Assembly: GCF_041260155.1 (NCBI RefSeq)
Contig: NC_091928.1
Span: 47,222,137 to 47,286,136 of the forward strand
Length of the DNA stretch: 64,000 nt
Source: Ptychodera flava
Taxonomy: Eukaryota; Hemichordata; Enteropneusta; Ptychoderidae
Reading direction: 5' to 3'
In this document: positions 1 to 64,000 of the stretch, one piece after another
How the letters are laid out: the number at the start of each line of letters is the position of its first letter
Numbering within the stretch: position 1 is the first letter of the stretch
Program-made: the position numbers and the translations under genes
The notes under the pieces: model-generated
The model's input: the letters and a program-made list of their open reading frames with translations, nothing else
What the model was told of the DNA's origin: nothing
Databases searched by the model: none

Positions 1-528
1 ATTATCCCTTTCATTCACAAAATTTAGGAGAGGGGAAGATATCGCAAGTCATGTCAATGCTGAATGAAGTAGTGTAATTGTTTTCAATAATAACACATCC
101 GGGTAGTCTAATATTAGGGGGCGTCAGAGGTCGTATCCCAGGGAGACACCGGTCTGCCTTACGGAACCCCAGTTTGACCCAGACTTGAGAAACTTTAACC
201 TGTTCCCCCCCAGTTTCCTATAAACAGGTCCAAAATCACCATTGATAACAATGGGTTTGGGCCAAACCATGGTGGTGGAAGGTTTAAATATGTGAGTGTG
301 GAGTATCCGATAGATATTCTTAGTAATCCTTTCACTGGCCAGGCTCTCAGGAAAAATACCCTTTTCCTGTATTCGCTGCCTTTAAAAAATCACCACCTCC
401 ATGATTTTTGAGAGCAGCACACAATTTTAATGGACACAAAAATTTCCATGATGAGAGTGCCAACACCGAATTATATGATGGTTCGCTGTAAGTATTTGCT
501 CGGAATATAGAGCCATCTTGGAACTTAC

Positions 529-3500
529 GTTGTTATTTCGGATGTCATACGTCACGACATCTTCACCAAGGTCAGGATTGGCTTCCACGCCCACCGAAAA
601 CAATCGGATGCTTTTCACTCCACGATGGGTGTGCGCTGGGATTGGTTGACCTTCAACTGGATCCTCCGTATGGTGGGACCAAATAACACGGGTTGTATCG
701 CTCTGTCAGAGGCATGACAAAAGAGAGAATTTATATTATAATGATTGACGTCACTATTGTTACCTCGGGTTTCGTCAAAACTAATTCGAACTGAGTAAAT
801 CCACGTCAAAATTTGAAAAAAAAATGAACGTAAAATTTCGATATTTTAAAGATAAAATGTGTCAGAAACTTCTTGTCCATTGGTTTGATTATTCATTGAC
901 AACCGAATCCTCGTGTAATCCCTTACCGCACTATGGATTTTGGCAAAATGGGAATAATTATTGAAAAGGGACTAGCACGATTGCATGGCACATGTATGGA
1001 GGTTCTATTGACAAGTCACCTCCATACTGGTAGTATAAAACTGAAATAAAAAATTAAGGAAGTTTTTTCGAAAATGATTTTTGCATTGTGGTGGAAATGA
1101 GATGGTCGCCCATGAAACAATTAGACTTCTATTCCTTAGTTGAGTCAACAAACTGTTCATAAATCAAAAATGCACACTATAGTTGGTTAAAAATCCGCGC
1201 TGAAAACAGGAAACTGCTCAGATGGTCCTTAGAAAAGTTCAGCATCGATATCTTGCAGAAAACGTATCATGCGTTACCGAGCATAACATTTTTCTTGGTC
1301 TTTTAAAGCTCCATAAGCTGTATCTTTTGACTATTTTTTCAGAACTTTTGTTTTGTGGTTTCCCTACACTTTCTGCATTGAATTCCTAAACTGTAATTTA
1401 ATGCCAAGTATTTAGCATATCAACACAACCTATATGAGTATAATCTCCATTGTTGTTGTTGAAAATTGTATTCAAGTCCGGATAATAATTCATTTGTAAA
1501 CAATAAACAAATGATCAGTGCACACATACAAGCTGCGTTGACACACAGTCCTGTGGTTGACAAAAAGAATACTCGAAATTTTCGGCATGACAAACAGATT
1601 AGGGTCAGACACGGTAGTTGATATACAGAAGCAGAATACTGAAAAACTTGCCAAAAGTTACAGCTTATGTCCCTTTATTTTACTGATCGCAGATAGTAAG
1701 CTTACACGATAGAAATTCTATATATGTTATCAAAATTACCGTCAGGAGCCAGTCGTGTTGGTCATCACAGGTATCAATTGGTCTTTCGAATTTCAGGATG
1801 GTGTACCCGTCCGCCTCCTCGCCATGAAGCAACGTATAGTCTTGGCTGTCGTCAACGACGGGTTCGGCAAATGCGGTTGCGTGACGATCCTGTTGAACGA
1901 GAAATGAAATAATTTTAAGAACAGTCATGTATCATTAGCCTGCCACTCAAGAATTTAGCAAGGGGATATAACATACGACAACAACAATCTTCATAAGCGG
2001 AACTGCTTTGCCCCATATCTCGCCTATGACGTTGTTGTATGAACTTTCATACGTGACGAACGTCGAGTCTTTGCTAGAATGATACTGCACAGCGTCCGAA
2101 TGGTGCAAAGGATTTTATTTGGCAAAAATAGCTGTTTTGAAGACTTTGCCAAAGTAGTCAAAACAGCTATTTTTAACCAAATAAAATTCTCAATCGAACT
2201 ATCACAGACGGCAATCATGTTCTTCAAGCAAATTATCAATTCATAAAATTCGACATAAAGTAGTACATAATTACATGTAAATAAGTGGAAAGGAGATGTG
2301 AAGTTGTTTTCGTGTTAGGCCAAAACTCGGCATTTTTTCACCATTTTTGCAGCATTTTGAAAGCTTTTGTAAGCTTCCAGTAAGCTTATATGTGAGTGAC
2401 TATATCATGATGTAGGTTTATGTCATCGTGCATTGTCTGTTCTGCGTGACGGCTTGTCCATACATTCTCGAACCCGTCTGATACTTACGATCACTAAGTG
2501 TCGGCTTGCAAATGAAAGAACTGTCGGTTAATGTAGTGTGCACCTAAAAATTGAAAGATATCAATTTTACCTCAAATTTTCCTAAGTTAACGAAACTTTG
2601 GGTCATTTTCTTAATAGCAACAAGAACAAAATCTGGGGTCATCGTGTAAATTTTGGTACAAGAGAAACAAATTACCCATCATTTATATTACCGATGTTTG
2701 GAATTCATGGTCGCCATCTTTGAGTTAATTCTTTGGGGGAAAATCATATTTTTGATTTGTACAAAACTGAGACCTCGAAAAGTCTACCTTCTCTAAGAGT
2801 AAGCCCCACTAGCGGTAGACCAGAGAAGATTTGTTAAAATTTGAGTCTAAATATCTGTTCCCGGGGCGCATTAGTTTTTAAGAATGGCCTTTTTGGTTTT
2901 GACTTCCGAACTCACGTATTCTTTACTTGTATCAGTTGTTGTTGAAGTCCAGCGACCTTCAGATAAAATAGGTCAGGCATTCCGATATTTTGATTCTTTC
3001 TTTTGGATAAACTGTAACAAAACGGCTTGCAGTTTCATTGTGGCTCGACGTTGTTATGACAACGTCAAACGGTACTGACAGAGGGCCGATCGATCATTGT
3101 ACACAAGACAAGTTTCGTACCGGTTTACGTGCAAATCTGCGGACAAGATGGTACCGGCAAGAGATAGAAATTTAAGGACAACATAGCAGATGTCAGTTTG
3201 GTTAAATACAGTTTTCGAAAATGAACGCGGTCAATGCTTAGCCACTTCACAGACGAATACAACGAACTTGGATGATTTTGTGTTTTTCAACTCCCGTGAC
3301 TCGTGTGTTAAGTTACTTACCTGTATTACTTTTACGAAAAGATCGATCGACGATGGTGAAGAAGCTGTATCATTTTTTTACAAAAGTGAAACCGTCGCCA
3401 GTACTGGTGGGTCGAATCAGCAGTACCTCGGCTTTTACAAAATGCGGGCTCCGCCAGCCGCTTCGGCCTTGTGATTTAGATATTTTCCATCAGAAAGACA

Positions 3501-4280
3501 GTTCAGAAAATGACCCGTCTTGTTAAATTTTTACGGGATTGATCTGACTTTACATGTTCACAGGTAAGCTTATGACCCCTCCGTGTGCCGAACTGCTGCC
3601 CGGACAGTAAACACCTATCTTTCGATCATAGGCGGGCTCGCTCAGGTAAGGTTCCGCTAAGTTCGTGGGGCCATCGCTGTAATGGTGATTTTCTGATGAC
3701 TATGAGTAGTCGTCTTTTATGCCCCAAACACTACCACAGCTGTGGTGGCGGTGTTAAATCAAATTCATCACGTAAAAGACGTCAAAAACGACGGGCACGC
3801 GCACAGGAATAGCTCTACGAACCTACATCAACCTTAACAATAACATACAGCATGCAAGGTACCCCACACTTACAGCGACCGAACTACTCAAAAATGAGAG
3901 CAGTGTACAATTATCGAAGAAACGAATTCGTTGCAATAAAACTTGTCATATTACTGGCCTGTCTGATAAAATCTTTCAAAGAAGATGTCAATTATACTTA
4001 CCGAAAATACGACTTCGCCGTCATCGGTCACCCAGCCCATGACCATATCGGAGCCCGGCATACCGCCATCAGGCGAAAACCCAAATCCAACCCAACCAGT
4101 CGTTCTGACGTGCATTTCAAAAGTTATCGTAGTGTTATCAAATTTCCAGAACACATGGAAGTTGTCATGACCGTCGACGATGACATTGTGGGTGTAATCC
4201 TGTGATGTCGGCACGGGTATCGAACCTGTCGCGACATCACAAATCAGCAGCACTGCAAGGAGATGTGCTACCAACGCCAT
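529..4280 (-). CDS. DBH/MOXD-like copper monooxygenase, gene A (first three coding exons)
   Basis: Three exons on the minus strand join in phase: 4002-4280 (93 codons), 1740-1889 (50) and 529-702 (58). All junctions are GT-AG (donors GTAAGT, GTAATT, GTAAGT). The ATG at 4280 starts a signal peptide (hydrophobic LVAHLLAVLLICDVATGS). A DOMON domain follows, with the family block [19 protein letters not shown], then DRHATAFAEP and TRVIW...HTHRG. This is the N-terminal half of the ascorbate-dependent copper type II monooxygenase family (dopamine beta-hydroxylase, tyramine beta-hydroxylase, MOXD1), secretory-pathway enzymes that hydroxylate a substrate carbon. The copper-binding exons would lie beyond base 1, so activity cannot be judged. 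Exon sizes and phases match gene B for exon 2, so A and B are tandem duplicates. The substrate is unknown. Confidence 0.9.
2112..2187. repeat. Short foldback (hairpin) element
   Basis: Two arms of about 29 bp, the left starting ATTTTATTTGG and the right ending CCAAATAAAAT, are near-perfect inverted copies around a loop of about 17 bp. It lies in intron 1 of gene A. It is probably a tiny MITE or an RNA hairpin in the pre-mRNA. No coding content was seen. Confidence 0.7.
2560..2860 (+). repeat. Dispersed repeat family, copy 1
   Basis: This copy contains the string order 'gggtcatcgtgtaaattttggtac', 'aaacaaattaccc', 'gccatctttgagttaatt' and 'gggggaaaa'. The same blocks recur in order at about 11690-11830, 21660-21830 and 22770-22870, and in reverse at 9660-9960 and 34180-34370. 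It is a non-coding interspersed repeat in intron 1 of gene A, with no clear termini. Confidence 0.6.
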
Positions 4281-5540
4281 TGCTGCAGCCGGCTATGCAT
4301 GCATTATTTCGCTCGCGCTCAGACTTCAAAATGTATCAAGTTTTTGCATACGTCATCGCGTCTCCCCATCGCATCGCAAACTCGACGCATAGGCCTATAT
4401 CCGAGTTCGGGGTCAAAATCTCTGTTTGTTTGGGGATACCAAGCCATATGAAAACATTAGATCACGGTCCAAAACTTACTTCCTCGGCGAGAAGAAAAAA
4501 ATTCACAGATGAGTTTTTGAAATATTAAATTTCGATTTTCGCGCCTGCATTGCATCTTGACGATATAAAACATGGCGCGAATGATTCAAAGTCAAAGAAA
4601 GATAAGCTTATGCATGGACAATAGTGTCTTTGCGGAAAGATGCCAGCTGCATGCATTAGGAGTGATTACTTTATTGAGTATTGGCAGTTCGTTTGGATGG
4701 TACAGTTGGAATGCAGTAGCTATCGTTTAAGCCTGCCGCACACGAGAGAAATTAGCTGAGCAAAATTTCATTCGAGGCTAATATGGTTGATCGATCAGAC
4801 TGTATATCGACGTGTGTAGTACCGGATCTAGCATGCGCCGAGTGTTTATCATCACATATCAATCGGTAATAGGAAAATAAGCATTGGATCTTAATCCATA
4901 GCAAAAGTTGTCAAAATTGGCATACGTTTTATGTACGATGAGAAAGGGCGAAATGGGTCCTGTCGTAATGTTGTCTGTTGGACTGCTGAGGGCGCACTGA
5001 GTGGTTCAAGTCACAGTACAGTTCACGCTGTTGCTGTAACATATACACTGGGCACGGCCGCACGGAAATCAACAACGGAAAGCGAGCATTATTCGGCCAG
5101 ATTAGTGATAGGTACATGCGAACTCAAAGCTAACTCTCTTTCATAAAACAATTCAATTTCCCGGCATTGCCCCCGTCCTGTTTCTAATCTTCGGGAATGG
5201 GTGATTCCCTGTATGGTTAATCCATTAGCAGGTACATACCACACAGATTTTGAAATACAAGATCCGCAAATATACACTGACGTATAGAGCGAAAAGCTAT
5301 TGGTGTGGGATATTTGAGCTGAAAATATTTGAGCAGGAACAGAAGAATCAATAGAAGTTTTATAAAATATGGCTGCAATCAGCCATTTCCAGGGGCTGGC
5401 TAAGATTCATCCTGTAAAAATGTTGTACTTTTTGCTGGAGAACTTGAGTTGGGCTGATATATACGTGAACGTAGGCCTATAAGCTTTTTGTTACATGGGA
5501 CAGCTTTCATGAAATTCACATTATTGAAAATAAGCTAGAA

Positions 5541-6640
5541 CTTCAAAGAAAGTTTGTTTATTTGAATCTCGAGATAAAAAAAGGAAAATTCGGCCATTTA
5601 GGGAACTTTGTGCGCTCCGGCGGAATTTTTTGTTGATGGTGCCCCAAAACGCCCTCACACGGGCGAGTATGCCACTCAGCTTCTTTGAGAGATGACAAGA
5701 TTTTCTGACGCTAGCTCCTTAGCTAACTTTACAAATCCGTATAGGAGTATAAAAAGGCTTATATCACGTATTTTTCACATCTTAATTTCAAGTTAAACAA
5801 GACATGTTTGAATGATTGTCGGAAACATTAAACTCAGGTAATACATTCCTCACAGACTACGAGTAAGTAAAGTACACGGCATGACAGTGAACCAATCTCC
5901 ACAAAGTTTCCACCGGCAATGAATGATATATCGGGAGACAAGAATGGGATTTCCAAACTGAAGCTCAAGTTAGGCAAGCATTGTTCATGTTAGAAAACAG
6001 ACTAACAGACTATATTGGTGGGTAAACAAAGCATTCCGCATAACAGTGTACTAACTAATCTCCACAAAGGTTCCACCGATATTGGTAAAAGTTGAGACAT
6101 CGCACAAAAACTAAACAATACAACCAACTATTTTCTGCACTTTGGATTGACATCGTGTCACTCAGGGTTATTGACCTTATAAGTTCACTGCAGTAAAAAA
6201 GTTTAAGGCTTGCAAGTCTTTTCTGTTTTTGGTCCCCATTAATTTGGGGAAGATGTCCGATTGTTTCCCAGCTGAATGTCTTCTACAAAAAATGTAAGAA
6301 TCTTAGTTTTAGATTGAATTAAAGTTACCTACCTGTGGAGGTTTTCTATTATAAAATCGACCTTCTAGATGGCTTCATGTTGAGTAAAGGTCAATTGTAT
6401 GCTTGAATATAAGCTTATCTTCAAAGAACGTTGATTTATTTGAATTTCGAGAGAAAAAATGGGGAAATGCGGCCATTATGGGAACTTTGTGCGCACCGGC
6501 GGATTTTTTTGTTAGTGGTGCCCAAGAATGCCCTCGCGTCATAGTTGCTTGACAACATCTTCTGACACTAGCTAATCACCTAACTTAACACATCAGTAAG
6601 TGTATAAATAGGCTTTTATCGAATATCTAATTCACATAGT
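5541..6640. repeat. Diverged direct duplication
   Basis: The segment 5541-5790 (landmarks 'gaactttgtgcgc', 'ccggcgga', 'gtgcccaa', 'ctgacgctagct', 'tataaaaaggctt') is repeated in the same orientation at about 6425-6640. A second block, 'ctccacaaag.ttccaccg', occurs at about 5895 and 6060. Neither copy has a convincing open frame. It is a local non-coding duplication or a tandem pair of mobile elements. Confidence 0.55.
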
Positions 6641-7929
6641 TTTGTCATTGCTATGGGAATTGTCTCGGTTACCATGGTAATTTCAAGTTTAGCTGGTGTC
6701 TTCGATGAAACTTACAATTATTTTACGCACGGATCGGTTAAATTCGAATTAGCAAACGATTGACAATTGATAGAGCTCTCGCCATTTGTGTATTTCAAAT
6801 GACAAATGATCCAATAAGATATCAAAACAGGTCAAATGATCAGTACCGTCCAGGGTAAATAGATAATTTACCAGGTCCAAGAAACAAAGAGAAAATGATA
6901 GCGATAATTGGGTAGTCTTGTTACAAGGTGTCAGGAATAGGGAATAGGAAAGCGTGATCTGCTAGCATGCAACAGCCGTCGATATCGACCAAAAGTGACA
7001 CTACATGCAGAAATTAAAATAATCCACAGCAACATACGGCTATGCATGACATTAGGGATTTAGAAAATACATTATCAAAATTGCAATCACTGCAAAAAAA
7101 AAAAGGACACCGCCCTCCGACAATTTCATTTGACCATTCATGCCTGGCCCTACTGAACAATTTCAATGGCTGATTAACATGGAAAGAGATCGTATTGAGC
7201 ATATTAAGCGAAATAAAATATACTAGTAATATTTGTTCTTCCTAGCAACCTGACCTACCCTACTTATAACCTGTAATTCTAAATTTCCTTTCGCACTATT
7301 CAAAAGCAAGCATGATTTTAGCAAAGTTTTGATCAGTCGAATATAATAAAAAGTTACAGATAAATAAGAAGACATTTGAACGGAAAATACATAGAAGACA
7401 AGAGGTGAAATACATATTCTGTCAAGCGAAATGTATTGTTAAATCCCTGCCAATTTGACTTAGGCCTATATGTCAATTTCAAAAACAGAAACATACGGCA
7501 ATATTATACACAGTAACAAGACAATATCGGAGAATCATGCTAAGCACGTTAATATAAACTAAAATTCTTCAAAAAATACTCCTTTAATAAATTTAGCTGT
7601 GTTTCTTACACTTGATGACACATTTTAAGTAACAAGTTGATCGTAATAATCATAAAATGTACAGTACACTACAAGAAAATGAATCTCATGTTCAATAAAA
7701 TTACTCTGACAAAATTCACAAAGCTTTATATCCAAAATTTTCATTGCGAAATTTTAGAGTATCGATCCGAAGAAGCAATGCAAAAGCACAGTGTCGAGTT
7801 TCACCGTGACGGTTCGAACAGCTTCGTGACAATTGCCCACGAGACAGATTTGACATACCAAAACTATTGAGTTAAGGTAGTTGGAAAGGGTAGTTTTGTT
7901 CTCGAAAGTTCATGTCATTAAATGTTGTT

Positions 7930-9640
7930 TATTATTTTATTTTTATGTACACTTTTAATGAGCGGCCGAGTTACTAAATGAGTAATTTTCATCGGGGCTC
8001 AATAAATACAACAATCTTAATAATGGCAGAAGTACATATAAGATAATAAAGTCGTTCACAAAGGAAAATTCAGTTTGATAAACTCTCTTAGCTTCACCTT
8101 AAACTGTATAATATTAGGCGCATGTCTTATGTCGTTTGGCAGAGAATTCCAGAGTTTTGTAGCACGGTAATGAAAACTCCGTTGACCAGTATTTAAAACT
8201 GACTTTGGAATACAACAGTCTTGACGAGAAACAGAACGTGTTTGATAAGGATGAACATCACTCTGAAATACAAAGAACTTACACAGATATTTTGGTGCAT
8301 TTCCAGTCATACACTTAAATGTTAACACTCCCATGAAATAAACAATTCTTTGTCTAATGGACAGAACATTTAACCGAGAAAATAACTCAAGAGAAGGATA
8401 GTCATAAGGTAATTCAAACAGAATACGTAAAGCTCTCTTTTATAAAATGAAAACTTTGTTGAGATTTGTTTCTGTTGTGTTTCCCCACACAACACAACAG
8501 TAGTCAAGCGTACTCTGTAAAAGACCATTATATAAAATGATGTGGTGGCTCATTGGAATAAATGTGCGTAATCTTAACAATTAACAGATAAATTCTCCTA
8601 CTCAAAGTCTTACAAAGGATATCTATGTGTTCATTCCATGATAAACATTCATCAACAGTTACTCCCAAGATTTTTCCACTATATCCACGGGGAATTTCAA
8701 ATCCATTAACATGTACAGATAATGAGTTGTTTGTCTCTTATAGACGATTCAACTTGAAATTAGAAGTTACTAGAAGATACTTTTTTTTTTTACATTTATA
8801 CTCATTGAGTTTGCCGTAATCCAATTAGAAATTGGTGAAATGGCATCATTCATTATATCATTAACATCGTCAATAGATTGACCACTTGCAAACAAAGTTT
8901 GGTCATCTGCATACATGTGTAAACTTGAGGAATCAACACATAAAGATAGATCATTGATAAAGAGCAAAAATAAAAATGGACCCAGGATTGAACCTTGGGG
9001 AACACCAGTAGTTATATTACACCTCTCTGACAAACACCCTAAATAACTAACAATTTGCTGTCGACAAGCGAGGTAAGATATAAATTAGGCAACAACGTTA
9101 TCTGCTTACCATAACAAGACAGTTTCCTTAATAAAATGTAGTGGTTGATAAGATCAAAAGCTTTGGACAGATCAAGTAAAAGAAGACTGCTGAAGTAACC
9201 CTTGTCCATATTACGTAAAATTTCGTCATTGAGCTCGAGCCGAATCAACGCAGTTTGACAGGAAAAGGTTTTTCTAAAACCAGACTGGGTGTCAATCAGT
9301 AAGTTTGTGTATGACAAGTAATTATAAAGAACATTATGAAAATGACCTCTCTCCAAAACTTTAGAAAGAGACGGTAAAATTGAAATTGGACGATAATTTA
9401 ACATATCTCCAACATTACCTCCACTCTTGTACAGAGGAACAACTCTTGCACATTTGAAAACATTAGGAAAAACAGAAAATTGTTAAACTCATATGAAACA
9501 GGTAAGTTATGATGTCAGCAACTACAGGAGCACCAACTTGTAAAAGTTTGGATTAACATCGTCCACACCAGTTGATTTCGCTTTCGATAAACATGATAAA
9601 CATGAAAACACAAAGTCTCTCTTAATAGAGGGAAATAGTA
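7930..9640 (-). mobile_element. 5'-truncated LINE (CR1/Jockey-like) with broken reverse transcriptase
   Basis: The minus strand encodes, in order, PLYKSGG and NYRPISILPSLSK (9404-9480), LLDLSKAFD (about 9170), GVPQGSILGPFLFLLFINDL and YADD (8900-9010), and a C-terminal block YQTRS...FHYRATKLWNSLPNDIR (8056-8334). This order is the reverse-transcriptase core plus the C-terminal domain of CR1/Jockey-clade non-LTR retrotransposons. The reading frame changes near 9036 and again between 8770 and 8334. The endonuclease region is absent, as expected for a 5'-truncated insertion. The tail beyond 8056 is AT-rich 3' UTR. Confidence 0.85.
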
Positions 9641-9659
9641 ATCTGAAGGATGTTGTTTC

Positions 9660-10030
9660 GTCAAAGTCCAAATAAAGATACAGACTTTAAAATGTTAGGA
9701 TTTGGTAATACATATTCGCTTTCAGGTGGAAAAAAGAAAATATCGTATTTGTGTGGAAATATTGTGAAATATTCTTTTGGCCCACCACTTGTTGGGGCTC
9801 ATTTCGATGCTTATGGTGTAAATTTTGTGAAAATCGGGAATTTATATTCCTCTGGAGATAACGCAGGAATAGCGACCATTTTGAATTTATCGGGAAATTT
9901 TGGTTAATTTATTTCTCTAGTGCAAAAACTTGTACGGTAACCCCCGATTTTATTTTTGATTTTGAAAATGAGTATTTAAAACTTTGCTTGAGAAATGTTT
10001 GAACTAAAGTTTAAGTTTATTTTCGTATAC
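9660..10030 (-). repeat. Dispersed repeat family, copy 2
   Basis: This is a reverse-orientation copy of the family at 2560-2860, recognised by 'ccattttgaattta', 'ctctagtgcaaaaact' and 'gtaacccccgatttt'. The second recurs in near form, and the others closely, at 34250-34370. It is followed directly by a TTAA-type MITE. Confidence 0.55.
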
Positions 10031-10031
10031 C

Positions 10032-10223
10032 TTAAAGGTATACAGTCACCTGTAATCTAAATATGCCCATATATGGTCAAAGGGGCGTTCCGTGGTATTC
10101 AAAATGCCCATGTGAGGGCGCTGTTTTTAAAAAGCGGCCACCCGCTTAAAATCTGTGATTGTTACATTTTCTCTTTCCATGGTAACTGTTGCAAAATTTG
10201 AACAGGTGACAGTATACCTTTAA
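10032..10223. mobile_element. Small MITE flanked by TTAA
   Basis: The inverted ends AGGTATACAGTCACCTGT (10036-10053) and ACAGGTGACAGTATACCT (10202-10219) match at 17 of 18 positions. TTAA lies on both sides (10032-10035 and 10220-10223). A TTAA duplication is the signature of piggyBac and Kolobok transposons. At about 184 bp internal length this is a non-autonomous element with no coding capacity. Confidence 0.85.
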
Positions 10224-11310
10224 TATCCTAAAACGATAACCGATACTGTCCATGTAATGGTTGTGGTTAGCAATATGAAAGTAAAACGTTCGGGTTTGTA
10301 AGCCGTCGATGTCACATGCTGACAGTTTGGTCGTGGTGGCGGCACTTTCTCCGGAATTTCAATTGGGCGATGTACCACTTTCTTCTGTTATTATACCAAA
10401 AAAAATGAAAATTCATGAAGAATTAGCACAAACTCATAACAAAAATATTGATTTTACACTAGTATTCCATCAAGTCACACTAAAACTTTTGGGCACGGAT
10501 TTTTTTTGTGGTTTAGAAACATCAAGATGTGGCATCCGGTATTCTAGAATCCCAGACTTCTAAATGTTGGAATGACAAGTATATGACTTTTCGTTCAAAT
10601 TTTCTGACGTATTAACACAGTAATCATTGAAGAAATATGGGGAGACGCGTTGCCTTTATTCATGGACAAGGATGAGGGGAACGATAGAAATTAATATGAA
10701 CATCGACCAGGTGTAGCCCGAGACGTTGGCCTTCCTTGCACCAAATACAAGATATAAACGTTAATGGCCAGAGCGTAATTCTTCATTTATATTATAACAC
10801 CATCAAATCAAAGAAATTCTCATTTTCACGAAAAATTCGCGTGAGAGATACAGGTGTGCCCTGGAATATGGATAAACAAATGTGAGCTATAAATCGAACG
10901 ACATCGGACGCGTTTTGCTTTTGTGTGTATGCGTGAATGATACTGGCTGCCGATCATAATCCGTTCAGTTGGGGGTCGTCTCTTCATTCATGATTTGCAG
11001 AATGAGCCCATGCAATTTCAAGACATTGTCAAGTTGCAAGGTGCACCGAAGAAGCATTGTTTAGACGACCATGGCTCGTAGCAAGTATGAGGCTAATTCC
11101 AGTATTTCTGCGATTAATTACTTATTGCGTGGACAAAAACTTGTGGTTGGTATCAATTGCAAATTGAACAATCCTAGAGTAGATTTGAACAAATTATCCA
11201 AACATGACCAAAAGAGAGCAGTGTCGACCAACCATACTTTTCGACCTTAAAACTGTTACAATTCTGTTATGCAAATTAAAAAAAGTCATTGAATAACCGT
11301 ATACACCTAC

Positions 11311-14300
11311 CTCCCAATTATAGCCGCCCAACATGCCGAAGGAAACGCTTTTCTTGTACCCTTTGTTGTTCGCTCGCTGCACTTCATTCTTTGTCTGTTC
11401 GTCCCACTCGATGTCGTCAAACACTTCATGTATGGTCATATTTTCCCACCGAGATGGCGATAAGACCATTGGAGGATCGCGTGAGCTGTAAACGAGTGAA
11501 ACGTTAGCAGGAGTGTAAAATGTGACTGTTCGGTTGCTTTTCTGAAATTGCGATGATTAGAAATGTGTTTATCTCCAAAATTTACCCGGTAGGATGTTTG
11601 AGGGAATTCCGGAAAAAAAACGCATGAAATCTTGATTATCAAGACAGTATGCACCTCGAAAGTGAAAAACTAGACCTTTTCTCAGTGAGACTTTCAACTA
11701 CTACTCTCTTACAAAATCGCGAATAAAAACTAGGGGTCACCCTGCAAAGTTTAAATTTGGTACTAAATGGCTGCCATCCCTGTGTTAACTCTATGGGGAA
11801 AAACCAAGTGGGTGATAATTTTTCTTACCCTATGAGCTTCAACCTTTTGAGCGCCAAAGACAATTTTTGTCATCTATATTAGATATATCCCTGTCAATTT
11901 TTTCAGATTTTTGCGAAAATTTTGATAAGGCCAAAGTAATTAAATTCTTTGTTTTGCGTCCCCACCCGCTTAGGTTTTTAAGGTGTTCATGAAAAACACA
12001 CAGTGTATTTGAATAGGAAATTTTAGGACATAACCGCTTAGCTTTTCTGAACTAAAATTTTGTTACAATTTTTTATTCGCTGCAATCAAATAACGTTGTG
12101 TTAATTTTCTTATGTGTGTTGTCAACCGCTTAGACGCGTACCTTTTCCCATTTAGAGTGGACGCAAAACAAAGAATTTAATTACTATGGCCTAATAAACT
12201 GTAGTCAATATTATGTGATATCTATTTGTTCCAAAATTATAAAAGATGACCTGAAAATTCATAAAATGGTAAAACGTTGTAAAATGTAAAGTTGCTAAAA
12301 TGTAACATTTTGGTTGAAAAAATTACAGCACTCAAAGGTTGAAATGAGCGTCTACAAGAGGTAGATGAGCCAAGAGTTAAAAAAGAAGAGCCCGAATACC
12401 TTACTGTACTCGGGGCGCGTTCTACCTTAACAAAGAGTGATTCAATAACTTATTTATTATTTCAGCTATAGCCCCTTTCATTGAATGGGTGATTGTGAAA
12501 TAACAGTTACTTACCTATCGACATCTAAAATGCCTGCAGCGAGGAGAGTTTCATTCACTGCAGTGTGAGTGAAGCACACTTCCAATGCAGTTCGCGGGTA
12601 CACGTAAAGAAACGCCAGGCACATCTCTTCCTTGGTGCTGTATCCCCCCTGTAAAGGTCAAATTGTCGAGACGTACGCCATCAAACCTTGCAGAAACTGT
12701 ATTTACTGTTGTGCTGGTGCAATACGGGTATCATGCAGAATTCTACTCGTATAGTGCTGCAGGACTGTGTAAATCGTCAACGTCAGTCACGAAATTGTCA
12801 AATTTGAATAGGGTGCTTCAAATCTAACTGTGCCAGGAAACGTATTTTCATGTTTTGTTTTTGTACGTAATCCACGGTGTCTTGATCTATTTTGATTTAA
12901 CAGAAACATTCTTCTTCTTGCAATATTGATTGAGTAACTTACATATGTCAGCGAGTCTCGGCCAGTGGAGTCGTAGACACACTCACAGATTAGTTCGTCG
13001 CCCTTTAAAAGCATTAAAAATACAAGCGATGTATTACATCACCATAGTTTATACATCGAAAGTGGACAGGCTTGATACCTCGGAAGAAAAACAAATAAAA
13101 TTTGTCGTATTTGTCATTAAAATCAACTGAAATGAATGTGACGTTTATTGAGTTTGTCCATTTATTCAAAATTTAAGAGGAGATTTCCAACATTATTAGG
13201 GGGAAATTTCCCCTTTGTGGAACATTTTGAAGTTTTGAAAAAAGTATCTATCAACAGCAACATTTAAATAACTTTATCAAAAATTTATTATCGATGCAAC
13301 ATTTTTTGGTATTGTTCGAAGTTACAAAAAACTCTTCAACTATGAGTGGAGATTCTGCACTGTACAACAAGCCAGTGGCCTAAATCATACAGAATAAAAT
13401 ATTACGATTTAGTCTCTCTTGATCACAGACAAATAGAAGGACAGACTAGCAACGGGTATTGTTCAAGGTGTGAAGTGCTTACGCACGTAAGCCATCCATG
13501 TTTGCCTCGCCTCAGGTAGCTCTCGACTCTCTTTTCCGAAGAGTGCCGACCATGCATCCTTCAGTAATTTCCGGATTTTCGCCAATTTTTAAGCGAAAGT
13601 ATGTTCGGTAAAGTTGATGTTGTTGTTGTCGTGTGGTGCTGAGCGGAATTGGTGTGCTGGCGAATACAGGAAAGTTTTGAGCTTCGGGAAAGTGAGTTTT
13701 ACCATTTAAAAAAATCCTCACACATTTTTATGAATATATAATGAGTGTGTTTGAAAGTCGTTTATTGATACTGTCTGGTTTTACTCATTTTTGTTTACGG
13801 TCAGTCATATCATCTTTTAAAAGTTGATCATGGAAGGACGTGTTTATGAAACTGCTGGTGTGTTATGTTTTGATTGGTGCGAAGCAATGTTTCTGCCCTG
13901 AGAGCTCACAAAGTAAGTATGGTTGCTACGCGACTGGCAGCACGATGCCATCTCTTGGTACTTTTCGAATAATCTCGTGCAATTATCAACCACGAACAAA
14001 GTCTCCAAAAAATCTAACACCTGTGAAGCTCATTTTAATATGAAAAGGCCATAGTCTACCGAGACCACCATGAAACAAAAGGCATGCCGCGTTGCTAGTC
14101 GTATTTCTATTTGTCTGGGGTTTGATTAATACCTTGAAACAAAACCATTTTATTCTCGATTAGGAAGAGATTCGTTTAAAGCTTGTAAATATTAAAAAAA
14201 TTCATTTGGATGTGTACAAGCAATGTTGAATGGGATATGTTGGTTTTAGCAAAAGACCCGATGTATGGGTCCCATAGTAGGCAGAGTCGCAGACGGGACG

Positions 14301-17300
14301 ACCCCTCCTTTTAAGGGTAATTCTACTTCCGTCTTCTTGTTTTCTTTCTCGAAAGCTATTGAACGTACCGGTTCAACTTGCACTTCTCTTGGCAGTTTAT
14401 AAATTTCTTGAAGATTGAAGTCATAATGATCGTCTTTCATGATGACCTCATAATCTTGGCCTTCACGGACATGTGTAACACTCACTGCCTTGCCGATTAG
14501 ATGTGTATGGAGGCCAACGGCGAAGATAGTTACGTTGGTCGGTTGTCCGGTGACTCCGTCGATAAACCCCTGGCGGAATAAAATGTCTATATGACAACAC
14601 TGTGGCGCTATATAGATTAATTTTGAACGTCGTGTAATCATTAAACGTCATAAAAGTCATTGTAGAAAGTACAGATCTATCCGGTTGACCATTTACACTT
14701 GTCACGATCGTAGTTAGGGGAATTTGAATATTGATGATGATAGTTGTGTACAAGGTATTAATGTTATCAATGTTAGTAGAATGAAGTGTTCTAGCAATTG
14801 TTGATACAGGTGCTGCAATTACGGTTGCTCCGGTGAGTTTGTTATCTGAAATTCCGAAATTGTACAATCAAAAATTCACAAGTCAAATTACAACGCAATC
14901 GAATTAGCTGATGATCGTCAAATTCCAATTAAAGGTGTTATAAATGTACGTGCGAATATTGCTGGTAAGAAAGTTTTGATGTCTATTCATTTGGTTGAAA
15001 ATTTGAAACAGAAGTTAATTATTGGTGTTGATTTTCTTACGAAATATAGAGCTGTAATTGATATTGCCAGTAAGAGATTAAAGCTTCATTTGGCTTTGGT
15101 TGTCAAGGCTACCGAGGGCTTCACTGTTCCGCCTCGTTCAGAATTAGAAATTTCCGGTAAGTTTAATGGCCATATGCCCGATGGAATTCTCGGACATACA
15201 GAAAACACCAAAACTTTGAGCCATTTGGGAGTCGTGGCAGCACATGTTTTATCGATGACAAAGACGAACAAAGTTCCAGTAAGATTAGTTAATACGACCG
15301 AAAGGGATGTATACATAAGAAAGGGGACAAAACTGGGTGCGTTCCGTTTTCTTTCGGGGGAGGGTGCCACTATTCATAATTTGGATATTGATGTCTGTAC
15401 GAATGTGAATGAGCAAGTAAATGAAACCGCCCGTCAACGATTTCTGAGTCAGTTTGATTTTAGTGATTCATTTTTGAATGATCAACAGAGCAAGAGTTTG
15501 CAAGAAATATTATGGAAAAATCGACAAGCATTTGTTGGTGATGATAAGAAGTTGGGTTATTGTGATGTCATAAAGCATAGAATTGAGTTAGTCCTGGGGG
15601 CTCAACCTGTTAAAATGCCGCCCTAGAGAGTTGACCCAGAAAAGCGCAAGGTCATTGAGAAGGAAGTTGATAATTTGCTGGCCCAAGGTATAATTTCCCC
15701 AAGCACTTCTCAGTTCTCTTCGCCGGTCGTTCTTGTAAAAAAATCATCGTCGAACGAGTATCGATTCTGCTTGGACTATCTCAGAGTAAACTCTCTTACT
15801 AAACCTAACGTATTTCCTATACCAAACCTTACAGAGTCTCTTGAAATGATCAGTGATCAAAATCCCCAGTACTTTTCGACTTTAGACATGATGTCCGGTT
15901 TTTGGCAAATTGCCATTTACGAACGAGACACACACAAAACGGCCTGTGTCTGTCATGATGGTTTGTATGAATTTAATCGACTTCCCCAAGATATGAGAAA
16001 TTCAGCTAATTCTTTTCAACGTACTATGCAGTTTATTTTCAGGAATATGTTATGCATTATGTGTTAGTGTATATGACCTTCACACGCCTTGGCCACGTGA
16101 GGGACGCTTCGAGATAAAATCTCTACAGGGATGGGCGTTACACACTTGCATGTTCTTCACACATGTTTCCCTCTAAAGTACACACAGAATGCGTTGATAA
16201 GCCAGACATTAATCTTTTATCTATTGGTTACACTTTTGCGTGTGAGTGGTCAATGTTGTCTGTGTCAGCAGTCAACTACCTTTCTGTTTACTTGAAAGGG
16301 GTCATAAACTGGCACCCTGTGTTCTGGAAATTAATTATCTGTCTCTGCTGAGACAATAACCAGGTGGTATGTTTTCATACAAATTAGAAACAGTCTTTCC
16401 TAAGACCTGAGAGCCGTTCATGTTTTGTAACCAGTGATTAAATGAATCGGCAATTTAAATGTCTGGCTTATCAACATATAAAATAAATAAAATAAATAAA
16501 TATTCTGTGTGTACTTTAGAAGAAAATATGCGTGATGAACATGCAAGTGTAAACGGTCAACCTGAAAGATCTGTAGCACTACATCTCGAAAATGTTGATA
16601 TCCATTAAAGCCCCAATTACTGTGAATGTGTAATAAACAGATCTCAAAATATCCCCAATTTGCCAGTAGTTTTCTTTGAATAAGACGAATTAAAGACTGA
16701 AAAAAGTGTTTAACTCTGTCGTAGGTGACGAAAGTGGCATGTACATTCAAATGTAGATTTCCCGCCATTTTCAAAAACTAATCATGAGACCGAGAAAATA
16801 AAGATTACAACAACAAATTATTGGCCATCGTGTGTTGTGCATTCAAGTAAATGGCACCGTGTTTGTTTCTTTTATGATCATGATGTGTATGTGCAGGAAG
16901 TACTGGATTTTGAGTACTTTTCAATGGGGGCGCCATTGAATGAGTGCGACACCCGTTTATTATTTAACCTCTTAAAATGCGTAGGCATGGTCAAATCAGC
17001 GAGCCGTGATACTGCTACTACATGTCCTTTAGTTAGTACATTTACACCACTCTCCTGTGTTTTGAAAATAAAATCATGAAAATAATACATAAATTCACAA
17101 CTATTGGAGCTTTAATGTCAATATAAACAACAACAACAACAACACAACAAAAACAACAACCATTTGTGTATCGCTTATGAATTCGAAACTGGCCGATATG
17201 ACTTATCTAACTTATATGAATTCACATCAGAGAGCTGTGAATGTGTCAAATGTTCTTAGTGATTAGGCGCTTTAAATAACTTCTTTGTTTGCCGTCTGCG

Positions 17301-20300
17301 TGCTGGTAGATTTTCAGAGAAAATTAAGAAAGCTAACAAAATGTTAAAACTATTACAAATAAAAATAATATTTTTCCAAAAAAACCAAATAAAAAACAAG
17401 TTTATGTTAATACACTTGTGTTTTTTGTCTGTATTTGTTTGGTTCTTTTTTTTGCCTGGTAGGGTTTTTAAAAATCCAAGGTCGGCAAACAAAGATTTTT
17501 CTTTCAATGGCCATAAGTCGAAAATCACCGACATTGTCACGCAAACCGGAAGACTGTATCGAGTGGAATACAAAATGTTGGCCACACGGAGGCAAAAACA
17601 AGTCTACCTTCTCATTGTTCAAAATAATGTCGTGACACTTTTTCGTGAACGGAATACCCTGTTACCTCTTGCGTCATTTCCGCTGTACAGTAGCTATTGA
17701 CACGGAATTCCTCGACTCCTGGGGGAATGACGAGCAACTGATTGACATCTTGACCAATAACCACGAAATTGGCGTCATATTCTCGTAAATTAGAAGAGTA
17801 GAAGATGCGAATACCAGAACTGTCGTAGATATCTGTAGAAACCAGGGTCATTGGTTAGTAGATGGACATTGTAACGACCTAAATTTTAGCAAAATTTAGC
17901 AAGATTTTTTCCGGCTTCAAATGCTGCATGAGTTGCATCTTTTCATTATTCATTATTATTAAAATGAGACTGTTTTATCATTTTTTCAGGTGTATTTGCA
18001 TGCTATGATATCCTTTAAACAAAATAATCTTTTCTGGAGTACTATAACACCCAATTGTGACAGAATGGCCGAGAAAATATATCAGTTTTCTATGGAGGTC
18101 CATTCTGGTCAAAATAATGTTACATTGATGTGGAGGCATCATGGCTAGAGCAGCGGATGCACGATCACAGGATGGTGAGTTCGAGCCCGGCATGGCCATG
18201 GTGTTGTGTCCTTGTGCAAGGCACTTCATACCTCATTGACTCTCCCCACCCAGGAGTGATGGGTACCTGGTAGGACAGCGGTGGTAATGTATGCGTTTAG
18301 CTTTGCTGCGCTTATTGATTGCACATGTGAGCTGTTGTTTGCTCCCCAGGGAGTTGACCAAGGGTAATAATAATTGTAAAGTGCCTTGAGCACATGTTAT
18401 TGTGGATATGTGCGCTATATAAGAACACATTATTATTATTACTTATTTTAATGTGCTGAAAATAAGTTTTTGTAATATTCCTTGAATTAAACATATTTTA
18501 CATAAATCTTACATGCTGAATTAATATTATGTAGCATAGAATTAATTTTTACAGCTATCTTGAATGAATTTTCTATTTTCCTGGAACTAATTTAATCTGT
18601 TAAAATTAATTCTATGTGTTGGAATTAGTTTTGTGCAGTCCAGAATAATATTTTATCAGCGTATCGAAACAATTTTTCATTTTCTATTTAATTTAACATG
18701 CTGAAATAATTTTATGTAGTCTAGAATTAATTTTACTAGTACCTCGAATTAATTTTATATGGTGGCAGAATTAATTTTGTGTGGTCGTAGAATTTGACGG
18801 CTAATCCCACAGTCCCTTGCGCACTCTTCTTATTCAATATGCTCATAGGTTGAACGACATTCACACAGAGACATACACACGGAGACTAACAGAATGATAA
18901 CAAGGGCTCCCGTGTGCCTTTGGCACACGGGGGCCAAAAAAGTTTCTATTAATGCCTTATCGAGTACACTCACTTCCCAGGCTTTCCGGATTATCGTAGT
19001 GTATTTCAACCATCACATGAGTTGGATCGTTTTCATCCCCCAGGGAAAATCCAGCGTTTTCCGGGAAATAGAATGTCTGTCATGAAGAAATTAAAAACTT
19101 AAAGACATTTTAAAAACAGTTTGCCATATCCATATATCCATGGCTAGAAGACTGCAAAATCAGAACACATTCAGCGTTCATGAAGTGGACACGATTTTGC
19201 ATTAGTTTAATAAGATTTATCAACTCATAAACTTTAAAATTTTATCGTTCGTAATGTAGTATGCCAAGAAATTGCTAGTGTGACCGTCGTACATGTTAGA
19301 CCCTGAGTTACTCTGCGGTTTTTTAAACATAGCAAGTCAAGAAATAGTTTGCATGTATTGTTGCCTACCTCACCACCGACGGCCCAGCCTACGAAGGGCA
19401 TGTAACAGTAATACCATTCCCAGGGCATGTTGGGGGTTCGGCACTGGTGTCCGATTCCGTGGTGGAGAGTCTCGTTGAAGCCGAAGCGACATTGAAAGAT
19501 TAGAATATGGTGAACGTTTGCTTCGTTTCCCTTGGTAATGATCGGCGCGTACTTGAATGAAAAGAAGAAAGAGAAATGCGATTAAGGTGGCTGGAAAGGC
19601 TATTTTTGCAACAATTATTTTCACAGAGTTAATGTCAACTTTCAAGTGTTAAAATCAAGATATTTAGTTCAAATTTTCAGGATAACTCCCTTACTTAATA
19701 TTTTTTCTAAAGAATATAAAAATTGTATATTTGCAGCCATGATTTTGAAATATGACACTAGTAGATATTGAAATTTAATTTTTGATATTTTTTTACATAT
19801 TTGAATTTAGTAATAATTGGATAGTACTTAATATTACCAAATTAGTTATAAATATGTTGACACTATTAATTGTAAGATGTGTACGGCAGGGTTTGTAAAT
19901 AAAATTTGTTTTTATGATTTTACATGGGTTTACATATAAACAAATTATTTAAAATTTCTTTCAAATTTCAAAATGTGATTTTTCAAAAAGTGCTTCAAAT
20001 ACAGAAAAATTGTGCCATAGCTATCTTGTCTGTAACCTTGTTAATAGGCTGTAAAAATTCCATGTCCATATCTCATTTCATAGGTTGGATTCAATTGGCA
20101 TAAAATTATGTAGGAAAACTGTTATTCCGTCAAAAATGTTGAAAACAAGCCATATTCGCAACCCTCTTTTGAAGTCACAGAGCAGTCTTTTTGGCTAATC
20201 TCACTTTGACACCTCTTTGACACTCAAAGAATCTAAAAATGCATTTACAATAGCAGTCATGCATTCTGAATGCAAGCACTGCCTTGTCAAACTTTCCTGA

Positions 20301-20964
20301 AAAAAAAACAGCAAATAATGACTTTCCCTTTTCAAACATTTATTAAAAGCTGGGGACCTCTACCATAGTTAATACACTAAGGACTCCCCAACTTCATCTT
20401 ATTTGGTCAGTTTTTCAGAAGTTTCAACAACCTATAATTCTGCAATGCCTTTGACCCCAAATGCCTAATTTTCTTATTCCACAGAGAATGTTGAGTACTT
20501 TTATATTTTAATAGTTATATGAAGTTGATAACTGACGCTCTGGCCTTTCCAGCCACCTTAATAAGAGGGGCTTTCAAAGGTCGTATACGACCCCAAAGAC
20601 TAAAGTGCAGGCTGTATCGAGGGTGATTTGTGCTATTGATGAAAGTTAAAACATGTTGGCTTAGTAAAAATTAAATGTTCCAGCAATGTAAACGCGATAT
20701 ATCTAGATATTATATCTGGATACAGGCGCAGTTCCAACGACCCCATACCTTTAAAGCACATTGGCACACTTATGGATTTTCAACATTTTAATACAGTCAA
20801 CCATTTCTTAATCAAAGGCGAGTTATAACGATGAGAAACTAACGATAACTGATATAGAGTGTTACTTCTAGTTGTACTCACAGCGATCATGTGATGTTTT
20901 GTATCCAATGCTGGTAACTTATATCCCATGCAGTAGTACGTAGTATCCTTCGCTGGCAGGTGAT

Positions 20965-21063
<99 letters not shown>

Positions 21064-21072
21064 CAGACAGAC

Positions 21073-21112
<40 letters not shown>

Positions 21113-24100
21113 TCAATTTAAATTATCGAATGGCTGCTTCCTTGCTATTCAAAATGTGCACTGTGGTAGAAAACTGTTGAATAGACATTTTCTGTGTTGT
21201 ACGAGACTTTACGAGATTTTTTCATGATGCTATATTGTGCGCGCTGTTGCGTCCCGTTTAACTTTACCAGTTCACAGCCATCGTAGGCTCGCTATATTGG
21301 ATACTTCAGTTCTCGCGAGATCTCGTAACTTACGGAAAATCGTTTACACGCCCCTTTGACTTACGTACGTTGTTACTGAGGAGGTCAAAAGTCTTGACAT
21401 CTTCGCCCAAGTCACGATCAGCCGATTCCGCAATAGACAGCAGCCAGATACTTTTGGAGCCGCGGTGCGTGTGACGAAGTACTGTGTCAGAACCACCAAC
21501 GGACGCTGGATCTTCGGCATGGTACGCCCAAATCACACGAGTAGTCTCTCGCTAATTCAGGGATAAGATGTGACATACGATTATTAAATGCTGGGAGATC
21601 AATATTTCCATGAACAAAACGACAATATGGTTGCTCAAACTTTCCTCAATGTAAATTTTGACCATTCTATTACCAAAACAAGATTAAAAATCAGAGGTCA
21701 TAGTGCAAAGTGTGGTGTTACAGAAATAAATTACATAACATTTTGGTGATATTTGAAATTCAAATGGCTCCCATCTGTATTTCCCTAATAATTCTATAAG
21801 TAAAAATCAAATTTTCGATTTCCGAAAAACATAGACGGTGAAAACTTTTCTTACTCAAAGAGCTTTAAAATGACCCTCACAAGTTATTGTTCGATTTAGA
21901 TTACAAAAAAATGTACAAATTTGACAGTCCAAATATCTGTCCCCGAGGTTCAATGTGAGAACTGACGTACAAAATTGGCACCACTCGTAATAATTAAGTT
22001 GGAAAGTACAGCCAGCCCATTGGTGGCGCTGTGTGAAGACTTTCACCAATGCTATGCACACTCGCCTCAAAAGTGAGGGACCTGTAACTGTTTGTCAAAC
22101 TGTTTCCTCAACGAAACTTTTAACCACTCCCTTACAAATGCAAATTTAAAACAAGATGTTAACTGAATGTGCTCACGTGGTTTACAACAAGTTCATTACA
22201 TAGTAGTCCGCTTCATAGAACAATCAGATATCTGTCAGATCCATTTTATTTAGCAGGTTCCATCAACATTCGCACAGTACTCTCGGAGATAAATCACTAA
22301 TCACAAAACTTCAACTTATATGCAAATGAGCTGTTTATCAACTTTAAATTGCTTAATGCTTCATGAAACAATTAGATTTCTACCAGATAAACATCTGTAT
22401 CAAATTTGGTGTAGGAATTTCGGAGTTATATCACTAATGACAAAGTTCATTAAATATGCAAATGAGCAGATAATTTCGTGACACTCACAGTATCATCATA
22501 ATTTTTTGATATTGTCATAAGGTGAAAAGTTTCATTAAAGTTTGTTCAGTATTTCTTGATATACGTCGACATTGTCATTACTGTCTTCATTAGAAACCAT
22601 AATGTGAAAAAAGTGATGTTTCTCACTTCATTAATATGCAAGCCACGCTAACCAAATCTAACCAGTTCTTGCCATGAGCATGTGGTACCTGTCAACAGAC
22701 AGACAGACACACAACACATACACTGACAAACAGAAACGACACGTGTGAAATGTGTGACACTGAGCTAAAAAAGTGGGTCACCGTACAAGTTTTGGTACTA
22801 TGGAAACAAATTACCTAATGCAGGTATTTAAAATTCAAAATATTCATAGCGGTTCATAGTAAAGCGTTAAAATATTGTATTGTCGACAGAGATATGTATT
22901 TTGATCTGGGATGGATCTGAGGGGCGAGATACAAAGCAGTTAAGCTGTAGTAAAGGAAGTGTCACGAGCTGCGATGCTATAGTGAGTAACTATGGAGAGA
23001 TTGCCTTGGTTGGCCCGTGATTGGTGCGAAGTCTCCAAGGAAACATGTAAAGGTCATAGTTGGCTATCAATGTGGACGTTTACGATGGCGTGAAGGTGCC
23101 ACACGAGTCAAGACTCGCGCTTCAACTGGCCGGGGCACACGTGCTAATCATCAATGCTGTTTTCAATACTTGTGTACGAGGATATGCATCGATCTGTCAC
23201 TCATCCCTTTATTCTAGACCATTTTCACAGTTGTCTCAATTGGCATGAAAGTTACCTACGTTTTCCCAGTGAACTTATTTTAGCTTCGTGCACATGTTAA
23301 TAAGGGAGGGGTCGTCCCTTCTGAGGCTGTGCGACTTTCTTGTAAATAGTGCCTCTTCCAAGACGATGGAGACAAATGTCGAGAAAATGTGAACCCAATT
23401 TAACATTTGTTAGATGTTCATAGTTCATCAGTTTTGTTACATTCGAATCACTACAAAAATTTGCCAAATAAACTTTGGTTTAGTCCCTTGTTTCATAAGA
23501 ATTCGAAGCTGCTTCGGCCGCTATCACCAATCAAAGTACAGCCGCGATTTGAAAATTTTCGATACGCACAAGGGATGTTGGAATATGTTTTGCATAGCAA
23601 CATACACCTCATATGCGTTCCATACGCACAGCCGCAGACGAGATGACCCCTTCCCTTTACACATCTTGACTTGATTCGGAGCCAATGCACACACTTATAC
23701 CTTTCGCAGTAGTGCTATTAAAGTTCTCGACACAGCTGTTGGTGTCATTTGTAAAGTGTGACCTTACGCCTACGTTATCTGAGAATAATTCTTCTCTCAT
23801 TGCAACTGAGCTCAGAGTCTCCCTGCCCCTTATGCACCACTTGCAGCGCTGTGCTTGCGAAAAGGTGTGGCAGTCACTTTGTCATGACTCTGGTTACTTG
23901 ACGTCACACTTTTTATTGAATTCTGGGACAGTCAGTTCAGGAACTTTCAAATACAGTTAGCATTTTAGAGTAATTAGGATTTTTACTTTTATGAAGTAAA
24001 TTGTTCCTAAAAATGAGGCTTTGACCTCTCCTATGACCTCAATCTAGGTTGTTGCTAGGTGAAAAGTATTAACCAATGTTCAAATAATTCTATAATAGGA

Positions 24101-26871
24101 AAAATGATTTTTGCCAACCGTGTGGGTAAGACTGCCCATTAGCCATGGCGCAGCAACCTTTACCATTGAGGCCTATTATAAACATTAGTTCATGATGGAT
24201 GAATGTAATCTTACCTTCAGCTGCCAATCATACTCGTCGTCACAGGTGTCAATCAACCTCTCAAATTTAAAAATGGTGAAGCCGTCTTCTTCCTTTCCGA
24301 GCAGCAACTTGTAGTCCTGTCGGCTGTCAACGATTGGTTCTGAATATGCTGTCGCGTGACGATCCTGAAACAATTTATATAAGTAGTCACGTCCTATGAC
24401 GTTGTTACGAACGGAATTATCTCACACAAAGTTCAATACACCAGTGGTCATCGTCACCAGTAAAATTATTCATTAAAGAGAGGCGGTCGTCGGAACTGCG
24501 CTCAAAGGTCGCTTGGGACCCTACGACCGATGTAAACACTGCATCAAAGGTACGTTGGCGATTGGTTAAAGTTAAAGCATGTTTGTCATAATTTACATCG
24601 TAAATTTTACGTGTTGCAGCTATGTTGACATGATGCATCTATAATATATAAATATATAGTGCATGAAATACATTGTTCGTAAACAAGAAAGTCGCACATG
24701 CGCAGTTCCAACGACCGCTTCCTTTTCAATTCAGAAGTGATCATAGGTGACGGTCTCAGCTCCATAGCCTTGAAAACATATTACCAAGATTTGTCAATCG
24801 GTCTGAGCCTGACACAGACATTAATGTTCGACATTTGTTAAGGTTCGGCTCTATAAATGCGAAAATTGGTAAGTACACATTCCTAAGAGAGTTATACACA
24901 GGACAGATTAAAAGAAATGACATTCGTCCCCGACTGCTCCTGATTTCATATTTACGCACTCTAAGATTTAAATCGATCCCATCACCTCGTCCCATCTCGA
25001 TTTGAAGGTGAAACTATGAGCACCGAAAGTGTGCGAAAGCTTGTCAACTTGATTTAATTTACAATTACAATTTAAAGACAGGTACTCTTCTGGTTCAAGC
25101 AGGTTTTTGTACATCCTGTACGTGCAAGCTTTGGTTTTCTGCAGCTAGCTTTGCTTACCATGTTTGTTTACAATGTCTGCAATTCTGCTCTACAATAAAT
25201 CCAAGAACACTACATCGTTACCGACATCCTGTGCATCTAAGGCCTAACCTAGTCCGTACGAAAGTAAAATGTGTTTGACTGATGTTGCCCATGTATGTTC
25301 CCTAATTTGTCTAAATTATACAAAATAATATATGCCTGGCGAGGACGTCTGTCTGGCTACGCTGTAACCCGCCCAAGCTGGCTCGGTGAGACTCGCTTGC
25401 TAGAAAGACCGTTGAGGGCGCATCACAATATGGTTGAGGATAGAGCTGCGTAGCGGACGAGGGGCTGTAAGACAGTCCAGACCAGACAAGACACAGACAT
25501 TTGTAGTATGAAACTACTTCGATTTCGGAGTTGTTGAAAAGCTAATATTCATGAGTTGTACGGTAAATCCCTTTACGAAAGATCACTATCTTTGTTTTGT
25601 CAAGGTTGACAGACATGCGCCATTTTTTACAGAACTGTGAGAGGACATTAATTAATGCCTGTAAATTACGAACAGAATCTGAAAAAATTACAATGTCGTC
25701 TGCATACAGTAAACAAAAAAGGTCATAAATATCTTGTATGAGTTTTATGCCCATTCTCTCCCAGTATTTATAAAGTTATAAAGAAAACAACATAGGGCTT
25801 AATATGCACACTTGTCTTACCCCAGTCAAACATTTGAAATAATCGGACGTGACAATAGGAGAAGCGTATCTCGAACAATGGCACTTGTCAAGCGTATCTA
25901 CCGAGAAATGAAGTCTATATAGTACCAACGGACTATGAACATGATGAACGTCTCGTGCAGTCTATACTTTGAAGATTCCGAGTACGTCAGGGTCTTAGGA
26001 GGCAAAGGGCGAGTCTAGTAACAATCTAGTAACAATCTATCACGAAACGAATAATAATAGCGTCATGTCGCCACAGTGTGACGATTCCGTGTCTTTTGCT
26101 CCTTTCGCTTGTCAGAAATGTGCTATCCAATCCAAATGTGATATGAGACAAATAGTCGACCAGGAAATTGCAACGAGGGTGTAAGAAGGTGTCCCGTAAT
26201 CATCATGTACAGAGCCAGGTAACTGCCCTCAGCGACTTGGCCTTGAAGATATCATTGGGTTGAACCATTCGGTGGAAGGGCGGAAAAGGGTAAGGCAACA
26301 ATTGCATTTTTCACCCATCCTAGCGGCAATTTTTTTACTTCCAAATTTTACCTTAGCTCATTTTTGTCCAGTAGAGTCAAAGCAAAGCAATTTTTTCAAA
26401 AAAAGCAAAATCGCTGATTTGTAAACTATGGTAGACGCGCTCACAGCACATTAAATTATCCTATCCACAATTCTGTTTGATTTGTACCAGTGATGGTTGC
26501 TTTTTCCTATAACGTTTCCTGCTCTGCATACCAGTAGAAACTTGTTCGTTCAAATTTTACGGTAAGCACAACAATAAAATACTACTTACGGTAAATTTGA
26601 CGTTTCCATCTTTCAGAACCCAGCCGATGACAATATCAGATCCCGGCATGCCACCGTTTGGCGAAAACCCGAATCCCACCCATCCTGTCGTGCGGACATT
26701 GATTTCAAAAATTATCTTCTCCTTATCGAACTTCCAATACACATGAAAATTTTCATCGGCGTCCAGCACGGCATTGTGGGTGTAGTCATCCAGCGTTGGA
26801 ATAGCGATCGAGGTAACTAACGCCGCGGCGAGCGACAGTGTGAGAATTAGCGTGGTACATATGTCTACCAT
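11311..26871 (-). CDS. DBH/MOXD-like copper type II monooxygenase, gene B
   Basis: Eleven minus-strand exons join in phase: 26590-26871, 24215-24364, 21369-21551, 20882-20965, 19369-19551, 18974-19076, 17666-17832, 14369-14569, 12943-13002, 12515-12648 and 11311-11485. Together they give 574 codons, against about 613 in human MOXD1. The start is the ATG at 26871, before a signal peptide. A DOMON domain ([11 protein letters not shown]) comes first, then the two copper domains. All six ligands known from PHM/DBH are present: VHHIL (exon 5), VEIHYDNP (exon 6), GLHTHLIG (exon 8) and TKEEMCLAF (exon 10). The product is therefore predicted to be an active, secreted or vesicular, ascorbate-dependent hydroxylase; the substrate is unknown. 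The last roughly 40 codons after GGYNWE were not located. The acceptor of exon 4 lies directly against a (CT)n tract. Confidence 0.95.
11849..12344. mobile_element. MITE interrupted by a second, nested MITE
   Basis: The outer element begins 'caaccttttgagcgccaaag' and ends 'cagcactcaaaggttg'. A second copy without interruption lies at 27731-27978. The inner element, about 11929-12195, has inverted ends of about 35 bp containing 'aattaaattctttgttttg'. The outer element resumes after it: 'ttttgata' before, 'actgtagtcaat' after, against 'ttttgataaaaaattgtagtcaat' in the intact copy. Both lie in the intron between exons 10 and 11 of gene B. Confidence 0.8.
14640..16067 (+). mobile_element. Ty3/gypsy-type LTR retrotransposon fossil (pol fragment)
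   Basis: The plus strand shows a retropepsin-like active-site motif near 14800 (VDTGA). After a linker comes the N-terminal half of a reverse transcriptase, with a block like FCLDYLRVN and a palm block like [13 protein letters not shown] (15760-15910). This order is typical of Ty3/gypsy pol. It is a broken partial copy: no gag, RNase H, integrase or LTRs were recognised. It lies in the gene B intron between exons 7 and 8 and adjoins a foldback element on its right. It appears old. Confidence 0.85.
16085..16640. mobile_element. Foldback/MITE with long inverted arms
   Basis: The left arm 16085-16230 ('cacttgcatgttc', 'ctaaagtacacacagaat', 'gttgataagccagacatt') is repeated inverted at about 16450-16640. 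It has no coding content. It adjoins the right end of the Ty3/gypsy fossil in a gene B intron, so it may have inserted into it. Confidence 0.7.
18128..18440 (+). mobile_element. tRNA-derived SINE
   Basis: The head holds a tRNA-like pol III promoter: an A-box-like TGGCTAGAGCAG and a B box GAGTTCGAGCCC about 38 bp apart. The body ends 'gtgccttgagcacatg...gcgctatataaga' followed by (ATT)n. That tail is the kind shared with L2/CR1 LINEs, which are presumed to mobilise such SINEs. It lies in the gene B intron between exons 6 and 7, antisense to the gene. Confidence 0.8.
19582..20561. mobile_element. TTAA-flanked non-autonomous DNA transposon (about 1 kb)
   Basis: The ends are TTAA-GGTGGCTGGAAAGGC (19582) and GCCTTTCCAGCCACC-TTAA (20561), an essentially perfect inverted repeat with a TTAA duplication. 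The interior is AT-rich with no long frame. TIRs starting GG with TTAA suggest a Kolobok-like rather than piggyBac origin (inference). A degenerate related end, 'gttaaggtagttggaaaggg', occurs at 7873. It lies in the intron between exons 4 and 5 of gene B. Confidence 0.85.
20969..21108. repeat. (AG)n microsatellite, (CT)n on the gene B strand
   Basis: This is about 140 bp of nearly pure AG with one short (ACAG)n interruption. On the minus strand it becomes a CT tract ending in cag directly before exon 4 of gene B (20882-20965), so it supplies the polypyrimidine tract of that acceptor. The serine-leucine open frame it produces is an artefact. Confidence 0.9.
21640..22870 (+). repeat. Dispersed repeat family, copies 4 and 5
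   Basis: Two partial copies of the family seen at 2560: 21660-21830 ('gaggtcatagtgcaaag', 'attcaaatggctccca') and 22770-22870 ('gtgggtcaccgtacaagttttggtactatggaaacaaattacc'). Copy 3 is at 11690-11830, also in a gene B intron. They are non-coding. Confidence 0.5.
23301..23660. mobile_element. Foldback/MITE
   Basis: The left end 'taagggaggggtcgtccc...gaggctgtgcg' is inverted at the right end 'cacagccgcagacgagatgacccc'. A related single end is seen at 14281-14320, just beside exon 8 of gene B. It has no coding content and lies in the gene B intron between exons 2 and 3. Confidence 0.55.
25542..25870 (-). mobile_element. LINE reverse-transcriptase fragment
   Basis: The minus strand encodes a block like [14 protein letters not shown] followed by [13 protein letters not shown] and [18 protein letters not shown]. 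These are the palm and YADD motifs of a non-LTR retrotransposon. Only this short stretch is preserved and it contains a stop between the two blocks. It lies in intron 1 of gene B. Confidence 0.75.
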
Positions 26872-27369
26872 GGTTATAAGATGTCTTTTCCACAACGCTT
26901 GTACTGATGTCGAGGTCAAACACTTAGATGGCTGTACTGCGAACCATGGAACGCGACTAAAATTTGCAGCAATAGTGATACTGTGCAGCAGCGCGCCTGT
27001 CTCAGCGATCACACTATGATTCGGCGGCGATGCGGCGCCTCACTGCCCACTCTCGCTCTCCGTAGTCCGACAAAGAACATAATGACGCGATCACTTCTGC
27101 CAATGTACACAGAGAAACACCGTGTACAGACTGCGCATGTGTAATGCTATGACAAGAAAAAAAACAATTGGACACTGAATATAATTAATGATGCGTCGAG
27201 TAAGGAAAGTGAGGCACAGTGGGGTTTCTGCCAAAGCGTTCACAGATTGCGGACGCCTGTTCAAAATAATTTTGATAGGAACAGCACACCACAGTTGCAG
27301 CGTTGCCCGAATGGTCGATCGAAGGTCAATCGATACTGCATATTGATACTGATATCGATTTGATATTGC

Positions 27370-27372
27370 ATT

Positions 27373-27412
<40 letters not shown>

Positions 27413-27440
27413 TTTTCTTTATTTATTTATTTATTTACAG
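27370..27440. repeat. (TTTC)n/(ATTT)n microsatellite
   Basis: About twelve TTTC units followed by several ATTT units. Confidence 0.95.
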
Positions 27441-27730
27441 AAATGAGAAGAAAAGGGACTCCTAAAGCGATTCCCAACTGTATACCTTTTTGTTACCTAA
27501 AACATCCCAAAATAAGAGGGAAATCAACAGAAACGAAAGGAACACAATTATTGACTAGCAAATCTATGAAGAAGTGAGCGTAAAATCGCTCTCAGAAAAG
27601 ATGTATACGTGAAAAAATGCGGTTCACGTTGAAACGAATGCCAAAAGACCAGAGAATGCGTGACATCATCAGAATACTAGTATGGTAACAGCGCGCAGAA
27701 TGTGATGACGTATGCGTCACGTGTGCACTC

Positions 27731-27978
27731 TTAACCCTTTTAGTGCCAAAGTCAACTTTTGTTGCTTTCATAAAATATAGTGCAGACAATTTTTTTTTTT
27801 CAGATCAGGACAATTTCTTTTCAGATTTTCCGCAAAATTTTGATAAAAAATTGTAGTCAATTTAAAGTTGTGTCCTTTTGATCAAAAAGTACCAAAAAAT
27901 TACAGAAAAATTCATGAAAATTTGTAAAATGTTGCACTAAAATTTAGGTGGGGAAAAATTACAGCTTTCAAAAGGTTA
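27731..27978. mobile_element. MITE, uninterrupted copy of the family at 11849
   Basis: It begins 'aacccttttagtgccaaagt' and ends 'cagctttcaaaaggtt'. The ends are inverted copies of each other and match both ends of the element at 11849-12344. It serves as the empty-site reference for the nested insertion there. Confidence 0.75.
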
Positions 27979-30903
27979 ATCTCTGTAAAAGTATAAGCAA
28001 TTTATGGCTGAACGGGACAATAACAGTAACTGGTAACTCAACTATGATTTCATTACTTTCGTTCTGGTAAATAGGGTTCACTGTCTTCTACGTTTCCTGC
28101 AAAGTGTTGAATACAAATAGCTATAGTCTTGTAAATGCATCACATCGGATTGTAAACACTAGTATTGTCGACAAATGAAAACAAAAGATCGGGATTAAGT
28201 GAGTTTTCAACACTACAAACATGCACGCTGTGTTAACAAGTTGAAAACTGTTTCGTCAACATGACTATTCGAGTGAAACGAGAGACCACATTTTACAAAT
28301 CAAAATAATAGAACGAATATTTAAAGTTTATAGCCAATGGAGCTTTAAAGAAAGGGTCAAATAGGAATCATGTAAGGAATATCTTTCAGCCAAAATGCAG
28401 CAACTTTTATAGGTAGAAGTCACTCAAAGTGTGTAAAGTACGCCCTCTTCGCCGCCCTGATTGAAGGAGAGCTCAGCATGATCGGCGGAGGTCAGTAATA
28501 GCTGTAACACACAGTGGCGAAACGTGCCCCTCAACTAGCATACGTCAATAGAAGGTGAAGATACCGGTAAAATTCGGGTTTATATTATTCAAAACACAGA
28601 AAACATTTTTAAAGAAGGGCAAACGATTGAAATCGCGATCTTTATACTTGTCCGATTGTAAAATTTGGTATGTTCTTCGCCATAGCAAATATATCATTTT
28701 TTCATCGCCCATCTTGATTTCCACTGTCATGGCAAAATACGTACAAATGCGACGTATATTTCTTATTTACAATGCGTGGGCTTCGAATTCATCGACGACA
28801 CTTTCGCTGTCTCCTGAAAACAGTTCATTTATATCCACACAGATGACCGAAAGACCCGCTTCTCTGAGCCCAGGCCTAAATTGACATCAAAGCCCGATTT
28901 CTTCGATGACAAGCCATTACAAAGTGATAGAATAACTGGACATGTTTATTCATGTGGTGGGTCATATCGAATGATACCCTGCCAGTACGTTCCCTTTGCG
29001 GCGCAGATCAGTAAGAAGATCGAAAAATATCCCCCATAAAAATATTTCAAAGATCCTAAAATATCCAAAAAAGTGTTAAAAACAGGTTAATTTTTAAAAA
29101 ATTCTAAAAAGAGATTCAAAATGTACAAAATCAAATAAAAAATAAAAAATAAGTTTGAAAGATACATAATACGAAACTCTATTGCGGTAAGCTCCTGCAG
29201 CGCGGAAATCACTTAAGAACACTTCTGTTTTTCCAAGAATGGGTCGGTCGACTGGCGGTAACCCACGGTTGTTGCACTCTCAGGGGAAGTGGGTACCAAT
29301 GCGTATTCCCAAATCCACAGAAAAGGGCAGGTTTTTTTTTATTTGTCCAACATCGCGGTCCTTGAAAACAGGAAAGGATTAGAATATCCCTTTGAAATCT
29401 GGTAAATAATTTTTTTAGATGAGCGAGTAATAGAAAATGAGATTTTTTTCAGTAAGTACGTTATGTACAGTACACTCTTTTCACAATTATGTTGCCCCAG
29501 ACTGTAAGCTGGTACAAACAGCAACAAACTACACTGATCTGTCAATCTCATTGCTCTATACAACATCGATATGGTTGCAGCCGTATTTGTAATTATCTAA
29601 CCCACTCCTAAATTTTATGAACTAGAGGTGTTTTCAGGTTCATTTTTCCCCAACATTATAAAGGTGTCTTTTTGTTGAAAAATCCCAGATTTGACGGGTG
29701 TTTTGTAATGTTGCGGAATAAGCATAGGTTCCCAGCCTTTCCAGTGAGTGTCACCGCCCGGCAGTAACCCTTTGACACTCGACCCTATACCACTTCCGTG
29801 ACAAGCGCGGGTGAACGCTCTCTTCGTCACGTCACAGGGTACGTGATCGGTCGTAGAATGACATTCACATTTCTCCTTGAGGTTAATATCCATTAGCTTT
29901 AAAAGACTATGTGACGTACAGCAGTCATTGATGCTGTGAAAATATAAAACTTTTAGATAAGTCTCAATCAGCAAACATCCGTAAAAATCAAACTTTTAAA
30001 CTCCACGAGAACTACTGTATATTCTTTGGAGACCAGTATCTTGAGAGGAAGGGGACAATTTATGAATGACGCGATAGTTTTTTATTAATTTATTGTTTTA
30101 GATCTGCAGAAACAATTTTAGCAACATCTATATCGATTGAGGGCAGCAAACAAATCGATTTTGATAAATTATCACTTTACATTGTTTGACATATAAAATA
30201 TGATATTTAAAGGTATTCTGAACAAAATTAAAATTACTAGGGGAAAGTATTAGCATTTTGTGGCTGCCTGTCGCAACGATTTGAAAATTTCTCCCTCTTC
30301 CGGTATCCCCTCTCCCCATCAAACAAAAAGACTCCCCATAGCCTTCCTACTCCAAATGTCCCCACTGCTTTATCGTTTACCAGATCTCTTCACTGCCTAT
30401 CGGCAAACTCCCGAAAAAAAACCTAATCACACTTTCTGTCTGCCTACCGGGCTTTTTTTCCAAGCAACGATTGAGCAATAGAATGAATAAAGGCTTTCCT
30501 CCGATTAACGGGAAGAAACTGCTCCTGCCAACAGAAGGGGAAAATCGTGTCACCAAAGAAATCCCTTTACATAAACAGCCTCATTGGTTGCCCCTACTGA
30601 GATTACAGCTATCGTTCCTTTTGGAACATTATAATAATGTCTGATGGTGTCATAATTAGTTGAGCCAACCAGTAGATATCACATCGCGACTAGTCTGGCG
30701 GCGGAAATTTGTGATTTTCAATTCTTGTTATGTCGTAGCTTTCGGTCTAAATAGCTCTCTCGTCAAATTTGAAGAGTGTATTGAGCACGAGATCGGCAGA
30801 GCTTTGGAAAATTTGAAAAGTAGGCGCATGCTCAATAGAAAACTACCCTTTATAAATAGATTTAGAAAAACCAAGGTACAGAGAGAAGAGAAACTTGCAT
30901 AAT

Positions 30904-31680
30904 TGGGAGCCCGAGCCAGCCTCCATAGATTCTTGACATTTACAGCCAGTTTAAATACCAACTCTGTACATTTATTCATGATCTTTTTCACAACAGATTA
31001 CCCGGACGATGGGTATTTTTTGATGAGTATTTTTCTTTCCCACAGCACCATTACCAAACAAGATTAATTACAAAAAGGGATGTTCTCATCCCTAGAAGGA
31101 ATTACACTTTGGGCAAATTTACCTTTGACTATCACGGTTGCAAAATATGGAATGAGATACCACATGATATCCGTAACATACCTAGTAGAAACGGCTTCAA
31201 AGCGAAATTGAAAGATTACTTGATAACCAATCAGTGATCCACCAAATTTACCTTGCTACATTTTTTTCTTTTTCTCCTTGTTACGTGTTTATTGTTCTTT
31301 CTGATAGCTCATTTTTTCGCCTCAGTTCTCCACATTAATCTGTTTTAGTCAGTATACACTGTGCATTTTACCGTGCGTTAATTTACAAGTTTATTTTGTT
31401 TACTTATTGTAAAAGCCCTCTGTATTTTACGTTTGCTTACTTTCTGTACAGTTAAATGGGAAACAGATGATGCAAGCTTCACTTAAGCTTTTCCTGTTTT
31501 CCAGCCATAGATCACATTCCAATGATTATATAGCATTACCTTTTCTGCAGAAATGTCACTATTACATTTTTTTTAGATATTTTTTAAATATCACACCACT
31601 CTTGACATTCTGTACATAGTACGTCGTATTTCTATGGCAAATAAACACTTTGTACTAAACACTTTGTACTTAAAATTTAC
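30904..31680 (+). mobile_element. LINE 3' end (ORF2 C-terminus plus 3' UTR)
   Basis: The plus strand encodes a block around HYQTRLITKRD, then KIWNEIPHDIRNIPS and FKAKLKDYL, with a stop near 31237. This Y-TR...W-N-x-[LI]-P pattern is the C-terminal domain of CR1/L2-like LINE ORF2. About 440 bp of AT-rich 3' UTR follows and ends in a doubled 'aacactttgtact' motif. The upstream reverse transcriptase is missing, so it is a 5'-truncated copy. Confidence 0.75.
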
Positions 31681-32826
31681 CCATTGCTATTCCAAGGCCC
31701 GGACATAAGCATTGAAGAAAATTGGCCTTATTTGGCTCCAAAGACCATAAGTATATAAATAGTTGCCAAAAAGGCACATTGATACCCTGAGAGTACGATA
31801 TCTATGTATCTGTCGAAAAGAATGTTAAAAATAGACCCTATTTTATGCCCAAACGCAAGACCTAAATTATCATCTGTGGGTACGACTTTCAGCAAGTGCG
31901 ATGGCAACCCATTTTAATGGTAAGTCAAGGACAAAGGTCAGTCTGAGACTTGGGAGTCAAAATAAGCTTTGACAAAATTATTTTTATTTTTCATCATTTT
32001 AATTTAGACTTATTTAAGAAATTCAATTTAGTCTTAATATGTTTTAGGATTTGTTGAATGTTTTGGTTTTTTTTGAAATATTTGTTTTTCTTTTTTAAGC
32101 GGGATACTTTGAAATGTATCTTTAGCATCTTGTCTTCGACTTTTTGACGTCTCTGTGGCAAATTTGTAGGTTACATGGAGCAAAACAAAATATCTAGAAA
32201 TAGGTTTTAAAAATCTCTAGTTGCAATTTGTGTCTGAGCATGCAATTTTTCTCTCTCGTATCAGCGGGCTGGCTATTCTTCTCTTCAACAAGCGGGGAAA
32301 ATATTCTTTGGTCGGCGGGAAACTTAGAAAACAAGCCAGTTTAGCAGGCAGGAGGAGTGATTGTGTATAGCCAATTGAGAGAAGTTCGGAGCGCTAGCAC
32401 TTACATAGTTTGGGGTGGGGAATTTTTTTTAAAGTCATAAACGTGGGAGCAGGGAGGTTTCCCGGTGAAGCGTAGGGAAAGGGGAAAACTAGGGTGCTAC
32501 GATTTGTAACGTGAGCGCAAATGTGAACAATTTGACTCACACCTTCAACTTTAAACTTGGTTCAAAATACATTTGATCGTATATTTACATACTAAAAGAC
32601 TAATATGACAATTTCTCAATATCGTCTAGATGATTACCCCGATACTGAGTTCTGCTCATATTGCCCTTCCCTACGATACCACGGTCTTGAAGTGATGGTT
32701 CTACGTGCAAACCATGGGCTACATGTAGCTGGTTATGGCCTACACTCATTATTGACATCGTGACCTCTGTCAATGAAGTAATCTGTATACAAGGTTAATT
32801 TTGCTTAGTTATATTATGCCTCTAAT

Positions 32827-32828
<2 letters not shown>

Positions 32829-32899
<71 letters not shown>
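32829..32899. repeat. (TA)n microsatellite
   Basis: About 35 uninterrupted TA units. Confidence 0.98.
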
Positions 32900-32901
<2 letters not shown>

Positions 32902-33261
32902 GTTTTCCCACATTCCTTTGCAATTACCTGTAAAGCGCCCTCTACACACCCCCTAAAACTGTGTAAATTCGGGGTTTTCCTTTGTTCTCATTCATACCCT
33001 TATCTCTCATCCGGTATCATCAAAATAAATCCAATAGCTTATCAGACATGCTCTTTTTCGTATGCTAGACATTTCTTTCCAATTCAAATTGCAATGTAGT
33101 GTTTTTAGTCAAACCCACTTCCATCTTTGCATCAATCACTGCATTTTCAAAGTCTTCAACACTGACTTTTGTTTAAATCGAACAAATTTCAGGAACAAAT
33201 CTTGCAATTTACAAGCATACTGAGATCTCTACATTGCACCACTCTAATTACTCTGTTTAGC

Positions 33262-33300
33262 TGTACCTGAAGAAGCTGTCGCTTTACAGCGAAACGTCGT
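33262..33300 (+). other. Hairpin with hammerhead-like core (CTGAAGA...GAAA)
   Basis: CTGAAGA (33267-33273) is followed by a perfect 5-bp stem GCTGT/ACAGC and then GAAAC. This is the order CUGANGA, stem II, GAAA of a type I hammerhead ribozyme core. No clear stem III with a cleavage triplet was seen. Similar 'cctgaagaag...gcgaaacgtcg' strings are, from memory, common at ends of repeats in marine animal genomes. Confidence 0.35.
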
Positions 33301-33361
33301 ACGAAAGAAATACTAAGTCTACACGAAATAACCAGAATGCCAGCGTGATTCTTTTCAACGT

Positions 33362-33461
<100 letters not shown>

Positions 33462-34079
33462 CACAGTTCGACAAATCAATCGATCAAACTAATACTAGTA
33501 ACTGACCTTGAGTAATTATAATTTTATTAACAAATCAAGAAATTGACTCATTTTGAGTAAAGTACCTCATTGACTTCTATAGTTGACGCACAGATTTATT
33601 ACCCAGGTTGCATTGTAAGTGGCTGATTGAAAGCTATATGCTGATCACGTGACAAAAGAAACAGCATCACTGAGGGAAAAAATCAATTTTCATCGACGCA
33701 AAGTTTTAAAATTTACAAAATTTTATATCGCCCTTTACATCCAGTTTACTGAAAGACCTTCTTGATACTTACATGCGATCTTCCCGGTTTTGCTAACAGT
33801 TTAACGAACTACTTTTCGTTTAATTTTTTCCACTAGTATAGTGATTCTAAAATAGGATGTATTTCTGCTTCAGAGTCAAGTATGGCATCTGGTCATAACT
33901 TATCAAATACACTGTGTTAATTTGACAATGTATCGTCATGGAGACCAACTTTACGCGCACCTTTGTCTGAAAACTTGTAATTCCGGTTAGTGCTAGTGAA
34001 TGGTCCTCGGGACCGATATTCGGTATTTTTCCCCACAGAGTTGGCACGGGGTTAGCGGCATTTTCGAATTAGTAAATTG

Positions 34080-34440
34080 TATAGCTAAGGTAGAACGCGC
34101 CTCAGGATCGGATATTCGAACTCTCAAACTTTCACAATCCTTTTCTGATCTACCACTTGTGGGGGTTCATTTTAAAGGTCTTGGCCCAAGAAAACTGTTT
34201 ATCCGTCTTAGTTTTTCCAAAATCCAAAATTTTATTTTTCTCCATAGAGTTAACACAGTGGCGGCAGCCATTTTGAATTTCAAATATCGGTAAATCTAAA
34301 GCTGGGGTAATTTGTTCCTCTAGTTCAAAACTTTGCACAGTTACCCCCGATTTTTATTATTGATTTTAAAAGAGAATGATTGAAATATTCCTTGAGGAAA
34401 GTTTGAGCAAAAGTTTACGACTATAACCTTCGAGGCGCAT
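34080..34440 (-). repeat. Dispersed repeat family, copy 6
   Basis: Reverse-orientation copy: 'gcagccattttgaatttca', 'gtaatttgttcctctagttc' and 'gttacccccgattttta' match the copy at 9660-9960 and the complement of 2560-2860. Confidence 0.6.
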
Positions 34441-35065
34441 ACTACCTTAATTCGATTTTCTGATTCAAAACTTCACACGTTGATTCATACGTTTCTTCTT
34501 TCCGAAAAATGTAAAACTTAAGTTTAAACTGAAGTGACTAGCAAGCTATGGCTTATCATTCTGCTGCACAATTGAATCATAAATGGTAAGATATGCTGAA
34601 AGTTCAACACCGATCACATTAGGGCAACGCTCTCCTTGCCTCTATGCATTATATGCCTTACTAGATATCATCAGAAACTTGACAAACTCACAATTTGATC
34701 ATTCTTTCCCCTTCTACCTTAACTGTGTTTTTCAGACATTATTAAAATTTAACAATTCAGAAGAGTTTGGGTTTTCATTCATTTTCTTGTAAGGGTGATA
34801 TTTCTTTTCCGCTGTAAAAAGACAAGTCTTTTAACATTTGTCATTTCAAGTATTTTCATGTTGCCAAACTAACTGCAATTCGATTCCACAAAAAATAAAC
34901 CCAGTTTTCCCCTCGAGTTCAATCATTGTATGGGCTTAACGTTCTGCTGGCAGAATAATTTCGTAAATATTTTGTAAATTGATTTAATAGGAGATTAACT
35001 AAGTATATATAATTAATTATATATAACATCAATGTATTTTGAAGCTGTAACTTAAAGTTATTTTC

Positions 35066-35161
35066 CTATTTTGTGGCCGGAAACCTGACCTCTAACCATT
35101 CTCTCAAAAAATCTGTCATCAATTTGTAAGGGTCATCGCACTGTTTCTGTATGGTGTTACC
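35066..35161 (-). CDS. Deiodinase-like gene, last 29 codons and stop, cut off by the transposon
   Basis: On the minus strand, right after the target duplication copy at 35156-35161, the frame reads on for 29 codons (starting TIQKQCDDPYKL, then FLREWLEVRFPATK) to TAG at 35066-35068. The block FLREWLE fits the end of iodothyronine deiodinases (human DIO1 has PEEVRAVLEKL). Joined over a single GGTAAC to the exon ending ...MAYIGN at 60908, there is no frame change. The 25.7-kb element therefore entered one continuous coding exon. The 3' UTR with its SECIS should follow to the left. Confidence 0.85.
   Translation of the reverse strand, partial: GNTIQKQCDDPYKLMTDFLREWLEVRFPATK
35156..35161. repeat. 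Target site duplication, left copy (GTTACC)
   Basis: GTTACC abuts the left terminus TACCAGGCGCC. The identical hexamer abuts the right terminus at 60908-60913. Confidence 0.9.
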
Positions 35162-35365
35162 TACCAGGCGCCAAATGTAAAATAATTATTTTACACATTA
35201 GAAGAACATATTCATAAGAAAAGGATGCATCTGCATGCATTATATCACGCATACAATAAAAAAAGCTAGCTCTTATAGCATATATATACATAAAACAATA
35301 CAGATATAGGCCCCTAAGTTAATACAAACATATGTGAACCCATTCACACGAAAGCATTTAATAGT
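35162..35365. repeat. Left terminal inverted repeat
   Basis: The first 63 bp match the right end at 61 positions. Similarity then fades but continues in blocks to the matching 'atatgtgaacc.attcacac' (35327-35350). It contains the perfect 18-bp palindrome GTAAAATAATTATTTTAC and the palindrome GGCGCC, both candidate transposase sites. Confidence 0.9.
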
Positions 35366-35940
35366 CACATACATACATGCATACTGCATGCATACATACA
35401 CATACATACAAACATACATACATACACATACATACATAGAAACTTACGCACGCAGGCATGGACTTACGCGCACGTACATGCATACATACATTCATTCATA
35501 CATACATACACACGCATACATATAAACTTACGCACGCATGCACAGACACATACGTACGTACATGTATGCATACATACATACACACATACATACAGACAGA
35601 CAGACAGACACCCACGCATCCATACAGACATACATACCTACACACACACACATACATACATACATACATACATACATACATACAGACAGACAGACAGACA
35701 TAAAAACATACATACACATACATACATACATACACATACATACTACATCACACATACACACACATACATACATACATACATACATACATACATACATACA
35801 TACATTACATACACACATACATACATCCATACATACATACATACACACATACATACATACATACATACATACATACATACATACATACATACATACATAC
35901 ATACATACATACATACATACATACATACATACACACACAC
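35366..35940. repeat. (TACA)n tetranucleotide array inside the left TIR
   Basis: About 575 bp of CATA/TACA units with scattered variants (cagacagaca, cacacg). It mirrors the (TGTA)n array next to the right TIR in inverted orientation, so it is probably part of the original long TIR. Repeating Tyr-Ile-His-Thr frames here are artefacts. Confidence 0.95.
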
Positions 35941-36734
35941 ATCCACTCCCAACAATTCACATGTAGGCCCTATATAGAATGATGGAGGCACACACGAACA
36001 TGAAGTCGATCCGACACGCACAGATAACGTTTTGCAACACGCATGCGCACATTGACAAACTTTCACACACACACACACACTGTCACCAGTATACACACAC
36101 AGCTGCAGCTCGCGCTAAAGATCCATACACAGATCTAGCTTGATACTGCAAGACCGGGGGCACACGCCCAGCGCCTCGACCAGGTCAGTAACAAATGCAC
36201 GGTGTCACTAAATACCCAGCGAAAAGAAAGAACAAACAAACAAACGTCTAATCTTGTACCGAGCGTCTTTCACCAGTTGCAAAGTTGGCAAGATAAGATT
36301 CCCATCAGTCAAAAAATACGATTGTAATAACTGGCTCTAGCCCGACATTTTTCCCTTGACCAATTGTTTTACCGCGGCAGGCAAGCAATCACCAGGCGGA
36401 ACGTTTGATAGGGTCACGCCCATTATATTACACTCGGAAGTTGGACGTTCTAGTACGCTTCATCCTGAGCTGAAGTGGTGGTGAGATTTTGTCAGGTAAA
36501 CCATTTCACGTGTCTACGTGCATCCCAATTGCTCCAGGACATTAAATCATGGAAACTCCACAATACCAATGGTGTGCTTTTGCCAGTGATGTAAAAGCTG
36601 TTCAGAGAGAGTGATTACAGGGCTCATACCAGAGACATGAAGGTTATCAAATACATGGTAGAAAGAGTGACAATGCATCTGCACTTCAGTAGCAATCTCC
36701 TCCACTGTGTGCAAGCTCAGTGCAACTTGAATGA

Positions 36735-39672
36735 TACAAACCACCATGGACTCGTCGATATTCTGACGGATTTAAAGCAGGCGTTACATGTGTTATTGAG
36801 AAATGGGTTGAGAAAGCACAAGAAGCCGTACATTTAACAACCCAGGATAAGAGACATTCATATGCAGCCTGCCCCAAAGTCCATACAGGCCAGCCAGGGA
36901 GACCTTCTTTCTTATTAGATCCCAACATAATCAAGCAGATGTTGTCAAATTCTTTCAAGGTAGCTGATATCGCCCAAATCTTTCAAGTTTCTCGCCAAAC
37001 AGTCAGGAACTGTTTAGTTAGAACTGGTTGCAGCCCTAAACACGTTAAATACACTGACATAAATGATGCCAGTCTTGATGATCTTATGATGGAGTTGAAA
37101 GTTTGGGACCACTTAAGAACAGTGGAGAGAAAATCTTACAAGGTGTGTTGAGAGCTTTAGGAGTTCGTATTCAAAGGAGAAAACTTAGAGACTGTATGAA
37201 CAGAGTAGAACCGTTTCAACGAGCTCTTAGATGGCCTCTATTGAAAACAAGAACCAAACACTCTGTGTACAATGTGAAAGCTGCTCAGAGTTTATGGCAC
37301 ATTGGTAAGTGTATGTTATCACATTTATAATATTTACATGTATGTACCAGTTTAAACTGATGTTATCGTCCAGACCAAAAATAAAGTTTTGTTTCCTGAG
37401 AGAAATAGGGTAGGTAGATGTACATGCAGGTCTTTAAATATTTTGGTTGTATTTTACCCAGCCTATTGATACACAGCACCAAAATGATGGAAAAATAGTC
37501 AAAAGTTACAGCTAATGTCCCTTTAAAATCAGAAAATGAAAAATATCAAAAGATATAGCTAGTGCATCTTTAACTCTAGCAAGGAAATATAAGTTTAGGG
37601 CCAGGAGGTTTGAACTAGGGACCCATCTGCTTACCAGAAACACTAATTTTTTTTAAGGTACAGTGCTCATGGTCTGTACATGTAATTGTGTGCGCCCCAA
37701 CGGGAAGGCTGTTACCCAATGCAACTTGTCATTTCCACCGACCACAAGTCACACAGTTTTGCTAAAATCAAAGAAAAGACTGATTCTGAGGGCCTCAACT
37801 CTATGCATTTGAATCATAGCGCTTATGACATCAACAGGTCTAATAGACCACTGCCTTTTGAGGAGAGCGATCACTCCACTCGCCTACCACTTGCACAAAT
37901 TAAAATCCATGAGAGCAATTTTCCACTTGCGTAGATACCAACCAACCTGCACAACAGCTTGATGTTATTTTGCAATACATGGGTAACAATAAGTTTACGA
38001 AATGAAAATAGAAATAATCTGTCATCATTTTGCAATCTTTGAGTACTCTTGTGCAGTTTTTCATAGAAACGCCTGGGCTTTTATTTCATTATTACGATTA
38101 CATGTACATCTCCAACGACCAAAATACTTTTGAAAATACAAATACAAATAAAAAAAAAAAATTTCGCTCACGTGACTATTTTTAAGGGACCTATTAAATC
38201 ACTCACCTACCACTCGCCTGGATGGTTTCAGGAAAGTGATTTTGATCTCTCCTGCCATTTTTAAAAGACATGCCCTGGTCTAAACCATTATCTTACAGGT
38301 ACAAGCATTGTTGACCTCTTGACATTTGGACAATCAGCAGACTGTGACAGACAGTTTATCCAATGTAGCTGGCATACAGTCTGTTCATGGTCAGAGAGAA
38401 CAAAAGATATGCAAAATTACAGTCGATTGTCAAAATGTGACAATGTCAACAATATGTGCTTGTTCCCCTACAATAATGGTTTAGACCTGTCGCATGACTT
38501 GTGGTTGGTAGAAATGACTTCTATCAGGTAACAGCCTCCCCTGAGGTATATTTAGAGCTAAATTACGCTTGCCCAACCCTAATATCATATTTTGTGCCAA
38601 ATTCTGTCAGCAACTAAATTTATTCATGAACCATCAGGGCTCACATCTGTGACATTGTTTGCAGGTCTGATAGATAGATCATTTGCATCATCATTATGAC
38701 CTGTAGTCTCTGTTAACTATTTTGAGTGAATTGCTGTCAAATTTTGCTTTTGGTTTGTAAGCAATGTTCTTCATGGGTTAAAATCACGCTGATAATATGC
38801 AAACTGCTAGAATGTACTTGCATAGTGTCATTGCCAGTATTTTTTGTTATAATAATTTTTTATTTTCAGATGGCCTTGAAAAGTTGCAACGTTGGAAATT
38901 GTATGTTCATGGTGGCATAGATGGTTACTCAAGGGTTGCTGTGTACCTGACTTGTGCTAATAATAAAGCAGCTGCAACTGTTTTTAGGGCATTTTATAAT
39001 GCTACAATACAGTACGGTGTACCTTCAAGAGTACGATCTGACTTTGGCCAAGAAAACTCTGATGTTGCAGCATACATGCTTGCTACAAGGGGTGAAGGTA
39101 GAGGTTCATTTATAGCTGGTATGTCAGTCCATAATCAACGCATAGAACGTTTACATCAAGACACATACAGGAACAGTATTCAACATTTTCATGAGTTATT
39201 CTATAAAATGGAAAGTGATGTCCTACTTGATCCTAGCAATGCTGTGGATATATTCTGCCTACATTATGTGTTTGTACCTAGAATCAACCAAGCTTTGCAA
39301 GTATTTAGAGAGGGTTGGAATGAGCATCCCCTTAGTAGTGAAAAATGTCAGACACCCAATCAGCTTTGGTTAAAAAGTGTTGTTGCATTGGAAAATGCCA
39401 ACAACACTGCCATAAAAGACCTATATGACCCCCCAGTGATCGATAGTGGAACATACGGTGTTGAACATGTTAGTGAAATTTGTGATCACAGCAGGATTGG
39501 AGTGCTGGATATGAATCATGAAGAAAATGAAAGTGAAAACACTCTTCACCTCAGTTGTGAAAACCTTCAAAGGCTCCGTGAAGCAATTGACCCATTGGGG
39601 CCATCTAATAATGATGGAGTTGACTTGTATGTCAGTGTTTGCACCTTTGTTGGCAGTATTTTGATGTCCTGA
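36735..39672 (+). CDS. DDE integrase-type transposase of the giant element
   Basis: Two exons are visible: 36735-37304 and 38870-39672 (GT-AG). Exon 1 encodes GRPSFL and a helix-turn-helix ([19 protein letters not shown]), as in the family of animal integrase-core genes. Exon 2 is an rve-like catalytic core ([17 protein letters not shown]). The acidic residues are Asp in WHIDG, Asp in [10 protein letters not shown] and Glu in HNQRIERL, a D-56-D-34-E spacing as in IS3 transposases and integrases. The first Asp codon is split by the intron (G at 37304, AT at 38870). One single-base frame change lies near 37100 between helix-turn-helix and core. The true start is unclear because no ATG precedes the conserved part, so an upstream exon may exist. 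About 455 residues are visible. Confidence 0.88.
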
Positions 39673-40597
39673 TTGTACAGTGAAAAAGCTGGCATATAAT
39701 GTAACAGTATAGACATATTGTAACAGTATGGTAAAATTGAACCTTTTTTTTGTTCTAGTGACTGTAAGTTGCCCCCAAAGTACATGTAGTCTGTTTCCGT
39801 CAGGCCAAAGGGGATGCAGAGGTATGCTGTTACCCAAATACAGTTGTTATTATGTGTTTTACAACACAACTTATCCATTTTCTTAATGATTTCTTCCTTT
39901 GAAAATATTACAAATCAAGAAAAATCTACATTATCACATATCTATATTGCAGGCAACACCTCCATTTTTACAGGTGGTGCTCTCAAAGCCATCTATGAAA
40001 CAGTTGATGGAACTGTCACCAGTTTTGTTATAATTTGAAAAATGATACCTGATTCCACAATGATCCATCCAACATTTGCCAAATCACAACAGAGTTTGGA
40101 TCAAGTGTGTTAAAATGCTGAATGTATGCTGCAGTTTGTACCACTGCAATAGTTCAAAAAACAAAATGAGAAACATGTTGGCATATTGATTGTAAAGTCT
40201 GTAAAGAGTATCAAAATTTTGCATGCCTTTAACAACCGGTATTTTTAATGAATGCAGCCTTTCCTAAAGACTCTAGAGCACCCAAGTATGTGTACTTTAC
40301 CTTAGTCCAGCTGTTAAGAATGAATTGTGTGTTTTATTAATATCAGTAATATGTAATCTAGTGGTTTAAGGGATATTTTTAAAAAATGTTCTCTTTCAAC
40401 AATACCAATGACTGTTACAGATATACATGTACAAGCTCTGTGGAAAAGCAATACACTGTGTATTTTAGGATTCTGTAGAACAAGCAGCTGTACCAGGGTA
40501 GAGATTACAAAGAAAATTACAGACTTGAGGATCCAGGACAAGAAACAGTCCCTTTCAAGCAGAGTCTCTTCTTTCAAACACAGAGTGAGAAAACTCG

Positions 40598-41063
40598 TAT
40601 AAACTATATATCATTGGAAAGCATTTATATTGGGGAGCTGAGCTATGGACATTTCATTCTTATTGTTTGCACAAGGATCACGTGACAGTAAATTTAAATA
40701 CCCTTCCAAAAACCAGTTTTCCCCACTTCCTGTGATAACGCTGCAATATTTCCGGTTGAAATTTGCACCAAGGGTAGCCGATATAGTATTCTCAAAAGTG
40801 TTTCTGTGATTTTTTCTATCTATTTTCGTTCAAAAGTTATTGGCAGTTAAATATTTTAGAAGACGATTTGAATCGCTCAAAAACACATATTTCATTAAAA
40901 AAATTCATGTAGAAATCTTACAGCTTTATCACAAGAGGGAAAAACTGAGTTTTGATAGGGATTTTTAATTTCTTGTCACGTGATCCTTATGTAAACAATG
41001 ACAACAAAATTAGCATAGCTGAATTGCTACATATCTAGGCTTTCCAATGGTATATAGTTTATA
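40598..41063. mobile_element. MITE with long terminal inverted repeats
   Basis: The left arm TATAAACTATATA...cattggaaagc...ggatcacgtgac (40598-40685) is repeated inverted at 40977-41063. The arms are about 88 bp with roughly three-quarters identity. It has no coding capacity and is nested inside the giant transposon. Confidence 0.8.
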
Positions 41064-43150
41064 GGGGTTACCATCCTAGTATTTGCCACACAATTCTTAG
41101 TTTTAATGGGTGTGTTTCTTGTCTTGGAACCTTAAAATATATCAAAAGTTTTAAATACAGTAAAACTTTTCTAAACCAAGCACTGAAATGACTGAGAAAA
41201 CTGTTTTTATGTACAAAGGTGCATGGTTTATAGAGGTTCCTTAAGGAGGAGCACGCCAAATTCCATTGCATGCATACTTTGAAGGTCAGCTAGGAGGTCA
41301 AATATGACTATTCATATGTGTTAAAGGGGAAGGTTACACAGTGATTGTGTGTTCAGCAATAAAAAAATCTATGAAAAAATGGTGCAAATCCGTCTTTGTC
41401 ATTAACTTTCACTTACCGATAGAACGATGGCACCCATTTGAAAACCATAGGTTATAGGTAGATGTGAGATAAGAGCCTAGGACTGGACTGCACTGACACT
41501 TATAGGGCTTCCCTATAGTCTACAGCCAAGGAAGCCCCAAAATAAAAAGGTCAACATGTAAAAAATCGGGCAACAACTGTAGAGGTTATTCTCTTAACAA
41601 AATAGCATATCTTTTTGATGAAGGTAAGGTGTCAACTGTAATTAATCCAAGAACAGAAGTTGAATGAAATATTAAAAGCGAAATCAATGGCACATTTTAA
41701 TGGTGTAGGATATAAAACTATGGGTGAAACTATTAGGCAGTACCACAGGAGGGAGTTATTGAAGGGGAAATAAATAGTACATTACACAATAAATTTGAGA
41801 ATCAATATTTTTATTGGCCAACTTTTAACACTGATTATTTGTTTTATTGTACAAATGGCTTTTATGTTTCATTGTGTTGATCAACAAATATATCATTCAA
41901 AGTTTCAAATAACATGTTTATTTCTAGATTTATACATGCTGATGACATTCACAACATGAACTTCTTCATAGGACCTGACAGAGGTAAATTAAAAAAATGT
42001 AACCGTAGAAATATTTCTTGTACATGACACTAATAAAATGAAGAGTGGCTGCTTTTTGACTTTTTAACACCACAAAAGGGAAATCTGACTTGCAAAGGAA
42101 AAATGTGTTTAACTTGGTTTACTATACATGGGAAATAGACCTAGATTGACCTTACTGCTGTACTTCTGTTCCTATAAAGTAAGAACAGTTTGATATTTTC
42201 AAAAAACATTTCCACAATTATCATCAGTAAGTTTCCCAACTCTGTACAGAAAAAACTATACCATGTAACTTCAACAGCAAGTTCGCCAAAAGGTGCATCT
42301 ACCATATTTTCATTTTTAGCCCCAACATGTCGCTAATGTGGAGGGAGACTTTACAGTTGAGGCCTAGTTAATGAGTATATTGTGAGATGTCTATAGTAGC
42401 GATGAATATTTGAGAAAATTGGAAGGTATCTTGAGGTTTGACAATTTTGCAGTTACAGCTCAGGGGCCTTTAAACTGTTACTTCTGAAGCAATTTTATGA
42501 TGATCTTGTAAGTTAGAGTCCCATTTTTCAGCATACTTCTCATTGATAAAATTAAAGATTTTTTTTATGTTTTAATTATTGTTAATATGAAGAATAGACG
42601 ATGTTATAAAAAACAAACCTCAAAGATACAAATCAGGGTGAATTGTTGGTAAATTTTTCTACTGTGCAATAGTTGATAAACAAACTAAATTACTGTGAGG
42701 AAGTTGACATCAATGACACAAAAGTAAAAAAAATTCAGAATTTGCTTTCTTTTAACTGTGTGTGCTAGGAGACTTTGTTATTGTTATTCACATGGCTCTT
42801 GTACTTCTCAACTCACATTTCTTTCGTAGAATTTATGCATGACACAAACACTGTCAATTTTAAATGAAATCAGAGAAGCCATGTCTGACTACTTGGTCTG
42901 GATAAACTTGAAATAAGACTGCTGCCTTGGGGCAATATCAGTTGATCACAGTGCAGTTGATTAAATGAAATTGATCTAGGTCTGTTAAAAAAGTGGCTGC
43001 CAGGTTGTCATAGTACAAGAAGATTGTTGAGAGTAAAGTAATAATACCACATTTCATTGAATTCAAAATGTATGGCATGGATGTATAATGACGCTGGACA
43101 GACCTGTGGATATTGATGTAGCACATCCCAACAGACACACGTTTCCCCAG

Positions 43151-43275
43151 ACCATCATGCTGGAATAACCTGTAGCCCTCCTCATGTGTACATAATACTC
43201 TACAAACCCAATGATTGGGGTATATTAGAGAGTATTATGTATGCAGTAGTGCAGCTTTACAACATGATGGTCAAA
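43151..43275. repeat. Short foldback element
   Basis: 'gaccatcatg...gtacataatactctacaaaccc' is followed closely by its complement 'ggggtatattagagagtattatgtatgc...catgatggtc'. Confidence 0.7.
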
Positions 43276-43385
43276 GAAATAAGTGTCTGTGCTCATTTCA
43301 TATTTTTTTGTGACTACATCTTTCAAGACTGAAAGAGTCTACGGAATTTACTGATAGGGACCTTCAGTTAACATATATACTGTAT

Positions 43386-43390
<5 letters not shown>

Positions 43391-43460
<70 letters not shown>
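43391..43460. repeat. (TA)n microsatellite
   Basis: About 35 uninterrupted TA units. Confidence 0.98.
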
Positions 43461-43467
<7 letters not shown>

Positions 43468-45218
43468 AATGTTACAAATAAGGCTTTCTGGGTTGCTTTC
43501 TGGGCAAATCAGTGTTATTTTCATTACTGTTACTAGAAATGTAACCATAAGTATATGAACACACATCATCAAATTTAAATAGGTATGAAAAATCAGTCCC
43601 TCTTATTACGTATTCTACTACTTGAACAGCAACATGTCAAAATGAAACCAACAAACTTATGTAACAGCAAACACAGCTTTTCTACAATATAGCTTTTCTA
43701 CAATATAACAATAATTTTTCAAGGTAACAATATAAAACGTCTACACACTACTACATATAATAAGCAGTTATATTCATGCACTATGAAGTGTTTGAATTCT
43801 AGAAACACTGGCTAATCCATAGTGTAATTTGAAAGAAGAAAGCCACATGCTAAACAGTTGTGTCACAGCTCTGCTCTCACTTTACTTGGTCTTCCAAAAA
43901 TGTCTGATTCAATAATATGCTCTTCAGCAAATTGCTTGGTGGCACATACAATTGAATGTACACCTCTATTGTTACATTTGAAATTGCATGCATTTTTCTC
44001 AGTAAACTATTTGTAAGTAAATTTCATATCAATTGGACCATGGTTTCTATGGACCTCTAATAATTCATTATGTTGTAAGATTGTCCCTATGGACCTACTA
44101 TACATGCCAAACAGTCACTGACAAAAGTCAAATATTGGAGGATGCACAAAGAGTACACCGCCGTCCCAGTGGAGGTAATCAGTTCTAGGTTGCTGACAAT
44201 GACCAGCCAAATACTTTTTTCGCTTCTGTGTTTTGAAGCTACAATGTAGGTGTTGATAACATTTTTATGTAGCCATAAGATGACCTACTTTAATGTTACC
44301 GGTATATGACAAAGCACAGAATGTACTTTGAGTGATTGGACAATTTTGATTCTTTTTCACACATGCACAGTAACATATTTAGTTATCACAGGACCAATAA
44401 ATATGGTCCTGTGGGAAGGCCATGTCCATATACTGCAATAGAGAGCTCTAAATTATCATTTAATCTGCAGTGAAATAAAGCTGAAAATGATCACATAAAA
44501 TAACAATAACAAAACTAAGTTCCACAGATATCAAAGAGTGGCCAAATCTAGTTATACATTGCAAACCCGGTACATGTGTACCTGCTGAATACAAAAACAA
44601 AAAAACTGAAAATATAATGTTAGGGTTCAAAAGTATGGTTTGTCCTGCCTCCATAAACCAGAATTTTTCTATCACCTATTTGAAAACATGGCTTTGAACC
44701 ACCATTTAATCTTGTTGCTTTTACTCATTTACTTAGATTCACTTCTACCTGAGAGAAGACAACCCTGTAGACTAGCCTTTGCTCTCTGCTGGTGTATGAG
44801 AAACTTTTGATCAAAATTTATGATGACATTTATCAAATATGTAAAAGTCTGACAGTTACTTAATGTTTTGGGATGGTTCCTATGGAAAAAAAATCTTTAC
44901 AATATTTTTGAGCCCTAAATATACAACACAAGGTTTGATAAGAAAATAACAGGTATTGTATTGGAAATACTAGTGGCCCTTTATGCAAACACACTGGAAG
45001 CCTATATACAGCCACATTTGCAAGACAGACTTAAAAATGCCAGTGTGTCTCTTTGCTACTTTTGTTCTCTGGAAAAGGCATGCTTGTACATGTAGGTGTG
45101 TATGTATAGCACTTCTTGAGGGTGACCTTTCATGTGCTTTCATACTGTTCCCAATTGGTTTTTGGAAACAAAGCTTATTAAGGACAAGTCAGGTTGTCAG
45201 ATAACAGACGATACGTCA

Positions 45219-48158
45219 TTAAGGCAGTTTTGCTTGTCTGGATGATTGAGTTAGTGATCTTAAGTTGTATTTCTTACGGCAATGTCCTGTGACATTTGCA
45301 AATGTGTCTGGTAATGTGTCATTGTCTTCTGCTTCTCCATGAACATCCTTTCCAAGTGTTTGGTTTTCAGACTGCACACATGTTATTGTCTGTTTGTCTA
45401 CAGAAGGCCTGCATTCTGTTGGTGCCTGTGAGCTTACAGGAAGTTCACAGAAGTGTTTGTGTGTGTATGGGCCTGCTAATTCTGTTTGTGTCTCTCTATC
45501 CCAGGCTTGTGAAACAAAGTCTGTTTGTGTAACTTTACCTGAAACAGATGGGAAATTTTGTCTCTGTATTTGTGTATCTGCTGGCAAGCAGTCAGTCTGG
45601 ATGCATGTGTGCACCAGTCCTTTGTCAATCTGTTTCTGTTTGCAACTGTGCATCTACTGCAGGTATGCGGTCAGTCTGGATGCATGTGTGCACAAGTCCT
45701 TTGTCAATCTGTTCTGTTTGCAACTGTGCATCTACTGCAGGTATGCATTCAGTCTGGATGCATGTGTGCACAAGTCCTTTGTCAATCTGTTCTGTTTGCA
45801 ACTGTGCATCTACTGCAGGTATGCAGTCAGTCTGGATGCATGTGTGCACAAGTCCTTTGTCAATCTGTTCTGTTTGCAACTGTGCATCTACTGCAGGTAT
45901 GCAGTCAGTCTGGATGCATGTGTGCACAAGTCCTTTGTCAATCTGTTCTGTTTGCAACTGTGCATCTACTGCAGGTATGCGGTCAGTCTGGATGCATGTG
46001 TTAAGTCCTCTGTCAATCTGTTCTGTTTGCAACTGTGCATCTACTGCAGGTATGCGGTCAGTCTGTATGCATGTGTGCACAAGTCCTTTGTCAATCTGTT
46101 CTGTTTGCAACTGTGCATCTACTGCAGGTATGCAGTCAGTCTGGATGCATGTGTGCACCAGTCCTTTGTCAATCTGTTCTGTTTGCAACTGTGCATCTAC
46201 TGCAGGTATGCGGTCAGTCTGTATGCATGTGTGCACAAGTCCTTTGTCAATCTCTTCTGTTTGCAGCTGTGCATCTAACACGGGTGTGCAGTCAGTCTGG
46301 ATGCATGAGTGTGCTACTGGTAGTCTACAGACAATTTGATCTGTATGCTTTTTTGAATCTTGTACAGTCGTATGGTCAGTCTGAGTGTATGAGTGGACAA
46401 GTCTACCATCAAGCTGCTCTGTCACTGATACCCCCAGATCATACTTGTTCTCGACAGTATGCTTGCTGATAGTTGTGTTACACAGATTATGTAAGGACAA
46501 CGCAATATCATTATTGCTTATCATATTCAATTCGTGAACCGCCACATTATCATCTGGTTACTCTGCATTATACGATTATCAATACAATCCTTGATATTTG
46601 ACAACAGCCGTGTGCACAAGGAACCATTCAGACTAGACCTTATTTCCTGTGGTATTGAACTGAATGTGTCTACAAGACTTTCAAATCTTGTCTGGCTCTC
46701 AAAATCAAAACCCTGCTTGATACACACTTTCTGAAAAATATCTGCCAGCTGTGTAGGTGTATAATTTGAAACTGCCAAGGACTACGAAATCTTCTTCTTA
46801 ACCCAGGATTGCATGATAAGAAGGCTTCCATTTCTTGTGGATAGCCACTGAGGATAATGATTGGGGGTGACACACATGATGGTATGTCATTATTCATGTA
46901 TTTCATTAAAGTATTTATTACATCTATACCAAAATCATTTGTACTGTTTGGCTTGTTTAAAGTATATGCTTCATCTACGAACAGTACACCACCCATGGCA
47001 CGCTCTATCACTTTGTTGGTTTTCTCTTCAGATTGACCAATGTGTGATGCTACCAGGTCATCCCTTTGTACTTCTTCGGTGTGATCTCTTTCTATTACAC
47101 CAGCCAAATGCAAACAACCTGCAAATATTTCAGTATTGTTATTTTTTTTTAATTTCAGGCATTGTCATTTGCATTTCTGTTTAAATAAAATAGAAATGCA
47201 CAAAAGGTGGAGCAGTAAATACTGAAGGTTTATTGGTGAGACTATGATTCGCCAATGTACTATCTTTACACAGCTATATGATGTGAATATTAAAGAAATG
47301 ATCGATCTATTCTATCAAGAGTTTACAGTTATAATTGTATGTAAGGATTACTTAAAAAGTTATTTTAGAAATTACTAAGGGAGCTATAATATTCAAATTT
47401 TTTGTGTCTTGTCGCCTCATATATTTTCCCCCTTATCACAAAATTTGACACTTCTGAAAATACTGTTAGAATATTACGCATCTAGAACAGGCATGCAGTT
47501 AGCTTGATGCACGTGATATTGTTATGATTCTAAATTTAACGAAAACAAGACAAGATAAACATTTGTGACATGGTCTGCATATTTTGTACAATAATTTACT
47601 TTAGAAACAAGCCTAATATCTGTGAAGGTTAAAGAATGCCCTTTTAATTTGAACCAACAAACTCTATGATTTATGGGATAAACATATTAAACCTCACAAA
47701 GGTTTCAAATTTGATTACAATCCAGATCAATACTTTATAACAATAATGTTAATATTCTCTCTAAGGTCACTATTCAAGTGCGGTTTATGTATACTCAAAA
47801 TTAATTTTTGATGTTGTTTTTACCTTCACTGTTGATCCAACAACAAGACAACAGATAATTTCAATATAGATAATGAATCAAGCAAAGCCTATAAAAACAA
47901 AATGTACATGTAAATTATTTGAAAGTAAATAATCTAGCTTACCTGCAAGCAACCTTGCTACAGTTGTTTTGCAGGTACCAGGACCACCAACAAACAGTAA
48001 ATTCAAGGGTTCTTCCTTTGGATGACCACCAATCGCTGTTCTGAGGATATTCAAAGAATGTCGTCGGACAATGGCTCTTATGGCTGCTTTGATATGATGT
48101 AATCCCACCACATCTTTCAATTTGTCATCAATGGCACTGAGAACATCTTGCATGGTCA
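45219..48158 (-). CDS. CbbX/SpoVK-type AAA+ ATPase with IQTD/LQTEQ repeat tail
   Basis: Two minus-strand exons: 47943-48158 (ATG at 48153) and 47118 down to a stop at 45219. The AAA+ domain has a P-loop VGGPGTCKTTVARLL, the CbbX-type block VQRDDLVASHIGQSEEKT, Walker B GGVLFVDEAY, the ILSGYPQEME strand and the NPGLRRRF arginine-finger motif. These are hallmarks of the CbbX/EccA/SpoVK clade. The residue before the P-loop Lys is Cys rather than the usual Gly, so ATP binding may be weak. After a helical segment comes a tail of nine or so 26-residue repeats, then KVTQTDF and ETQTEL. Single-base frame changes are apparent near 46785, 46540 and 45640, so the gene is decayed or misassembled. It lies downstream of the USP-like gene on the same strand. 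Confidence 0.85.
45600..46290. repeat. 78-bp coding minisatellite (26-residue repeat)
   Basis: About nine copies of a 78-bp unit. On the minus strand each encodes DKGLVHTCIQTD-x-IPAVD-AQLQTEQI. One unit near 45995 has an in-frame 3-bp loss. The unit nearest 45635 has TTT where the others have TT, which shifts the frame. The unit length is a multiple of three, so spurious open frames also appear on the plus strand. Confidence 0.95.
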
Positions 48159-51100
48159 CTGACAAAAGAAACAGACATACAGTATTCATTGTTTATATAT
48201 CACTGACAGGAAACACGTTTAGAGAAAATAATTAAGGCATCTTTTTCTTCTGCAGGTAAGACCTGAATTAAAACGTGTAAGAAACTACTGTCATTTATAA
48301 AAGCCTCTGAAACCATGCAGGCATAAAAGCTGTGCTATAGGAAATGACAAACATTAGTGAATGATGTATGGTCTTATAGGCAATGGTACAAGTAGGATAT
48401 TTCACCTATAGGTCCTATTTTATAGAAACCTATAGGTTCACTTATAGAATTCTATCAATGCATAATGGTTTGGTGTTGGAATGTACTATTGGCAAGCTAG
48501 AAGTTTTCTGAAAAATTTTTAAGCACAGATAGTTGACAATAAACCTATTTCAGAAGCTACACACTGCTCATGGGGGCTAAAGCAAGTGATTGAGACTGTT
48601 GGAATTGTAACAGAATTCTTCAATCCACATGGTTCTGAATCTGGAACAGATAATATTTTTTGGCAAAACGAAAGTACTTTTTTAGCATAGTACTGATTAT
48701 GTCAAATGATATTGACTGCAATAATTAAAGTCTAATGTATTCATGCACTAAATTTCAAAGCCAGGCATAGAAAAGGCTTTTTTATAGGGTGAAGAATGAA
48801 CAAGAGACCTAGCGGCCGATAGAGCTCCGCTGTAATGAGTTGCAGAAATGGTGAAGTAACCAGTTAGCAGAATGTATGCAGGTTGTGATGACAAGCTGAA
48901 TATTTGCACCTAAACTGACATGTCTGTTAAGCAACTTTTAGATGTATGGAGGTCTTCAGGTGTTTTCTATCAGGACAATTTGATAATATCTTACTAATAC
49001 AATCCCTAAGAACCTGCACACCAAATTTGAAAGAAATCCGACTTGCAGTTTCACAGAAAATGATTTTGACCAAAAACAGGTAAAAATGCCCCCAAAATAT
49101 GACCATTTACTTCTATCATCCCTAGGAACCTGCATAATAAATTTCAGAGCAATCTGGCCAGCAGTAACAGAGAAAATGATTTTTGACCAAAAATGGGAAA
49201 AATTGCCCCCAAAATACAAATATGCAAATTTCACCACATCTGTAGGAAGTTGCATACAAAATTTCAAAGCAATGAGACAAGTAGTTCCTGAGAAGAAGAT
49301 TTTTGAAAAATTTTTGACCAAAAATGGCAAAAATTGCCCCCAAAATCCAATCATGCATATATCAGCACAATTTGACTAAATGTTACTTATATCATCCCTA
49401 GGAATCTACACACCAAAAATGGAAGAAATCTGACAAGCTGTTTAAGAGAAAATGATTTTTGACCAAAAACGGGAAAAATTGCCCCAAAAATACAAATATG
49501 CGAATTTCACCACAATTTGAACAAACATGATTGAGGTCATCCTAAGGAAGCTGCATACAAAATTTCAAAACAATAGGACCAGCGGTTTCAGAGAAGAAGT
49601 TGATTGAAGAAAAATGTTGAGGGACGACGGACGGACGACGATGGACAGTCCCCCTATCTGATAAGCTCCGCGTTGCTGACAGCTAGGCTAAAAACATCAC
49701 CCCATAATACTGGTATACAGTTATTTGTACAGTACTCTATATTTGGATTTTGTCATAATCTGAGTACAACCCAACAGGCATGCATTCTAAATTTTAATGT
49801 ACAGAAAACAAGTAGTGTCTTTAAAAGCTGATTTTGACCTATAATGGCAACATTTTTCCAAAATTTAAAATTACATGAGTAAGTGCACATTTCATTTATG
49901 TCACCCTAAATGACATGTAGTACCTGATTTCATAAATACATATACAGTACAGGGGTGAGCAAATCAATTCCCCAATCACTAGCCCCCCAGATTAGTAGCC
50001 AAAACACTGTACTAGCCCAGCCGCAGTTTCCACTAGCCCACCATAGTGACACTGCAAATTTTAGATTGTATAATGAAGCAGAATAATGTCCTTATGTATG
50101 CCATAGAGCTTTAGCTGTGCATTGAGTTTCAACAAAAATCAGTTCAGGGATGCTTGAGTTATACATGTAGTTCAAAGACACAAAAATTACAACAAAATGG
50201 CCATCTCAGTGATTGGCATATTGGATCATACATCGCAAAATTAATATACATGCATATGCATGCCATAGTGCTTTGCCTTTGTGCCAAGTCTGTACAAACT
50301 CGGTTCAGCGTTGTCTGAGAAATGGTTGCGGACAGAATGGGGACAGATGGGACACCATATGCAGCAAAAAAAATTCATTGAAAGGCCCTGTACAGACCCT
50401 AATATGACCCTGTGTTACAGGTCTGTGCCGGCAAAGATAGCCAATTACCATGACAGGGGCTGATCTGTACAGATCTGTGGCCAATGTGCTGTCATGACAT
50501 GGCTGCACAGTGCTGTACATACAGTGACATTTCTGCCTACAGGTCTGTACACAGAACTGTAACACTGCCAGGGTCTGATTTTTGTTCACTGTACACATAA
50601 TTATACCTTTTTTCATTTCTGTCATCAAAATTGGCTATAATTTTTCTGAAAAATTTACACCACTGTAATCTTACAAATTTTCAGATCCTGTATCAGGCCC
50701 TGTAAATTCAACACACACACACTGTTCATACACCAGTGTATCAGTCATGCGGTCAGTGCACTTCATAATTGATACAGTCAGAAATTACATCACTATATTA
50801 TGAAATTCCTGTAATACAAGGCCTCATTGTGACCTGTCCATACACACCTGATATCAGACCATTTTACAGGTCTTGTAACAGGTTATTTCTTAGGGTCTGG
50901 TACAGGCCGGTACTGATCATGTAGACCTTATAGCTATCAAAAATACATTACATGTATTTTTCTTTTCAGGAACTGCATGTTTATTGTCTGTACTTACTTC
51001 CTGTTCTTGATGTCCATGTTTGGGATGCTATATTTAACTTCAACCTAGGTCAAAATAAACACAGAATGTGTAAACACCTAATAATTTTTTCAAATAATAT

Positions 51101-52275
51101 CTACATACATGTATATAATGAACAAAGTGGTGCATTAACTATTATACTGACACTGATACAAATGTCAGATTCACTTCAAAGGGAAATGCGACCAAGTTTC
51201 ACATGAACTACCGGTATATTTCCATCACTGTCAAAATCCCCAACATAACTAGTAATACATTTTATTCATTATTTCATGTTATGTTCTCATTTGCAAATAC
51301 CTTATTAGATAATCTTACATTATTTTGTGAATAGGATTATCAAAATACAGGATAAATTATGTTTCATCAGCACTAATCTTTCATGTTATGTTAGTCATCA
51401 AACATCAGACTTTGCTTTATGATAGAGCTCGTATCTGCTGTGATAGTAATATCCTGGTACAAGGAAAAAATTCAAAAGTGAAATTATCACCACAATTTCA
51501 AGAAAACTCACTCAAGTCACCACTAGCAACCTACATGTACATACCAAATTTGAAACAATTGGAGTAGTGGTTTCAGAGAAGAGGTTTTTTGACCAAGAAT
51601 GGCCAAAAATCCCCCAATGCAAATATGCAGAGTTGATTGCTACAGTTTGAATCAGTTGCGCAGTCAGCTTACCCATAGTAAGCAGCATACATTTTTAAAA
51701 GCAAGTAGACAAGTTGTACCAGAAAAAGTAGACTAAGCTTCTTTCTGTATCATGATGGATGAACAGATGATGGACTCAACCACTGACAATCCACCTATGT
51801 GATAAGCTCTCTGTTGCTGACAACGGCGCTAAAAATTACCTTTCTCTTGCAACAGTTAAAGCTTCAAGGTTAACTTCAGGTTCAGCCGACATTGTATTTT
51901 TGGCTGCATAGAATGCTGCAGGTGAGCAAATGAAGTCAAGGATTACTGTAACTCCTTAAATATTGCAGCACATCATAGTTTAAAAATTATTAATAGGATA
52001 AACAGGTAATTATAAGCTGACAATCTCGTATGCTGAATACATCCTCTGCATTTAAATGAAAATGATTTCCATGACAACATGTCATATGGACTTTGATTAC
52101 CATGTATTATTATATGATACAAAGGATAACAATTTGCAAAAATAAGACAAGAAAAACTGTCTGTGCAAATTCAAAATATTACCTCCAAAATATGTGTCAA
52201 TAATACACATGAAACAATGTGTAGGATAATTCAGTGTTTCAATGTTTCAATGTTGAAATGCTGATTTTTTTATCA
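48159..52275. other. Stretch between the two cargo genes
   Basis: No exon was recognised. It contains the 115-145-bp tandem repeat (48956-49690), a degenerate second copy of the same repeat (51470-51840), and between 50380 and 50960 many scattered copies of 'acaggtctgta'-like strings. An upstream non-coding exon of the ATPase gene may lie here, because its first exon has an acceptor at 48159. Confidence 0.5.
48956..49690. repeat. Tandem repeat with 'gaccaaaaatgggaaaaattgcccc' units
   Basis: Five units of about 115-145 bp share 'aatttcaaagcaat', 'gagaaaatgatttttgacc', 'aaaaattgcccc' and 'tgcaaatttcaccac'. The array ends in 'ggacgacggacggacgacg' and 'tgataagctccgcgttgctgac'. A shorter degraded copy with the same ending order lies at 51470-51840. 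This is a common-looking dispersed repeat, not a gene. Confidence 0.8.
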
Positions 52276-55200
52276 TCAAAGTAATCTAGGTCTCATCAAC
52301 AACATTAAAAGGATATTAATTGAATCATTGCGACCTCCACCTTGTAGATATTTCCACAGAGTGGTAGTCATATTAAAGAGCCCAACTCTTTCATCATCGT
52401 ACATGTACCTGAAAAAAATAAATGATAAAACAGATACTGAGCATAATTGCTTGTAATATTTTTTTTGTAGAACAGTGAAATAAGAATGTTCAGGTATCTA
52501 CCTCTCAATTTCTACACTTTCATGTACGTGTGATTTCCAGTTAACTGAGTAATGTAAATTTTTTCTACAAAATATTTTGCACAATTGATTTACCTCAGCA
52601 ACCATTAATGATGTAGAGTAACTTGTGAAGTTTCCTGAGAATTGTTGTATAGGAATTCAGCGTCATCTTATCATATGTTTTACATGGCTGCATTATTATC
52701 AGACACATCAGACAAAATGATACCAATAATAAATGACACATCATATATTTTGTTGACAATAAATGACAATGCACTATATGTGGGTTTCATTCATGCAATA
52801 CATATAAACATTCAGAGAAAAAGAAGATATTTTTGATAGATGTACATCATTCCCACTGTACATATACCGAGATACCTGCTATGTTCAGAGAGTTATTCGT
52901 TACTGCTTAGCAAGCTGATCCCAAAAGTTACAGAGGTAAAACTGAACTTGTAGATCACTTTCATTGTAAAAGAATCGCTAAGGCCGGGAGAATGTGGCTT
53001 ACATGGGGTTAAATTAGACAACAGCGATTTACACTGCACTAGAAAGCCAAGCTATGTCAACAACGTTACCAATGACGTATTCCAAAACTTGATTGGCTAA
53101 TCATGGCAAGCGTCGCTATGATTGGAGTTGACCTGGACTGGTCAGGTAGGAGACATATTGCTCTGTGTATAGTGAATGTATGCTGACATGTATTGCTCTT
53201 ACCATTCTGACATACTCTTCTTTGTCAGAAGAAAGTAGTGATTTCGGATCTCTGAATGGACAATGACAGCTACTAATTCCAAATTTACAGTCGAATAATG
53301 TGCTAGAAAGTCCTGTGGCTGCAGCAAGTCTTCACATCGTAGTTCCTGTGGTATAGATACCAAACTGTTCATCTACAAGAGAAAAGTATTTCTATAAGTA
53401 TCTTCAACTGCACATCAATATATAACAATGTACAAACAATCATTTACCTGCATCACAATTTATATGTGTACTTATATAGTTAGAGGTGTTTTAAATGGCA
53501 CTGCTACCGTATTGAATACAATACTTCTCTAATGAAGTGCCATGAACAATTTTGTAAGCCTACTGGGAATAAATGTCTAACAGTGGATGAGTTTACCTTT
53601 CCAGAAGCTCCTTGTCGTTCAATAGCTATACACAACATGTTTGGACATTCAGTCCAAAAGTCAGTGTGTTTTACAGTAGAATCTGCAAGACAATAAAAAA
53701 TTAGGTTCTCATTAGCATATCTCTACAAATCACTAACCCCAGTAATCATGTAATTTGAAAACTGGCATTTGCTTTTTGTAATTCAACTGATATCTAAAAG
53801 TAATCCCGACATATTGAACAAAAATCTACTTTTATGCAGTTTTTATTGCTCTGCGGCTTACAATGAGCACTGTACCTTTATTATGTACATGTAAATTAAT
53901 ATCACATTCTAAAGTTAGTTTTTATCGTTTAAATATGCAGATGTCTATGAAATCTTTTAATAACTTTTTTCCTGATATTTAGTCCAAGGCAACTTTACAT
54001 GATTATATCTTAACAGTGAGTGAATATTAACTGCTATACCGTTACATATGACAAGTACAAATGATAAGAACTCAATGATGCCTACCATAATGAAGCTAGG
54101 GACCATCTCAGATTGTCACATAAGTTCAAGAAACAAAATTTGTTCATTTGAATTCAACCGCGCCCTCCAAGTTCAAAACTGCACAAGTGCAATGTTGCAG
54201 TTTGGCTACAGATAATGAGTAATGTTTGCCTCTGATCACATGCACAGTCAAATCATCAGAATAATAAATTGAATAATAAACAAGTAATTACCACATTTGC
54301 ACGAATCTTTTATATTAGATTTTGCTTTGATAAAACATAATTATAGTAAAATCATGTTCACCAAAGTAAGTTTGAAAGTGAAGAAGTTCACCAAATGAAA
54401 TGACCTCAAAAGCCCTCCCCCTTAAACGAACGAATTTCATTTTTTTGAACTTATATGACAATCAGAGACGGTCCCTAATGTAAGAGAAATAACATGTGTT
54501 TGATTGTGACAATGAAACTACTTAATGAAGTTAAATTAATACATCTTAATGGCTGAACAATACTGTTAAGCCCTGCATCTAGTGTTAGCTATGTATTTGA
54601 TAGGCTGGCCATTTCTTTATAACAAAGTCAGCAGCTAGGTTTACCCACAGTTCTAATATACCTGCAGATGCTGAAGCAAATTTCCTCTGAAATTTTTCTT
54701 GGATGTTTACAGCCATGTCTCTCCATTTATAGACATTTTGTCTTGTTAGCATTGCATTCAATATAGCTGGCAAAGTTGCAATGACTCCATCGTATGAAAC
54801 TGGTATATGAACAGAATACCATGAATGTAATGAAATGTTAAGGCAAAATGATATCAAATCATGTATAAAGTTTGTTGATCCATTCATTCATTGTTGTGGT
54901 TTTGATGTGCATTTTCGGAGATATTTTAAAACAATGCAATGTCCTATATCTGTTATCGACTGAAATTTCGCCCGTTGTTTAGAGGGCTATATCCTGCTGG
55001 TTTCAGTCACTATTTTGGGTTTAGTGCGTGCCTTTTGAAAGTAGTTTGGCCCCACAGTGAAAATATGATTTATATTTTAATAGGTGGAAATACGGGCTCA
55101 TATCTTCACTGTAAGAAAAATAGCAGAGTGTCAATACAGACTTCCCATGTATGATAATGGTGCATCATGACAGTAATATATACCCCAATGCATGGTATAC

Positions 55201-58200
55201 CACTATATTTTGCCAGTTCAACTCTGCAGTTGCATGAGTGATAGCCAGAATATGTATATTGAGAAGTGATCAAAATCTTATGTTATACTACATACATCTC
55301 TGAAGATGATGATGTAGTACACATACTAAAGCATGAAAAATTAAACTGTATGTACATGAGAGATATGACAAAAATCCTCCAGTGTTTGTCTACTGAAAAC
55401 TAACAAAAGGATATTATCAATATTTTCTTCCACTATTCCATCATCTTCAAAATCTTCTAACATCCATAGTCTGCTTCTTTTTCCAAAAAGGAGAGACTGG
55501 AAAGCATCATTCATGTCCTGTAATATTTACGTGTTTCCTCATTACTTAATTGGCTATTAAAGGCCCATGAGCTAAACCTCAAGAAGCTTCCAAATTTCTC
55601 AGATATCCATTCTTATCTATAACAATAATGATATAGCCAATACCTGTCTCTCGACAACTTTCAACTGTAGCAGAATAGGCAAAATATTGGACAGAATTTT
55701 ATTCATTTTAAATTTCCCCCATTTTAACAATCTTGCCACATATGTGAGAATCAAAGAATTTTTCGTCAAAGTGGACTGAATCTCTACCTGTCCTTTCAGT
55801 GGTTTGCATTATGCTGTTTATCATATAATTGTATGAAAGCAGCCATATTTTGGTGGGGCATTGTTTCATTATTTGTTGTACTGAAACCTCCCCATGCAGT
55901 CCAACTCAGTGGATAATCATGCTTGAGTAGACATCTCTATCAGTAGGAAAAATCTATGAACAAATTTTTTAATCTAAATATAAAATTATGAAAATAATGT
56001 TAAAAGTTGCAGCTCGTAGGCTTTTAACAAGTGTGCCTTCTGTAAGATGTCTGCAAGAAATAAGGTTGGAATATCAGAAATTTTCCTTATTTGTTCCTAC
56101 CTGGAAGTGACAAATTGTCAAAAACTTACACCAAAAGTTTAGACAACTACATATGTTGTAAAATATATTTACCTGTGTTTCCTTTTGTAATGCATTCACA
56201 ACATGGCCCAGTAATTCCTCCGCATCACTATCTCCTGCCTCAACTTGTATACACTGATAAAACTTTGATACAGCATGTTTATACACTTCAACATCTGTAA
56301 CTTCTCTCTGTCCTCTAAGTGACATCACCTGGGCATGTGTACAAATGACATGATTCTTAACAAAAGGTTTCACTGGTTTAATTTTTCTTCTGGCAATGCC
56401 AGCTAATCAAAGTAACATTTATAGTATGATACATGTAATCGCAATGAAAATTTTGAGTGAATACCTCCATTAACAAAACACATGTACATGTACACGGAAT
56501 TTCATAATTACCAGAAGCAATTTCTACAGTGTCATATTTCTAAAGGCAGATTTTTTTGTCCAAACTTTATTTGCTTCAAAATCCTGAGTTCAAACAAATA
56601 TAACCAATTTGGGTAGTTTTGAAAGGGATGAAAACTACAACATGGAGAGTGCAAAAGTAAACTGTCACAGAGACTTATGTACAGCATGGTTGCAAATAAT
56701 TCATCAAAATAAAATTCTGCCACATATCATTGGCAGTTCATGCAAATTTCTGCTATAGAACCACTGCAAGAGATTTGGTAGATGAAAAGAAAAGTATCTT
56801 GCCTGACAATACTTGCAAACTCTGTGTTAGAGGACATGATGGACAAAAGAAGAGATGTTAATGATTGCTAATATTACACATACCTCTACAAGTGCAGAAA
56901 TGATCTTGGGCATTTGGTGTGGTGGATTCTTTAAATACTTTCCAGAAAGCATGTTCATCACACTGGGAATGCACTGTAGAAGTGTTAAAACAACATTCAA
57001 TGAACAACTGTCACCATTCAAATTCATCATACCTGGAAAAAAAAGAGATAAAAAACATGAAGTAAAAGTTAAAGAGACACATCATGTGTGTTTGTGATTC
57101 TCTTCAATAAACACTACACACTGTTCCGATAGCTGTGGCAATAGTATTGGAATTTTTCACAGAATCACCCCTCCCCCCATTGATATGTTGGATGTTTTTT
57201 TAAAGGTCCATTGGCTGTAACTTGTGTACTATTATTTCAGCGTTTTGTTCAGTATAAAGTATATCAAAGGTAGATTCCTCTCAGCTAACCTCGAAACTGA
57301 ACAACAAGCTTGTCACAAACACGTAAACAACAGGCACTGGCAATGGCAAAGTATCGTTTGGGTCCTCAAAAAGCTTTTAAAATGGCTGGATGACAAAAAT
57401 AATACTTTCCACAACAGAAAAAATCTAAAAGGACTTGAATGTGTACTTTTGACAATAGTTCTGTCAAAGAAAGATCAGAAATAGCTAAGTGTTTTGATAC
57501 GATGTCTACACTAAAATGCTATGGCTTGATATGGCTTCCTTGTTAACCCTCCAATCATCCCATAATGCTGTGCGATTTTCCAAGATGGAGGAAACACAGC
57601 TTTCACCTATATAATACTTTTTTCACGTCTGTTTCATAGAACACCCCCCCCCCCCCCCCTGCTCACTGCTCAGTCAAAATGACCTTTTCAGTAGAAGATG
57701 AACTAAAGCAAGAAACACATGACAAAGTAGTTGACGGAATTTTCTTGAAATACATGAAAAATGTAGTAAAATAAAAAAATTACCAAATTCTGGGTATTCT
57801 TGCACCAAAACGCATATATCTCTGAAAGTTTGATGGTCACTTAATCCATGTGTGGTTTTTACATGTATCACATCATCTGAGGCTGGCGTTTGAAGATCAT
57901 GTTCTGGTACATCTTCTTCACTTTCCACATTGATGTCATCACCATCATCAACTGGTTGCCATGAAATATCTGTCTGTCTGCCTCTTGCCTCACTGACCTT
58001 TGGTTGACTGTTCACTGTTTCATTCGATTCATCTCCACAGACCTGATGAAACTTCTGTGTAGATCTTTGCAACTGCAGCCTTTGTAACCCTCTTACTGGC
58101 ATATCTTGTTTTTCCTGTTCTCTAAATATTCTTCTTTCATCTTTTTTTCCTCTGCTTTCTGTAATGGCTTGTCTTCCAACAGTCACATTGCAGCTACCAC

Positions 58201-58896
58201 CCTCCATCTGTTCTCTATCACTTGACACTTCTACGAATTCCTCAATGTCTTGTATTGATGTACTTTCATCTCCTTCAGTACATGTCTGGACAGTTTCATC
58301 AATTACATGTTCATCATCATCATAATCATCATCATCATCAAAAGTTGGTGTAGCTGGTGGCTGGCCAAGGTGTGACAGCAGCATGATGTACACAACCCTT
58401 CCAGATGACTTTATGTCCCATAGGCCTCTGGCATTATATTTAAATTAGTGGAACAAACTCTCTTTCGTACGAATCCTTTTTTCCTTGGCCGATAATCTAC
58501 ATAAATGTAATCACCATTATAGTTCAAATTGGTCCTCAAGACACCTTTTATTTCATTTCTCACATTGTCTTCTCCCCACAGCTCTTGCACACAAAGGTCA
58601 ACTGTCAGCAATGGTCCACCAGACCAAGTACTTTCATTACATCTCACAACATCATCTATAAGTGGCAAAACACTTAACTTCAAATTGTAGCTCAAGGATT
58701 TCTTTTTTTTCTTCCATGGGGGCTGAGTTGGGGTACTTCCGCTAAAACTACCCATTTGCCTCCTGAGGATAGTTGGCATGTTTGGCCGGCGTAAAATGGA
58801 TTGCACAGCATTTTGTATACCAGGTGTCTGCAACTGCTGTAAAAGTGTATTTGGATCATGCTGATCACCTGAAGTATTCCTGGTATTTGATTCCAT
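52276..58896 (-). CDS. Ubiquitin-specific protease (USP)-like protein, cargo of the giant element
   Basis: Eight minus-strand exons join in phase: 57784-58896, 56884-57032, 56173-56328, 55394-55517, 54662-54799, 53597-53682, 53203-53372 and 52276-52408 (stop at 52276). About 690 codons. The first 370 residues are an unrecognised N-terminal region with a long acidic stretch. The last roughly 320 residues are a USP fold: Cys box GMMNLNGDSCSLN, a block GDSDAEELLGHVV like the QQDAxEFL box, CPNMLCIAIER like the LKRF strand, SIPQELR, His box LVAVIVHSEIRNHY, and WYMYDDERV with GG near the end. Cys, His and Asp are all present, but the Cys box has one extra residue against NLGNTC and no zinc-finger CxxC pairs are seen. 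One single-base frame change occurs near 58430. The donor of exon 4 (A/GTAGAC) is weak. Confidence 0.85.
54097..54477. mobile_element. Foldback/MITE in a USP-like gene intron
   Basis: The left end 'tagggaccatctcagattgtcacataagttcaa' is inverted at the right end 'ttgaacttatatgacaatcagagacggtccctaa'. The inner arms also match. It has no coding content and is nested in the intron between exons 5 and 6. Confidence 0.75.
57643..57661. repeat. Poly-C tract
   Basis: A run of about 17 C in the intron after exon 1 of the USP-like gene. Length is likely to vary or be misassembled. Confidence 0.9.
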
Positions 58897-60015
58897 TTCT
58901 GTTGGAAATAGAGTGAAAGCATACAGTTTTTATGTGTCACAAGAAGTCCAAATCCTACAGTGATATTGGTTTATTTAGCTATATATTGCAGAAATGTGTG
59001 TTGTTACTGGTTATGCTGGGGCTGCAGTAACTATGACACTCAGCCCTGCACATGTGTTTTTGTCTGTGCTGGTGCCAGTTTAGAGATCTGGAATAATCAT
59101 AATTAAAAAAAAAACTCCTTTTTGACATAGCAAGACTTTGGAGAGAGAAATATATGTACTCCTGTGCAATCACCTGTATAAATGATAAAAGTGTACTAGT
59201 TAACTGATAAAGGTGATAAATTGCACATTGAGTGTTAAAAGTGTCTTAGCATTGACATTATTTTTGCATATTTTCAACATTGTATTACAGTTACACAGTT
59301 GCCTGTAAGTGCCTTCAATGTAGAAATTAAACAAGACAGACAGTTTGTTGCAGAATGAAATGTGAAATTAATACATTGATGAGTGCAATTAAGTTTGCAA
59401 ATGAGCAATCAAGTCATGCACACTTCACAACTGAATCATGAGGCATAATATGCCAGCTAACGAAGCAGGATTCACTGAGACTTTGTACAAGTTCTGTGGC
59501 AGATGGGATATGTAGATGCATGATCATCTGATATCGAAATACGACAACTCAGTTTCTCAAGTTTATGAGAGGCAGAATTTATCAACGGGGGCCTTATCAG
59601 CTTCAGCGGCGAAGCATTTAATATACTGAAGTACTGTTCCTCTTCCCCGCCCGTTACTCAACATACCTACACTCTACAGGCCTTTCCTCTCATTGTTCAA
59701 GGAATTCGAATATGCGACTATTTGGTGTTGTGTCTTACACTTCATCAAGTTTGCAATATCCCTTCATGTGAAACAAAAGAACTTACCGAGAAAGTGAGAG
59801 TTGTAATCTCAAAACTGCAAAGAACTGAGTTTCTGGGTCACACGTCTTTTTTTCTCCAAGCAGTCCTCTACACCAAAAAAGCGCCCTCTTCGAAATATGA
59901 TCCATCTTTGCATGTCATCGTCACTACCCTTCGACGCCGCGAGGTACGTAGAGTCCGAGTTAGGAGTGAGCTCCCCGGTGTGGCACTTCCGGGCCTGTAG
60001 ATCGTCGCGTCAGTG
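58897..60015 (-). promoter_or_regulatory. Probable 5' region of the USP-like gene
   Basis: The segment 59880-60015 is clearly richer in CpG than the surrounding AT-rich DNA and lies about 1 kb upstream of the ATG at 58896. That suits a CpG-type promoter or first non-coding exon. A preferred transcription start cannot be fixed from sequence alone. No TATA box was seen on the minus strand. Confidence 0.35.
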
Positions 60016-60039
60016 TGCGTATCTCAGAGAGAGTAGCAG

Positions 60040-60197
60040 TGTGTGTGTGTTGTGTTTGTTGTGTGTGTGTGTGTGCGAGTGGATATACGCATGCGTACTT
60101 CGTTCCCCCTCATGTAAACTTTTCAGATCAGTGTGTGTGTGTGTGCGAGTAGATATACGCATGCGTATTTCGTTCCCCCTCATGTAAACTTTTCAGA

Positions 60198-60243
<46 letters not shown>

Positions 60244-60366
60244 TAGATATAGGCATGCGTATTTCGTTCCCCCTCATGTAAACTTTTCAGAGCAGTGTGT
60301 GTGTATATGTGCGAGTGGATATACGCATACGTACTTCGTTCCCCTCATGTAAACTTTTCGATCCTG
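60040..60366. repeat. Minisatellite of four units with (GT)n heads
   Basis: Four tandem units each consist of (GT)n, then 'gagtagatatacgcatgcgta', 'ttcgttcccc' and 'ctcatgtaaacttttc'. The (GT) part of the third unit is expanded to over 40 bp. It lies just inside the right tetranucleotide array of the giant element and has no counterpart seen at the left end. Confidence 0.9.
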
Positions 60367-60371
60367 TATGT

Positions 60372-60374
60372 GTG

Positions 60375-60433
<59 letters not shown>

Positions 60434-60715
60434 GAGTGTGTGGGTGTGTGTGTATGTGCGTGCGTGCGTGCATGAGTGCATATGGGCTTATGTATGTATG
60501 TATATGCGTGAGTGCATGTATGTATGTATGAATGTATGTATGTATGTACGTATGTATGTATGTATTTACGTATGTATGTGCGTGCGTGAGTGCGTGAGTG
60601 CATGAATGTATGTATGTATGTATGTATGTATGTATGTATGTATGTATGTATGCTTGTACGTATGTATGTATGCACGTACGTATGCACGTATGTATGTATG
60701 TGTCTGTCTTCATAT
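60372..60715. repeat. (TGTA)n tetranucleotide array inside the right TIR
   Basis: TATG/TGTA units with variants. It is the inverted counterpart of the array at 35366-35940. Confidence 0.95.
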
Positions 60716-60907
60716 GTCTTGTGTGAATTGGTTCACATATATGTATGTTTTTTTCACTCATATATGTATTTACTTACGTCTGTATTGATTTATTTATACT
60801 TATGCTATAGTAGTTTTTTATTGATAAACGCATGCAAAATACACCCTTTTCGTATGAATATGTTCTTCTTATGTGTAAAATAATTATTTTACATTTGGCG
60901 CCTGGTA
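60716..60907. repeat. Right terminal inverted repeat
   Basis: Complement of the left terminus, ending GGCGCCTGGTA. It includes the same 18-bp palindrome GTAAAATAATTATTTTAC. Confidence 0.9.
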
Positions 60908-60913
60908 GTTACC
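60908..60913. repeat. Target site duplication, right copy (GTTACC)
   Basis: Identical to 35156-35161. On the minus strand it reads GGTAAC, codons Gly-Asn of the deiodinase exon. Confidence 0.9.
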
Positions 60914-62949
60914 GATGTAGGCCATTTTGCCACCCTCAATGACGTAGGCGCGGTCGGGTGCCGCTGCGTAGGCGTTGGCGAACGCGTCGGTCATCGGGTC
61001 CACAACCAATCTGACTCTGCTCAAATCTTCGGCGTCGGTCGTGAAAGTTCGGAATTTGGTATCTGATTCGATGAGTTTCCTGGAGTAAAGAGACGGACAA
61101 GGTGATTAGTTGGCGGTTTTCAGTCGATTATACCGACTATGTGTACGATTATGATGACAGAGGTTAAAAAATAATGAAAATTGGTACACCACAGGATTCC
61201 TGAGAGGGATCGTCGGTGCTGAAAGCAGCCTTCTGAGTTACGACCACCTGCAAAAACACCTCATTTGCAATTCAACTGGTCCAATGGACGACTTATATAC
61301 TTACATACGGCACTTGTACGATGAAACACGCATTCCGGACAAGTCATGATCTAACTTGAAGGACCAGTTGACTTATGCGTACTTTCGTAGTGGTCTTTTG
61401 ATCGGAATTATGAGCGAATTTTCTAACATCTGATTGCGTGTATAGAACCATAGCAGAAGAAGGCCCCTCCATTCAACTACCTGTCATGGTACAACCTTGT
61501 TTGACATGTTGCATTTGCTCTTTGAAAGTTAGCTACAGAACTGCATCGTTTATTTGCAAACTGTTGATATGTTTTCCAAGTTTACTTGTGTATTTAATCT
61601 GATGTAATGTAGCATGAACTTGACCACTAATTTGTGAAAAGGATACTGGAAACCATCTGCCTAATTACGTCATCACTACCTGAACCAATCACAGAGAGGG
61701 ATATAACCATACACTCTCGAGAAAAGCGTTTTTCTCTAGGGATAACCGAGCAAACTACCTTGCAGCGGCGAGTCTATCCTCGAGATTGTCGTGGTGGTTC
61801 ACCGTACTGAAGTTCTCTCCTAGCGTCCAACCATCGCGAGGATGAGCTTCGAGGATGTAGATGTACAGAAATTCGGCCACGTTCTTGTAGTCGCTGTGCA
61901 GTGAAGACAGGGCGCCACTATGAACAATGGCCTGAAATTAAGAAAACGAAAGCCATGCCAGCGTTGCTCTGCCATGTACGCGATGAAAAATGGCGTGTTG
62001 GGACCGTAACGACCAACACAGCAGAAGACACTGACTCAAACACAGAGCAATGGAGCCGACGGATGAGCAAGAAATTTGACAAGAAACATAACACAAAAAA
62101 CACTAAGGAAACTTCAGTTACCTACATAGTTTCATGCATCAATAGAGAGGATCGGAGTGTTCGAAAACTCATACTTACCCAATATTTTCTGCACGATGCA
62201 AAATATGAAATATAGAGCGAAAAGAGAGTTGGATGTATGTGTGTTTTCATAATAGTAAAACTGAGTGAGCTCAATTGAACTCCTACGCAGTGGAGGGATT
62301 GCAATAACTTAGCTCCGTCATTTATCCTCTGTCTTTAGGGATTAGGATCTAGCCTCGTAATTTTAGACAAAGTCAAAGCCTTCTCTCTACAAAATAAGCA
62401 TGTATTCCTTATAGGCAACGAGTCAGGTTTAGTAAGAAACCCTACTTAATGGTACGATAATTGTACGTTTTGGTGATATTCTCAGATTTCTCTGAAATTG
62501 GAAAGTACACCCCCCCCCCCCAAGTATTATGAAAGACAAAGCATTAGTGTTGTAAACACGACGCATTACACCGTGCAGATGTACTTTTGAATCTTCTCGT
62601 ACGTGGGGCCAAAGTCGGTTGTTAACTGTAATATTCAAAATGTAAGTTGTGTGGTTGACACTTTGACAGGGATTTAGTTGGAAAAACAGGACAAAAATTA
62701 TGGAAATGCATCAAAGTCGCAGACAATTGGGCATTAAATTCCTAAGTTTGCCACTTACCGCTAACGGAGGTCAGGAAATTGAGCTCGCAATGACCACCAG
62801 AGGGCGTTCCTTGTTGATGTGTAGTTTTGACAAGGGTATTTTGTCTTTTGTTTCGAAGTGAACAAGTTCCACATCGGGTCTATTGTCACCGACTCTCAGG
62901 TCTCCCACGCTGACTTGTGCTCCGTACGGTAGGAAACAAGAAATCATTT
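60908..62949 (-). CDS. Iodothyronine deiodinase-like selenoprotein, main part, interrupted by the giant transposon
   Basis: Three minus-strand exons join in phase: 62759-62949, 61759-61931 and 60908-61079. The first contains VGDNRPDVELV and KERPLVVIASSIS-U-PPLA, where U is an in-frame TGA at 62771-62773. This is the deiodinase active site (human: RPLVLNFGSCT-U-PPF). Exon 2 has the thioredoxin-fold block FLYIYILEAHPRDGW with the conserved Glu and His, then NLEDRLAAAR. Exon 3 has VVDPMTDAFANAYAAAPDR and AYVIEGGKMAYIGN. With the 29 codons at 35066-35155 the protein has 207 residues from the first Met seen. The membrane anchor expected in the family is missing and may be in an unseen upstream exon. 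The usual Cys two residues before Sec is Ile. Deiodinases remove iodine from thyroid-hormone-like iodotyrosines. The insertion should abolish this allele. Confidence 0.9.
61080..62758. other. Introns of the deiodinase-like gene
   Basis: Two introns, 61080-61758 and 61932-62758. They hold a poly-C run at about 62511 and no other recognised feature. Open frames on either strand here show no motif. Confidence 0.6.
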
Positions 62950-63192
62950 CTGAAATCTAAACACATAAGACACCATTCTTTACCGCATTGAGATTACACC
63001 CTTTCCAGTATTACCACAGTAGTAAAGTAAAGGTGTACTTTTGGGATGAAGTAAGAATTTTACACCCCATTTTATTCATTTATCTACATGAAGCGAAGGA
63101 AAAATTAACCATCCATGTAACTAAAGTGTGACCCTGACCTATATACGAACTCACGCATGCGCAACAGGGGTTTGGCGCAGCCTGAACTAAGC

Positions 63193-63300
63193 GGGAAATT
63201 CCCTTCTGAGCATGTTTATACATGTACGGGAAATTCGTGTGAGTCAACCGGGTCATCAAACTAGCCTATATAAAGGGACTTTTACACCCGTTGTCAGTCC
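63193..63300 (+). promoter_or_regulatory. Core promoter with NF-kB-like site, TATA box and initiator
   Basis: GGGAAATTCCC at 63193-63203 is a perfect palindromic kB consensus, and a second half-matching GGGAAATTC lies at 63228-63236. TATATAAAG at 63267-63275 is followed about 27 bp later by TCAGTCC around 63295, an initiator-like sequence. The spacing is textbook for a plus-strand promoter. The transcript would run rightward, but no plus-strand gene is seen before the window ends apart from an acidic open frame after 63860. Confidence 0.55.
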
Positions 63301-63353
63301 GGCCGGTCGCGGAGTCTAGCTGATGTTGAACTCGGAGTTCCTATCGGTGCGAA

Positions 63354-63812
63354 CTAACTTTCATATCCATTCAATCCATAATGTCTTAAATATCTTTCCA
63401 GAGGTGGACTAAATCCTTCTTGTTTTTGTATTTCTAGCGCCTGATGAAATATGTCCTGAATAAGTTCTGACTCCGGAGCCTCCTCGTTCCGAAGGGTTGC
63501 GCCTTTTTCTTGTATTTGTGTAAGCAGCTGTTTATATTGAACATAATAATGTTTATATTTCTCTCGTCTCTTTGCTACACCAGTTTTCCCTTGTATCACA
63601 TCAATAACAACACCTGGTATAGGAGTTAAGGCTAACAGTACCGGAACTGTTGGAATTGCTGCTATTACAGCAGAGCTTACAAGAATTCCCTTAGTAATAT
63701 TAAGAGCCATATCAATTCGACCCATTAATTTATAACTTCGCCGATATGCAGCACTTGTTCTTTCTATGTAATCAGCCAATTGTTCAACGCTTTCAACAAC
63801 TGAGATGTGCAT
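63354..63812 (-). CDS. Unrecognised small protein with a hydrophobic hairpin
   Basis: A single open frame of 152 codons from the ATG at 63812 (MHISVVESVEQLADYIERTS); the frame stays open further upstream, but this is the first good ATG. Residues about 40-75 form two hydrophobic stretches split by proline-rich turns (AAIPTVPVLLALTPIPGVV), followed by a basic then amphipathic helical C-terminal half with KYKHYYVQYKQL. I do not recognise the family. Similar small two-helix membrane proteins occur in some mobile and virus-like elements, so a host origin is not assured. It opposes the promoter at 63193-63300 and is intronless within the window. Confidence 0.5.
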   Translation of the reverse strand: MHISVVESVEQLADYIERTSAAYRRSYKLMGRIDMALNITKGILVSSAVIAAIPTVPVLLALTPIPGVVIDVIQGKTGVAKRREKYKHYYVQYKQLLTQIQEKGATLRNEEAPESELIQDIFHQALEIQKQEGFSPPLERYLRHYGLNGYES

Positions 63813-63859
63813 TTTTACTGTATATGTAAGGGGGGGATAAAAAATAATTGTAGTAATAT

Positions 63860-64000
63860 AGAAAGACAATATGGCAGAAGGAGGAGAAAAATATAGAACT
63901 CAATGATTTCGATGCAAATTTAAATGGTGATGATGATGATGATGCTACTGCTGAAACACTTTTTCCTATGATGATGATGATACCTTTGCAGAAGCCAGTC
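63860..64000 (+). CDS. Possible start of an acidic-protein gene running off the window
   Basis: A plus-strand frame reads NIELNDFDANLN, then five Asp, then ATAETLFP and four Met, open to the end of the window. The GAT and ATG trinucleotide runs could equally be simple repeat. It is divergent from the 63354-63812 gene. Only the continuation of the sequence could settle it. Confidence 0.25.

Follow-up and report, generated by a model that had tools for sequence, protein, structure and literature searches.

The locus described here raises two questions: whether a full-size DNA transposon can turn into an intron as soon as it inserts, and what becomes of a selenoprotein gene when its UGA codon and its SECIS element come to lie 25 kb further apart. 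A 64-kb stretch of DNA was analysed (hereafter the window), and it offers a clean and apparently recent test case for both. The gene at issue lies on the minus strand. Exon A (62759..62956) holds an in-frame TGA selenocysteine codon (62771..62773) within the motif SISUPP, and is followed by exon B (61759..61931) and by exon C (60908..61079), which is the 5′ part of an interrupted exon. The reading frame reaches 60908 and picks up again at 35155, in a displaced C-terminal coding part (35066..35161, minus strand). Joining the two over one GGTAAC yields a product ending in ...MAYIGNTIQKQCDDPYKLMTDFLREWLEVRFPATK, with the TAG stop at 35068-35066; this joined reading bears out the original prediction of an exactly split frame with an unbroken C-terminus. 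Reading through into the inserted DNA instead adds seven or so codons (Y-Q-A-P-N-V-K) before a stop, again as predicted.

The joined product matches the T4_deiodinase domain (PF00837, E = 1.8e-29, 103.1 bits) as well as the PDB deiodinases 4tr3 and 9h48, and SISUPP with its in-frame UGA aligns to the active-site SCTCPP of 4tr3. The domain and the active-site UGA are those of a selenoprotein-type deiodinase. Neither an N-terminal deiodinase exon nor a second deiodinase was found when each was looked for in the window. A homologue search covering products of about 116 residues and above yielded five database proteins from 282 candidates. Four of these (P0001-P0004, the last from Saccoglossus) include the junction, and their alignments show no gap there, while the fifth (P0005) stops at the UGA, upstream of the junction. 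P0001, a P. flava deiodinase in which 3 of 144 residues differ, is continuous across the interrupted point, the interrupted gene being, to judge from the matching proteins, one member of a Ptychodera flava deiodinase gene family.

What splits the exon is an IS3EU/GingerRoot-type DNA transposon of 25,746 bp with TA..TA termini, to which no strand was assigned (35162..60907; assigned from its terminal inverted repeats (TIRs), target site duplication (TSD) and rva_4 transposase under the criteria in the part of PMC10045372 consulted). It is flanked by two unstranded TSD copies at 35156..35161 and 60908..60913, both GTTACC (GGTAAC on the gene strand) and identical at 6/6 positions. The left TIR (35162..35227, plus strand) and the right TIR (60842..60907, minus strand) have cores of 66 bp that match at 63 positions in an ungapped comparison, beyond which the similarity goes on with gaps into subterminal ACAT/TGTA arrays. 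The element begins TACCAGG and ends CCTGGTA, and TACCAGGCGCC occurs in the window once (35162), as does its reverse complement (60897). The inverted termini and perfect duplication that had been claimed are both there. The insertion lies where it had been placed, at 35156..60913, though those limits take in both TSD copies and the element proper is 35162-60907. Together with frame resumption and the ungapped homologues, the TIRs and TSD confirm that a genuine transposon sits in the final coding exon of a deiodinase of the selenoprotein type.

These same features weigh against the idea that the transposon filled or replaced an older intron at exactly this place, which we consider highly improbable. 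The last intron of mammalian DIO1 presumably lies near the aligned residue, which counts for that idea, and a search of the literature for deiodinase intron positions gave nothing usable. Both TIRs directly adjoin the TSD, and no intron remnant is seen, the codons that align with P0001-P0004 starting directly after the second TSD copy.

The element encodes its own transposase on the plus strand. Exon 1 (36549..37304) is an N-terminal region with weak HTH matches; compared with P0006, its frame changes three times, near 36592, 36800 and 37100. Exon 2 (38870..39672) matches the rva_4 integrase core (E = 1.2e-68) with the DDE residues present, the second D and the E being separated by 34 residues. 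Only 2 of 420 aligned residues differ between P0006 and the window transposase, one of them at a frame change of P0006 itself, and P0007 is given as 100% identical to the reading of the element. The rva_4 family is one that we take to be linked to IS3EU. Judged from sequence features, the TA..TA termini, 6-bp TSD and rva_4 DDE transposase would fit the IS3EU/GingerRoot superfamily. In the part of PMC10045372 consulted, the family is characterised by TA..TA termini, a 6-bp TSD and a DDE transposase that falls with its members in a tree; the window element has the first two, GTTACC being found twice, in a single element copy. A transposase peptide pattern matched seven stretches in viral contigs, none of which encodes a relative, and a TIR pattern matched nothing there.

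A multi-exon cargo gene (45222..54887, minus strand) encodes the C-terminal part of a deubiquitinase (UCH), a CbbX-like AAA+ ATPase and a QTD-repeat tail. P0127 and P0126 each match it one exon after another, and the gene has a single frame change, near 46766. P0127, the protein read from the window copy, is likewise given as 100% identical to the reading of the element; an unbroken stretch of 146 residues is the same in it and in P0126, which comes from another record. A Saccoglossus relative, known as protein only, is 64% identical, while a search of viral contigs for the cargo protein found none. A possible upstream deubiquitinase exon (56830..57081, minus strand) holds a motif, read by eye, that is Cys-box-like; Pfam was negative for it. 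The region from 36000 to 60300 contains 123 ORFs of at least 55 aa, and the Pfam scan took in 35 element query proteins (10 + 5 + 10 + 10, some overlapping), among which no piggyBac, herpesvirus, PolB or capsid domain was found.

The near-identical proteins on other records, where the copies are known from proteins alone, support recent activity of the element. The original prediction of a probably young insertion is upheld to that extent, on this ground and not on that of the TSD. The frame changes near A-rich stretches, seen against P0006 and P0126, suggest either an imperfect consensus within the repeat or real decay. The former would lend something to an assembly join artefact, to which we give less credence still than to an older intron; the exact TSD, the matched TIRs and the exact resumption of the reading frame all speak against it.

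A SECIS candidate (33889..33948, minus strand) has helix I TTGGTC/GACCAG, core ATGAC/TGAT, a 10-bp helix II and apical CAAATTAAC, and lies 1,118 nt downstream of the stop codon, past the transposon as seen from the upstream exons. A first, loose scan was unspecific, with 28 minus-strand and 35 plus-strand hits in the window, four of them in the 3′ UTR. Its top site by energy, minus 32749, was rejected after its core was judged unfit, and a stricter later scan kept only minus 33939. The strict pattern, which postdates the first sighting of the site, matches only once when both strands of the 64-kb window are scanned, and among 300 shuffled 3-kb sequences 4 gave a match; the fold z of the candidate is -1.86. 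Rfam reported nothing over the window at its gathering cut-off, and 24 hits but no SECIS family at E up to 10 across 30000-36500. Since the candidate sits beyond the element, Sec decoding as a whole would be lost without splicing, and the consequence first proposed, loss of the last 29 residues, is not supported in that form.

We propose that a cargo-carrying and probably recently active IS3EU/GingerRoot-type transposon inserted at GGTAAC in the last coding deiodinase exon; its TIRs, its TSD, the coding continuity of a close relative, the transposase and the cargo gene are all observed directly. Transcripts would then end within the element or retain it, and the mRNA would lack both the last 29 codons and the SECIS candidate, such that the UGA would act as a stop and the allele would be null. 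Consistent with this are sense-strand AATAAA motifs at 60822 and 60794, at most 115 bp from the junction. A null allele would perhaps be tolerable because the near-identical P0001 shares a record (62,999,500 bp) with P0007 and P0127. No protein identical to the exons of the interrupted gene was among the five found from 282 candidates, and the P0001 cluster is listed with a single member; the missing product is weak evidence, because the UGA disturbs annotation of these genes and shorter products fall outside the search. A null allele through an unspliced insertion is the account we favour as somewhat the more probable. Against it, the SECIS element is a candidate resting on a post hoc pattern, with Rfam silent and two AATAAA (34358 and 34236) between it and the stop codon. 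The read-through product also keeps its PF00837 match (100.3 vs 103.1 bits), and these scores do not imply that losing 29 residues alone would be fatal.

Loss of function is not certain because the element edges form a frame-restoring GT-AG pair. The whole transposon may, introner-like, be removed as a spliceosomal intron of 25,752 nt (candidate 35161..60912, minus strand), restoring the protein and 3′ UTR exactly, a possibility we regard as real but rather doubtful. The predicted donor GT lies within one TSD copy, while the acceptor AG combines the element's last A with the first G of the other copy. Excising G^GTAACTACC...TGGTAG^GTAAC (carets mark splice points) restores the frame and IGNTIQ exactly, pairing the donor G^GTAACT with the acceptor TGGTAG^GT. 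The A of a TTCTAAT motif that resembles a branch point lies 38 nt 5′ of the downstream exon. Scored with weight tables, the donor outscores 94.8% of 3845 GT sites on the strand and the acceptor 89.4% of 3360 AG sites; yet the donor, at 5.4, falls below that of every one of the nine comparison introns (6.2-11.3), and the acceptor, at 4.8, below eight of the nine (3.6-13.7). Those nine do not include the cargo intron 52318 to 51919, the one of seven sought that was not recovered. Other routes (TIR donor AAT^GTAAAA, acceptors ATACAG^AAACAG) were dropped, since P0001 retains TIQKQ. Hexamer windows starting GGT, as such an intron needs, make up only 11 of 628 in the exons read here, so that under the null reading the target site is a coincidence of 1.75%. 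Two AATAAA motifs lie close within the element's edge, and that strand carries 19 altogether; these and the lack of a database product of the interrupted gene (five proteins from 282 candidates) tell against splicing. The part of PMC9860276 consulted describes introners whose TSD supplies one splice site or both, with family medians that run from 30 to 654 nt, and at 25,752 nt the candidate lacks their short length; 'hemichordat' and 'Ptychodera' have no occurrences in the main text of that paper. More broadly, IS3EU-type elements might be ready-made introns, a generalisation we put forward tentatively: their terminal TA and 6-bp duplication would make an exon-restoring GT-AG intron of any GGTNNN coding insertion.

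Were this splicing real, the locus would hold a gene-carrying new intron of 25.7 kb, far above the introner medians printed in the consulted part of PMC9860276 (30-654 nt), and a selenoprotein gene would survive with its SECIS shifted by 25 kb. On either account, the locus documents an IS3EU-type element of an animal that carries a deubiquitinase-AAA+ gene as cargo.

The comparisons with known systems rest on the parts of the sources consulted. Teratorn and Polinton/Maverick elements (PMC6431247, whose main text does not contain the term IS3EU) are likewise large, TIR-bounded and rich in genes, while the window element is without piggyBac, herpesvirus, PolB or capsid domains among its 35 query proteins. 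Introners (PMC9860276) share splice sites drawn wholly or partly from the TSD and exon-restoring splicing, here predicted; they occur in many copies with medians of 30-654 nt, in contrast to one coding element of 25.7 kb. IS3EU/GingerRoot elements (PMC10045372) share the TA..TA termini, the 6-bp TSD and a DDE transposase whose core is preceded by an N-terminal region, and the window element differs in its 25.7-kb size and deubiquitinase-AAA+ cargo. The fungal cargo-bearing IS3EU elements with TET/JBP and alpha-kinase genes (PMC12730594) resemble it in type, in their 6-bp TSD, in TIRs longer than 30 bp and in carrying passenger genes beside the transposase, whereas the element described here resides in an animal host and carries UCH, AAA and QTD repeats as its cargo.

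The interrupted gene lies on the minus strand of the window, where its exons are A (62956-62759), B (61931-61759) and C (61079-60908), with GT-AG introns between them. Their product is a deiodinase (PF00837, E 1.8e-29; PDB 4tr3 and 9h48 matched), with the Sec codon TGA at 62773-62771 in the active-site position. Exon C ends at the transposon, and beyond it 29 codons follow GGTAAC and run to a TAG stop (35155-35066). That a coding exon is split, as originally described, is borne out by the protein search, which returned five deiodinases (P0001-P0005) out of 282 candidates. In P0001, a Ptychodera flava protein differing from the window gene at 3 of 144 residues, GNTIQKQCDDPYK is unbroken across the interrupted point. 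Gap-free alignment over the insertion point is also seen for P0002 and P0003 (P. flava) and for P0004 (Saccoglossus kowalevskii), so the divided segment truly codes for protein. P0001, P0002, P0003 and P0005 share one P. flava record with the element proteins P0007 and P0127 (cargo). The window very probably belongs to this record, which would make P0001 a second gene or uncollapsed allele on it; deiodinase gene clusters are reported from other invertebrates in PMC3473315. Residues 1-88 of P0005 match nowhere in the window, which places any first coding exon beyond 64000. A minus-strand ORF of 181 aa, counted from stop to stop (63354-63899), sits 0.4 kb upstream of exon A; its sole Pfam match is sub-cut-off. 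Models P0001, P0003 and P0004 seem to skip the UGA-bearing exon and P0005 stops there (final residues VVIASSIS), leaving hemichordate deiodinase annotation without the Sec active site. Elsewhere, the window holds an ORF weakly like retroviral protease (14850-15626, plus; below cut-off) and a DOMON-domain ORF (26557-27039, minus; above cut-off).

A candidate SECIS lies at minus 33939, in the 3′ UTR 1,118 nt downstream of the TAG. It is the single locus on either strand of the window matching a strict pattern that called for helix I, an ATGA/NGAN core, helix II of 9-12 bp and an apical AA; this pattern was drawn up after the site was noticed in a looser scan giving 63 matches. Of 300 dinucleotide-shuffled versions of the 3-kb 3′ UTR, 4 contained any strict match. 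The candidate folds only slightly more stably than shuffled sequences (z -1.86; 11 of 200 were at least as stable), the core region is rearranged in the predicted fold, the Rfam search did not report the site, and two AATAAA (34358, 34236) precede it. If it is a SECIS, the transposon separates UGA from its decoding signal.

The insertion had been expected to cost the last 29 residues; these codons are indeed displaced by the element, but an unspliced mRNA would also lack the SECIS candidate. Losing 29 residues by itself may be less consequential, given that the read-through product still matches PF00837 (100.3 bits versus 103.1 for the full product). Were the element left unspliced, sense transcription would reach AATAAA at 60822 and 60794 within it, and an mRNA without SECIS would make this a null allele. 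Alternatively, the element could be an introner, spliced out as an intron to restore the deiodinase product: the sense-strand filled site is ATCG/GTAACTACC...CCTGGTAG/GTAACACC, and cutting out 25,752 nt would leave the codons precisely as they were. The terminal TA of the element limits such a splice to hexamers starting GGT, which make up 11 of 628 in the deiodinase exons read here. The donor and acceptor exceed 94.8% of all GT and 89.4% of all AG sites on the strand, respectively; however, by weight tables the donor (5.4) is weaker than that of every one of the nine comparison introns and the acceptor (4.8) weaker than those of eight, and no database product of the window gene was seen among lengths of about 116-367 aa. 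For these reasons we hold the introner to be a tentative, distinctly less probable reading, and favour the null allele with moderate confidence.

The element spans 35162-60907 (25,746 bp), and the perfect duplication and inverted termini first described are both present: GTTACC stands on both flanks, an 11-bp terminus occurs twice in the 64-kb window, once per orientation, and the ends are identical at 63 of 66 terminal bp. Long ACAT/TGTA arrays lie internal to both ends. An inverted repeat pair at 40592-41069 (137 nt, 76% complementary, 204 nt apart) is possibly a nested MITE-like hairpin. The plus-strand transposase gene comprises an N-terminal region whose HTH matches are weak (best E 0.0003, under the curated cut-off), one GT-AG intron (37305-38869) and an rva_4 core in which D, D and E are all present, with 34 residues between the second D and E. 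P0006, a transposase-related protein encoded on a record other than that of P0007 and P0127 and known here as protein only, shows 2 substitutions over 420 aligned residues, frame changes left aside. Relative to P0006 the window gene has three frame changes (36588-37110), close to A-rich stretches, which may be real damage or repeat consensus error; P0006 has its own at about residue 421.

The minus-strand, multi-exon cargo gene combines deubiquitinase (UCH) and AAA parts, joined in P0127, the protein of the window copy (38.1 bits, cut-off 23.9, and 47.2 bits, cut-off 21.2, respectively). P0007 and P0127 are listed at 100% identity to readings of the element, nearly all exon pieces mapping to the window at 100%. 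P0126, from another record and known as protein only, carries the AAA part and a QTD-repeat tail and shares an identical 146-residue run with P0127; Saccoglossus P0129, likewise seen as protein apart from its DNA context, is 64% identical. Compared with P0126, the AAA gene shifts frame at 46760-46775, and so the P0127 model ends early. Two short tandem arrays with units of 116 and 145 bp lie at 49002-49595, within an intron of the cargo gene. At 57677-58929 (minus), two long overlapping ORFs, one starting near MESNTRN and the other with an acidic DDDDDYDDD, gave no Pfam match; they may belong to a further cargo gene upstream, or form the first part of the deubiquitinase gene.

In the literature searched, a deubiquitinase-AAA+ cargo is provisionally new to IS3EU elements. 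The window element shares the termini and TSD of IS3EU/GingerRoot as described in PMC10045372; passenger genes are already on record for fungal IS3EU elements (PMC12730594).
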